From assembly GCA_963920705.1 (NCBI GenBank), contig OY987231.1:21243024-21307023 (forward strand): a DNA stretch of 64,000 bases, read 5' to 3'. Positions 1-64,000 of the stretch are shown here, piece by piece. Both the position numbers and the translations under genes were made by a program. The stretch comes from Odiellus spinosus. Taxonomy: Eukaryota; Arthropoda; Arachnida; Opiliones; Phalangiidae. Numbering within the stretch: position 1 is the stretch's first letter; each line of letters begins with the position of its first letter. The notes beneath the pieces were generated by a model, which was not told the DNA's origin, did not search any database, and saw only the letters and a list, made by a program, of their open reading frames with translations.

Positions 1-456
1 AGTAATTTCATTCAGATTTTCGAATTTCTAGGGAAATGTTTTCCAGAATTTCGAATTTCCCGAGATATTTCTTCCAGAATTTCGAATTTCCCGAGAAATT
101 TCTTCCAGAATTTCGAATTTCCCGAGAAATTTCTTCCAGAATTCCGAATTTCCCGAGAAATTTCTTCCAGAATTTCGAATTTCCCATGAATTTCTTCCAG
201 AATTTTGAATTTCCTGAGAATTTCGAATTTCCCGAGAATTTCGAATTTACCGAGAATTTCTTCCAGAATTTCGAATTTCCCGAGAATTTCGAATTTCCCG
301 AGAATTTCTTCCAGATTTTCAAATTTCCCGAGAAATTTCTCGCGTCATTTCGAATTTCCCGAGAAATTTCTCGCGTCATTTCGAATTTCCCGAGAAATTT
401 CTCGCGTCATTTCGAATTTCCCGAGAACTTTCTCCCGTCATTTCGAATTTCCTGTG
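1..456. repeat. 31-bp minisatellite array
   Basis: About fourteen imperfect copies of a 31-bp unit built around TTCGAATTTCCCGAGAAATTTC. In the first part the unit begins TTCCAGAA; from about 340 on it begins TCGCGTCA, so there are two sub-types. Around 200-300 some units are shortened to an 18-bp module (GAATTTCCCGAGAATTTC). The array probably extends past the left edge. Open frames across it on both strands are a by-product of the period and are not called as genes. Confidence 0.9.
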
Positions 457-1192
457 AAATCTCTAATTTTATAAGAGCCAATTGAAATTCAGCGAGAGTT
501 ATTTCATTAAACGCCCCATTTGATCCAAATTCTATAACATTTTTAGTTCCATAATGCTAATTTACTTATAGTAGTTTCAAAACTAATTTGAAAAGGTATT
601 TAGGTATAACCGTGTCGAAATTCCTCGTCTCGTTCTCGATTACCCAATACTTCAAAATAATGAAAAGGGGAAGAACTGAAGGTTAATTAGTTTTTAAGTA
701 TTCATAAACTCTCATTGTTTCGGTGAATTAACCCCTTAACGATATAATAAGATTCCTCTAACGCGACCGCATTTTTTTTTATCATTTCTCTTAAAACTAA
801 AAGCGGCGCTCCTTAAGTTTACGTTACTTTTTTTGTCGATTAAGCAAAAAAATAAAAAACAAAAGTTGAATTTTTGGAAACACCCATGGGGCTAATGAAG
901 TCTACATTTTTTTCATTTTAAAGTTATAATATACTCCCTCTGCACTAGGTTTCAAAAGTCGTAAATTTTAAAGAAAATTTAGTAAATGCAAACTCTGGCG
1001 TATGGTAACAGACAAAACACTTATTTTTCGAAAAGTTTCGGTTATTTTCAGAATCACGAAATGGTTTTAAAAATTGATTCTGAATTGAGGAATACTTTGA
1101 AGAAAGCAAGAAGTAGAGCTCGGAATTTGTATAATTACTGAATTAAATTCAGTTAATTGGTTAAAAATATACTAGTTATCAATCCAGTTAAC
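457..1192. other. AT-rich spacer, nothing recognised
   Basis: AT-rich sequence with short homopolymers. I see no coding exon, RNA gene or clear repeat. Confidence 0.5.
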
Positions 1193-1610
1193 CAGAGGTA
1201 TATAATAATCCCCTTCGGGGGGAAGTATGAAAGGTAGGCAAAATCGACGAACAACGAGTGCCCGGCGTAAATCGCGGGGGATAGACACACCGCTTTACTC
1301 CCAAAAAATAGTTACACCATTTTGAACCTCACTAAATTTTCCCTACGCGCACTTCCGGAACTCGCGAGCTGAAGTCAACCTTCGACTCCGTTTTAACAGA
1401 CAGCCTGACTCCTGAGACAGGAAGTTCTAAACACAAATCGAGCCGTCTTGTTTATACAAAGACCATTTACTAGAGTAGCGACATTGAGAAGTCCAGCGCG
1501 AGCTAGTAGCCTAGATAGTCAGCAGCGGGCTCTTGTTGTTCGTGATTTTTAGCATTGGTAGTATAGGGGCTTTCATACTTCCCCCCGAAGGGGGTTATTA
1601 TATACCTCTG
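1193..1610. mobile_element. Family-2 MITE (418 bp), full length
   Basis: Terminal inverted repeats of about 35 bp start CAGAGGTATATAATAA and end in the reverse complement. They contain an inner C-run/G-run stem (CCCCTTCGGGGGGAAG). The element is flanked by the 7-bp direct repeat AGTTAAC, a target-site duplication. The interior has no open frame, so it is non-autonomous. Related copies lie at 28123-28553 and 56689-57107 with near-identical interiors. Confidence 0.88.
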
Positions 1611-3800
1611 AGTTAACTTATCCCAAGATAATATCTCTTTTTATCCGAATATTATCTTATCCTAGAATATTATCCGAGTTATATAATTCGGATAAGAACA
1701 TTTAAAAATCGACTTCTGCAAAAATAATAAATAAAATGTAAATCTAAAAGTTTGATTTTATTTATTTTCTTTGAATTTTAAGTAAATTTGAAATATATTT
1801 AATTTTCCACGAATTCTGAGAATGTCAATTTTCTTATCCATTGTTATACGTTTTAATTCGAGTAAATAGTTAATAGATAAAGCTTCAAGCTCTTATCTTC
1901 GAAATTAAATTTTATCTAAATTTACGACTTGCATATTTGTTTATTCACAAACAATCAATCCGAAAATAAAATATCTAAAAAAATATGAATAATAACGGAA
2001 TATAATGGATATCCGATTCCGAACACTAACAAAGAGGGCAGATTTCAATTAAAACTGAAAGCAATCGAATTAAATGTTCAAAACTATAAACTCCAGAGGA
2101 GAAACCCAATTAAGAAATATCTTAATTAATAATATTAACAAATTATTCATCATTTTCACCATAATTTATAATTTTAAATATAATTTACAATCTTATTTTT
2201 GAGCTAAAATTTCTTTTTCCTTTTCACGGTGCCTATTGGACTGGCAAATATTTATCACTAATGTAAATGGGTACCTCCTAAATTTATCGACTTAGCTAAA
2301 CGTAGTGAACTTTTGGAAACTTATATAATCTTAGAAAAGATCTACGAAGCCAAGCTATTAGGGACTAACATGTCAGACCTTCTCGAAATCTCATTAATCT
2401 AAACAAGGTCAAGATTAATTTACATATTAAAATCGAGAGATTCCAAGCGTGTAATTAAGACTTTAAAAGATGGCTTCATTTAGGGAGATAAACATATACT
2501 ATTTAATTACTCGCATCAGGGCAACATTGTATCTATAAAGTAGAGACCTTATTTTATTATTATTATTATTATTTTTTTTCTAGAAGCCGAGAAATTTAAC
2601 TTAAAGAGAAATTAATTAAGTTGGTTTTTAAAGTTATATAGACGCTAAAAAAAGTTATTTTTAATTGATTTGGACTGTTAGTATATATGTAGAATCATTA
2701 GGAAATGTTACCAAGCACCGTTCGACAGATTGAATTCTTGCACTTTGGGAGCCCGGTCAAAACATTTAAAACTCTTCCCATTAATTAATCTGATATTTGA
2801 TGAAAAGAACGTGGGGAGTCGGAGGTCTACCTTTAAATTAATTATAACTTTTTGCATTTTCCGCATATTTTAAAGTAGAAATGCAACCTGACTCGATTCG
2901 GGCCATTTTCAAAATTGATCTCGAGTCAAAGCTGGCGAATTAAATCTTTAGAATTAAATATTATTATAAAATAAATTTTGGTGTTGGACTTGTTGTTGAA
3001 ATGTTGCTTTGTCGTCACAAAATCACGTGACTAAACGCGCAATTTAGCGTTTTTAATCCTTGCGCCTGCTGTTAAAGATGATAATTTAGCACGGGAAAAC
3101 GAAAGAAAAAGGCCATTTCGCGCTAGGCTTGGAATTTCACGAGTTATGACGTAGCTTTCACATTTTCTATCTAAAGTCCTTCCTCTTTTATCGAGTATTG
3201 AAAAAAATTCAGAGGCGGTTTTTATATACGAAGGACGTTGGAGTTGCTATTCTAAAGATTAACTTCGCGAGCTTGGCGCGATTAAAAAAATTACTTTTCC
3301 TCTTCACCTTTCCTTTAAAAAAGTAAAATTGTTTTTAGCGCTTTGAAATTGTGGTAATACTTTCAGTGGCCTCCTAAGTAACGCGTTTTATTTTCTTTCG
3401 CATCAGGCGAAATTTCTTCACACTTCGAAGATTATTTATTATTTCCTTTAGTATTTGAAACGTTAAATTACCGCGTTATCATCCCGGAATTGAGGGGGAA
3501 GTGGACTTAGATAAGAAAATATAAAAGTTTTATATTTCAACGCCTCGAGATACATTTCCCTTTAGTTTTTTGATAGTAATTTGACTAGAAAGGAGGTTTT
3601 TAAAATCCCGGAATATTTGGACACTGGTCTTGGAGACAACATATTTGTCGAGCTCTTATCCTTAGACATGTCGTAGTTAATCAAAACGTGATAATGAGAC
3701 GCGACGCCAATTTCATATACCCTAATCTCTCCCACTCCCAAAGGATGAGTGGAAAAATCATCAAATCAATTTGGTTTTTAGTCTCGCTAATTATTGTAAA
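1611..3800. other. AT-rich spacer, nothing recognised
   Basis: About 2.2 kb of AT-rich sequence. It includes a short ATT microsatellite near 2554-2572. I found no supported gene or transposon end. Confidence 0.5.
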
Positions 3801-4138
3801 CAGAAGTAGATAAAACCCTCCTTTGAAGTTTATTACTCCCTGGTCTTGTCTACGCCTCTCTGTATGGATTAGTTTCAAAAAGCGCGATTCGTACGCCTCC
3901 TAACGGTAGATATTTTCAGAGCGGGAGTTCGTCGAGCGAATATCTCTAGCAGCCTTGGAGTTCGTCAAAAAAACGTCGTCGTTTGTGGAGAGAGAGAATT
4001 TCCAATTTTCCGTAGACAGGGGGGTATGAAGTAGGACCCCTCCAATCTCGTAAAATTGAGAATTTTACCCATACAGAGAGGAGCGCTATATGGAACATTA
4101 GAGTAGTAGACTTCAAAGGAGGGTTTCATCGGCTTCTG
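3801..4138 (+). mobile_element. Family-1 MITE copy 1
   Basis: A copy of the roughly 337-bp element with ends CAGAAG...CTTCTG. Target duplication TTGTAAA (7 bp) is present on both sides. The left end reads CAGAAGTAGATAAAACCCTC, slightly diverged from the commonest end CAGAAGCCGATGAAACCCTC. The inverted repeats run about 75 bp inward, to CTCTCTGTATGGG and its complement. Confidence 0.9.
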
Positions 4139-4268
4139 TTGTAAATTATAAGAGGGATTAACAACTTCCGTAAAATCTGTACACCGACTATGCGATGTCC
4201 TAACTGATAACAAACAGCCTTTAGCAATGCTAAATAAGTACACTGTTACGTAATCACATTATTACAGT

Positions 4269-4712
4269 CTAAAGACGCGTTCACACTAGACCTTGAAATC
4301 GATTTAAACCGTTTCAAAACGTTTCGCTATAGAGTCGTGTGAACGAGAAAAGCTGCAGACTTCGAAACCGTTTTGAACCGTTTTGGAAAGGTCAAATGAT
4401 AAAATTTTGGGGTCACTCGTGTAGAACTTTGATCAAGAAACAAATTTAAAATCTTAAAAAATCGATTTGAACATCCGAAACGGTTTGAAAACGGTTCGAA
4501 AGTGTCAAGTGTGAACGTAGCCAAACTGTCTTTTCTCGATTCGATTTGATTCGATTTCTCGAAACTGCTTCGGGAACCAATTTCAAACCGATTCGGTTTC
4601 AACAACCGATAGATGAAGCTACAATAAATCGATTTATAAAGATATTTGAATATCAGTTTCATTTTACCGTTTCAAATCGATTAAGAAAATGCTAGTATGA
4701 CCGTAGCTAAAG
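4269..4712. mobile_element. Composite of CGTTCACACTAG-type foldback elements
   Basis: Left end CGCGTTCACACTAGACC, an internal end AGTGTGAACGTAGCC near 4508-4523, and right end GCTAGTATGACCGTAGC. The interior is full of AAATCGATT and AAACCGTTTT motifs in both orientations. It looks like two related palindromic elements side by side or a nested pair. Open frames here are accidental. Confidence 0.6.
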
Positions 4713-5119
4713 CTACAGACTTGTACGCTGATTGTGTTGAGTTTAATTATATGCCAATTCAATAATTTAATGAAAAAGTAGGTCAACTTAGAAATATATA
4801 TTACGATACCCAATTACTGGTATTTAAAAAAAAAAAAAAACTTATTTCACAGAATTTACGAGACAACGTATTAGATTTCTATATACCATTTTAAGAAAAT
4901 TTCGAAAACTGATCGTGCAAGGATACAGAGGCTCGTTTATCATCTTATATCACGATTACTCGAGTAATCGTGCTTCTCCGCTGTTGAGCCAAAATATACG
5001 TACTCTTTTTTTTTAACTTTCTTTTTATTTTACAGAGTTTAATTCGCGAGAATATCAGGAACGGCCCAATATTTAATTCGATAGCCTACGTGCAATTTAA
5101 AGTAATAATGAAGACGAGT

Positions 5120-5267
5120 AATACCCTTTTCAGACGAGGCGTATCTAGCCAGTTAATCAGATTTAATTGCGTTTTAATTACAATTAACCGAGGTTTATTG
5201 AACTGAGAAGGCTACGCAAGCCTCGGTTATATCACGGCTAATTACGCCTCGTCTGAAGAGGGTATTA
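5120..5267. mobile_element. Short foldback MITE (ACCC..CAGACGAGGC family)
   Basis: About 148 bp with inverted ends AATACCCTTTTCAGACGAGG and CCTCGTCTGAAGAGGGTATT. The interior holds complementary TTTAACCGAGG-like segments, so the whole unit can fold back. A second copy is at 63420-63628 and a partial one at 16135-16182. Confidence 0.75.
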
Positions 5268-5715
5268 AGTGTTATTTTTAATTGATTAGGATAATTTAAA
5301 TAATGATAAAAAACATTATCATCAGAAGTTTTCTCCTTAGTTTCCAGATACATACAAAATGCCCTCTGCAGCTTCTAATAGGAGATGGAGCCATAGATGA
5401 GCTCTAAGAATGATTATAAAACTGGTCACGTGACCCCAAGATTATCATTTACATTTCCCACCTAACTGTCCACTTTGTTTATTTGTTGCTCAGGTGTATG
5501 TCGTGTTTTTACCAACCCCTAAGCCTAACTCTTTTTACAAACTGGTTAAAAAGTCAGAAAACCTCCAGCTAATCAAAAAGAGTTTAGTTTTTGATGGCGC
5601 ATGTGTTTTAGCTGTTGTTTAAAAAATTTTCCCACGCTTTTTTCTAGTAAATAACATCTCTCTGATAGGCTCCGTGCCTCTGACAGTTTCGCCTGTTGGC
5701 GGAGAGGCGCGTGAA

Positions 5716-5833
5716 CCGAGGGGGCAGACACTCACGAACTCAGGTGTGCACAATGTTTGAACTCTTTGCGCAGTCAAAGCTGAACTCAGTGAACTCAGGT
5801 GCACAACGAATTCAAGAGTGTCGGACCCCTCGG
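5716..5833. mobile_element. hAT-like MITE (CGAGGGGGCAGACACTC family)
   Basis: Inverted ends CGAGGGGGCAGACACTC and GAGTGTCGGACCCCTCG. Flanks GCGTGAAC and GCATGAAC match an 8-bp target duplication with one mismatch. The interior repeats GAACTCAGGTG and TTTGAACTCTTTGC. Relatives lie at 14692-14853 and 38601-38764. Two overlapping opposite-strand open frames here are not credible genes. Confidence 0.75.
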
Positions 5834-6766
5834 CATGAACGCTACTCAAAAACAAGTTTTCGCGTAATTAAAACCGCCACTGAATCATTTTTACGATAAA
5901 AGATAACACATTAAACGTCTTCATTATCCCTTTAAGGGCAAAATATGAACTACGGAGTTTTGATTTATCCATCGCGCGCTTATAAAACGAACCCCGGAAC
6001 TCGCTTTATTAATTTTAGTTACAACAACTTAACAAGAGCCCGGTGTGACGCGTAATTTAATTTCAAAGCTTATCGCATATCGCGTATATAACGCGAATTA
6101 AATAATTATCTCCGAGCTAAGTATATATATTTACAGAGACACACCTACATAAAAGGTATGCAAGGTTTCATTTATATTTTAAGGGCGAGTACCGAATCAT
6201 ACGATTTAAAGTAAAAGGGGTGCCATGATTGTGGTTGCTTTGGTATATTTAAATTTGCTTCCTGGATTTTACATATATCCGGATCTATTTCAGGGTCGGG
6301 GGGGGGGGGGTTAAGTGGGCTTTATAAATTGGGGGCCCCATTTGTTCCAAAACTGAGGTATTTGATGGAAAGAATCAAACCTGAAGCGCCCCCTATTGGC
6401 TGGGGCATACGCAAATAATGAATGACGCTGAATGCAGGACGTAAATTAATTGTATTCAAATTTCATGACAGAACATCGCTTGGTCAGTTTTCATAAAAAT
6501 GATGAAGAGATATAATAAAACCATATACCCATTGTAACAAAAGGTTTCATTTGATCAAGCCATTTTTAATTTAAGATAACAAGTTTTAACCCTACGGCCT
6601 TAACGAATTTTTGACTGGTCAGTTTTAATAAAAGTGAAAAAAAGAATAAGGTGCTTTGCGATAAAGCGCCCTTTACTGTTATGTAAGTTTTTGTAAGCCT
6701 TAAACGAGCTAGGGCTAAGAGCGTTTTATCTTAAAGAGCTGTAATATAGTTCAATGTAACAGAGTC
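5834..6766. other. Spacer with G-run, nothing recognised
   Basis: AT-rich, with an uninterrupted G-run around 6298-6310. No coding exon or transposon end that I can support. Confidence 0.45.
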
Positions 6767-7508
6767 TTAAAGAGAGGCTGTCACCTTTTTTTCAAATGAC
6801 TCGATTATATTTTTAGGTTTATCAAACTTTTAAAACGCCATATTAAAAATTTCAAAATGAAAATGTTAAAAATATATATGTAATTTTAGTTTATATACTT
6901 TTCGTGTACTTAACCCAGATGGACCTGCCTTTCGTATGAAAATTACGGTTAATTTGGTTGAACGATCAGGTAAAAATCTATATATATATTTGATATTTTA
7001 AATTAAAACCAGAAGTAGATGAAACCCTCCTTTGAAGTCTACTACTCTAATGTTCGATATAGCGCTCCTCTCTGTATGGGTAAAATTCCCAATTTTACGA
7101 GATCGGAGGGGTCCTACTTCATACCCCCCTGTCTACGGAAAATTGGAAATTCTCTCTCTCCACAAACGACGACGTTTTTTTGACAAACTCCGAGGCTGCT
7201 AGAGATATTCGATCGACGAACTCCCGCTCCGAAAATATCTACCGTTAGGAGGCGTACGAATCGCGCTTTTTGAAACTAACCCATACAGAGAGGGGTAGAC
7301 AAGACCAGGGAGTAATAGACTTCAAAGGAGGGTTTCATCGGCTTCTGTTAAAACGTATTAACACGTGTCAAAGCGTAGAAAATGTAATACTATATTTTCT
7401 ATGATAGAGGTACAATATTTTTAATATGGCTTTTTAATAGTATGAAAAAACAAATTTTCACAATTCATAGACCTTCGTAAAAATATTTAAGTGACAGCCT
7501 CACTTTAA
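6767..7508. mobile_element. Family-4 MITE containing a nested family-1 copy
   Basis: Outer ends are TTAAAGAGAGGCTGTCACC (left) and GTGACAGCCTCACTTTAA (right), an imperfect inverted repeat shared with 19757-20073 and 36208-36633. A complete family-1 element sits inside at 7010-7347 with its own target duplication. The family-1 copy therefore inserted after the outer element. Confidence 0.75.
7010..7347 (-). mobile_element. Family-1 MITE copy 2 (nested)
   Basis: Complete element, reverse orientation, flanked on both sides by TTAAAAC (7 bp). The left end is CAGAAGTAGATGAAACCC and the right end the standard form. It lies inside the family-4 element. Confidence 0.92.
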
Positions 7509-7577
7509 GCCGCGAGTTAAATACAACAGTTCTAAGCCAATCCCGTTTCGATCGTTTTCTTCGCACGAACCTCAGAC

Positions 7578-7858
7578 CAAGGAGGATCAGAGAAGGAGAG
7601 GAAATGTTTAGCTGCGTTGAGTTAGAGAGAGAAGAGCCAACCTCCCACTCGGGTGGAAAGGGGGGATAGGAAATTCTCGAGGTAAACTGTTGTCACGTGG
7701 TCGCTAGCTAGCGCGTCTCATAAAGGATTCGTTTTACCCACGCGACAACATTTTACCACGAAACGTCTCTACCCCCGTTCTCCCAGAGTGGGAGTTTAGG
7801 CCGACGCAGTAGGAACCGCGCCGTCCCCACATTTCCTCTCCTTCTCTGATCCTCCTTG
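7578..7858. mobile_element. MITE with CAAGGAGGATC ends
   Basis: Perfect 29-bp inverted repeats (7578-7606 and 7830-7858) beginning CAAGGAGGATCAGAGAAGG. The element is flanked by the 7-bp direct repeat CTCAGAC. The interior is relatively GC-rich with CTCCCACTC and its complement near both ends. No open frame. The 7-bp duplication and CA..TG ends match families 1 and 2. Confidence 0.85.
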
Positions 7859-8403
7859 CTCAGACGAAAGACAAACAATCAGAAACAACTCAATGAAAAC
7901 ACCACGCACGCTTATCATTTTCTTTATAGCGCGTCTTATTTACCGATCTCTTAGTGTATGGTGGGTGCATTTATTTGTTTTCACACTATGATATTTGCTC
8001 TCTTAGCACGATTGGTTTACATTATGTTATACGATGCTATAAGACAAACTGAAACGGGCAACAACCCTCAGTCCTTAACTCCGTCGAACTCCATAAAGCC
8101 ACATAAAAAGAAAAAAACGCGTAGCCAAGGGCATTTTAAATCTACAACTGTCAAGTTGTTGAAATGAAGATTATAGTATAAAGTGAAACTTTACGAATTT
8201 ATTAAATGCCGCCCACTCAATTTAAAAAATTTTGCTCGAAGAGTTGTCTCTTACGGCGTTACGTAATTTAGCCCCGCTCGATTATACATTGTTAAATTTT
8301 TGTTAAAGGGAAACGTGGAGCTATAAATGGAACAGCTTTTGAAGTCAAAAAATGTATTTTTTCCAAATTTTTAATTAAATTTCAAAGTTTGGTTGTATAG
8401 TGT

Positions 8404-8484
8404 CCTAACATTAAAAGAATAGGCCGGCGTTTCATGCCTAAGACCTTGGTGGTCAAACGCCGGCCTATTCTCTTAATGTTAGGA
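8404..8484. repeat. Strong hairpin, about 27-bp arms
   Basis: CCTAACATTAAAAGAATAGG...CGGCGTTT pairs with AAACGCCG...CTTAATGTTAGG around a loop of about 23 bases. It may be a very short foldback transposon or a transcribed hairpin. No target duplication was identified with confidence. Confidence 0.7.
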
Positions 8485-9131
8485 GATTACAAGGCTGAAA
8501 TAATTTTAAAATTTGATTAAACTTTAGAAATTAATTTAAACGCCTAAAAATTCCAAAAAAAAAATTCTCGAATACGTTTCTTAATTGTCCTGGTGATTCC
8601 GAAAATAAATTGAAAAGCTCCAAGTTTCCCTTTAACTTTCCGTATGACACATATATAAGTTCTCTCGATGACAACTTGTTCCCGCGACTAAAACGCCGTC
8701 TTATTAGCCTGTCATATTTGATGATGTTGTACAAGGGTTTCTGTTGTTCCAACAAAACCGGATAAGCCTTTAAACGAAAGAAAAATCGCCCTTTTAACCC
8801 CTAATTGGACTAGACTTACATTTTGCTTCTAAGCGCGGAACGGAAAGGACTTTATAGTTGCACGGGGATGAAACGAGATATTTTATATGGATTTTTTGGT
8901 ATAATGGAACCGATATTAAAAAAACGACCTAAATAATCTACGTTACGTAAGATTGATAATATAGAAAACGAAAAAGACAAGGTATTATAAATAATTTGTA
9001 TCATAAGTAACATAACAACAGAAGTATAAGATTGCGCAATGGTTCCTAAATCGATATTGGTATATTAACAAGAGTATATATGAAACTTTAAAATTAAAAT
9101 GTCAAAAATATATACACGGTGTTTCGAAATT

Positions 9132-9467
9132 GGTGGTAGGACCGAGTTACAGTGGCTTCTGTGGGTCATTTTAAGACGAAAATGTTCTATGACGTTTTGT
9201 CGTAATGGGCGCCGTTTAAGAGTTACGAAATGAATCATGCGCGGATGACCCCTTAATCTCAATGATAAAATAAACTTAATTATTAACTGGTTTTTTAAAA
9301 GCACGCGCTTGGTAAAAATTTTGGTAAAGTTTATTAATGTGCGTTAAGTGGTCATCCGCGCATGATTCATTTCGTAACTCTTAAACGGCGCCCCGTACGA
9401 CAAAACGTCATAGAACATTTTCTTCTTAAAATGACCCATAGAACCCGCTAGCTCGGTCCTACCACCA
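9132..9467. repeat. Large foldback, arms about 118 bp
   Basis: The left arm begins GGTGGTAGGACCGAG and the right arm ends CTCGGTCCTACCACC. The inner part (TTACGAAATGAATCATGCGC) is also mirrored. The arms are close to identical with a spacer of about 100 bp. The 79-residue frame across the left arm is a shadow of the repeat. Confidence 0.85.
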
Positions 9468-9494
9468 TATTTCTGGAACTAAATTAACGATAAT

Positions 9495-9720
9495 TTGCTT
9501 ACGAAAGGTAGGACTTTCAGGATTAAGTACGTTTACCAATGAAAGCGACTTTATCGCTGGTGCCAGAACGCGCGAGAATCAACTGTAGGCTCTATACAAT
9601 AGTCACGTGACCATAGTGATGACGTAGTATTGCGGAGAATTTTTAATTTAAAAATTTCGAAAATGGCTATTATAATTAAATATGTATTTTTACTGTTGCG
9701 GTAATGTTTTTCTATGACAT
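9495..9720. mobile_element. Truncated family-4-related element
   Basis: Shares CGAAAGGTAGGAC, GGATTAAGTAC and AGCGACTTTAT blocks in the same order with 13514-13781, which ends in the family-4 terminus. One end is missing here, probably cut by the family-1 insertion that follows. Confidence 0.45.
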
Positions 9721-9724
9721 ATGT

Positions 9725-10061
9725 CAGAAGCCGATGAAACCCTCCTTTGAAGTCTATTACTCCCGGGTCTTGTCTACCCTTTCTGTATGGGTTAGTTTCA
9801 AAAAGCGCGATTCGTACGCCTCCTAACGGTAGATATTTTCGGAGCGGGAGTTCGTCGAGCGAATATCTCTAGCAGCCACGGAGTTCGTCAAAAAAACGTC
9901 GTCGTTTGTGGAGAGAGAGAATTTCCAATTTTCCGTAGACAGGGGGGTATGAAGTAGGACCCCTCCGATCTCGTAAAATTGGGAATTTTACCCATACAGA
10001 GAGGAGCGCTATATCGAACATTAGAGTAGTAGACTTCAAAGGAGGGTTTCATCGGCTTCTG
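9725..10061 (+). mobile_element. Family-1 MITE copy 3
   Basis: Complete 337-bp copy with 7-bp target duplication CATATGT. An AT microsatellite follows at about 10068-10086. Confidence 0.93.
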
Positions 10062-10809
10062 CATATGTATATATATATATATATATTTCGAAACGATTTT
10101 TAACGATCTTTCCGAAAATGCTACTCAATTTCCATATAGAGTTCGTGGAAAATTCCCTTTAAATTATTTAATTTACGTGTACCATAAATTATTCTAGCTG
10201 TAAATCGTCTACCCTATTCTTCCCAAACTCGAACTTTCGACCTGATTGAAAAGTTACAACCACCGAAGTTGTTTAAAAGAATCTTCTTTCTTCGATCGAA
10301 GTGGGTTCTTATATCCAATAAGCTTTTCCTTTTATAATGGCGTAAACAAATCGTATTTTAAAAGCCAAGATGTGTCGCTTATATACATAGCAAAAATGAT
10401 TCAATTATTTAGGTATTTTAAACATCGAATAGCTTCTAGCGAAAAAAGGCGAATCTATTAATAGATTTTGTTTATAAAATAGAGAATTTTAAATTTTATT
10501 TAAAACTATTAGGCATTCAAGCACTTGAGTGTTATTATAGTTAAAGAAACTGGGAATTCTAACATATGGTTTTATATAGAGCGAAGAAATTGTTTAACTT
10601 TTATTAATTGGATAGATCTATACTGAATTATATCCAGATATTGTCCGTTTGTTTAAAAAACAAATCCACGCAAATAAAAGTAGGATCTTGATTAAGAATT
10701 TAAATTTAAATTAAAGTTATCTTTGTTTAGGCAGTGACTAAATTGTCCTAGCTAAGCATCAAAATTCCTTATTTATACCGAAATATCATAAATCTCATTT
10801 AAGTAGTAC
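10062..10809. other. AT-rich spacer, nothing recognised
   Basis: Only short accidental frames. No splice-supported exon or repeat ends seen. Confidence 0.5.
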
Positions 10810-11146
10810 CAGAAGCCGATGAAACCCTCCTTAGAAGTCTACTACTCCCATGTTCCATATAGCGCTCCTCTCTGTATGGGTAAAATTCCCAATTTTACGA
10901 GTTAGAAGGGGTCCTACTTCATCCCCCCTGTCTACGGAAAATTGGAAATTCTCTCTCTCCACAAACGACGACGTTTTTTGGACGAACTCCAAGGCTGCTA
11001 GAGATATTCGCTCGACGAGCTCCCGCTCCGAAAACATCTACCGTTAGGAGGCGTACGGATCGCGCCTTTTGAGAATAACCCATACAGAGAGGGGCAGACA
11101 AGACCCGGGAGTAATAGACTTCAAAGGAGGGTTTCATCGGCTTCTG
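10810..11146 (-). mobile_element. Family-1 MITE copy 4
   Basis: Complete 337-bp copy, reverse orientation, with 7-bp target duplication GTAGTAC. Confidence 0.93.
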
Positions 11147-11676
11147 GTAGTACCCTATACTTAATAATAATCTTAAATAATGAAATAGCTTAATCCAAAA
11201 CACGTTTCCAAATATCATGTAATCAAGATACCCGTGTTTATTTCAAAGAGTACGAAAACGTTAACGTTGAGGTTCCCCAAGTTAAATTCGTGTACAAACA
11301 CCAGTCATTGTTCTAGTGTATAACCAAGAAACTAAAACAAAAAAAAAAAAAAAAAATCTCAATTCAGGCCTATTTTTACCATATTTTTTTCATTTATTTA
11401 TAACACTCTACGCATCAAGCAGTGACATTTTAGCTACCGTAAAAAACTTCACGGCTATCCCGGCTTTGTCTAAGTTGTGTTCAATTGGCTTAGAAACATT
11501 ACGGCTAAAGGCTGGGAGATAGAAACAGCTTTAATTTCTCCCCGCCTTTCGTTGTATTGTTTTTAAAGTAACGGACGGTCTGTAGTACCGAAAATTTGCA
11601 AAATGTATTCGGTAACTTAGCTTCAAACGTGAAGGATTTACCTTCTATTTTTGCAGTCAACCTATCACGAGACATT

Positions 11677-11911
11677 TAAGCCACGTTCATACTAGGCCTT
11701 GGAATCGATTTAAACCGTGTGAACTTTCTCGAATCGATTCGATTTCTCGAAACTGCTTCGGGAACCGATTCGGTTTCAACAACCGATAGATAAAGCTACA
11801 ATTAATCGATTTATAACACGTGACTCTTAAAACGATTCCTGGCGACTTGAATATCGATTTGATTTTACCGTTTCAAATCGATTAGGAAATGCTAGTGTGA
11901 CGGTAGCTTTA
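11677..11911. mobile_element. CGTTCACACTAG-type foldback element
   Basis: Left end AAGCCACGTTCATACTAGG and right end GCTAGTGTGACGGTAGCTTT are imperfect inverted repeats. The interior has AAATCGATT and GAATCGATTCGATT motifs shared with 4269-4712. Confidence 0.6.
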
Positions 11912-12059
11912 GAAAAGAACTGTTGCCAAAACAGAAAGAGAATGAAGCCTACGGATAAAGCCTATAGAATGGCGAGTGTAAAAAAAGTTAAGAACGAAAG
12001 ATAAACAGGGGGGTTTATAAGATTTCTTGGCCTCCATCCCTCCCTCTTCCATCTCCGTG

Positions 12060-12526
12060 TCTTCATAAAAATCTGGGAAGCTGAGAGGCAAACGACAAAA
12101 AAGCGCGCCCGTTAATTCTTCACGGCTGAACGCTGTCAGTGTGTCTCGTAGAGCTCGTAGCTCGTTCCGAGTCAAGTTTACAGTTCGAAAAATAGTTTGT
12201 TCCCGAAGAATTAACCGAAGCTTGACTCTGGTTTCGATTTCGTTGAAGACTAGCATCGGGATAGAGTCCGCGGAACTCGGGTCTACCTTGCCAAGACACT
12301 TCCAGAGTTACGATCACACGAACGGTTCTCGTAGCCAGCGCGCCTCCCACCAAGAATGTTTCATTGGAATACTACCTATTTTATCTTATTTTTAAAAAAC
12401 GCCGCAAATTGATAAAGGGCAACTTGCCCGAGAATATAAACGTCTGGCTGTCTGAGACATTCGTTTTCAACGACTCTTTTTCTCCTTCGTTTATTGTCAT
12501 TTCGTTTTATAGACGACCCAGTACCG
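12060..12526 (+). promoter_or_regulatory. Candidate promoter / 5' untranslated exon of the NDNF-like gene
   Basis: A stretch of clearly higher GC content than its surroundings (about 12060-12360) with overlapping but unconvincing frames on both strands. It is followed by CAGTACCG and a strong donor GTAAGTG at 12527. The first NDNF coding exon at 15.05 kb is preceded by a splice-acceptor-like TATAAATATAG ending at 15044, so an upstream non-coding exon is expected and this donor is the best candidate I see. This is inference from base composition and splice signals alone. Confidence 0.3.
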
Positions 12527-12764
12527 GTAAGTGAAACGTAATTGAAAATTATTACCTTATAATGAAGGCATAAATTATCGGGCTTCTCGTTCATTATATA
12601 ACTGTTGAAACGAGCCAGAATGAAGCCTTATATTACAGTTCTATTTGTAATATATCGCGTTAAGATATATATTCCTCATTAACTCCGAGAGTTTTGTAAA
12701 CTATTCCGATTGGCCAAATATCACTGGCTATATTATACCGTTAGCTTTAAGCGATCGATGTTTT

Positions 12765-12925
12765 AAAGCCGCGATCACGCTAGAGACTTTTGGAAAGATA
12801 AAATTGATATTTTTCTGAAGTCACATGCGTATATCCTCTGTCAAAACCAGAATTATTTGCATCAAAAATGAATTTATGCATTTGAAACGGTTACAAAATG
12901 TTAAGTGTGAACGTGGCTTTAAGAT
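12765..12925. mobile_element. CGTTCACACTAG-type foldback element
   Basis: Left end AAGCCGCGATCACGCTAGAG and right end AAGTGTGAACGTGGCTTT form diverged inverted repeats about 160 bp apart. Same family as 11677-11911. Confidence 0.5.
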
Positions 12926-13469
12926 ACTACAGCGTAATATTGATTATCGCTTATCGGTTAGAGGAACCTGGGCGATATTGATCCTCATCCTCGGAGCCTT
13001 TAGAGTTAAATATTGAACAAACTAACCAGGAACTAATCGACCGAGGAGAATTATGCTAATTAGAAATTCGGGTACTGACGAGCGATAGTCATAATCGTAA
13101 ACAATTAACGCGTTAAATCGCGAATACGTTTCAAACGTCTATTGAAGTTTTGATAGCGTATAATTATTAATGAAGTGCAGCGTTCTCCGTAGCGAGATAG
13201 ACAGACGTTGTAATAATGGGGTCATTACGACCAAATTACATTACAATTTTTACGAAAAGTTACTACGGTTTAAAATTTAATTTTCAAGATAATTATTGTA
13301 TATTTTTAGAAATGATCTTTACGGTTAAAAACGGTTTCAAAGTCTCTAGTGTGAACACGGCTAGAGTGTCTGACCCCTCATAGAAATCGTCGCTAGCAGG
13401 TTACCGTGATATGTCTCAAGAACAAACTGAAGCCCCTAAGAAACTTGAGAGATAGATTTAGAGTGTGGT

Positions 13470-13781
13470 ATATATGACGTAGTTTATTTTTGAAACTTAA
13501 CGAACATTTTCATACGAAAGGTAGGACATTCTGGATTAAGTACTTAAGCGACTTTATTACTCGTGCCTGTAAGTAATACAATAAGTTCTACAATAGCCAC
13601 GCGAACGTAGTGATGACGTAGTATCGAGGGAAAAAATTTTATTTTAAAAATGACGATTATAAAATATGTATTTTTACTGTTGCGGTAATTTTTTCTATGG
13701 CATAACTATATATAATTTCCGAAAATGCTAATAAATTTCCATTTGGAGTTCATGAAAAGTTCGTGACAGCCTCACTTTAAC
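13470..13781. mobile_element. Family-4-related element
   Basis: The right end GTGACAGCCTCACTTTAA matches the family-4 terminus. The interior shares blocks with 9495-9720. The left terminus is not clear, so the start is approximate. Confidence 0.45.
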
Positions 13782-14691
13782 AAATAATCATCGTAATACG
13801 AATATAAATTACAGTAGCATTAAATTTGAGATTTATTTTCTCGACTAAAACTATATTGAATCAATTTATTCTAATTACTATTAAAGACCAATAAAAAACC
13901 GCCATCCTTGACTTTCATTTAACCAGACACTTCCGGTACGAAGTATATGTAACAGCGAAATTAAGGTTTCTTAGGCAGAAAACCTGATAAACCTTATTGA
14001 CATTTATTTCTTTATCGTTTTCCGCTCCCATTCATTCCTGTTACGGGGGAGAGAGCGATCACAAAGAAAACGGAAATTTCCTAGAGAGTATATATAGTGT
14101 TGAAATATCTAGTTTAGAAGGCTCGACCGAATAGGAAGCGTTATATTATATAGGACACGCTTAGAAGCGTTTGAATTTCGAGTGAAATAACCAGGTTTTT
14201 CTAAAGGAGAAGTCACCCTTTCTAATGTTGGATTCAATTCGATAGAAAAAAACAATCACTCGAAAAAAGAAATCCCTTTGGAAAACCCCCAACTTTTCTC
14301 CTTTTCCTTCCTGCAGATTGGTCGTTAGCCGCCGGCTAGACGGTAAAATATATATAGTATTTTCCATTCTAGGATAGTAGGATGGGACTGTAAGAATATA
14401 TAGAATAAATATCCGGGTCACCTGACTAATTTACCGGAGAAGATTAAAAAGATTTAAAGATTTAAAAACAAAAGTTGGATTTATAAAGAAGATTAAAACT
14501 GTCAGCGGTTTTCAAAACAGTGCTCCCCGTTTCAGATGTGTGTCAGAACAACGGTTGTCAAATTAACTAACCTAACCAACTGCGTGTAATAGGTGTACAC
14601 TTTGGTTTGTATTACTTTGTAATACGGTGTAATATCTGTAATACTTAGTAATACTGGGTAATTTTTGTAATCCCTTGTAGTATTTGTAATC

Positions 14692-14853
14692 GAAAGGTCA
14701 GACCCTTGAGAACTCAGGTGTACAAAATGTTTGAACTCTTAGTCCTACCAAAGCTGGACTCAAGAGTTCACAAGAGTTCGAACTCTTTGCACAGTCAAAG
14801 CTAAATCACGTGAACTCAGGTGTACAACAAAATCGAGAGTGACTTCCCCCTCG
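14692..14853. mobile_element. hAT-like MITE, diverged copy
   Basis: Same internal modules as 5716-5833 and 38601-38764 (GAACTCAGGTGTACAAAATG, AACTCTTTGCACAGTCAAAG) with degenerate ends. TTACTTTGTAATACGGTGTA-like tandem motifs lie just before it at 14590-14690. Confidence 0.6.
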
Positions 14854-15054
14854 GTCACCTCTTTTTGGTAACGCTGTTGGGAGAATCGCTAATATAGAAG
14901 AGCGTTATTATACCTAAATAACATTTTGATTATGATGAAAATTGACTAATTACCCGATTTCCCCATTATTACTCCTATTTTATTGTCATTTGATTGTTTT
15001 TTTTATTTTAATCGACTAATCTGATTTAATTTGTATAAATATAGGTCGCCGACG

Positions 15055-18000
15055 ATGTACTCTTTCAGACATATTTGTTCTTGGTGTCTGCTGGTCATCA
15101 TGACCTTGACGCGAGCCGTGACCTATCAACCACCCTTATCCAATTACGACGAACGCGACGACGACGGTTCTTTCTTTTTCCATAATTATAGACCCGAAAT
15201 CTTTCACGATAACAAGGTTTTGCCGGAAAATGTCGAAGTTGGAGTTTTCGTTTTCAAGGATCAAGTGAAAAGGTACGTTTCAATTTAAACTAATGATTTT
15301 TTCAAAGGAAAGTTGAAACCCATAGAAAAACCTAACCATTCCGTAGGAAAATACGGTAGTAAACGCGATTCATTTTCAAAAACATTGGCAAAAATGTTAA
15401 AGATAGGCATATTCCCCTGGTATTTGCGCCAAATATACACGTTATCCATTTAAAATCCAGATCTACAATCTTACACGGAGTACGTCATTAAAGCGTAATT
15501 TGGAAGTGCTAACTTTAGATTTATAGATAATACATTATGCCTTTTAAACATTAAAATTTCGCCTCTCCAACTTCGCTGTAAATAAAATGATTCTAAAAAT
15601 AATTTTTATCTCGACAGCGAAACTATTACACGTCGCGAGTGTGTGTAGTATCAGAAGGGCTTCCAATTTTTTTTTAAATAGGGAATTTAAATCAGTATAT
15701 GTTTGACTAACACTTATAACGTGACAGATTAATTTCTAATCATTGATATTTATATATTTTTTTTCCCGCAGAGTATTCTTTCTAATCGAAAAGAGCCCGA
15801 GTCCCATATCATTGACAGTGACACCCTGTTTGTCCCCCATAGAATGGCGACTTCTCATGAGGAGTTTTCCAACGGCTCATCACGATGACGGTATTTAACA
15901 TCCAATTTTGATTTTTTTTTTTAAACGTTTCTACAATTTTCATCTGTAAGCCTACTACCGTATAAGGAAATATTTTTGCGTTTCTCTCGCGTGACAGTAG
16001 ACATTTTTTTTCCCACTAAAGGTACCTTCGCAAATAAATAATTAAATTTTAATTTCAAACGAGAAGGTTCCCCGAAACTGTTAATATGTCTCGCATACAA
16101 AAAAAGAACTGACATCTAAAAGAAATTCATATTATCAGATGAGGCGTAATTAGCAGGTTTAATCAGATTTAACCGAGCCTTATACAGGTATAGTTTTCAC
16201 GTATACTTCGCGCGAAAGTTCCAAAACTGACGCGTGTGAATGCACCTTTATATGTAATGTCTATTTCTTACGACGTACAAGGTTACTTTACGTTCACCAA
16301 TGGGGGAATGGATAAGCTGAGGGCCCCTGATGCTCTTCTTTATTTATTTTTAGAATAGTCAACTCGTATTTCTGTTTGAAGAGTCGAAATAACCTTTTTC
16401 ACGAAGAAAAAAAAAATTGCCAAAATTTTCAAAATGATAATATTAAAACAGCTGCTTTTAATTTCGTGCAAATTAAATATTTATCTTTCTTAAACGGGGG
16501 ATTGGGTGAAATTAATTTTCAACTACTCGCCGATTAAAAGCGTAGATTTATGTTTGTCAGATGCCCTTAAAGGGATTCTAAAAGAGCAAATCATAATTTA
16601 ATTCAATTTTATACGAAGCCTCGCTTAAAAACATCAAGATTTGCCCTCTAACTATCCAATAAATTGTAAAGGTAAAGGTAGACTCGCAAATCGCGGCTTC
16701 GGAAAGGAACATGAAGCAATAAGTAGGGGTGATCTCGATGTTCACAATGTTCTATATTATGGTTAAAAAAACCCAAATCTCTCGTCGTTATTGCTCAATA
16801 TATTCCTCTCCGTTACGGCTAAGCAACCACTATATAGCTACGTTCACACTAGGGTATCCATATTGATTTGAAAAGATAAAATCAAATCGATATTTAAATC
16901 ACCGGGAATCGTTTTAAAAACTATCTGTTCACACATCATCTTCTTTAACCGATTTATTGTAGTTTCATTTGTCTGTTATTGAAGACGAATCGGTTTAAAA
17001 CTAGTTCCCGAAGCAGTTTCGAAAATCAATTCGAGAAAAAACGGATTCCAGTTCACACAAATCTAGCAAAAGGGTTTGAAACGGCTTAATATGAACGTGG
17101 CTCTTACCAAACGGTTTATCAAAGTGACGCGAGAACAGATGGCGCTTAAAAAGATTCCGGACAATTTGGAAATCGGTATGATTATACCGTTTCAAATCGA
17201 TTTGGCAACGATAGTGGGAACTAAGCTTTAGTCAAATCGTATAGTTTTGCGCGTGATTTTCAAATTAAAATTTCAAGGATGCTTAGTTAAATTATTAACA
17301 TTTGGGATTACGCGTAAAGATATTATGTCAATAATTACAATTATTATCTTAAATAGTCAATTATATAAACATTCGAAACGGTTTAAAAGCGCTCGACACT
17401 GGTGTGAACGAGACTATGGAAAGCCTAGACATAGAAGATTCTCATCATAAACAAAAACAATAGATTAAATGTAAAACAAATGGTTTCTCCTTGACCTTGG
17501 TGCGTTAAGATTCACTTAATCTTATCTAAAGCAGGGAGTACATATAGACCACGTAAAATCGTAATATATGTGTTGAACCACAAGTGGATTATCTCTAAGT
17601 TCACAACGGTCGTATTCAATAATGTAGCCAGCGATTTCTTCCTGGTGCACACTTTTTTTTTTTTGTGAAAGAAACTTCCCAGAAGAATCCATATCATTGC
17701 TTCCCGGAGAACAATCGTCAAGAGAATTTTGGTTCTCGATATCTAGTAATTCTAAAAAATAATATTACGCGGAAGAAATAGCTGGCTACAATATAAGAAT
17801 ACGACTTCTACACTAATAATTAATCATCTTATGGAGGAATACATTTCTTTGAAACGACCACGCACTTAAGAAGAAAACGAAGCTTATCTACATTTTCTGC
17901 AGTTAAGATAATCTCCGATACGGAAATTTCTACGCAACATTGGGCATTTTAAGTATATTCTTAAGAGACGGCGAGTAGTTTGGGCTGGCCAATATGTTTT

Positions 18001-21000
18001 AGTAGCTAAACCCTTTCGTACTTAAATATATATATTTTTTAGTCGTGATCGACTACAAATACGCTCTTAAAGTTTCCATTTAGAAATCGGAGAGTGCTCG
18101 CCTATTTTTTCCCGAGAAAATGAAAGCAATTTTGTAAAAAGCAAGAAGTAATAAATCTTTAGGGATTTGTATAAAGATTTTTCTATGGGATACGAAGAAA
18201 TTTAACGCCCTCGAGGTTTATACATTATCTCTATAACAAAAAAAAAGTAGGTTAAAGTTACAGTATAACGATTTTCAAAGATTGTATCAAATTTTTATTT
18301 ACTCGGTATCTTCTAACGACTTATTGATCAAAGGTAACCCGAGGTTTATACGTATGTCAAAACAGAAGCGTATATGAAACCGAAATACCTAGGCCGGTCT
18401 TTCTTACGGAGTCTTATTGTCTAAAGGCTAATTTTCAACTGAATGTTTTTGCAACGAAATGCATCTAGCGATAGAAGCTATCTTAAATTTAAACTGTCAC
18501 CTATTTTTTTTATGAGCTCTCCAAATGGAGATTGATTAGCATTTTCGGGAAGATCGCTAAAAAAATTATTATATGGGCAGAAGCCGATGAAACCCTCCTT
18601 TGAAGTCAATTACTCCCGGGTCTTGTCTACCCCTCTCTGTATGGGTTATTCAGAAAAATCGCGATTCGTACGCCTCCTAACGGTAGATATTTTCGGAGCG
18701 GGAGTTCGTCGAGCGAATATCTCTAGCAGCCTCGGAGTTCGTCAAAAAAACGTTGTCGTTTGTGGAGAGAGAGAATTTCCAATTTTCCGTAGACAGGAGG
18801 GATGAAGTAGGACCCCTTCTAACTCGTAAAATTGTGAATTTTACCCATACAGAGAGGAGCGCTATATGGAACAATGGAGTAGTAGACTTCAAAGGTTTCA
18901 TCGGCTTCTGATATGGGTAAAGAATCCTACACTTTTAAAATCGTTGGCCGGAGATATCAAATCATTCGATCTGTACGGATTCTTATTATGCCAACCACGT
19001 AAAACGGTGTCTAACGGACGAATAGTAAATAATATTTCGGACAATATTAAAATTTCCTGACTTGAGAAATCCAGAAGGTTTTTAACCGAGCTTTTAATTA
19101 CCAAAATAAAGATAATTGGAACCACCTGGAAATTATAGGTATTTCTAGGTATTATAGGTACTCTGTGAGCCCTGAATTTAAATGATAGTCAATGGCTTAG
19201 GTTAGGTTAGGATAGTTTATATCAAAATTAATTTCAATCGATTATTTCAAGGTCGATCACTTGGATCTAAATCGTTTGAGAGAAGTTACGCTGAAATTCA
19301 GTTCCCTTCGCTTAAAATAAGATTGGCCAGGTTAAGTACTGAATTTATTCAAGCCCCTTAACCGTATTTCAAGTTCTAAAAATAAAAAAAGGACAATCTC
19401 CTTTTAATCTCAAGTCGTTTATTTGACTCGTAAACCTGATTTTAATTAACTTTCGATCCGCTTCGAGGTTGAACAGGCGCGCTTTAACTCGCTGTTAACA
19501 GTCAACCATGCGTCAACCAATAAAGTAAAAGAATCAAAGATTTATTTATCTCCGTCCCCCTAGGGAGAAACGGCAGTTTGAAAGCGTAGGGTGACAGACG
19601 ACTCCTCATCAGGGAAATAAACTAAAAGAACCTTTAAATAATGTTAAGTTAGTTTTAAACTCGGGGAAACTCGCGTAAGTTATTTTCTTTCAAGCCTTAA
19701 TTATTTAGATCCATCTTTTTCTGGTAAAATTAGGAAAGGTATACGATTTAAATTAATTAAAGTGAGGCTGCCACAGATTTTTCATGAACTGCAAAAGGAA
19801 ATTGAGTAGCATTTTCTGAAGGATCGTTAAAAAAAATGATTCTAAATATATGACAATAATAAAGTCATCTTTTGTACAAAATATCGTTCCAGAAATAAAC
19901 TATGTCATTTATCGGAAACAAAAACCTATATATTTTTGACATTTCTATTTTGAAGTTTATTATGAGCGCCTCAACACAGAGGTATAAAATTTTTAATAGT
20001 ATAATAAAACTAAAAATATTATCCATATAGGCATTCGAAAAAAAAAAAAAAAATGGTGAGAGCATCACTTTAATTAATTAAAGATTCAGTTAGTCAATAG
20101 TCCGTAAAACGTTTCCTCAATAGCTATTACTGGCTATTACTTCATGTTTTCCCAGACTTTAAAATTTAGTAAAGCGTAACTATAATAAACATTAACTGAT
20201 ATTATTATTTAAAATATATTTTTTTTTAAACATTTCGCTTTCTCGGTGCGCAATGTTTTCAAAATATTAAACCTAATTTTATTTTAATACTGACAAATAA
20301 ATCTAAACAATTTACAAAAAACTTTGGAGGTAATCAAAGAGAGTTTTAAAATATTTCAACAAATATTGCCAAGATAGGCGAGAGTTTATAGAAAATGACG
20401 CTAAAAAGCAGCGCGACTAAAATGAATAGCAAAACCTTCAATTTTCGAAAAGGAAATTCCCGAAATGAGTTAGGGCTGTGTATTATAGTGCAAAGTTAAG
20501 ATTTTATGTTCACTAGATTGCAAGGCGCGTAGCAAAATCTGTAAGCGTATACCAATGATTAACTTCTTAAACATCGCGCGAGCAACCAATTTAGTTTTCA
20601 AAGAGACTTTCATTTAGCCGCGGAATTATCAATGAGACAAGAGACTAGATAGAGACGTTATCTTTGTTTTTCCTACCACCATTGAGGCTCTCGCTCACTC
20701 CCGAGCTATCTAGAACCCGTCGGACTATAGGCCATCCACCGATTTAGCGACAATGAGTAAAACGCGTGGAGAAATAGACGTAAAGGCAACTACGTTATTA
20801 ACAGTTTTACTTATTCCACGCTATATCACTCCGCGGCCTCTAAGCCGGTGAGCGGATTATCATGGTGTTTTCTCTTTCCCGCCTTCCGACTAAACCCGCG
20901 TCTGGTGAGGCTAATGAGTTCAATCCATCACTTTTTAGCTTTTGAAAATCCGCGGCTGTATTTGCGGCTTCCGGGTGACTAAGGCGAAAGGGGAGTATAT

Positions 21001-22922
21001 AGGTTCGGTTAGAAAAAGTCTAAATAACCTTTTCTACCAGTGAATAATAGATGTGGTGCTCCATTCCCGTCAACCAGGGCACGTTTTTAGTTGGTTTTAA
21101 GTTCTTTTTTTCAGGGTTAAAAGAGACTTGTTTACTTAAGTCTACCAAGCTTCTGGGGCTTGTGGATAGATGGGTTACGGGATTCGGCTTTGTTAATTTA
21201 GTTCTACGATCCTTAATATAAACTTCAAAGAAGTGGGTTACGGAATTCGGCTTTGTTAATTTAGTTCTACTATCAATAATATAAATCAAATAATATACGA
21301 AACGGAAGAGCAACCTTGCCGATTGCATAACTACTTCGATCTGAGAGAAAGTTTCTCCCAAAATAATAATTAAACAACGATGTTCCTTGAGAAAGGTTGA
21401 TCAGAACACTTCGGGCCTCATACGCTTCTGCAACAACGAATGAAAATCGATTTAACCGATCACATTTCCAACTATAATTGCGCGAGCTCGTTTTCCAATT
21501 TCACACGCAAATAAATTAAAATGGAATTATCCAAATTAATTATTTTTATTTTTCATTATAGAACCGTGGTACAACCAAGTTCCGCTCAACGAAGACGCCA
21601 ATCAGCCAGCGATACAAACAACGTATTTCGGAAGAGAAAGAAAGACCTATTTTCACGGTAAAATGACTCCTGGTCTATACGTTCTAGAACTGGATTCTCA
21701 CGGCGAAGACACCGGAGTTCGAATCTACCTAACGACGCGTCTTGATGCCGACACCATTTATCCGGAACTTCCCGATGATAGGGGAGTTCGAGTAACCAAG
21801 ACGCGTAAAGATTCCGTTACGGCATCGTGGAAGCCCGTAATCACCGACGAAAACCCTAACACCTTCGAATACTGCGTGTCCATCAATCCTCATCGACATT
21901 ACAGAACGGCTTGCGCGCTAGAAGCGGCCGTGAAAGGGGAAACTCCCCCGACACCCCATCCATCCTCCGGATTTGGATTTTCCTGGGAAAAAGCTGATCG
22001 AAAGAAACTTATCACCGTGAGTCGAGAAATCCGGCAATCCAAGGAAAAGTCAGAACCCTTAACGTTCGACTGTGTTGGAAGAAAGACCATGCACGTGTTT
22101 AGAAATCTTCAGGAGGGGAAACATTACTTCGTCGACGTCTTCGCGGTGAATTTGAAAAATAACGCCACATCCGCGTACACGGGGGTCGTCGCTAAAACCA
22201 AAACATCCGCCAGCGACCAACGCGTCCGGTTTAACGAAATGGTAGAAGCCCGGCTGGGATCTAAAAACTCTTACAAGCAAATCGTCAAATTCACCGGTAC
22301 AAATCGACAGTCTCGCGTTTGGATTTACGCTCAGTCTTGTACCGGACCAGGTCCGGCGCGATTAGTCGTATTAAGCGGGGACGACGTATTAGCCAATAGA
22401 ACGGTTATGGACGCCCAAACTATCGTTCTGCCCATTGGAAAGAACGTAACTTACACGGTAGAAATCAGTTCGCACGTACAGGCCGAACGCCGAGTAAGAT
22501 TATGGTTCAGTCGAAGGTCTCACAAATATCCTTTCCCGACGTTACCCGAGGATAGACGAATTAAGGTTATAGATTCAATGACCACTCGAGATTCGGTCAC
22601 GTTGGCTTGGAAAACGACCGAAGACGAGAAAGTAAAGTATTGCTTGTATAAGAGACTGGTAGAAAACGGGGTTGATATACCGGCCAGTTCCCCCGATACC
22701 TGCGACCTGAATAGCCTAGCCGGAACCGGAAGTAAAAGGGAGAGAATACTATGTCGACGCTACCATCGCTATAGTCGTAATAGATTCGATAACGTTATCA
22801 TGCAGAAAGTTCGGGATCTTAAGTCCAGCACGTCCTACATTTTCGACATTCACGTCACCAAATTAAAAGGTCAAACTTTGGCCTACGATTCCGTCTGGGT
22901 CACGACAAACGCCGAGCGATGA
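15055..22922 (+). CDS. NDNF-like secreted fibronectin type III protein (nord-type)
   Basis: Three coding exons: 15055-15272, 15772-15890 and 21562-22922, with phases 2 and 1 that join cleanly to 565 codons plus stop. Human NDNF is of nearly identical length. The start is the ATG at 15055; another in-frame ATG 24 bases upstream lies before a splice-acceptor-like TAG and is probably intronic. Residues 1-23 form a signal peptide (CSWCLLVIMTLT core). The second exon encodes SPISLTVTPCLSPIEWRL, which fits the N-terminal NDNF domain (VTPC..PIEW). Two fibronectin type III-like segments follow near residues 176-270 and 436-560, each opening with LP(D/E)DR and with an SVT(A/L).W strand. Family knowledge: NDNF/nord are secreted proteins implicated in neurotrophic and developmental signalling. 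Intron 2 is 5.67 kb. The subfamily call rests on remembered motifs, not a search. Confidence 0.85.
16135..16182. mobile_element. Partial CAGACGAGGC-family fragment
   Basis: Matches the left half of 63420-63628 (CAGATGAGGCGTAATTAGC, then GGTTTAATCAGATTTAACC). No right end. Confidence 0.5.
16836..17229. mobile_element. CGTTCACACTAG-type foldback element(s)
   Basis: Left end TAGCTACGTTCACACTAGG, an internal GAACGTGGCTC near 17093, and diverged right end GATAGTGGGAACTAAGC. The interior has the family's AAACGG and AAATCGATT motifs. Probably two units, as at 4269-4712. A further end (GGTGTGAACGAGAC) follows at about 17400. Confidence 0.5.
18489..18577. mobile_element. Family-4 end fragment
   Basis: CTGTCACC followed by CCAAATGGAGATTGATTAGC and a GATCG(C/T)TAAAAA block, shared with 19757-19840 and 62427-62500. 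It is interrupted by the family-1 insertion at 18578. Confidence 0.4.
18578..18910 (+). mobile_element. Family-1 MITE copy 5
   Basis: 333 bp with 7-bp target duplication ATATGGG. A small deletion near the right end shortens the GGAGGGTTTCATC part of the terminal repeat to GGTTTCATC. Lies inside NDNF intron 2. Confidence 0.9.
19757..20073. mobile_element. Family-4 MITE
   Basis: Ends TTAAAGTGAGGCTGCCAC and GTGAGAGCATCACTTTAA are imperfect inverted repeats, flanked by AATTAATT on the left and TTAATTA on the right. The interior is AT-rich with a long A-run near the right end. Lies in NDNF intron 2. Confidence 0.7.
21170..21271. repeat. Direct repeat, two 37-bp units
   Basis: TGGGTTACGG(G/A)ATTCGGCTTTG and the following TTAATTTAGTTCTAC occur at 21170-21207 and again at 21234-21271. 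The units are about 64 bp apart, start to start. Confidence 0.75.
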
Positions 22923-24404
22923 ATCGATATTCGATCAACATCACGAACTCCTTTGATTTTTTTTAAATGATAATCAGAGTCGGGGAAGCTAGACACTAAT
23001 AAGAGAAATTCAATTCTTTCTTCCAAATGAAAACAACATTTTCGCCATAAAGAATTTTCCCGAAATCGAAATTATATTTATATAATATCTATATGAAAGA
23101 CGAGATCTTGAGTAATGGAAAATCATAATTATGATGCCACGAATTTGAAATCAATTATAGAATAAAACTTTCGCAAATAATTAAAGCTCAAGTAAAGAGC
23201 TCTATTGGCTTAAAATACTAGATTCTAACAAAACTTAAATATTCCGTCTTCAAATAATCGATTGATTTTGAATGGTTATCTTAAACTGAACTGAACTGGG
23301 TTACCAACCAAACTTTCCAAATCCTTTGAATTTCTGTTATCACCATGATTTTTTTAAAACATTACCTCATGACCTTGGAATTATTGTTAATACCAAAAAT
23401 CAGTTAGATGTCTTTGCATTTCGAACTTATTTTACTAGGAATCAAGGCAAATTATATCGTAGAGAGAACACAATAGGAACTGTTCCCAAAATTATCAGCA
23501 CTTCGATCCGAGACCCTCAGGGGCGACACCAAAGGGAAAACAGCTGAAGGGAGGCTGCCCAATTAACCGAAGTTGAATTGACCCGAGTTGGCAAACATCT
23601 GCTCTCTTAACTGAGTGTGTTTCTGGTTCTCTGCTTTTATTTTTGCCGCGACCGTCATGCCATCTCCTACAGCGAACTAAATTCTAGTTATTTTACTTTC
23701 CCCAGCAAAATCTTTTATGGGTCTACAGCGTACGAGTCAAAATTGGAATGTCTTATTTTTTAATCACGCTGGGTAATTTCATTCGTATGATGATATAAAA
23801 GACTATTTAGGGTGATCTTAAAGATCAGAGTGGTTGTGAATATTATATCGCAGTTTTCCCACGTCTTACAAAAATCTCGTTCGCACTGGAGACTTTGAAA
23901 CCATTTCGGAAAGCAACAATAATAATTGCGGACGGTTTCTGAACATCTCTAGTGTGAAAGAAGAAATATTAAGGGCTATATAATCTGGTTACTCAAAGAA
24001 ACCAACTTTTTAAACAGTATTTTTTGACTCGAATACCATTTTTTGCCTTAACGTATTATTTAGATAATGTTTTCGGTTGCGATTAATATTTATTTTACCT
24101 CCCAAGAAATCGTAATTTATGAGAACAATATTTTAGTCACAATTTTAGTCACTTTCAACTCCATTTTAAATTGTATATATTAGCATTATTTCCTTTTTTC
24201 GTATACCGAAACTCTCGAGAGAACAGTTTGTAAATATAATTATACGCGTATTTTTTTTATTTGTTTCATCGTATTAATTAAAACGCTGTGTGTCTGAATT
24301 TTAGCGTCTCTCAAATAAAATTCATTGATGATTAAAGTGCTTTTTGATTTAAATGCGAACTAATCTTTATACGCTGCCCTTATCGAAATAAAACTTCGTT
24401 TAAT
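22923..24404. other. NDNF-like gene 3' region and spacer
   Basis: An AATAAA at 23161-23166, about 240 bp after the stop, is a plausible polyadenylation signal. A short CGTTCGCACTGGAG / TCTAGTGTGAAAG inverted pair at about 23876-23960 is a remnant of the CGTTCACACTAG family. No further gene is seen. Confidence 0.45.
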
Positions 24405-24741
24405 CAGAAGTAGATGAAACCCTCCTTTGAAGTCTACTACTCTAATGTTCGATATAGCGCTCCTCTCTGTATGGGTAAAATTCCCAATTTTACGAGATCG
24501 GAGGGGTCCTACTTCATACTCCCTGTCTACGGAAAATTGGAAATTCTCTCTCTCCACAAACGACGACGTTTTTTTGACGAACTCCGAGGCTCCTAGAGAT
24601 ATTCGCTCGACGAACTCCCGCTCCGAAAATATCTACCGTTAGGAGGCGTACGAATCGCGCTTTTTGAAACTAACCCATACAGAGAGGGGTAGACAAGACC
24701 CGGGAGTAATAGACTTCAAAGGAGGGTTTCATCGGCTTCTG
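24405..24741 (-). mobile_element. Family-1 MITE copy 6
   Basis: Complete copy, reverse orientation. Flanks GTTTAAT and GTTTGAT are a 7-bp target duplication with one change. The left end is the CAGAAGTAGATGAAACCC variant. Confidence 0.9.
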
Positions 24742-26805
24742 GTTTGATTAATGTAGCGCAGTGTGTTAGGGGATTTCTAGAAATGAATTTCTATCAAGAA
24801 AGAATTGAAAGACCCTGGGTCACTACTGGCGCGAGTGTTGGGTAATATAGAGCAAACATTAAACTTGTCAGGTGACCAACCAAATCACTCCCTAGAATAT
24901 TTTAATGTAGATAATCTTCCCATATTTACTTTGACGTTTAAAAGAGCGTTAATTAATATTTATGATAGCTATAGTGTTAATCCATTACTACGTTATCGAT
25001 TCTTAAAGACATAAGGAGACGTCTAATAACCCAAAAAATTATCAAATATTAAGGTGCAATCTCCCTTTAAGAAAAATGCTTAATTTCATATTAACCCCTT
25101 AGCGAATTGAATAAAATTTCAGCCTTAACGATTCCGGATCTAAAAACACGTCGTTCAATTTATATTTTTCATTCAAAACAATTTTAAACCTCTATAAAAA
25201 TACAATCTCCTAAGGGATCGAGTTTTGTTTACGCAGGCCGGCGATACTGAAACCTACGCAAAGTCTTACGAGGTTTCTTAAAATAGCTGGCTCTCTTACA
25301 CTGATTTTAATTTACACTACCATCCCCGGTATGGAAAAAAAAAGGCTCAGAAGATGGTCTATTCCCTAGTTTTCCTACACAAAACAATTCATCCCATTCT
25401 GAGGATTCGCCAAGAACCAAAGTCAAATTTTTATCTTCACGTTTTAGCCTTTCAAAAGTGGAGTTCTCTTAACTGAAATAGACTTCTCGAGATACTCTTC
25501 AGCTTGACCAGTTTTTATCGATCAAAATTCGCGTCTTCACTCTCTCTTCCCTTCCTAAAACCCTCCTGAGCTTCACTCTTAACTGAGAAGCCTTGGGAAA
25601 CGCACGTTCTTCCGAAGGATGGAATTTTGAATCTAGACCGGACCTTTTGCCGGGACTTTATATATATTTTTTTAGATTATAAACGGCTAAACACGTTTCG
25701 CTGATAGACTCAACTATTCTTAAGTTTCCAAAAATTGACAAAACTAGGAAATCGGATTTTACCACTGTGTCGGATTTTAAGCGCATTTAAAATGAACAGC
25801 GACTAGTGTTCAAATTTTCCTTAAATGGATAAAATAGTGAATAGTGATATTGGTGAAATAGCAACCCAACGCACGGAAATGATGGAAATATAAAAGTTAG
25901 TATTAAGTAGAAATGTACGGCAATTTTCAATTCTAAATGATAAGGCATTTTTGATATATTTATCTCACCAATTGTTTCGTTTAAACTATCGTCAATTTTC
26001 GCATAAAGCTTGTTTATACAATTTTGCTATTTGGACATTCTCCGACTTGTGAATTAACCCTACTTTGATATTGATATTTTTCAGACTGCGTGAGCTGTCA
26101 ATTAGACTACATTTTCATTTTTTATGACCTTGCATGAGCTGTCAATAAACGTAAATTTGTTTTTCCTGACTTCGAGTTAAATTTTTCTCTTTTCCTGATC
26201 GTTGATAATTTGTCAATTTTGACTTGTTTTGCGTTTCCCCGCCAATTTGAGCAATCTCTCTTTTTCCGCTTTGTCAGATTGACCGATTTTTTTGTGTTAA
26301 TTATATAATTTTGACCAATTTGGCATTTTCCTTACTATGAGTTGCGAATTTCACTTATTTCACATTTTCTAATCTGATTTTAAGTAGCGAATTTGACCTA
26401 TTTTGCATTTTTTCGCCTGACTTTGAGTGCCGGCTGTGACCTATTTCCTCAACCTTCACCGTTATATATCTAAAAATAATGTTATCTATATCGATTTGAA
26501 AGCTGGCAATCATCGCGTTACTTTAAAATATGTTTTTAGAGTACATTTTAGCTTATAAAATTCGTTTTAAACGCGTTTTACCACAACATCTCGACATATA
26601 GATGTTCAAAATTAAATATTATTCTTCACGCAACTGCGCTTTAAAAGAATTTTAAAAATCATTTGATATTGATCTGAAGAAAAAACCCTAAAAACTTGGC
26701 GCTTTCGTCGCTTTAAAACTTATATCGACAAATAAAGAAGATTTTCGGACGTTGTTAAAGAAATATAGAACGTCTATAATAATCGAAAGAATGGACTTTT
26801 GAAGA
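24742..26805. other. Spacer upstream of the Dok-like gene
   Basis: AT-rich. 26050-26460 is a run of loosely repeated TTGACCTATTTTGCATTTT and GACTTTGAGTTG-like phrases, probably a decayed tandem repeat. The promoter and any 5' non-coding exon of the Dok-like gene should lie here, but I cannot point to them. Confidence 0.4.
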
Positions 26806-29800
26806 ATGGCCAAATCAAGGCAATGTCCTTGTACTTTGGGTAATGACATTGTCAAACAAGGCTACTTGTACGTCAAACGACCACCGAGACCTTATTGGTG
26901 GAGACTCAAGGTAACGTACATTCGTTTTGACAATATAGATAGATAGATATTGGTCTAAATAAAGATTTTAAGTCGATATTACGTTAAAAGAGGGGTTATA
27001 CAATACCGCCTAGAGAATGACAACAATTTAATACCGTCTATTGTGTCCAACGTTCGTTTACTTAATGGGTGGTGATGGACTGACTAAACATTGTTACTAG
27101 TTCGATCAAAAGGACGCCAAACTAAAAGTTTTTCTTAATTAAACAATATTTCAAAGCCATTGTCAAGTAACTCGGGTTGTCTCTAGAAAATATATATACC
27201 ATATATTTCAGCCTTGGGAAATAAGCGCGGTCAAATAAATTAACTATATTGAACGTATAAACGTAACCAAATTATAAACAAGATAAAATTGCATTAACCA
27301 AAACATATCACATAAATAAGGCGCGGGCAAAGTTATACGACTGTTAACTTGATTAGATCGATTAGAGCTTTCAACACTAACATCGCCCTAAAAGCTTCGG
27401 ATACAAAACACCGAGGTTCATCACGCGAAGCCACAATTAAAGGCCAAGTCTAATTTGAAATTTGATTAATGGAAGAATTCAGCAATTGATAGAAGGAATT
27501 ATCCTTCAAAAAAGTACGGACTTAAAACCTAGATTAATAATAGAATTAAGCCTTGTTAGGCTTATCGACGTTTGAAATGAGAAGCGCGTGATTTAGTCTT
27601 AAACTCTCCAAGTGTTTTTGAAATTAATACTCCCCGCGTTTTTTTAAATAAATTTTGAAATAAAAAGGTGGGTGGACTTTGTTTACGTGTCTGACGGACA
27701 GACAGACAGCCGTACCCAGAGGCTTGTATATTTTGATGTCTAATCCATTAGGATTTTTTTTAAAGCCCTCAGTAGTTAAGTTAAATTTTTAGCTTACCAT
27801 GGAATCAGGTTTATCAGGGATTCACGATGAGTTTGATATATCTCGTAGTTAACAAGCAATGGCGCACATCTCGTAAGCCATGTTTGTAACGTTTCCTGTC
27901 AGAATAAAAAATAAAAAAATAAATATTAGAATTCGTCCCGAAGACATATGTCTAAGTTTCAGCCCTCTTCATCGATATTAAATATTAATCCAAGTTCAAA
28001 CTACAATAAATGTCCTTATTCTGATTCCGGATAGAGAAAGTGTAGAAAAACTAAAAACGTCTACCTAAGATAAATGGCCTACATTAGTACACAACCAATA
28101 GCTTTATCACTTAAAAGAGCCACAGATAATATATATAATATATATAATAACCCCCTTCGAGGGGAAGTATGAAAGGTAGGCAAAATCGACGAACAACAAG
28201 TGCCCGGCGTAAATCGCGGCGGATCGACACACCGCTTTACTCCCAAAAAATAGTTACACCATTTTGAACCTCACTAAATTTTCCCTACGCGCACTTCCGG
28301 AACTCGCGAGCTGAAGTCAGCCTTCGACTCCATTTTAACAGACAGCCTGACTCCTGAGACAGGAAGTTCTAAACACAAATCGAGCCGTCATGTTTATACC
28401 AAAGACCATTTACTAGAGTAGCGACATTGAGAAGTCCAGCGCGAGCTAGTGGCCTAGATAGTCAGCAGCGGGCTCTTGTTGTTCGTGATTTTTAGCATTG
28501 GTAGTATAGGGGCTTTCATACTTCCCCCCCAAGGGGGTTATTATATACCTCTGGGCATAGGAATAAAAGCCAGACGGACTTTCTCGTCCATTTCACACTC
28601 AATAGCCAGTACTAACCCCAACTAACGAAACAATTGTGATGATTGTCAAAAATAAACCCATAAAATAGATCTAAAGAGTTACATAATATACTCGAAAAAC
28701 ATCCCGGAAATAGGGCGCGATAGACAAATTGAAGTAATTCCGTAACACAATTAAATATCGGATTACCGTAATTCTCTTTATCTCTCTTACGTAATATATA
28801 GTCTCCAGAGGTTCATTAGTTCATTGTTCTAGATTTAAGAGCCAATTATTTTTGATCCTCATTCTTCGAAACGAAAACAACGATGGGGCACTTAAGAATG
28901 GCTTACAGGGTTTAAAGTTTCTCGTATCGCCTAAGTGTTTTGTGATATCGATTCTTTGGCACGTTCCTTAGGCTTGGCATCGTCGCTTTATGGTCCTTCG
29001 CGATGAGACGAGAGAGAACGGCCCTTTGTTGGAGATGTTCGCGTCGCACGAGGCAGTGTGCACCAGTCACTGTCACGGTGTACCTCAAGTCAGCATCGAC
29101 CTGTCTAACGCCGTTCACATCGGATTCAGCGGAGATTCGAGCCGTCATCCCTACGCTCTATTGGTCGTCTGTCAAGGTCGTTCGCCCCTGCTTTTAGCGG
29201 TTGACGACGATTTGAGCGCGCGTTCTTGGTTACTGGCTCTAGGTTTGATGGCCAGAAAGGGCGGTGAGCATTCTTGGAGGCTTAATTACAAATCCTCGGA
29301 ACTGGGAGGATTCAACCATCCGGGACACTGCTGCAACGAAGTTTTTTTTCACGAGCCCGGATTCCCAATATGCGATTCTTCGTTCGATACTGGTCTTTAT
29401 TCCTTGGAAGATAGCGAATTGAGCGGAGAAGGTAAAAAGCAATATATTCTACTACACTGCAGAAACATTAGGGGTTTCGTGATGCAGCTTAGATGTATCG
29501 ATGCAAAGTATAATCCGACTATTGAACGGAGAGACAAGTTGTTTTACAAATTTGTATCGCGGTAGACAAAGGCCATGGACAGTTTTACTTAGATTGGCTT
29601 TACACCCCCTCTTTTTTCAAATTTCTGCCAATAGGCGTAGGATTAAATTTATTTCGGATTCGGAGAAGCCTTTCGGTGAGTAGGATTAACCATTCTAGAT
29701 ATTTAAAATTTAAGAAAAGGAAATAGGGTCGCTCTTTCAAGAGTAAAAGGAATTTAAAAAGCTTTTAAAAAAGGATAGGAAGAATAAATCTAGTTTAAGC

Positions 29801-32800
29801 TTCACAAATGTGTTGAATAGTAAAATAGCGAAGAGATTAAAGATCGCTTTTTTCCCCGTGAAAGACAAAAGTATTATATAATAAAATGCTTAGGTTAATC
29901 TCTATAGGCTCAATATTTTATCATATCGCAAAGTGTAAAATAAGTGTCTTATTTATAGTGAAGAGAAAGTTGTGCCTGATGAATTTCTCAAATTGTCAAT
30001 TTAGTGGTTTCAATGAATTCTAATCTAATTTATCTCGTGTAGGATGTTGCCTGGAGTAAAACCAACACCTTAACTTTGTTAAACCATCTTCCAGCTCTTC
30101 TCGGCGGATCTTTGACTGGTCAGGTGATAAGAGAACGTTTCCCGGTTATGATCCACGTCACGGAAGATTCCGAACGTTCGGGACTACGTGACGATGCCCA
30201 ATTAGTCATATTCAACCACGGCATCGGAGTAGCCAAAGCCGGAGACGCTGATTGCTTATTATACTGGCCAGTTGCCGGAATTAGACAGTACAAACACGAA
30301 TCACTCTCCAGAGGAAGCGGAAATAGAATCCGGACAACCTTAATCACTCTCGAAGTTGGAAGGTACAATTGGTACGTGGAAAAATGGAAACTGATTCGTT
30401 TAACCACTGGTTTGTGGACCGTTACAGACGATGTTCCACTGGAGAAGGAACGTTTCAATTTAGGACCCAACAAGGACAAGAAATCATACAAGAAATTCGA
30501 CGTATGGTCTCATCGTGGTCTTCGAAAAAAGTCTCACTGTCAACGGCTACTTATCTAACGCCCAACGTCGCTCACCGTCACTGTAAAAATGACCACAATA
30601 GGTGCTGCCCAACTCCGGCCTTCAATAATAGAGGGAGCAAAGTTAACACGCCTTGTAAGGATTGCGTTATGTACTTAATTTTAGTGTTGTTCACAACATG
30701 ATTTCACTTTTTTCTCCACCAAGTCCTAATAGTAAACCTTTGGCCTACTCTACACTACACCCATGTAGCAGTAACAGATCGAAATTAGGGTTTAAAAATA
30801 ATTTGAAATTTATATTTTGATAAGTGTCTCATCAGTTTTTATTTTTTCATGTGTGTAATTAGTGTTGTCCAAAGGTTTTACCTAATCATTTCTTATTCTA
30901 GGTTTTAAAGGATAATATAGGACTAAAATTATCCAAAATAAAGGATTTTAAAGGGGAAATTTCAGCAAAGGCAAACTTAATTGTTATTATTTTAAAGTTC
31001 TTGCAGTCATACTATCTGCCCATTAATCTCATTAAAAATAGACAATGGGGAGGGATTTCCAAGAGGGAGTGGAATTATTTATTAGCTAAGAAGCTTGCTA
31101 AACCCAGCGTTAAAAATATCCACTCCATTTAATAATTATAATAACAATAATAAAGACTTTTATTGGATATCCCCTTCAGTTTAAAGCTTATTTTCCGGTG
31201 TGTTCGTTGAAATTTATAGAGTACAGCACATCAAACCTAACGCGAAACTATAAACTACATAACCAGTCCAAACATAACCATTCAAAACAACACCCCTAAG
31301 CCCTATAACAAATATTAAAGGGGAATACCAGTATAAATTACGTAACAACCCTTCTACCAACTGATCTTATTTTCCATTACATTATCGACACTTTCGTTAA
31401 CCCTAAAATGGCCAGTGTTTATAAACACGGTTTGTCGTTTTACGGATAAAGTTAAAAATACAGCCAAGGCTTAGCGTAGTTAAGTACACAAATTAAATAC
31501 GTAAAAATATGACACTCACCCATTTCGACATCGTAAAATTAACTTCGCAGGCTCGAAGGTTCTTTTATAATCATAATTTGACACTAAACTCGGTCACACA
31601 CCTAATTTAAAACTGGTTTAAAATCTATTGAAAGTTTTGAAACTGTAAAGCGCGCGCGAACTATACCGATCATTGCGACGCTTTGAGCAAAAATTCCAAA
31701 AAATATCTACTCGGCAGCGCCACTCGCGGAAATCGGGGCCGCTCCTGGCGAAAAACATTGTCAACGTGCGGCGGGGGATGGAACAGTAAGGGTTGGTGAT
31801 ACCAAAATTGTCAAGAAAATAGGGGTGGTCACCTTTCAGATGTAAAATAAATTATTACTATTCACTCACTATCCAAAGTCTTGCACATTTCGGTGGGCTG
31901 TAACCAAGGTTAATAAAAATTGGGCTGTAACTATTATATACATTTTTAGGTTAATTGCGAAAATTCTCTGGTACTGGATTAATAACTGAATTATTAAACA
32001 TTATCGACTAGAAAAGTGAATTAAATCACCGATTTTAAATACAATATTATTCACAAGACTACAATCTCCGTGCAAATGCTTTCAACTTGAGTTCAACATT
32101 CGATTCTGACTTTAAAGCAGACGACGATAGCCTTTGCACAAGGCTGGAAATAAATATTTCCGCTAAAATGATGTTGCAGTCGTTAAATAATTTGAACGAA
32201 AGGAAAAACATCCTTTTGCGAATGTAATAATTATGATTATTGGTTGAAAAACTTGAAATAGACACCTTCAATAAGAACTGAGCCCGTTTCAACAAACAAT
32301 GGAGCACCCCAAAAGCAATTGACACGATGTATTTTGGATTGCTCCGGGAGCAGCCGAAAAAACAACGCCATTAGATATGATTAGATTAGATACTACAAAA
32401 TCTTTAGGAGTTTCGTCTGCTGAACTTGATTTGGCAATAGAAACACCTAAAGTTTATGTATTTCGGGTTTAAACAAACATCAAATTTTTGTTACTTTTGT
32501 TTGATTCTAAGGCCGTTCGGCACCAGCCACGCCTTCGCTTTTGACGTCACGGTTTGGCCTTCCGTCGGCTTCCTCCGTACGAATCTGCGGCGGGGAACCA
32601 ATGGCCAAAAGGGTCTCCCCAGACGAGGACCTAAATTATTTCGTGCCTGTCTTCGACCGGTCGTGTGACTCGGCCGACGAGGAATTCAAAATCTCACCTT
32701 TCACGCGGAAAAGACCCTCAACCCTCTCGACATCTCTTGTCACGAAAGGAAATTCGTCACACGACGTAGACGACAACGGGAAATCCAAATCCAGCCCAGC

Positions 32801-32976
32801 ATCAACTGCTTCCGCCTCTATGGAGCGGGTTAACAGTGATACCCAACAACACGCTAAAGATTTAGACTCCAAGTTGGATAGAGGTATAATCTTGCTTTTC
32901 GTCAATGTATTTACTAATATTTTTAATCGTTGCTTTATCATTTACAGATTATTTAGAGCTGCTACCCAATCAATAA
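26806..32976 (+). CDS. Dok-family docking protein (PH + IRS-type PTB)
   Basis: Seven exons: 26806-26910, 28972-29431, 29635-29675, 30043-30362, 30428-30654, 32512-32883 and 32948-32976. Every phase matches, giving 517 residues. The start is fixed by an in-frame TGA two codons upstream. The PH domain begins at about residue 14 (DIVKQGYLYVKRP, then WHRRFMVLRDE) and ends near the RSWLLAL helix at about 113-119. An IRS-type PTB follows at about 233-340: RFPVMIHVTEDSERSGL, YWPVAGIRQY, then EVGRRCSTGEGTFQF joined across a 65-bp intron inside the GRRC motif. The tail is Ser/Pro-rich with Y427 in a YFVP context and Y510 in DYLEL near the C-terminus. Dok proteins sit at the membrane downstream of tyrosine kinases; YxxP sites typically recruit RasGAP SH2 domains. 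Domain order and motifs support the family; the exact Dok member is not resolved. AATAAA overlaps the stop codon and recurs at 33048. Confidence 0.85.
28123..28553. mobile_element. Family-2 MITE, left end degenerate
   Basis: Interior nearly identical to 1193-1610. The right end TTATTATATACCTCTG is intact; the left end has become an ATAT-rich run (CAGATAATATATATAATATA). No target duplication is visible. It lies in intron 1 of the Dok-like gene. Confidence 0.82.
30655..32511 (+). other. Intron 5 of the Dok-like gene
   Basis: Donor GTAAGG and acceptor TTTGATTCTAAG. If the donor is skipped, the frame stays open to a stop at 30699-30701, giving a shorter isoform that lacks the YxxP tail. Nothing else recognised inside. 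Confidence 0.6.
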
Positions 32977-33119
32977 AATTCTCCATATTTAATTAAACAT
33001 GATGGGATCAAATGCAGGGTATCGAGCACCACTCTCATAAATTATTTAATAAAATATCCTAATCATTTCACTAGTTGACTGTAAAACTTGGTTTGGTTTT
33101 AGAATATTTGTTACACAGT

Positions 33120-33152
33120 TCCCGAAACCAAAAAAAAAGGGGGGGGGGGGAC
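33120..33152. repeat. A-run/G-run tract
   Basis: A poly-A tract followed by about 12 consecutive Gs (33139-33151). Likely a low-complexity or error-prone spot. Confidence 0.6.
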
Positions 33153-33500
33153 AAGTTATATCAAGAATACTAATATTCTTGGTTATATAAAGAATATATC
33201 TATATCTTATTCTTGGTAATATGTATAAAAAGCATGGAATTGCAAGCAATCAGAGTTATATCTAAAAGTGGGATATTTATGAGTGGAATGTTCACGCACG
33301 AATCAAGTCGATAAAATTTAATATATATGAATCTGGTTTCGGTTTCGAGACCACAACACTCAAAACATTCAATTAGTGGTGAAAACCGTATTAGTGTAAA
33401 TTTTATTAAAAATGTATTTTGCCACAACGTGTTTAAATTGAATTACTTTTAAAAAGAAAGTCATTTTGGGAGAAGAATGAAAAATGCGTAACAACAAAAG

Positions 33501-33673
33501 CTACGTTCACACTAGAGACTTTCAAAACCTTTTCTAATGTTCAGCTACATTTTTCAAACGAATAATTCCATTTTTTGTCTAAATATCTACAATTGACCCC
33601 GAAAATTTCAATTTTGATCTTTCCAGAACGGTTTTAAACGCAATCAAAGTTTCTACTGTGAACGCGGCTAAAG
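33501..33673. mobile_element. CGTTCACACTAG-type foldback element
   Basis: Ends GCTACGTTCACACTAGAG and TCTACTGTGAACGCGGC are inverted. The interior includes TTTCCAGAACGGTTTTAAAC, as at 58850-58976. Confidence 0.6.
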
Positions 33674-33788
33674 TTTCGCCCAAAAAACGGAGAAAATATT
33701 TGAGTATAGCGAGTTTTGAAGTCCACAGTCATATAAACTCCTGCTGATACACGTATGCACATAGGTTAGAGCTCTATTTAAGCATTAG

Positions 33789-34125
33789 CAGAAGCCGATG
33801 AAACCCTCCTTTGAAGTCTATTACTCCCGGGTCTTGTCTACCCCTCTCTGTATGGGTAATTGTCAAAAGGCGCGATTTGTACACCTCCTAACGGTATATA
33901 TTTTCGGTGCGGGAGTTCGTCGAGCGAATATCTCTAGCAGCCTTGGAGTTCGTCCAAAAAACGTCGTCGTTTGTGGAGAGAGAGAATTTCCAATTTTCCG
34001 TAGACAGGGGGTATGAAGTAGGACCCCTCCGATCTCGTAAAATTGGGAATTTTACCCATACAGAGAGGAGCGCCATATGGAACATTGGAGTAGTAGACTT
34101 CAAAGGAGGGTTTCATCGGCTTCTG
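33789..34125 (+). mobile_element. Family-1 MITE copy 7
   Basis: Complete copy with target duplication GCATTAG, 46 bp beyond the stop codon of the first receptor gene. The paralogous site near 45220-45260 has the same flanks without the element, so this is a filled/empty pair. Confidence 0.95.
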
Positions 34126-34171
34126 GCATTAGGATTAAATGATATCGAAAGAAAGCTTTGCAGTCTAAATA

Positions 34172-36052
34172 TCAGAATGTCGTATTTTCAATGTGGCAGT
34201 AAAGGAAAGCCCAATAGCTAATGCAAAATATCGACATAATGAGAGGGAAAAGCCATCGGCAAATTTTATCTAATTTTTCTGTTGTCGCGCCTAAATTCTG
34301 ATTTCTTCCTAGTGCATTAACTGAGGATGATGTCTTAGAATCTCTAGTCTCAAGAACTTTGATGTTGCTTCTCTAGAATAACATTTAGTCAAGAGTTTTG
34401 TATGAGAGCTAGTTTTCGCGATTTAGAAAATGAGATAAACTTACTTTGAACTTAGTAATGTCGCCCACCTTCCTCTTCAACCGACACCTGTACGTGTAGG
34501 CGATGCTGTACTCGATAATAGAGGCAAACACCAGAGTTAGGCAAAAGAAAAGCCAAACGTCCATGCTGGTTATGTACTGAACTGGGGGTAACGAATTCCT
34601 GGCTTCTATCATTTGAGTACTTGTGGTTAAGAGAGCGGTTACACCGAGGGTAACTCTAGCGGGTGCAGCTTCCACGTCAATGTAGAACGAAATCCAAGAC
34701 AAGATAACTACTAAACTACTTGGTATATAAAAATTCAGGAAACTACTGGTCAGGCGTCTGTAAAAGGTCACGTGGCTTCTCAATTCGGTGTAATTGCCTG
34801 CCAAAATGTAGAGTTTCATATTACTTATATACTTGGAAGTTGGATAAATTCTACCCACCACTTAACCACACTTCCGTTTCCTGGTCTAGTCTCGGTTTCG
34901 AGATATAGAACTGCAAGGGTTGCATTTCGTAGAAGTAACCAACTCCTCCGTCTCCATAATTTTCGTTCCAACGTAAAATTACTTTGTTGTCTGGATTTAA
35001 CACTATTAAGTAACATTACGAGTCAATAAAGGATGCTGGACCACTTAAATATTTGGCCTTTATACTTAGTCCTATTCTGAATTCGCAGTGTTGCGTATCA
35101 AGTGGAAATAGAGAAAAATGCATTGGACATGATACTCGAAACATAAATCTGGAAATATATAATGAGCTTAGAATTTTTTGTCCACAAATTTTATTCAACC
35201 CTTATCACCTTACGGTCCTCAACCCATCATACCTTTCTGTACATAATATTTCTTTATTCTCGAAGTATTTGTATCCTCGATTGATAACTGTTGACACGAA
35301 TGTTACAATTTCTAAACTATTAGGAAATATGACATCGGGTTTCCACATGCAATCGGTCAGAACGGGCGGTAATAAAACGGGATACATCTGATTGACAACA
35401 GTGATATTCATTCGATGATTGCTCCATTTAGTGTATAGATAACAATGCAAACGAAAGTCCTATACGAAATTAAATTCGTTTATTAATTTGGAAAATTTAC
35501 AAACGATACATCATTACCATAGAATCCTCCCTAATTTGATCAATATCCAAAACCATGATGCCTATGTACACATCTTGTACGAATCCTACATAAAAATTTG
35601 AAATATTTTAATTGTAAATAGTAGAAATTTTACCTAGCTCGAACTGGAAGCACGAGCGAAACTATAACTAACTGTCGTCTCCATGATTTGTTTATTTAGA
35701 TATAGTGGTTAGCCCACCTTTGTTCTCGCTGCCAACTCGAGATAGAATCAATATAGAGTTTATGATATTTACCCGAGAGGGTTGGATTTGATTTTAAATA
35801 GCAGCTTTTTATATCTCCCTCTTCGATGTCTCGTGATTCGTCCAAACTAAAAATTAAGTAATAACTAAATATCATTATCGAACTAGGATTGGTTATGAAA
35901 GAAACAAAATCCTACCTAAATGTTTTTTTAAATAGTAAAATTTGTTTCTTACAAGTTAAAATATTTAATATTATGGTTATAATTTACGTTATATTTAATG
36001 CTTGAGCTCCAGAGTTAGAGAAACAGATATAAAGGCAAAATATCCATATCAT
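34172..36052 (-). CDS. Cys-loop ligand-gated anion channel subunit, copy A
   Basis: Eight exons on the minus strand: 36052-35988, 35846-35773, 35585-35518, 35459-35233, 35148-35066, 35002-34859, 34797-34445 and 34372-34172. They sum to 404 residues with all phases consistent. Exon 1 encodes a signal peptide (MIWIFCLYICFSNSGAQA). The extracellular domain has WKPD (loop A region), the 13-residue Cys-loop from C152 (CPMHFSLFPLDTQHC) and YGDGGVGYFYEMQPLQF. Exon 7 holds M1-M3 with PAR at 266-268 before M2 (VTLGVTALLTTSTQM); PAR is typical of anion-selective GABA, glycine and GluCl-type subunits. A short M3-M4 loop and M4 (DKICRWLFPLIM...) lie in exon 8. No loop-C cysteine pair is visible. Ligand and subfamily cannot be told by eye; an arthropod group such as the pHCl-like receptors is possible. 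Closest relative in the window is copy D. Confidence 0.9.
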
Positions 36053-36207
36053 CGTAACGAATATGGGGAAAATGGCTTAGGTCGACCAAATTCCCCGGGT
36101 TATATTAGGACCATTTTCAAATATCGTGCTGAATGAGATGGAAAAAAGAAAATAAAGCTTATAACACGGTTGAAACGTATCACGCAAAGTGCTAGCTTAA
36201 AATATAT

Positions 36208-36633
36208 TAAAGTGAGGCTGCCACCATTTGTTTTTCGAAGGTTTATGGATTATATTTTAAGTGTTTTTTATACTATTATAAAGCCATAGTCAAAATTTAT
36301 ACCTCTAAGTTGGTTTCGTGAATTTCATTTTCAAGAATTGAAATATTCCCGAATCTGTTTTTACACGCGCGTGACATCAGAATTGATTTTCATTTTAAAT
36401 GTGCTCATCAAAGAAATCGAGGAAAATCTTCTAGTTTGGTCAAATATAAACCAAATTGGAAAAATCCAATAAAATTCGATCAAATTAATAGACTAAATGA
36501 TGTAACCCGTATTCAATAACAGTCACGCGACCATACCGACGACGTACATATTAAAATTTTGAACCATAATTCCAAACAAGGTACTCAAATTATATTTGGA
36601 GCTGAAGAAAAATTCGTTGCAGACTCACTTTAA
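36208..36633. mobile_element. Family-4 MITE upstream of receptor copy A
   Basis: Ends TTAAAGTGAGGCTGCCACC and a degenerate GCAGACTCACTTTAA. The paralogous upstream region of copy D (about 47460-47515) runs from the shared left flank to GTATTTTCACTTAA without the element. Insertion therefore followed duplication, or copy D lost it. Confidence 0.75.
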
Positions 36634-37254
36634 ATCTAACTTTTGTATTTTCACTTAAACACGTTTTAGCACTTAAATGAAGTATAGCTTCCCACTTTCT
36701 ACGGGGTTTCCGAAGGGTTCCAGGGATTGCCTCCAGGCTAATTGATCAGTATTGAATTTAGCGCTAAAACATCCTGCAAAGCTAGTCTTGTTGGAAATAC
36801 ATGATCCACTTCTTTAAATTTAATTATGTCAGGGTTTGTACGAATCCGTGACTTTTCCAGTTTACATTTTTGGTTTTCTTTTGATACAAGAAAAAAATTT
36901 AAAAATCCCTGACTTTGACTTTCAAAAGGTTGTTTTTAAATCTCTGACCTTTGCCTTAATTTTAGAAATTGCTAACGACATTGAAATTACATAATGGACT
37001 CTTCCATTAGAATTGGTTGGTGGATTAGGCCTATTTACACGATAAGATGAGTGCGCGTCATAGTTCACGACCCTATTCTATGAGAGGGGGTAGTAAAAAG
37101 AAGGTTGCTCTATTTTCCTTAAACGAAACCAGAGTCGTCACCAGGGCAACTAAATTTTTTTTTCTTGCCACTCACATCAGCAACGTCCCTTTTTTATAGG
37201 CTTTGAGGGGTGGAGCTTTTCCATGGGTTATGAATCGGAAAACAGTAAAGACAG

Positions 37255-37878
37255 TAAAGGCGCATTCGCAAAGGAGCGGAAATTTGAAGCGAAGCTGAAA
37301 CCAAAAGCTGAAAGCGGTTTAAAAACTGCGTCGTCATTTTCGGAAAACCAGTTTCCGCATCTGAAAACACTTTTAATTTCCCGCTGAACATTTCACATAG
37401 AAGATTGTTTTGTTGCCGATAGACGGCAGAATGATTGCTTCACAAGCTATTTATGTAAATTTTAAAATGGCGGCTGTAGACAACCAGTTGTTATTACTTC
37501 TGTTGTTAAGAAAATAATTATTACTTTTAAAAATGTTGAAACATAGCTAGAAAAAAACCGCCTAATTATTATGGTTTGAAGTTGATCTTCGAATCTCTGT
37601 CGTCTGCACGTTTTTTTTTCTCTTGGTCCCACCCCCTTATCGCTTTTTTTGATTGGATCTTTCATTCACGTGGTACGAAGCTGAAACTGAAAGATCAACT
37701 TCAGTTGATCTTGGCTGAAACCAAAAATTTCCCTGCTTTCAGGATCCGCTTTCAGAATCAGCTTGAAGAAACCAGATTTAGCCTATATGCGAAATGGTAA
37801 GCTAAAACTGGTTTTAGAAGCCCGCTTTTAGTTTCAGTATTCAGTTTCAGCTTTCCGCTCCTTTGCGAATGCGCCTTA
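37255..37878. mobile_element. 624-bp MITE with AAGGCGCATTCGC ends
   Basis: Inverted ends TAAAGGCGCATTCGCAAAGG and CCTTTGCGAATGCGCCTTA are followed inward by AGCTGAAAC repeats in both orientations. No meaningful open frame. No second copy seen in the window. Confidence 0.8.
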
Positions 37879-38600
37879 AGAAGAATATTAATTCTGTTGG
37901 TCTATTTATTTATGAATTCCTAGAAACGATAAATCACAGAAACCTAGGAATTATTTATTCATTTAAAGACCGTCGCACACTCGCGATTTCCATGAGTTTT
38001 AGGGAGAGGGTAAAATTTAGATACATAATCTATTAACATTTTAAATGGCGAGAAAACTGAAATATTAACTTACTTGATCCTAGAGTGTCCGTTTCATTCT
38101 CAAAACTACCCTAAACTGATTTCAAAACACCGAGAGTGCTGCCTCTTTAATCTATATATTGAATTATTAAAGCTCATAGGATATTTCGATAAAACTCTAA
38201 AACAAATCGATGGAAAGAGTGAAACGTATCCTTAAGATTAAAACTTAGTTTAGAAAATAGGATTTTTTTGTCCCGCCTATATAAAAACATAATCTGGTTG
38301 CAAACCGAAGCCAATTGCTATGAGACCCTTTCTTTTAAAATAAGTTTGAATTAATTAATTACGATGGGCACGACCTAGATATGTTTAAAAACTATCCTTA
38401 AGATCATGAACATAGTGTCATTTTTCATTGGGAAAATGTTTTCGTAACCATGGAGCCGTAACATAGGGACGTCAAAGTATCTTATCACCATATTCTTAAG
38501 TGATATATCAATCAGTAACGGGTTTTCAGTGATCCCTGGTTAAAATACCATGTAAAACGGCACAAAACGTAATTCAAATACAGGAGCAGCTAAGACGAAC

Positions 38601-38764
38601 CCGAGGGGGCAGACACTCGCGAACTCAGGTGTACAAAATTTTTGAACTCTTTGCACTATCAAAGCTGAACTCAGAGTTCATAAGAGTTCGAACTCAATGC
38701 ACTGTCAAAGCTGAACTCAGTGAACTCAAATGTACAGCGAATTCAAGAGTGTCTGACCCCTCGG
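38601..38764. mobile_element. hAT-like MITE
   Basis: Inverted ends CGAGGGGGCAGACACTC and GAGTGTCTGACCCCTCG. With those ends, the flanking GACGAACC on both sides is a perfect 8-bp target duplication. The interior has two tandem GAACTC...TTTG modules. Best copy of its family here. Confidence 0.85.
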
Positions 38765-38902
38765 ACGAACCTAGCGCGTGGCTACTGGAGATCTAAGTTG
38801 AAGATTGCTGAACTTATCTTAAGCCTCCCATCATAACTGCAGCTTTGCTTAATGTTTCTTTATCTCCGCTTTCTCTTAGTGCGCAACCACCTTAAAAACT
38901 AG

Positions 38903-41382
38903 CTAATTAGTGTTGCGGTAAAGAAATAAGAAATAACTTATGCAAAATATTATCATCACGAATGGAAAAAGCCATCGCGAAATTCTGTCCAATTTTTCTG
39001 ATGTCGGAATAAAATCTAAACTCTTTCTTTCTTCATTTTTTGAGGACCAAGCGGTTGTTTTCTTTCTTTCGTTTTCTTTAAATAAATTCACCTGGACAAA
39101 CATTTCGCTCTCATGGATCTGAACCGAATTTTATTAATTGACCAATCAGTATCATAGCGACGGCGACCAAAGCCCGTGACTGCCTTCGGGACCAAGTTAA
39201 GTGTTTAGTGATGGGTTTCCGGGTGTATTGGGCTGCAGTCTGGCCTGGATCTTATCGATACGCCACTGATATGACCACTGAACAATAAATCTGTCTTACT
39301 TTTGACTTCGGTCTTTCTCGCTTCTTATTATTGAACTGATTTCGATACGAGTAAGCGACACTGTACTCGATGAACGAGGCGAAAACCAGGCTGAGGCAGA
39401 ATAACAACCAAATATCCATGCTGGTAACGTATTGCACTGGTGGTAAAGAGGTCCTGGCTTGTATCATTTGGGTGATAACTGTCAATAATGCCGTTACTCC
39501 GAGCGTAACTCTACCGGGTACAGCTTCAACGTCAATGTAGAACGAAATCCACGACATAATCACCACCAAAGTACTTGGCAAATAATAATTAACGAAACTG
39601 CCGGTTAAGAGGCGATGGAAAGTGACGTGAGCTTGTAATGTCGTAAAACTATCTACATAAACATATTAATAAGCGAATTAACGATAAAACCAAGACGTAA
39701 CAATTGGCACTCGGACTTACTATTTCCCCAAATTTCAATGACTGAATCTACTGACGGGGTTGAAATTCGAAATTGCAACGGACGAATATCATAAAAGTAA
39801 GCGATCCCGCCATTACCGATATATTTGCTCCACTGTAAAACGACTTGTTCATTCGAGTATTCCACTGTATGTAAAAATACAAAATGTAAAGGATTCGTTT
39901 TACGTAATATCAGAAGCCGATGAAACCCTCCTTTGAAGTCTACTACTCCAATGTTCCATATAGCGCTTCTCTCTGTATCGGTAAAATTCCCAATTTTACG
40001 AGTTAGAAGGGGTCCTACTTCATCCCCCCTGTCTACGGAAAATTGGAAATTCTCTCTCTCCACAAACGACGACGTTTATTGGACGAACTCCGAGGCTGCT
40101 AGAGATATTCGCTCGACGAACTCCCGCTCCGACAATATCTACCGTTAGGAGGCGTACGAATCGCGATTTTTGAAACTAACCCATACAGAGAGGGGTAGAC
40201 AAGACCCGGGAGTAATAGACTTCAAAGGAGGGTTTCATCGGCTTCTGGTAAAGTTAAAAATTATTACCCAAAGCAATTTTGAAAACGCAGTGTTGAGAGT
40301 CAAATGGGTACATAGCGAAATGCATGGGGCAAGAAACTTGAAACATGAACCTAAATAAAGTATTAATTATTAAACGTGTGAAGATAATTCCCCCTAAATG
40401 AATATTACCTTTCGAACCAATGTATTTCGCCAGTCTGGTGATATTTAAATCCGCGATTGGGGACGGGTTCCTTGAAGGACTTAATTTCGTCCGTGTTTGG
40501 AAAATAAATGTCCGGTTTCCACATACATTCTCTTAGTTTCGGTGGTATTAAAATTGGATTAGTTTGGTTTAAAACGGTGAGGTTTATCCGAGAATTTTTC
40601 CACATTGCGTATAAATAACAGTGTAAGCGAAAGCTCTGCGATTATAATAAAACATGTATCAATCAATGCAGAAGCCGATGAAACCCTCCTTTGAAGTCTA
40701 CTACTCCAATGTTCCATATAGCGCTCCTCTCTGTATGGGTAAAATTCCCAATTTTACGAGTTAGAAGGGGTCCTACTTCATCCCCACTGTCTACGGAAAA
40801 TTGGAAATTCTCTTTCTCCACAAACGACGACGTTTTTTGGACGAACTCCAAGGCTGCTAGAGATATTCGCTCGACGAGCTCTCGCTCCGAAAACATCTAC
40901 CGTTAGGAGGCGTTCGAATCGCGCCTTTTCAGAATAACCCATACAGAGAGGGGTAGACAAGACCCGGGAGTAATAGACTTCTAAGGAGGGTTTCATCGGC
41001 TTCTGATCAATGGTAAATAAAGAGTTGAGCTTTCTTACCATAAAACTTTCACTTATTTGATCAATATCTACTACCATGATCCCAACGTATACATTTTGCA
41101 CATTTCCTTTACATTAAAGAAATTCATTTAAAATGGTAAATATACATTTCCAGTAATTTGTAAATACCGGATAAAGTTGGATCCGATTTTGCGTAACAAT
41201 TCTTTAAATCCTCGTCTTCTATTATTCGAGTATCGTCTAAACTAATGTGAATTTAATTAAAACATTAATCGTAGAAGTTGGTCAATACCATACACTAAAC
41301 CTCACGTAATATTCAATGAGAGACCAGCGGTTGAAGAGGTCCAAAAGCAAGAGGCTAGACAAATGAACGTTACTACTTCCAT
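38903..41382 (-). CDS. Cys-loop ligand-gated anion channel subunit, copy B
   Basis: Exons: 41382-41306, 41241-41168, 41106-41039, 40635-40409, 40350-40268, 39864-39721, 39652-39300 and 39091-38903, giving 404 residues. Exons 2-7 have exactly the lengths found in copy A. Signal peptide MEVVTFICLASCFWTSSTA. The Cys-loop reads CPMHFAMYPFDSQHC. The M1-M2 junction reads PGR instead of PAR, followed by VTLGVTALLTVITQM. M4 is LDRISRWLFPFVM. Two complete family-1 MITEs sit in introns 3 and 5 (40669-41005 and 39911-40247), enlarging introns that are short in other copies, without touching coding sequence. The frame is intact throughout. The effect of the Ala-to-Gly change in the selectivity motif is not known from sequence alone. 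Confidence 0.9.
39911..40247 (-). mobile_element. Family-1 MITE copy 8 (intron 5 of copy B)
   Basis: Complete 337-bp copy. Flanks GTAATAT and GTAAAGT are a diverged 7-bp duplication. Reverse orientation on the + strand, so it is sense-like relative to the host gene. Confidence 0.9.
40669..41005 (-). mobile_element. Family-1 MITE copy 9 (intron 3 of copy B)
   Basis: Complete 337-bp copy with perfect 7-bp target duplication ATCAATG. It lies 33 bases from exon 3 and 33 bases from exon 4, so it fills almost the whole intron. Confidence 0.93.
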
Positions 41383-42123
41383 ATCTTTCACGGTTTAGAG
41401 ATACAAAATCGTAATACTCGCCAGTGTTTAAAATGGCTATTTACGAACTTCGCGATGCTAGAATATTTCAGGTAGCGGTCTCATCAAAAGTAACGTCCGG
41501 GTATTTATAAAATAGTATATAATACGTTCAACTCAAACGGAATCTTTGACAACTACAACTTTTGTCGTCAATGAAAACCTATTTTTGGTTTTCAAACTGA
41601 GAACTTAGTATCGATTTTCCATTGTTAAACTAACGTTAAGTGGATCAAACATTAGTCGAAACTCGATAACCGGTCGATTTTTACCTTAATATTATTACAT
41701 TGTAGAACCTAAAACGCATTGATACAAAAAACTTAGAAACCATAACACTTAAATCGTGTTGTTTCGCTGGCATCACTGTGATGTCTTGGGCCAAATAGTT
41801 TACCCAAAGGGGTGGGTTTGTGGGTAGAAAATTGAACTGAAACAAAAACGTTAATAACAGCAAAGTTCAGAGCGTGAGTAAAGAATGATTATAATGAAGT
41901 TAAACGTCAGAATCAAATGGAAAAAATATCATAACAATTATAAAGATTGGTTTCAGAGTGCTTCCGCGTATTTTGAGTGTTCCACATTAAGCCGCCTTAT
42001 TTATACCACAATATAATGATTTCTTAGATAAACATTGATAAAGTGAATGTGATATAATGAAGAAAAAACGCGAAAGCAATTGTTCGCGAACTTGATTGAA
42101 ATATCCGTGATCACGCCGCCTTA

Positions 42124-43729
42124 TCAAAACTTAATTTCAGTTTTCATGTAGACGAATGAAAAATAACTAATGGCAAACATTAGCATAACAAGAGGAAAAA
42201 GCCATCGAGATATTCGATCTAATTTTTCAGATGTAGGAACCGAATTAAGATTGTTCTCTGATTGATTTATGGAAGCCCACGCGGGATGTTTCTTAATGCG
42301 ACGATCCTTTGCAGTTTTCTCCTATATATTTATAAGTACCATACGTTCGTATGAATAATTACGTAGAATTAAACTGCGGTGAAATAATAAGCAATCGTAC
42401 CTTTTCTTTCGCCACTCTCTTAGATTTATTTCGGTACGAATAAGCGACGCTGTACTCGATGAATGACGAGAAAACCAAAAGTAAGCAGAAGAATAACCAG
42501 ATATCCATACTCGTGACGTATTGCACAGGCGGCAACGCGTTTCTAGCTTGTATCATTTGCGTGCTAATAGTTAATAAAGCCGTTACGCCAAGAGTAACCC
42601 TAGCGGGCACGGCTTCTACGTCGAGGTAGAATGATATCCAAGATAAGATAACCACCAAACTACTTGGCATGTAATAATTAAGAAAGCTGCCGGTTAGAAG
42701 TCGATAGAAAGTTACGTTGGCACGCAGTGTCGTAAAGGTATCTAAGTCGAGTAAACAAATTTAGATAAAATCGGAATTCCAAATCAAATATACCACCAGG
42801 GGATTATTTACCATCAGCCCACTTTTCGGAAAATGAATCTATTGATGGTGGAGATATTCGAAATTGCAAAGTGTGCATATCGTAATAATAAAAAAAGCCT
42901 CCGAACTCTTTATCCCAATGTAAAATAGCCTTGTCGTCCGAATTTGCAACTATAAGCGTATTTCATGTCAGACTGATATTTCATACGCGAGAAACGCTCG
43001 CTTACCCAAGGCGATCCAGAAATTGCAGTGTTGAGTGTCGAATGGGTACATGGCAAATTGCATAGAACAAGAGACTCGAAATATGAGCCTTTAAAATGGT
43101 TCATTTTTGAGTTTTAAAACGCAATTAGCAAATTTTTATCTTTCATTACCTTTGAAACCAGTATATTTCGCCATTTTGACGATACTTTATGCCACTATTT
43201 GGAACAGGATCCGTAAAAATTTTAACGTCAATGCTGTTTGGAAAGAAAATATCTGGTTTCCACATACATTCCCCGAGTTTGGGTGGTAGAACAACCGGAA
43301 GGGATTGGTTGTAGACGGTGATGTTCAAACGTGGGTTGGTCCAAGTGGTGCAGACGATACAGTGTAATCGAAAGTCCTGCGTTTTAGTAGAGATAATAGA
43401 ATATATGGTTGGACAAAATATTCTCTTTGTTAAGTTTTTTATTATTTGATGGCGCCAAGATAAAGAGATACACAGTGCCTAACTTCTCCTTTAATTTCCT
43501 TCTGATAGAACTATCTTACCATAGTGCTTTCGCTAATTTGATCAAGCTCTACGACCGAAACACTAACATTCGCACTTTGCACGACTCCTGTAACGTACAG
43601 AAAAAATTAAAACATAATTTTGCGTAATTATTTTTTTTTGTACAAATCGTACAACCTGTCAAAGTAGGGTCAGTCCTCAAATAGCAGTTTTTCAAATCGA
43701 TATCGTCTATACCATGAGACGCGCCTAGC
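42124..43729 (-). CDS. Cys-loop ligand-gated anion channel subunit, copy C (exons 2-8)
   Basis: Recovered exons: 43729-43656, 43587-43520, 43376-43150, 43088-43006, 42949-42812, 42741-42401 and 42321-42124, all in frame to TGA. Exon 3 reads VVQSANVSVSVVELDQI, the most diverged version of this exon in the array. The Cys-loop is CSMQFAMYPFDTQHC, with Ser for the usual Pro after the first Cys. PAR is present before M2 (VTLGVTALLTISTQM). M4 is LDRISRWLFPLVM. I could not find a first exon with ATG and a GT donor (see 43938-44012), so the gene may use a distant first exon or may have lost its signal peptide. Confidence 0.8.
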
Positions 43730-43937
43730 CTACGTATAACGTTTGTAAAAAATAAACAAGAAAAAACAACAATTATATTTTTAAAGGGAAAGCACGATAT
43801 TTGGCTGCTCTAGTAAATTTTTCGGGAACTAATTCTAACATTTAGGTTGCCATTTCAAAAAAGAGTTTACTAGTGGGCGAGGGACCTTTCAAAAACGACT
43901 ATATTTATGGCGATTGTCTAAGTTAAAAGTTAAGAAT

Positions 43938-44012
43938 GTATATTATATGGCCAAGCAGGCAACGCAATGGCTAAAACTGTCAGACCCAACAGTAAAAACC
44001 ACGATGACCTTG
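43938..44012 (-). other. Possible decayed signal-peptide exon of copy C
   Basis: The minus strand reads SSWFLLLGLTVLAIALPAW followed by NIH, resembling the hydrophobic signal sequence and the LNIT exon end of the other copies. There is no ATG in this frame, and the expected AC|GT donor after AATATA is replaced by CATTC. It looks like a degraded exon 1. Confidence 0.4.
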
Positions 44013-45265
44013 AATTAATAGACTTGAAAGAATAACTGACACTCGCCAAGTATCTCGCGAGGTGGCAGAAAAAAAAACAGTGGTTATTTAGAATTTACTG
44101 GAACCAAAATTTGATTACAAATTTATAATAACGCTGATTATATTTAAAAACAGAGGGGCTTGGTACTAAACGCTGACCGTTTGAATTTTAAATTCGAATT
44201 TGAGATTCAAGTTCTGGAGAATTGTTTATTTTTTAATTCTATTTTTCTAATAGAATAGTAATTATATTACAAAAATCGCCAAACTATACATTAAATTATT
44301 TTTCAATTATGCCAAACTCCCGTCTTATTAACTTACGTAATATTCAAAGATTTGCAGCCTGAGAAACTGCATATGAAAAGATGCGCGACTAACATCCAAT
44401 AATAATTTTGTTCACGATTGCTCATATTTCTTAAATAAATCGCGTAAAGTAACTCGCACTCCCTTATCGTATTTGCGTCTAAGCTTGACTATATTGTTTT
44501 AATAAAACGATCCAAGTTGCTTGCCGCAAAATTACTGAACCAAGAAATGACTTTCTCGGTTGCTAAGTTATTATTAAAAGCGCGTATAGGAATATGGAAG
44601 TGGCTAACTTAGCGTCGTGATATTGCGAAGTTTACGAGGCTAAAAGACTTAAGGATCAAGAGGTTAAACCAGTTAGATTAATTTTAACATTGAACTCCTT
44701 TCTGTTGGTCGTACTTTGGTTCGATATAAACTTTACGCTCCGAAGACGTCCAAAAGTGTTTTAGACGATTAAGAAATCCATGAATTTCTTTCGTAATATA
44801 TTTATAAACTCTATGGTAATGTTCCAATTGGGCAGTTCCCCTATGCGCATTTCCCATTAGCGCTTTTGCACTTTCGCGGTTATCATCAAGGTTTTGCGTG
44901 CCAATAAGCGAACGCTTTTTCAATTAGGCTAAGCAGCATATTGTTCTATTTAATTTACATATATAGAGTATGCTTATTTTAGCGTATATTTAGTTTAAAA
45001 AAATCCATATTCGAAACGCTTCGTTGGTTGCCCAGATCAGTTCAATATTTGAAGCTATCTAATTGGGCTATTTACATTTTAAGCTCAGATTTAGAAAACA
45101 CTTCCCTGAAAATTCCTTTGCACTTATTAGTCCCTCGATCAAAGTTTATTAAAAACTGCCAAATCGTGTTTAAAATCGTGGCGCTTTAAATAGTTATTAA
45201 CAATAGATTAGAGAACTATTTAAGCAATTAGGTTTAGATATGACGTCGAAAAAAAGCTTTAAATA
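44013..45265. other. Spacer between receptor copies C and D
   Basis: AT-rich, no exon or repeat supported. The far end (about 45200-45260) matches the 3' flank of copy A and contains the empty site of MITE copy 7. Confidence 0.5.
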
Positions 45266-47323
45266 TCAGAGTGGCGTATTATCAGCGTGGCAGTAAAGGA
45301 AAGACCAATAGCTAATGCAGAATATCAACATAATGAGAGGGAAAAGCCATCGACAAATTTTATCCAATTTTTCCGTTGTAGCCCCTAAATTCTGATCTAT
45401 TCCTAATTCATTAATTGAAGACGAAGACTTAGAATCTTCAGTATCAATAACTTTGATTTTGCTTCCCTAGAGTAACATTTCATATTAGTCTCGTATAAAT
45501 TCTATTTATTTTGATTGAAAAATGATAAAAAAATTACCTTAAACTTAGAAATGTCGCGCACCTTCCTCTTCAACCGACACCTGTACGTATAGGCGATGCT
45601 GTACTCGATAATAGAGGCAAACACAAGAGTGAGACAAAAGAAAAGCCAAACGTCCATGCTGGTTATGTACTGAACTGGGGGTAACGAATTCCTGGCTTGT
45701 ATCATTTGAGTACTTGTGGTTAAAAGAGCGGTTACACCGAGGGTAACTCTAGCGGGTGCAGCTTCCACGTCAATGTAGAACGAAATCCAAGACAAGATAA
45801 CTACTAAACTACTTGGTATATAAAAATTAAGGAAACTACTTGTCAGGCGTCTGTAAAAGGTCACGTGGCTTCTCAATTCGGTGTAATTGCCTGCCAAAAT
45901 GTAGAGTTTCATATTACTTATATACTTGGATATAGAGGTCGGGGTTTGAACAAGATTATCCACAAATATTTGGTTAATCAGTTAATCATAAAAAATAATC
46001 GGTTAATTATTCGCGATTACATTGCATTTATCATAGACTTCCCGTGGATAGTTTCGAGATATGAATTAAGATAAAACAAACAGAAATTATCTTATCCAAA
46101 CCCCGACCTCTACTTGGATAAATTCTACCCACCACTTAACCACACTTCCGTTTCCTGGTCTAGTCTCGGTTTCGAAATATGGAACTGCAAGGGTTGCATT
46201 TCGTAGAAGTAACCAACTCCTCCATCTCCATAATTTTCGTTCCATCGCAAAATTACTTTGTTGTCTGGATTTAACACTATTAAGCAACATTACTAGTCAA
46301 TAAAGGATGCTGTATCACTGTAATATTTCGCATTATACTTAGGCTTATTCTGAATACGCAGCGTTGCGTATCAAGTGGAAAAAGAGAAAAATGCATTGGA
46401 CATGATACCCGAAATATAAATCTGGAAATATATAATGAGCTTTTATTTTTTTTTGTCCAGGAATTTCCATCAATCTTATCACCTCATTACGGTCCTCAAC
46501 CCATCATACCTTTCTGTACATAATATTTCTTTATTCTCAAAGTATTTGTATCCTCGATTGGTAAGTGTTGAGACGAATGTTACAATTTCTAAACTATTTG
46601 GAAACATGACATCGGGTTTCCACATGCAATCGGTCAGAACGGGCGGTAATAAAACGGGATACATCTGATTGACAACAGTGATATTCATTCGATGATTGAT
46701 CCATTTAGTGTATAGATAACAATGCAAACGAAAGTCCTATACAAAATTAAATTCGTTTACTAATTTTGAAGATTTGTAAACGATATATCATTACCATAGA
46801 ATCCTCCCTAATTTGGTCAATACCCAAAACCATGATACCTATGTATACATCTTGTACGAATCCTACAAAACAGAAATATTTTAATTATAAGTAGTAGAAA
46901 TTTTACCTAGTTCGAACTGGAAGCACGAGCGAAACTAGAGCTAACTGTAGTCTCCATGATTTGTTTATTTAGAGATAGTGGTTAGCCTACCTTTGTTCTC
47001 GCTGCCAACTCGAGATAGAATCAATATAGAGTTTATGATATTTACCCGAGAGGGTTGGATTTGATTTTAAATAGCAGCTTTTTATATCTCCCTCTTCGAT
47101 GTCTCGTGATTCGTCCAAACTAAAAATTAAGTAATAACTAAATATCATTATCGAACTAGGATTGGTTGAAAGAAACAAAATCCTACCTAAATGTTTTTTT
47201 AAATAGTAAAATTTGTTTCTTCCGAGTTAAAATAGTTAATATTATGGTTATAAATTACGTTATATTTAATCCTTGAACTCCCGAGTTAGCGAAACAGATA
47301 TAAAGACATAATATCCATATCAT
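45266..47323 (-). pseudogene. Cys-loop channel subunit, copy D (frameshift in Cys-loop exon)
   Basis: Exon positions mirror copy A: 47323-47259, 47119-47046, 46862-46795, 46736-46510, 46421-46338, 46276-46133, 45890-45538 and 45466-45266. Seven of eight lengths are identical to copy A and the sequence is nearly so. Exon 5 is 84 bases instead of 83: a run of six T replaces TATTT, so after CPMHFSLF the frame reads into a stop within the Cys-loop. Downstream M1-M4 coding sequence stays open in its own frame. This is either a recent pseudogene or a homopolymer error in the assembly. Intron 6 is 242 bp instead of 61 bp because of an inserted hAT-like MITE at 45933-46112. Signal peptide MIWILCLYICFANSGVQG. 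Confidence 0.85.
45933..46112. mobile_element. 180-bp hAT-like MITE in intron 6 of copy D
   Basis: Perfect 16-bp inverted ends TAGAGGTCGGGGTTTG / CAAACCCCGACCTCTA, flanked on both sides by CTTGGATA (8-bp target duplication). Copy A has a 61-bp intron here without the element, so insertion is younger than the A/D duplication. TAG-type ends plus 8-bp duplication suggest the hAT superfamily. Confidence 0.92.
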
Positions 47324-48306
47324 TGTAGAAACTTGGAATTACCGGTACTGAGCTTTAGCAACGAATATAAAGCAAATGGATTAATTCGATCAAATTCACC
47401 CCGTATTAATGACACTATAATCTATATTCGAATGCAAAAATACACCTTATAGTAAGGTTAAATAATTTCACGCAAAGTAATATATCTTTTTGTATATTTT
47501 GTATTTTCACTTAAGCACGTTTTAGCGCTTAAAACGAACATAACCTCCCCATTTTGCTTTGTCAACAACGGGTTATATTGTTTTCCAACAGGATAATTGA
47601 TCAATGTCCCTCCCTAAAGGCGCGTTGTCATAGATTTTTTCAAAACTGAATTAAATTCACATTGATTTGAAATCACAAACTTATCCAGATTATAATAATT
47701 TTTCACGAACCTTATTGAAAGCTTAAACTTCGAGACAATTTGTTTCCCAAAATTCGTCAAATTGTAATGAAATTTGCATAATTAACAGTTGAAAAATATT
47801 TTGATTCGATAAGCCTTCCAATCAAAATAGTAGACAATCTAATGATATAGATGAAGACGAACTAATTAACCAAATAAAAATATTCATTAATTTATATTCT
47901 GATCTCTAGAATCCTGTAGTGACAATAGGTTTGAAAAGTATCACGACATAATTTTGCTTACCCGAGCTTGGTTGTCTTTCCTAAAACACCGAAACATGGA
48001 ATAAAAATCATAAATTCAATGGCACATAACTAGAGCACCTGGCGAGAGACATAGTGAAACAGAATAATACATTTTTCCAACCATAAGAGCATATGGTATG
48101 GGTTTCGTGCTTTATAGATTTTCATATCATATTGCGTGACTTAATTAGTCAAAGTACATAAGTAAGCTTTGTTTCTCGAAAGAGTTTTAATCGAAAAAAT
48201 GTTAAGTATAGCATACTCTTATTTATCATGATGAATTTTAGTATATTATATCTTAGCAATGAAATTTCATGGTACAGTTCGTTTAACTTAAAAACATACG
48301 TAAACG

Positions 48307-48644
48307 CAGAAGCCGATGAAACCCTCCTTTGAAGTCTATTACTCCCGGGTCTTGTCTATCCCTCTCTGGATGGGTTAGTTTCAAAAAGCGCGATTCGTAC
48401 GCCTCCTAACGGTAGATATTTTCGGAGCGGGAATTCGTTGAGCGAATATCGCTAGCGACCTTGGAGTTCGTCAAAAAAACGTCGTCGTTTGTGGAGAGAG
48501 AGAATTTCCAATTTTCCGTAGACAGGGGGTATGAAGTAAGACCCCTCCGATCTCGTAAAATTATGAATTTTACCCATATCAGAAAGGAGCGCTATATGGA
48601 ACATTAGAGTAGTAGACTTCAAAGGAGGGTTTCATTGGCTTCTG
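48307..48644 (+). mobile_element. Family-1 MITE copy 10
   Basis: Complete copy with 7-bp target duplication GTAAACG, downstream of receptor copy E. The matching place downstream of copy F (about 52180) runs into the shared TTTAGCTTTTGCAA-type flank without the element. Confidence 0.92.
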
Positions 48645-49177
48645 GTAAACGTTTTAGCTTTTGCAAAAAGAAAATAACCAGATTAAGGCTCTACTTTCCG
48701 AGTAATATAAAAAAATATTTGTAATATTTTTAGCCAGTGAATTACGCTTGTTTCAGCAGGACTTATAAATTGATTTAAAAATCAAGGGTTCGTGCATACT
48801 TTGCAATATAATATAATTGCTCAACCATGTAATGAAATTCTAGGTTGCTAGGTTACACCTAATGGGAGTGTCAAACAGTAACATCAACAGGTTGCGGAGC
48901 TCGCGAAACATTCTGAGCCTAAAAACAATTTGGGAATCGAAGTGATTATCACTTTGCATTTTAGTTTTAATAATTCATTACTATTTTCATGACGACCAAG
49001 AGAAAAACAAGCCTATGAAACGCCAGACTTTTCAGTCCGAGCATTAGACGTCACGTTTATTGTTGGAGCAAAAGCTTTACATATATAAGGAAATTCTTAG
49101 ACGGGGGTAAAAAAAGTCAATTTAGCAAAAGGCACAAAGCGGTTTTGGAGACAAAGACGAGCGTGTAACCAAACTCA

Positions 49178-51316
49178 TTAGATTTTTAACGAAATTTTAA
49201 TTTCAGTGTTGTAAAGAATAAACGACCAATAAATTACGCTGAAGGTGCACATCACTAGAGGAAAAATCCATCGAGACATCTTATCCAATTTTTCCGGAAA
49301 CTTATAAGTTCCTACTTTGACCGTTTCTTCATTAAATGGCCAGGCTTCGAGTTTTCGACTGCCAAATCGATGGCCAAAAAGTTTAACGGTGTTCGACTGA
49401 ACAAGCATTATTGTTTGAATATTATATTAAAAGTTAACATCCACTAATGTTAATTTGAGCCATATACTTACTGATCTTTTCTCGGTTTGTTGAGCTCTAA
49501 TTTTGGGCTGATTTCGATACGAGTAGACAATGCTAAACTCGATGAAGGAGGCGAAAACCAAACTCATACAGAAGAACAGCCAAACATCCATGCAGGTTAT
49601 GTACTGGACTGGTGGTAACGAACCCCTAGCTTGAATCATTTGAGTGCTAATAGTTAAAAGAGCAGTGACGCTTAGTGTGACCCTCGCTGACACGACATCG
49701 ACATCTATGTGGAAAGATATCCATGACAGGACGACTACCAATGTGCTTGGAAAATAGAAATTCAGGAAACATCCAGTTAATCGTCGATAGAATGAGATAA
49801 TCGCTCGTAGTTCTGCATATTTAACTAATGAAGTTGGGTAATTTGGCAAACATTGATGTCACAAGAAGACATTAACGAAACGTATTCGTTATTTACGTAC
49901 CGTTGTTACCAAAATCATCAATATGATATGACAGAATCGGTTCGGAGATATGAAACTGCAAGGGGTGCATTTGTTCGTGGTAATCAATGCCTCCGAGTTT
50001 TCCAATATTCGTATCCCAACGAAGATTAACCATGTCATTTGTATTACCCACTATAATTAGGAATAAAGCGCATTTTATAATCGTGAATATATGTTGAATG
50101 AATTCATCTTTTGCCTGATTGACGCACTCTACGGCTCATAGGATGGCGCGTCCAAATAGATCGCGAGATTAGACATGAGGGAAATTCGCAATGGCCCCAA
50201 AAAACACAGTTTTAACATGGTCTTGCAGCAACTAAGTACTATGATCTACAACAACGTCATTACGTATGACTTACTTAAGCTGATTTTGAAAATGCAGTGT
50301 TGCGTATCAAACGGATACATGTAAAACTTCATAGGACAAGCAATTCGTAAAATGAACCTAAAATATTACAACCTCTATAATAAGATCGATACGTCATGAC
50401 TGAGTATTGTACTAAATTACCTTTCTTCGCGCAAGATTCGCCCGTCTTTGACGAAGTATTTAAAAGATCGATTCGGAACCATATCAACAAAAGTTTTAAT
50501 GTCTACCGTGTTAGGGAAATATATGTCAGGTTTCCACATGCAGTCAGTAAGCTTGTTCGGCAACATAAAAACCTCCGGTATCGGCTCCATTAAAAGGGTG
50601 ACATTCATTCTAGGATTTATCCAAGACGCTTGAAAGTAACAATGCAAACGAAAGTCCTAAAAGATAATACAGATAGTTCTAAAATTGTTTTTAAGTTCGC
50701 GGTTAACTTGCCATTAAAGCTTCGTTGATTTGATCGATTGACAAAACATGAATTCCAGTCAGCACCTCCTGAACCCTTTCTATGAACGTGTAAAATATTA
50801 TTATTCTAGTGAATCAGCAACTTAAAGTTCGCGTAAAAGAATATCAAAAATGCAAACGAAATGGAAATTTCACTAATGGCATAGCGAACCATCTTTGGAA
50901 TACATGTACTCCTAGACGCGTTAGATAAGGGCGGGGCTCGGATTCTACACAAAGAGACTAATCGTGTCGGAATTTAAAAATTTTACACCTTCTCTGGGTG
51001 ACTAGATTTTAATAAACTTAAAAAACCAATTTAATTATCAGACTAAAGAATTATTTCGTAAACCTGTTGTATCAGTTGGATCTGTTCTCAAGTAGCAATC
51101 ATCTAATTCTGAATCGTTAATTCCATGTAAGGGATCCAAACTGTAATATATAAATATATATCTATAAAAAAAGTATAGCTATTTTACCAGAATTAATTTT
51201 CACATTTATAAAATTTCATACGTTATACTAAATTGACGCGCATTGATAAATGTGCAGAAGTACACAAATATTAGTATAAGATATATGGCCTTTCCTGCCA
51301 GGACGTCAGTACTCAT
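49178..51316 (-). CDS. Cys-loop ligand-gated channel subunit, copy E (SAR variant)
   Basis: Exons: 51316-51222, 51140-51064, 50779-50712, 50656-50421, 50357-50275, 50050-49901, 49824-49472 and 49396-49178, giving 426 residues. Relative to copy A, exons 1, 2, 4, 6 and 8 are longer by whole codons. The signal peptide is hydrophobic (IYLILIFVYFCTF). The Cys-loop is CPMKFYMYPFDTQHC. The M1-M2 junction is VVSARVTLS: the proline of the PAR motif is replaced by serine, unlike its twin copy F, which keeps PAR. M1 also has HIDVDV where other copies have YIDVEA. M4 is LDKMSRWIFPLVM. Intron 3 uses a GC donor (ATG|GCAAGT), supported by exon 3 being exactly 68 bases as in all copies. Intact frame. Confidence 0.9.
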
Positions 51317-52912
51317 TCTGATTTCAACGAGAAATGATTGGGTGCTAAAGTCTATTACACTGCACTCAAGATTTTGTAATCTGAGTTGGGCGTAACCGGT
51401 TTGAATTATTGAGTTTACAAGTTTTTATAACTTTTGTTAGCTATATAATTAAAATAAGTTCATATCAAATATATAATTCTATATTATCGATGTTTATATA
51501 TTTAATTTATGCATACAATAACCTAAATGAAAATTAAATTTATATTTATTTTAATTTTCGTTTAAAGAATAGAACTGCGCTAAATATATCGGTTACCTTC
51601 ATGGAAGTAGAAGTATAATACTTCGTGTATTATAGTCTATTTCACCTTGAATTAGCCGAATGGTTGAATCTAGGTTTCATATCTCTAAATAATGAAATCA
51701 TGTAGAGAATACGAATAGCCTAGCTTTGTCCGCGATGCTTGTTCGACGTGGAACGTAATATACCTCTTTACAGTGCACAGGGGCGCAAATGGTTTTTTCT
51801 AAATTACTCCGTAAATCCATAAGGTTCATGCAAGTTCACACACAATTATATTTCATTATATAAGCAAGCAATGCGCATTTTCTTAGCTATCGAGGAAATT
51901 CAGAAGGTGTAGAAAAACGTTTACCTTGACACCTATTAATTTATTGAAACATGCAAATCTAGCTGTGGTATGGGTTTCGTGCTTTATAGATTTTCAACTC
52001 ATATATAGCGTGACTTAATTAGTCAAAGTTTCTCGAAAGAGAAAATGTGAACTATAGAGTATATTATTTATCATGATGATTGAACTTGGTATATTTTATG
52101 TAAGCAATGAAACTTGAACTCGCTTGAACTATAGTTTAATATAAAAAAATATCTAGAGGTTTCCGGCCGAGACCATTTTTCAATGCTTTCAGCTTTTGCA
52201 ACAGAGAATCACCTATTAATAGCAAGATTTCAAACTCTGCAGGGACCCTTGGTAAGCCTACTTATTTGTAATTTTTTTACCAGTGAACTGAGCTTGTTTC
52301 ATCTATAAAGAATGGAGAAAACATAACTCATAATCCTCATAGCGTCTAACCTTGACTATATTCAGCGGGACTTCAAATAAATTGATTTAAAAATCAATGG
52401 TCTAAGTTTACTTTGCAACATAATTGCTGAACCATGTAATGAAATTCTTGGTTGCTAGGTAACACCTTTATTTATGCCACTAAAGGGAGTGTCAAACTTT
52501 CTAAGGCAAAATATTTGAGGATCGAAGCGATTATCATTTTAAATTTTAATTTTAAAAATTCATTAAAATTATCCAGTAGCGCGTATAGAGTTTCTAGAGG
52601 AAAATGTCGCTCCCCCCAAGTAGTAGACAGTATCCCCCGAGTTAACCCACTGTTATTATTATGACCAAGAGCAAGACAAACGTGTCGTGCATACTTTTAA
52701 TACTACGTTACGCTCTGTAGAAGTCAAAAATCAAGTTTTTAGACGATTAAGAAATGAGCATTAGACATCACGTTTATTGTTGGAGCAAAAAGTTTTACAT
52801 TCGCGTAGTTTTGAGAAGGATATTCTTTCGTTAATCAATGATCGCCATTACACACTCCATCTAATAAAGCTCTCTTCGAACCCACACGTAACCAAACCTA
52901 TTGTATCTTTAC

Positions 52913-55338
52913 TCAAATTTTTATTTCAGTGTTGTAAAGAATAAACGACCAATAAATTAGGCTGAAGGTGCACATCACTAGAGGAAAAATCCATCGAGAC
53001 ATCTTATCCAATTTTTCCGGCAACTTATACGTTACTACTTTGACCGTTTCTTTATCTAAAGGCCATGCTTCGGGTTTTTGATTATCAATAATTTTAACGG
53101 CGTTCGACTGATGATGCATTGTTGTTTGAATATTATATTAAAAGTAAATATCCTCTATTAAAAAAGCCACGATTTGGTTATTTAAACCATATACTTACTG
53201 AGCTTTTCTCCTTTTGTTGAGCTTTGATTTTAGAATGATTTCGATACGAGTAGGCGATGCTGTACTCGATGAAAGAGGCGAAAACCAAACTCATACAGAA
53301 GAACAGCCAAACATCCATGCAGGTTATGTACTGGACTGGTGGTAACGAACCCCTAGCTTGAATCATTTGCGTGCTAATAGTTAAAAGAGCTGTGACGCTT
53401 AGTGTGACCCTCGCTGGCGCGGCTTCAACATCAATGTAGAAAGAAATCCAAGACAAGACGACTACCAATGTACTTGGAATATAGAAATTCAGGAAACATC
53501 CAGTCAATCGTCGATAGAATGTGATAATTGCTCGTAATTCCGCATATTTAACTAATGAAGGTGGGTAATTAGGTAAACATTGATGTTACGAGAAGACATT
53601 AACGAAACATAGTCGTTATTTACGTACCGTTGTTACCAAAATCATCAATATGATATGACAGAATCGGTTCGGAGATATGAAACTGCAAGGGGTGCATTTG
53701 TTCGTGGAAATCAATGCCTCCAAGCTTTCCAAGATTCGTATCCCAACGAAGATTAACCATGTCATTTGTATTACCCACTATAATTAGGATTACAGCGTGT
53801 TTTATAATCGTGAACATATGTTGAATGAATTCATCTTTTGCCTGACTGACGCGCTCTCACGTAATGGCGTGTCGAAATAGATCGCGCGGTATTAGGTTTT
53901 AGAATGAGCTAGCGATATGACTTGAAACGTCACCGAGGGCCGTAGCGTTCGGATCAGACATAGGGGAAATTCACAATGGCCCCCAAAAAACTATTTCAAC
54001 ATAGTATTGTATAGCAACGAACTGTAGGTCTACAACAAATGACTTACTTAAGCTGATTTTGAAAATACAGTGTTGCGTATCAAACGGATACATGGAAAAC
54101 TTCATAGGACAAGCAATTCGTAAAATTAACCTAAAACATTACAACTACCTTTGTAATAAGATCGATACGTCATGAATGCGGAATAAATTACCTTTCTTCG
54201 CGCAAGATTCGCCCGTCTTTGACGAAGTATTTAAAAGATCGATTAGGAACCATATCAACAAAAGTTTTAACGTCTACCGTGTTAGGGAAATATATGTCAG
54301 GTTTCCACATGCAGTCAGTAAGCTTGTTTGGCAACATAAAAACCTCCGGTATCGGCTCCATTAAAAGGGTGACATTCATTCTAGGATTTATCCAAGACGC
54401 TTGAAAGTAACAATGCAAACGAAAGTCCTAAAAGAGAGTACCGATAGTTCTAAAATTGTTTTTAAGTTCGCGGTTAACTTGCCATTAAAGCTTCGTTGAT
54501 TTGATCGATTGACAAAACATGAATTCCAGTTAGTACCTCCTGAACCCTTTCTATGAACGTGTAATATATTATGATTATAATGATTATTTATTAAAGTGAT
54601 ATTTCAGGGACTCAGAACATCAAAACTATAAACGAGAACCATCTTCGGACAAAATACACGTAACCCTACATGCTTAATTTCATTTCCAAAAACAGGATCA
54701 ACAGTATAGCCCTGGGTTCCACGTTGATTTCAAAAAGGTTCAACTCAGAACCAAATAAGGCACTCCCATACAGGGTTACGTGACTTTGAACCTCCAAAGG
54801 TTCAATTTTGGTAGATTTTCATTTACAGTGATGTATTTATGCCACTTATTTTATGTTTATTTTCAATTTTCTTAGCCACATAACCTTTGCTGGTTGGACT
54901 AACGAAGACCTAGCTTTCTAGCAGTTACATTTAAAAAAATAAAAACCTTGTGACACTAACAAAATACATAACATGGAGTCTAATTCTATAAAAATTCAAC
55001 GTTTATGACATTTTTTAAGTTTTTTTTAAGGTTTTAAGAAACTTAAAAAACAAATTTAATTGTTAAATTAAAGAATTATTTTGTAAAACCTGTTGTATCA
55101 GTTGGATCTGTTCTCAAGTAGCAATTATCTAATTCTGAATCGTTAATTCCACGTAAGGGATCCAAACTGTAATATATATAAAAGAAAATATACGACTATT
55201 TTACCATAATTAATTTTCTCATTGATTTTATAAAATTTCGTACGTTATACTAAATAGATGCGCGTTGACAAATGTGCAGAAGTACGCAAATATTATTATA
55301 AGATATATTCCATTTCTTGGCCGTACGACAGTACCCAT
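52913..55338 (-). CDS. Cys-loop ligand-gated anion channel subunit, copy F
   Basis: Exons: 55338-55244, 55166-55090, 54550-54483, 54427-54192, 54130-54048, 53777-53628, 53551-53199 and 53107-52913, giving 418 residues. Twin of copy E: exons 1-7 have the same lengths, and exon 8 is 24 bases shorter. Cys-loop CPMKFSMYPFDTQHC. The M1-M2 junction keeps PAR (EAAPARVTLSVTALLTIS). M4 is LDKMSRWIFPLVM. The GC donor of intron 3 is shared with copy E. The first exon gives MGTVVRPRNGIYLIIIFAYF, a signal peptide after a short polar leader. All frames intact. Confidence 0.9.
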
Positions 55339-56688
55339 TCTGGTTTTAGCGCGAAATGTTTGAGCTCAAACGTCGATCGCGCTGCACTCAAGGTTTTGCA
55401 AGAGTTGGGGCGTAACCGCTTTGAATTATTGAGTTTACTCGTTTTTGTTAGCTACATAATAAAAATAAGTTTATATTAAATACATAATTCTATTTTATCG
55501 ATGTTTTTCCGTATATTTCATTTACATACACAATAAACTAAACAGAATTAAACTTCTAATTTTCGTTTGCAGAATAGTACCGCGCGCGATAGATCACCTT
55601 GAATTAGTATAGCGTGGTTAAATTTAGGTTTCATATTATTTCTAAGTTGGACGTGGAACATGCTATACCTCTTTTACGCGGCCAAGGGGCTCAAATGATG
55701 TTTAAAATTGACCGGCCAGAGTTAAGGCGGATGCACACAGACCTATTTTCACGCGTTTCACGCTCGTGCGCTCATAGAAGTACCATTAGCGAGCGAGCGT
55801 GAAACGAGTGAAAATAGGTCAGTGTGAATCCGGCTTTACGCAAAATAAAGAAAATTATAGCTTTATGGTTACGCAGTTAATCCACAAATCGATAATACTA
55901 GCATTTTAAGCAACGTATATTTTCTTAACTTCTAGGAAATTCAGAAGGTATAATAGATGGTTTTATAAAGTAACATATACAATAATGTAGAAACAGATAA
56001 AATAGCCGTTAAAAAGCACCCATTTATATTGAAAATTTAACGTTTTTTCAAGGTTGGTTCAAAGTATAGCATTTTCTATACGTTTGCCAACCTTGAAACT
56101 AACAAAAATAACCGTTAAATAGAACCCGTTTTACGGAAGATGTTAGCATTTTTCAAGGTTGGGACATAGTCAGACTTTATGGAATCGTCTATTACTTTAA
56201 TACCTTAATACGGATATTTTCAAACTGCGGTTTAACTTACTTTGAAACGCGAGTAGCGGCGAACCGTTAACGATTATAAGTAAAGCCTTCCAACCTCAAT
56301 TTATATAAGGATTATTTCAACCAAAAATAAATTTCAACACGTACAGTCAAAAACCAGTTTAAGCTTTTAGTAAATAGAAAGCTACGGCGGAAGAATACGT
56401 CTATACATTCCATTCTATAGAAATAAAGGTATACGATGAAACACGTTCGTGATATTGACTATAGTAACTTACAACTATCTTTACAATTATTAAAGTGTAC
56501 TTACAATAGCGAATATGCGGACATGTTATTGATTTCCACTGTGAAAATACTAAAAACATGTTACTACAGTTCGAGTGTTTACATAGAACGTTGAGGTGGA
56601 GTGTCACACGATGATAAACAGTAGCCGTTTCTAACTATCAGAGCCTAATTCGTAAAACCAAAAAAATTGGGGCAAACGTAAATATTAC
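55339..56688. other. Spacer between receptor copy F and the family-2 element
   Basis: AT-rich. Contains the foldback at 55722-55838, and TTTTTCAAGGTTGG phrases repeated near 56043, 56087 and 56150. No gene seen. Confidence 0.45.
55722..55838. repeat. Foldback with GCGGATGCACACAG ends
   Basis: TAAGGCGGATGCACACAGAC pairs with GTCAGTGTGAATCCGGCTTTA. The inner CCTATTTTCACGCGTTTCACGCTCG pairs with CGAGCGTGAAACG..GAAAATAGG. Near-perfect 45-bp arms; a very small MITE. Confidence 0.8.
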
Positions 56689-57107
56689 CAGAGGTATATA
56701 ATAACCCCCTTCGGGGGGGAAGTGTGAAAGGTAGGCAAAATCGACGAACAACGAGTGCCCGGCGTAAATCGCGGCGGATCGACACACCGCTTTACTCCCA
56801 AAAAATAGTTACACCATTTTGAACCTCACTAAATTTTCCCTACGCACACTTCCGGAACTCGCGAGCGGAAGTCAACCTTGGACTCCATTTTAACAGACAG
56901 CCTGACTCCCGAGACAGGAAGTTCTAAACACAAATCGAGCCGTCTTGTTTATACAAAGACCATTTACTAGAGTAGCGACATTGAGAAGTCCAGCGCGAGC
57001 TAGTGGCCTAGATAGTCAGCAGCGGGCTTTTGTTGTTCGTGATTTTTAGCATTGGTAGTATAGGGGCTTTCATACTTCCCCCCGAAGGAGGTTATTATAT
57101 ACCTCTG
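56689..57107. mobile_element. Family-2 MITE, full length
   Basis: Ends CAGAGGTATATAATAACCCC and its complement, with 7-bp target duplication ATATTAC on both sides. Interior closely matches 1193-1610. Confidence 0.9.
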
Positions 57108-57289
57108 ATATTACTGAACACGAAAACCATATTACGCTTATATAAAATTGTACTTTACAACAATTACTTAAAAACATTTATTTTTAAATCGTTTTAGTTA
57201 TTTCCATTTTCTGGAAATTATTCTAGGTGTATCGATATTGATATATACGCGCATGTTGGGTGAAAAAAAATTGCCCGAATATAGTTTCA

Positions 57290-57436
57290 TTTAAATTGAA
57301 TTTTCGTGTTTCTAAAAATAAACGACCAATAAAAAATTCAAAATATCAAAATGGCTAGAGAAAAAAATCTAACGCGATAGCTTTTCCAATTTTTGAGGTT
57401 TCTTGGTAGATGACCCCGCGACTTCTTGTAAACTCA
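57290..57436 (-). pseudogene. Isolated, decayed M4 exon of a lost receptor copy
   Basis: The minus strand reads LQEVAGSSTKKPQKLEKLSR, then a stop where the other copies have Trp (SRW), then IFF...ILNFLLVVYF and another stop. The +1 flank matches the M4 exons of copies E and F (AAAATTGGAAAAGC region, AAACGACCAATAAA). No M1-M3 or extracellular exon remains nearby. It lies 1.1 kb downstream of copy G's own M4 exon. Confidence 0.7.
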
Positions 57437-58209
57437 GTTTACAAGTCGATTTGCAACGTAATGTCTAAAATTAAAAGGGTATAGGAACAAATTTTCTAAG
57501 TAACTTTTTCCCACACCTCTAATGTCTACTATATTACTGATAAAGAAATTTGCGAGGGGTGTTATTTGTTAAGGGAAAACACATTTTCTATAAATGTTTC
57601 ATACGGACATAGTCATATTTTTAAATCCATGAGTGAACGGTGTTCACGGGGAGTTTTGCAACGAGCGTATCTGTGTGTGTATGTTAAGCCTGTACGTTGT
57701 TAATGTGTGTGCATATGTTCACACCGCGTTAACAGGGTTCATCATTGACTACGTTTACTTGAGGGATCGAATAGCGCTTTACTTGAAGGCGCTTTCCGAT
57801 ATTGCGCTTTTCCAGGAGTTACACGAGGGCGAAGAGCGCTTTATCAGAAAGCCCTTTCAACTAAAGCGCTCTTCCAACCCTCGTTTAATATCGCTCAATT
57901 ATAATATTGGATTCGTTCACGTGGTACTCGGGGAGGTTAATTTGGATCTTTCCAACTTGTTACGAAATATGAGCGTATTGATCAATAGCCTCATTTGTAC
58001 TCGGAGCAAACTTACACGTAGGTATACACTATAATTGTATGTTTCTCTTAAAATGAAATAAAAAACATCATTAACGATAAAATACGATTTAATCTCTCTC
58101 TCGCACAGAGAAAAATAATTTACGTGAGTTATTTCAAGTGCCAGACGTTTAAATTGCTCGTGAGTTTGAAATATATTTATAAGAATTCGTATTTTACAAT
58201 ATATATATA

Positions 58210-58546
58210 CAGAAGCCGATGAAACCCTCCTTTGAAGTCTATTACTCCCGGGTCTTGTCTACCCCTCTCTGTATGGGTTATTCTCAAAAGGCGCGATTCG
58301 TACGCCTCCTAACGGTAGATGGTTTCGGAGCGGGAGCTCGTCGAGCGAATATCTCTAGCAGCCTCGGAGTTCCTCCAAAAAACGTCGTCGTTTGTGGAGA
58401 GAGAGAATTTCCAATTTTCCGTAGACAGGGGGGATGAAGTAGGACCCCTTCTAACTCGTAAAATTGTGAATTTTACCCATACAGAGAGGAGCGCTATATG
58501 GAACATTGGAGTAGTAGACTTCAAAGGAGGGTTTCATCGGCTTCTG
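58210..58546 (+). mobile_element. Family-1 MITE copy 11
   Basis: Complete copy with 7-bp duplication ATATATA. Ends 13 bases beyond the stop codon of receptor copy G, so it lies in that gene's 3' untranslated or flanking region. Confidence 0.92.
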
Positions 58547-58559
58547 ATATATATTATTG

Positions 58560-61500
58560 TTAAAAATGAATTTCAGTTTTTGAGAAAAGAAATGACCAGT
58601 AAACGATGGCAAAAACCAACATGGTACTTGGAAAAAGAAATATAGAAAACTTGTCAAATTTATTTTTAGATTTCCTTATGAACTCTGGTTTCGCGCTTTC
58701 AGGCGTCCAAACCACGGGTAAGGGTTTCTCCAAAATGACTTTCTCATTTCTCTGCTATAAAAATGAAAAGTTGATGTAGTAATTCAGTTTAAGGTACGGC
58801 AACCATAGGAATTTTCAAACTGTTTTTTAACCAGTTTCAGTTTTGAATGTTCAAATCAACTTTTCAAGCAAAACAGGTAAATATTTAGACAAAGCATTTC
58901 TCTAACTGACCCCAAAATATTCCATTTTGACCTTTCCAAAACGGTTTGAAAGTTTCTAGTGTGAACGCGGCTTTATGGATACAGGTGTGCGTAGGGCTGG
59001 GTGGTACCTAGGACTATTACTTAATAGAAAACGATGAATAACAAAACCTAGAGTTCATGAGCGTCCTCCAACGGCAAATAGTTGCAAAAGTAGGAAATAA
59101 CAAAACATATCGGCCTTTTCACTATCCGTAGCTGTAACATAGTTTTATTAGTTCCTATTTTTGCCCGCACTGTTTTCCGCTAGAGGACGCTTATGAACGT
59201 CAGGTTTTGTTATTCATTTTTATCAGAAGCCGATGAAACCCTCCTTTGAAGTCTATTACTCCCGGGTCTTGTCTACCCCTCTCTGTATGGGTTATTCTCA
59301 AAAGGCGCCTTGGAGTTCGTCAAAAAAACGTCGTCGTTTGTGGAGAGAGAGAATTTCCAATTTTCCGTAGACAGGGGGATGAAGTAGGACCCCTTCTAAC
59401 TCGTAAAATTGTGAATTTTACCCATACAGAGAGGAGCGCTATATGGAACATTGGAGTAGTAGACTTCAAAGGAGGGTTTCATCGGCTTCTGTTTTTATCT
59501 AAAATTATTCTAGTTATACTAGTTTGTACGTGGTCTGACTAGAAATTTGTGTGAAGAAGCGTTATTTGAGTATGTAGGGAAGTTATACTTACAGGTCTAA
59601 TTTTTATATTAGAGCTAAGTGGTTTTGTCGATTGAATGGAATTTGAATACGTGTAAGCGATACTGTACTCAATGAAGGACGCGAAAACTAGACTTAGACA
59701 GAAAAACAACCAGACGTCTAAACTGGTAATGTACTGAACTGGTGGTAAACTGCCACGAGCTTGTATCATTTGAGTGGTGATAGTGAGCAAAGCCGTTACG
59801 CCCAACGTGACGCGAGCCGGTGCCGTTTCAACGTCAATGTAGAAAGACAACCACGATAAAAAGACGACTAAACTACTCGGTAGATAGTAATTTATGACGC
59901 TACCAGTAAGTCGACGATGGAATGTTATGTTGGTCCAGAGCTCCGTGAAGTTACCTGCGTTTAGTAATAGCAAGGAGGAAGGATGAAGAAAGAGAGGCGA
60001 AATGGGACATGGAATTGCTACTTTTCAGGACCATCTCTTAATTTTCGTTCCTATATTTTAACATCCCCTTCCTCATCTCTGCGTGTTAAAGGATGAGCGA
60101 TGTTACCGTCGACTTTAGACGTCTGCCTAAACTTATTAAAGTTGGCGTATGGATTTTATTCGGTACGAAATCATCCAATTTTTTACGTCCCCCATCCTTG
60201 GTAATAACATAAGGATGACCTTCCCTATTAATGTTTTTTGCTGCCATGACCTTACTGGGTTTTCAAGTATATAAGATTTAGGACAATGGAGTTGTTTTGG
60301 TAAAATACTACCAGAAGCCGATGAAACCCTCCTTTGAAGTCTATTACTCCCGGGTCTTGTCTACCCCTCTCTGTATGGGTTAGTTTCAAAAAGCGCGATT
60401 GGTACGCCTCCTAACGGTAGATATTTTCGGAGTGGGAGTTCGTCCAGCGAATATCTCTAGCAGCCTTGGAGTTCGTCAAAAAAACGTCGTCGTTTGTGAA
60501 GAGAGAGAATTTCCAATTTTCCGTAGACAGGGGTATGAAGTAGGACCCCTCCGATCTCGTAAAATTGTGAATTTTACCCATACAGAGAGGAGCGCTATAT
60601 GGAACATTAGAGTAGTAGACTTCAAAGGAGGGTTTCATCGACTTCTGATACTACTAAGGTTTTCAACCAATAAATTGCGTATAGCGATGAAGAGAAATTA
60701 ACAATTTATCACCTGTTATCCAAGACTCTGTTTTTATATCACTGAGAGGAGGAGAGATTCGAAACTGCAGAGGTTGAATGTCGTAATAATAAAACACACC
60801 GATGTCTTTCTTCCAATGAAGAAGAACTTTCTCATCCGAATTAAGCACTGAAATTCCAATCACGCGACAAATATTTCTACCAGCGAGTGTAATTATAAAA
60901 AGTATTAAATAATTATCATACTTAAAGCAATTTTAAAAAAGCAATGCTGAGAATCCAAAGGATATAGTGAAAACTCCATAGGACAAGATACTCGAAACAT
61001 AAACCTGACGTCAGAAAAAAAAATTGGAATAAAACGTAAAACGCGAAGTTTAATTATGAAAATACCTTTCAATAAGGTAAATTTCACCGGTAGAGTAATA
61101 TTTAATGCCACGGTTTGGAACAGTATCCACGAAGGTCAAAATTTCTTCAGTATTTGGAAAAATAACGTCTGGTTTCCACATGCAATCGCAAAGTTCTTGC
61201 GGCAATAGAATTGGTTTTGTTTGATTTTTAACAGTAATACCAATCTCTTTATTTTTCCAAATAATGTAGAGGTAGCTATGTAATCGAAAATCCTACGAAA
61301 GAGTAATTTTTAGTTTGTCAACGTTCTCAACGTGAATCTTTGTTCGTGTACCATGTTTTCTTCATTAATTTGATCTATGTCCATGATTGCTACACCGATA
61401 TACACATCTTGACGGTTGCCTACCAACAGGAAAAGCAATTACATCGATGTAATGTATCACGAGCAGAATAGTGGAAATAATTAATTATTACCAAAAAGCG

Positions 61501-61713
61501 TTGGGTTTGTTTTGTAGTTACAATCCTTCAATTCTTCGTCTTTGAACTTTTCTTCGATATTTAATCTGTTTCGTAGTTAAAAAAAATATCATCTTAAAAC
61601 GCGAAATATTCGATTTAAATTGTAACATTTTCATACGTTATATTAAGACGTTGACACGAAACATTATAAAACAATGTAAGCAAGCACAAAACTACGCATC
61701 CTTTGATATTCAT
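58560..61713 (-). CDS. Cys-loop ligand-gated anion channel subunit, copy G
   Basis: Exons: 61713-61637, 61565-61492, 61419-61352, 61292-61066, 61004-60922, 60847-60713, 59954-59593 and 58754-58560, giving 406 residues. Signal peptide MNIKGCVVLCLLTLFYNVSC. The Cys-loop is CPMEFSLYPLDSQHC. PAR is present (ETAPARVTLGVTALLTITTQM). This is the most diverged member. Exon 4 reads DFRLHSYLY where all others have Cys in place of that Ser. M4 reads FDKFSIFLFPSTM where the others keep SRW or CRW. Introns 6 and 7 are long (758 and 838 bp) and hold family-1 MITEs at 60312-60647 and 59224-59491. Exon 8 also has an unusual QRNEKVILEKPLPVVW linker. Frames are intact. Confidence 0.88.
58850..58976. mobile_element. 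CGTTCACACTAG-type element, one clear end
   Basis: Right end TTTCTAGTGTGAACGCGGC with the family's TTTCCAAAACGGTTTGAAAG interior. The left end is diverged. Confidence 0.45.
59224..59491 (+). mobile_element. Family-1 MITE copy 12, internally deleted
   Basis: Only 268 bp. The central GCGATTCGTACGCC...CTAGCAGCC stretch is missing, with both termini and the 7-bp duplication TTTTTAT intact. Lies in intron 7 of receptor copy G. Confidence 0.92.
60312..60647 (+). mobile_element. Family-1 MITE copy 13
   Basis: Complete 336-bp copy with 7-bp duplication ATACTAC. The right terminus has one change (CGACTTCTG). Lies in intron 6 of receptor copy G, 66 bases from exon 6. Confidence 0.92.
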
Positions 61714-62426
61714 GTCCGACAAATATCACGCGAAACTCGACAAAACCAGAAAGATCTGGTCCTTAATTGAAGTTTTCCAAAATGTAACGTCGCTTTTTTA
61801 CGGACGAAATGTGGCTTTTATTCTTTTGTAGGTATCTTGTACAGGTGGGAAAAAATACACCGTACGCCGTTTGAAATTCATTGTTTATCATTAAGTATGC
61901 AACAAGTCCCGTTCAATTATTGGAGAAATCAGTAGTAGATCTACTCTTGGAGAAATCTAAATATTTGAAAAGACGCGTTTTTCGAGAAGCGTATAGAGGG
62001 TTCTAGCTAATGAGCGCGACACGCTTCCAAATTTAATTAAGATTCAAATTAAAGAGAGATAAAAGCGTAATATAATTAAATTAATTTCTTACGATGTAGA
62101 AGATCTCATTAGGAGTGAAACTCAATATGTTTTGAAAGGTTGCCTTCGCGAAGGAGGATTAAAGGTGGAAATTTACAATGTATTAGAAAAGATCAGCTTT
62201 TCGCTATACTTTACGCTTGAATGCCTAAGATTAAATATAAAAGTTGAATAAGCGTGCAGCTTAATGTATCTATTGTAATTATAAGTGTAGGGTATAAAAA
62301 TAAACTCTTTATATTTCCAATTTCTAAAGGGTCTTGTTCAAATAAGATAGCTAGGGTTCCAGAAATTAAATAATAAATTGGCCACGTTCCTTTTCTGAAA
62401 ACTAAAATTTCTCTTAATATTATGTT
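61714..62426. other. Region upstream of receptor copy G
   Basis: AT-rich. Expected to contain the promoter of copy G, but no motif stands out. Confidence 0.4.
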
Positions 62427-62545
62427 TAAAGCGAGGCTGTCACGAATTTACTCCAAATGGAAATTGAGTAGCTGTTTCGGAATGATCGTTTAAAACAAAA
62501 TATTCTACAAACCCATTCTTACACTAAATACTACAACGATTTCAT
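62427..62545. mobile_element. Family-4 end fragment
   Basis: TTTAAAGCGAGGCTGTCACG followed by CCAAATGGAAATTGAGTAGC and TGATCGTT. Only one terminus is seen. Confidence 0.45.
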
Positions 62546-62550
62546 GTTGT

Positions 62551-63003
62551 TCAGACTAATCTAAACCGCCACATTGAAGCGAGACCATCATAGGAGCATA
62601 TAGAGTAAGTAAAAATCACATAATCATGATAAAAACGCAATTGTATATTATAGTGAAAAAGGGGTTTCTCTTGAACAGAGGATATATTGATTTTGCCACA
62701 AACGTTGCAGGCTTTCAAATTAACAGGAGCATAAGCTTTAAATCCGATATCTATAGATTTTTCGACTAAGAGTGAAAGTGGCCCTAACTTCTTTTGGTTC
62801 GTTGCCCCATAGCCTCCTCGATCACGCGCTTCGGCTGCGCTCGCGCTATAGAAGCCCCGGCAATCGGCCGAAAATCGCGAATAAATGAATTCTCGAGATT
62901 TACAAAACTCCCCCAAACTGATGCACGTCTCAAAGGGGGGAAACTGACCAAATTTGAAGGGTTTTGCCCTTTTCAGGTCTTTAATGATTTTTAAAAGCCA
63001 CAA
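62551..63003 (-). other. Unexplained 150-codon open frame, GC-rich centre
   Basis: An uninterrupted minus-strand frame with a GC-richer core around 62790-62960, unlike its surroundings. The protein has four scattered Cys-containing segments, including CNVCGK, but matches no domain I recognise. There is no splice-supported extension. It could be a transposon fragment or a chance frame. Confidence 0.15.
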
Positions 63004-63059
63004 TTAAAATATATGTTTTGCAAATTAGTTTATTTTATCTCCCTAACCAGGTTTCAAAA

Positions 63060-63390
63060 TTTTAGGGTGATTAGTTTTTAAGTAAAAAATTAAATATCAA
63101 CGTAAGATTGTAGCGTGTGCAAAGCTTTACCGCGTGCTTCAGTCATTAACTCCTGTAAGTTTTGAAATTTTGGGAGAGAAGTTTTCCTGCCATTTTCCAA
63201 ATGCCATACATAGGTATTTAACTATAATGATAATAGATTAGTGTTAATCTACTCTCATTATAGTTAAATAACTATGTATGGCGTTTTGAAAACGGCAAAA
63301 AAACTTCTCTCCCAAAATTTCACAACTTACACGCTAAAACCTTACATTGATAATTCATTTTTAATTTAAATTTATCACCCTAAAATTACG
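63060..63390. repeat. Large foldback with nested arms
   Basis: Outer arms TTTTAGGGTGAT... and ...ATCACCCTAAAATT. Inner arms (63163-63223 and 63258-63322) contain GGGAGAGAAGTTTT and ATGCCATACATAG..TTAACTATAATGA, mirrored. The outer halves are more diverged than the inner ones. Confidence 0.8.
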
Positions 63391-63419
63391 AAATCTGATT
63401 AGGGAAATATTTCGCCTTA

Positions 63420-63628
63420 TATACCCTTTTCAGACGAGGCTTAACTAGCCGGTTTAATCGGATTTAACCGTGGTTTAATCATGGATGTATAAAGAACTAG
63501 CGCTAGTTCTTTATACATCCATGGTTTAATCACAGTTTACCGAGGCTTATTGAACTGAGAAGGCTATATCAACCTCGGTTAAATCAGATTAAACCACGGC
63601 TAATTACTCCTCGTCTGAATAGGGTATT
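63420..63628. mobile_element. CAGACGAGGC-family foldback MITE
   Basis: Ends ATACCCTTTTCAGACGAGGC and CCTCGTCTGAATAGGGTAT. The interior has TTTAACCGTGG and its complements. The centre carries a perfect palindrome at 63480-63523. Relative of 5120-5267. Confidence 0.8.
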
Positions 63629-64000
63629 ACAACTCTAGATTAGGTTAAATACCTAGGTTTGGAAAAAATGTTGTTCGGGGCAATCTTATATTGGTATAGT
63701 TTTATAAATATATTTTTTACAACATATTGATACTACTACTATCTGATCATAGTTTAAGATGGTGGTGAATGTTTTAAATTTAAAGAGAATCTCAAATTAT
63801 TTGGGGACTCTCATTCCACAATGCTATTGTTTACGAAAATATTAAGGGATTTCTTACAAGTTAGTGTACAAGAATGTGATGTAATACTAGGAAATAAATA
63901 CCCATCATAGAGCTCTCAAAATTTTTAGACAACTGTATCCTACGAAAAGACAAGAGAAGACCGCCGTATTTAGATTTTCGCGCCGAAACAGGGAAGAGTG
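63629..64000. other. AT-rich right edge, nothing recognised
   Basis: No supported exon or repeat before the window ends. Confidence 0.45.

Follow-up and report, generated by a model that had tools for sequence, protein, structure and literature searches.

Seven neighbouring and apparently functional genes for Cys-loop receptor subunits stand in tandem in the window (the whole 64,000-nucleotide stretch of Odiellus spinosus DNA analysed here), and they belong to a large lineage-specific clade of the same genome. As judged from the aligned sequences, their ligand pocket is shown to lack the residues that hold amino-acid transmitters. In arthropods, fast inhibition is mediated by anionic Cys-loop receptors, at which acaricides and insecticides are also directed. 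A clade comprising some 50 loci, with a pocket unfit for amino-acid transmitters, would point either to a ligand that has yet to be assigned in this branch or to an unusually rich inhibitory system. For structure-function work, the array can supply seven intact genes suitable for cloning, two recent pairs among them.

Structure of the array

All seven copies lie on the minus strand (Table 1), and their outermost coding bases, 34172 and 61713, coincide with the limits given in the original prediction, which had also proposed seven same-strand copies. Each copy splices into a single open frame of 385–426 aa with one terminal stop codon. The common eight-exon plan and the 68-base exon 3, both foreseen, hold in all seven models: a signal-peptide exon of 59–95 bases, ending in phase 2, is followed by exons 2–7 of 74/77, 68, 227/236, 83, 135–150, and 341–362 bases, respectively, and then by the last exon. 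The 84-base exon 5 claimed for one copy was not recovered, this exon having 83 bases in every model. As a hallmark of the array, the 83-base exon was rejected: it is inherited, and it also occurs in the GluCl, Lcch3-like, HisCl-like, and pHCl-like genes of the genome.

Table 1 Positions of the array copies and of related features (window scale)
Feature	Position	Strand	Exons	Length (aa)	Before M2	Remarks
c1	34172..36052	-	8	404	PAR	Recent pair with c4
c2	38903..41382	-	8	410	PGR	
c3	42124..44395	-	8	385	PAR	Last-exon acceptor and start codon uncertain; second ATG 30 bases upstream of the modelled start
c4	45266..47323	-	8	404	PAR	Recent pair with c1
c5	49178..51316	-	8	426	SAR	GC donor after exon 3
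c6	52913..55338	-	8	418	PAR	GC donor after exon 3
M4-exon relic	57293..57428	-				Decayed, with a stop and a frame shift; left over from another copy
c7	58560..61713	-	8	406	PAR	
c8	74497-69934					Eighth copy, outside the window; exons 4 and 5 fused (310 = 227 + 83); last-exon acceptor uncertain

The two recent pairs, c1/c4 (92% aa identity, dN/dS 0.26) and c5/c6 (89%, dN/dS 0.36), are under purifying selection, and the remaining paralogue pairs share 44–62% protein identity, which is far beyond chance. The M4-exon relic is 70% identical to the last exon of c5 over 74 bases, with a tblastn E of only 0.007–0.025. Further copies were sought at positions 76000–94000 on the window scale, in positions 1–34150 of the window, and in the 10 kb before it, and none was found; no score in these regions exceeded 81, while real copies reach about 900 or higher.

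With respect to the protein family, both Pfam domains (PF02931 and PF02932) were matched above the curated cut-offs in the seven copies of the window. Both cysteines of the Cys-loop are aligned in the eight copies, c8 included, with 13 residues between them, which places the copies in the superfamily. Before M2, PAR is found in five of the seven (six of the eight with c8), and the genome's Lcch3-like row shares the SAR of c5. By this PAR-type sequence, the copies can be classed as putatively anion-selective, in line with the chloride-type subunits, mostly carrying PAR, that had been predicted. The best solved relatives, with the draft c6 model as the query, are glycine receptors (PDB 6ubs, E 8.9e-49).

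Phylogenetic position

In a tree of the M1–M3 region, composed of the genome's own genes and GlyR as the single outside reference, the copies fell inside a clade of 28 sampled rows with a support of 100/99. This agrees with the lineage-specific expansion that had been suggested, and one-to-one orthology, named in advance as the outcome that would speak against it, was found in this tree to none of the GluCl, Rdl-, Lcch3-, and HisCl-like genes. The GluCl row (best PDB hit 3rhw) stood apart from the copies, and the Rdl-like rows and GlyR were placed elsewhere; by this placement and by the pocket residues described below, the copies are assigned neither to GluCl nor to the Rdl/GABA/GlyR types. 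They were also separate from the rows that we take to be pHCl/insect group 1, whose members are presumably those named pHCl-2 or Hodor, and SecCl. These rows are likewise anionic Cys-loop subunits, form a group of their own, and retain Arg65 (both of the two that were read). The pHCl/insect group 1 is known for non-neuronal expression in Drosophila (extracts of PMC4938653).

The branch leading to the clade is long (0.61–0.86 changes per column). Its nearest own-genome relatives in the pruned tree were the HisCl-like rows, which we assume to be of the HisCl1/HisCl2 type and of which the one searched found glycine receptors as its best PDB hits. The clade and these rows were united with a support of 96/87 after eight rows (five long and three identical) had been dropped. 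This sisterhood is weakened because the support was only 49/84 before the removal and because the link depends on about 101 columns, one outside reference, and a label assigned from general knowledge.

Genome-wide, about 51 loci of the clade were read, and they appear to have grown in number by tandem duplication and dispersal. In the free tree, c8 fell outside the C11 genes (those of another contig), and a constraint holding the eight array copies together was not rejected (AU p 0.20). A winged insect as the source of the genome was rejected: PF02949 gave a single match (E 6.3e-8), and mitochondrial COX1 directly adjoins COX2, an arrangement indicative of a chelicerate or a myriapod.

Such subunits had been described as usually single-copy in arthropods, and this fails for chelicerates: 54 non-nicotinic subunits are given for a house spider and 46 for the tick Ixodes ricinus in the extracts of PMC9219234. 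Comparable chelicerate expansions are already published for ticks. By their published description, the divergent histamine clades of I. ricinus and I. scapularis (His4–His18; Rispe et al. 2022, PMC9219234, in extracts) likewise consist of anionic Cys-loop genes that are lineage-specific, have long branches, and lie near HisCl, and they are partly in tandem, as the array is, with a cluster of eight non-nicotinic subunit genes in I. scapularis. According to the same extracts, the tick cluster adjoins the HisCl genes, a trait of the divergent histamine 3 clade, whereas here the array is on contig C7 and the HisCl-like loci are on C12; the ticks have 14 to 18 divergent histamine loci, as against the 51 or so clade loci here.

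Ligand-binding region

The carboxylate-binding Arg65 of loop D and the loop-B aromatic at position 159 are absent from all eight copies, and this absence is shared by the HisCl-like row, as is the anion-type pore mouth. The loop-C cysteine pair, whose absence in the window had been noted beforehand, and Glu157 are also found in none of the eight, whereas the HisCl-like row has both. Loop-C positions 202 and 207 are aromatic in every copy (Trp/Phe202 and Phe/Tyr207), and Tyr63 is kept in seven of the eight. The vertebrate glycine receptor alpha (PDB 6ubs) has the PAR pore and the Cys-loop in common with the array copies; unlike it, they lack Arg65, Phe159, and the loop-C cysteine pair.

Two further cysteines, one in exon 2 and one just before MWKPD, were confirmed in all seven copies of the window. 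The Cys before WKPD, which also sets the copies apart from the HisCl type, occurs in 12 of 12 clade members and in none of six others, and it thus marks the clade. Copy c7 has Ser where the other copies carry the beta-2 Cys (RLHC). Exon 2 was also sought in the clade members L007, L029, and L036 outside the array by a 16-residue score against the array exon-2 core; the highest scores equalled or came close to those of shuffled sequences, so that the exon-2 Cys is established only for the eight array copies.

For six array rows, the variability at 15 pocket positions was 0.489, as compared with 0.520 in the rest of the ligand domain (P 0.38). The pocket is therefore no more variable than its surroundings, and diversification of the ligand within the array is not supported.

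Possible function

We give an even chance to the reading that the array encodes pentameric anion-channel subunits of a lineage-specific, HisCl-adjoining clade, gated by an amine-like ligand and working most likely in the nervous system. The subunits would be exported by means of the signal peptide and would then assemble into homo- or heteropentamers. A small and probably amine-like ligand, rather than glycine, GABA, or glutamate, would be bound under loop C between Trp/Phe202, Phe/Tyr207, and Tyr63, and would open the M2 pore with its PAR, PGR, or SAR mouth, through which chloride would pass and inhibit the cell. By analogy with the tick divergent histamine clades, the copies may differ in ligand or kinetics. 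A nervous site is favoured over external chemosensing because those clades are mainly up in the synganglion (extracts of PMC9219234). The missing loop-C cysteine pair counts against this explanation as a whole. Against a site in the central nervous system stand tick His12, which is down in the synganglion (extracts of PMC9219234), and three Acari-specific chloride-channel-like transcripts that, together with one pHCl, are midgut-enriched in Dermanyssus gallinae (extracts of PMC10183022).

Considerably less probable, but next in order, are peripheral sensors, the role suggested beforehand: in sensory neurons or in gut or excretory epithelium, the copies might act as chloride channels that are chemosensory or are gated by pH or metals, similar to the insect zinc-/pH-gated channels in function and not by descent. 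The size of the tandem expansion, its altered pocket, and the midgut-enriched mite transcripts agree with this. However, the copies are apart from the genome's rows presumed to be of that group, the comparable tick clades are mostly enriched in the central nervous system, and the pocket is not hypervariable.

Accessory subunits, with the agonist site on a heteropentamer partner such as the genome's HisCl-like subunit, are rather unlikely. The loss of the loop-B aromatic, Arg65, and the loop-C cysteine pair would suit such a role, but the conserved aromatics at 202, 207, and 63 do not, and the HisCl-like row itself lacks the first two of the lost features.

It is doubtful that the class of about 50 genes has become a family of combinatorial sensors, responding to chemicals from the environment or from within the body, and would thereby be the equivalent, among anion channels, of the chemotactile receptors of cephalopods. 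Those are also expanded Cys-loop subunits with a lineage-specific role; they derive from nicotinic receptors, whereas the array copies are of the GABA/Gly/His type. Such a class would be marked by the extra Cys before WKPD, with its exon-2 partner in the array copies, and by the remade pocket.

Duplicated HisCl genes that still respond to histamine are improbable: the adjoining position in the pruned tree and the joint absence of Arg65 and the loop-B aromatic are outweighed in our view by the long clade branch and by the lack of the loop-C cysteine pair and Glu157. A decaying pseudogene array, to which the single relic might point, is hardly credible, since each of the seven copies retains its splice sites, a signal-peptide exon, and an intact frame, and since the dN/dS values are well below 1.

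Finally, at the M3 position of GlyR Ala288, which presumably matters for the ivermectin response, Phe is found in seven of the eight copies and Leu in c2, and a weak or absent response to ivermectin is therefore predicted.

Gene models and integrity of the array

Copy models were obtained with a spliced protein-to-DNA alignment written for this analysis and applied to the region, and signal-peptide exons were assigned from hydrophobic ATG stretches with a phase-2 donor directly after Asn-Ile or Ser-Ile. In the final spliced models, each of the seven receptor copies in the window (c1–c7) consists of eight exons with a single terminal stop and encodes 385–426 aa. All seven are minus-strand genes. 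Their outermost coding bases, 34172 and 61713, agree exactly with the original prediction, which was right in its observation of a tandem array of seven same-strand copies on an eight-exon plan. It was also correct in giving exon 3 as 68 bases in all seven; for exon 5, the 83 bases stated for six copies stood, while the 84 stated for one did not, the models giving 83 in 7/7. An eighth copy (c8) and an M4-exon relic are listed in the table below.

The Pfam ligand-binding and transmembrane domains are present in every window copy. By Nei-Gojobori counts, dN/dS is 0.26 for c1/c4 (92% aa identity) and 0.36 for c5/c6 (89%); for the remaining compared pairs (44–62% identity), synonymous sites are near or past saturation. 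The array is an intact part of a larger expansion.

Extent of the expansion in the genome

In the 443-Mb genome carrying the window at G000:C7:21243024-21307023, profile searches gave at least 133 exon matches for PF02931 and at least 134 for PF02932, and a sequence search with the c7 M1–M3 segment gave 106 matches. Reading of the match tables suggests about 51 clade loci (the array plus its relatives elsewhere): 28 placed by the tree, 22 by position in two runs on contig C13, and one at C17:11.57 Mb, counted by its PGR motif. The count leaves out, as unsure, four loci around 5.77 Mb on C11, one at 17.50 Mb on C2 and several weaker loci; some C13 matches with stops may be pseudogenes. With 24 + 5 loci, the C13 runs are bigger than the window's own array, and PGR precedes M2 in those of their members that were read.

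Features in and around the array and related loci in the genome (G000)
Feature	Location	Strand	Remarks
c8, eighth copy	window-scale 74497-69934 (numbering carried past the window end)		outside window; exons 4 and 5 fused, 310 bases; last exon uncertain
M4-exon relic	between c6 and c7		stop and frame shift; 70% over 74 bases; tblastn E 0.007-0.025
Neuron-derived neurotrophic factor (NDNF) gene exon	window 21540-22922	+	adjoins array
Frame with PH-domain match	window 28972-29565	+	under Pfam cut-off (22 vs 25.1 bits)
24 M1–M3 loci	G000:C13:12965969-13067890	same strand	sister group
Five M1–M3 loci	G000:C13:13832218-13855886	same strand	sister group
Four loci	C11:21.787-21.806 Mb		c7 M1–M3 search
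Further loci	C2, C5, C7, C11, C12, C17		c7 M1–M3 search

Probable placement beside HisCl

The tree input comprised 50 M1–M3 sequences (41 own-genome loci, the eight array copies and one GlyR as outside reference), the own-genome loci all being of non-nicotinic type and with retrievable DNA; removal of two sequences shorter than 75 aa left 48 rows. One branch splits 28 clade rows from the rest (97/100), and the link of the clade to the HisCl-like rows has a support of 49/84. After removal of five long rows and of three that duplicated other rows, the 40-row tree gives 100/99 for the clade, 96/87 for clade plus HisCl and 95/88 for c1–c7. The expansion that includes the array probably branches next to HisCl. 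The best PDB matches bear out the GluCl and Rdl labels: 3rhw (E 4.5e-103) for the former and 9she (E 1.2e-52), an entry titled GABA receptor subunit beta, for the latter. Because the best PDB matches of the HisCl-like row are glycine receptors, the HisCl, Lcch3 and pHCl/insect-group-1 labels of own-genome rows rest on motifs that we take to be diagnostic.

Cys 92, located two residues ahead of the Trp in WKPD, occurs in all eight array copies and in the four other clade members read, and is absent from six outside rows (GlyR, GluCl, Lcch3-like, two pHCl-like and HisCl-like) as well as from two further outside models (L024 and L031). The exon-2 Cys, predicted together with the one before MWKPD to be common to the copies, is likewise found in 8/8; it was not found in other clade members, where exon 2 could not be placed. 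A disulphide between the two is proposed.

Two other genes occur repeatedly: a pHCl-like gene with an identical M1–M3 protein at C4:331002 (+), C4:564349 (−) and C3:3543461 (+), and a HisCl-like gene, again identical, at C12:8769648 (−) and C12:9009288 (+). These loci, some of them inverted, are either recent duplications or assembly duplicates.

Ligand pocket, pore and possible function

Pocket and pore residues were taken from the alignment with GlyR, whose numbering at the pocket positions is assumed here. All eight array copies lack Arg65, and all have either Met or Val at position 159. Neither loss is confined to the clade: the HisCl-like row is likewise without Arg65 and the loop-B aromatic (Ala65, Leu159), and Arg65 is missing from the Lcch3-like row too. 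The two losses would suit an amine-like ligand better than an amino acid. What sets the array apart from the HisCl-like row is the absence of Glu157 (0/8) and of the loop-C cysteine pair (0/8, as predicted). Aromatics at 202 and at 207 and Arg131 are each present in 8/8, and Tyr63 in seven, with Ile in c3; PAR, expected before M2 in most copies, is there in six of the eight. Between copies, conservation at the pocket positions is much like that of the remaining ligand domain (0.489 vs 0.520 over 169 columns, P 0.38).

In the reading we prefer, the copies would be chloride channels of the nervous system whose ligand is not an amino acid; the main rival is peripheral sensing by the copies. Rispe et al. 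(2022, PMC9219234) report, for the synganglion, that a large majority of cys-loop genes are up, divergent ones included, with His12 down; work on Dermanyssus gallinae (PMC10183022) reports midgut enrichment of three Acari-specific chloride-channel-like transcripts. Rispe et al. also put the number of non-nicotinic subunits at 54 for a house spider and at 46 for Ixodes ricinus. In ticks they describe three divergent histamine clades with long branches and, in I. scapularis, a tandem cluster of eight adjoining HisCl genes. For an expansion this large with these residue changes, no description was found among the open-licence papers searched.

Other features of the genome

Around the array, a roughly 250-base dispersed repeat has inserted repeatedly (window 58284-58533, with similar stretches near 34000, 39911, 40669, 48296, 59307 and 60463). 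Across the genome, the copies scored number at least 40, with identities of 93–100%. Minisatellite-like stretches, which give short repeats on translation in several frames, lie at window 6-485 and upstream of the modelled gene in locus L029 (G000:C7:14826000-14835999). The nuclear contig stretch G000:C17:1112807-4393978 holds several partial COX1 copies resembling mitochondrial insertions. In the mitochondrial sequence, the COX2 frame begins directly after the COX1 stop; insects and crustaceans typically have tRNA-Leu between these genes, and the arrangement is therefore that of a chelicerate or myriapod. The 30-base word (TTAGG)6 has 9,597 exact matches genome-wide (e.g. G000:C1:35430304 onwards), many among the matches listed being contig-internal. 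The genome has one insect-odorant-receptor-type match, which, with the TTAGG repeats, agrees with a non-insect arthropod.
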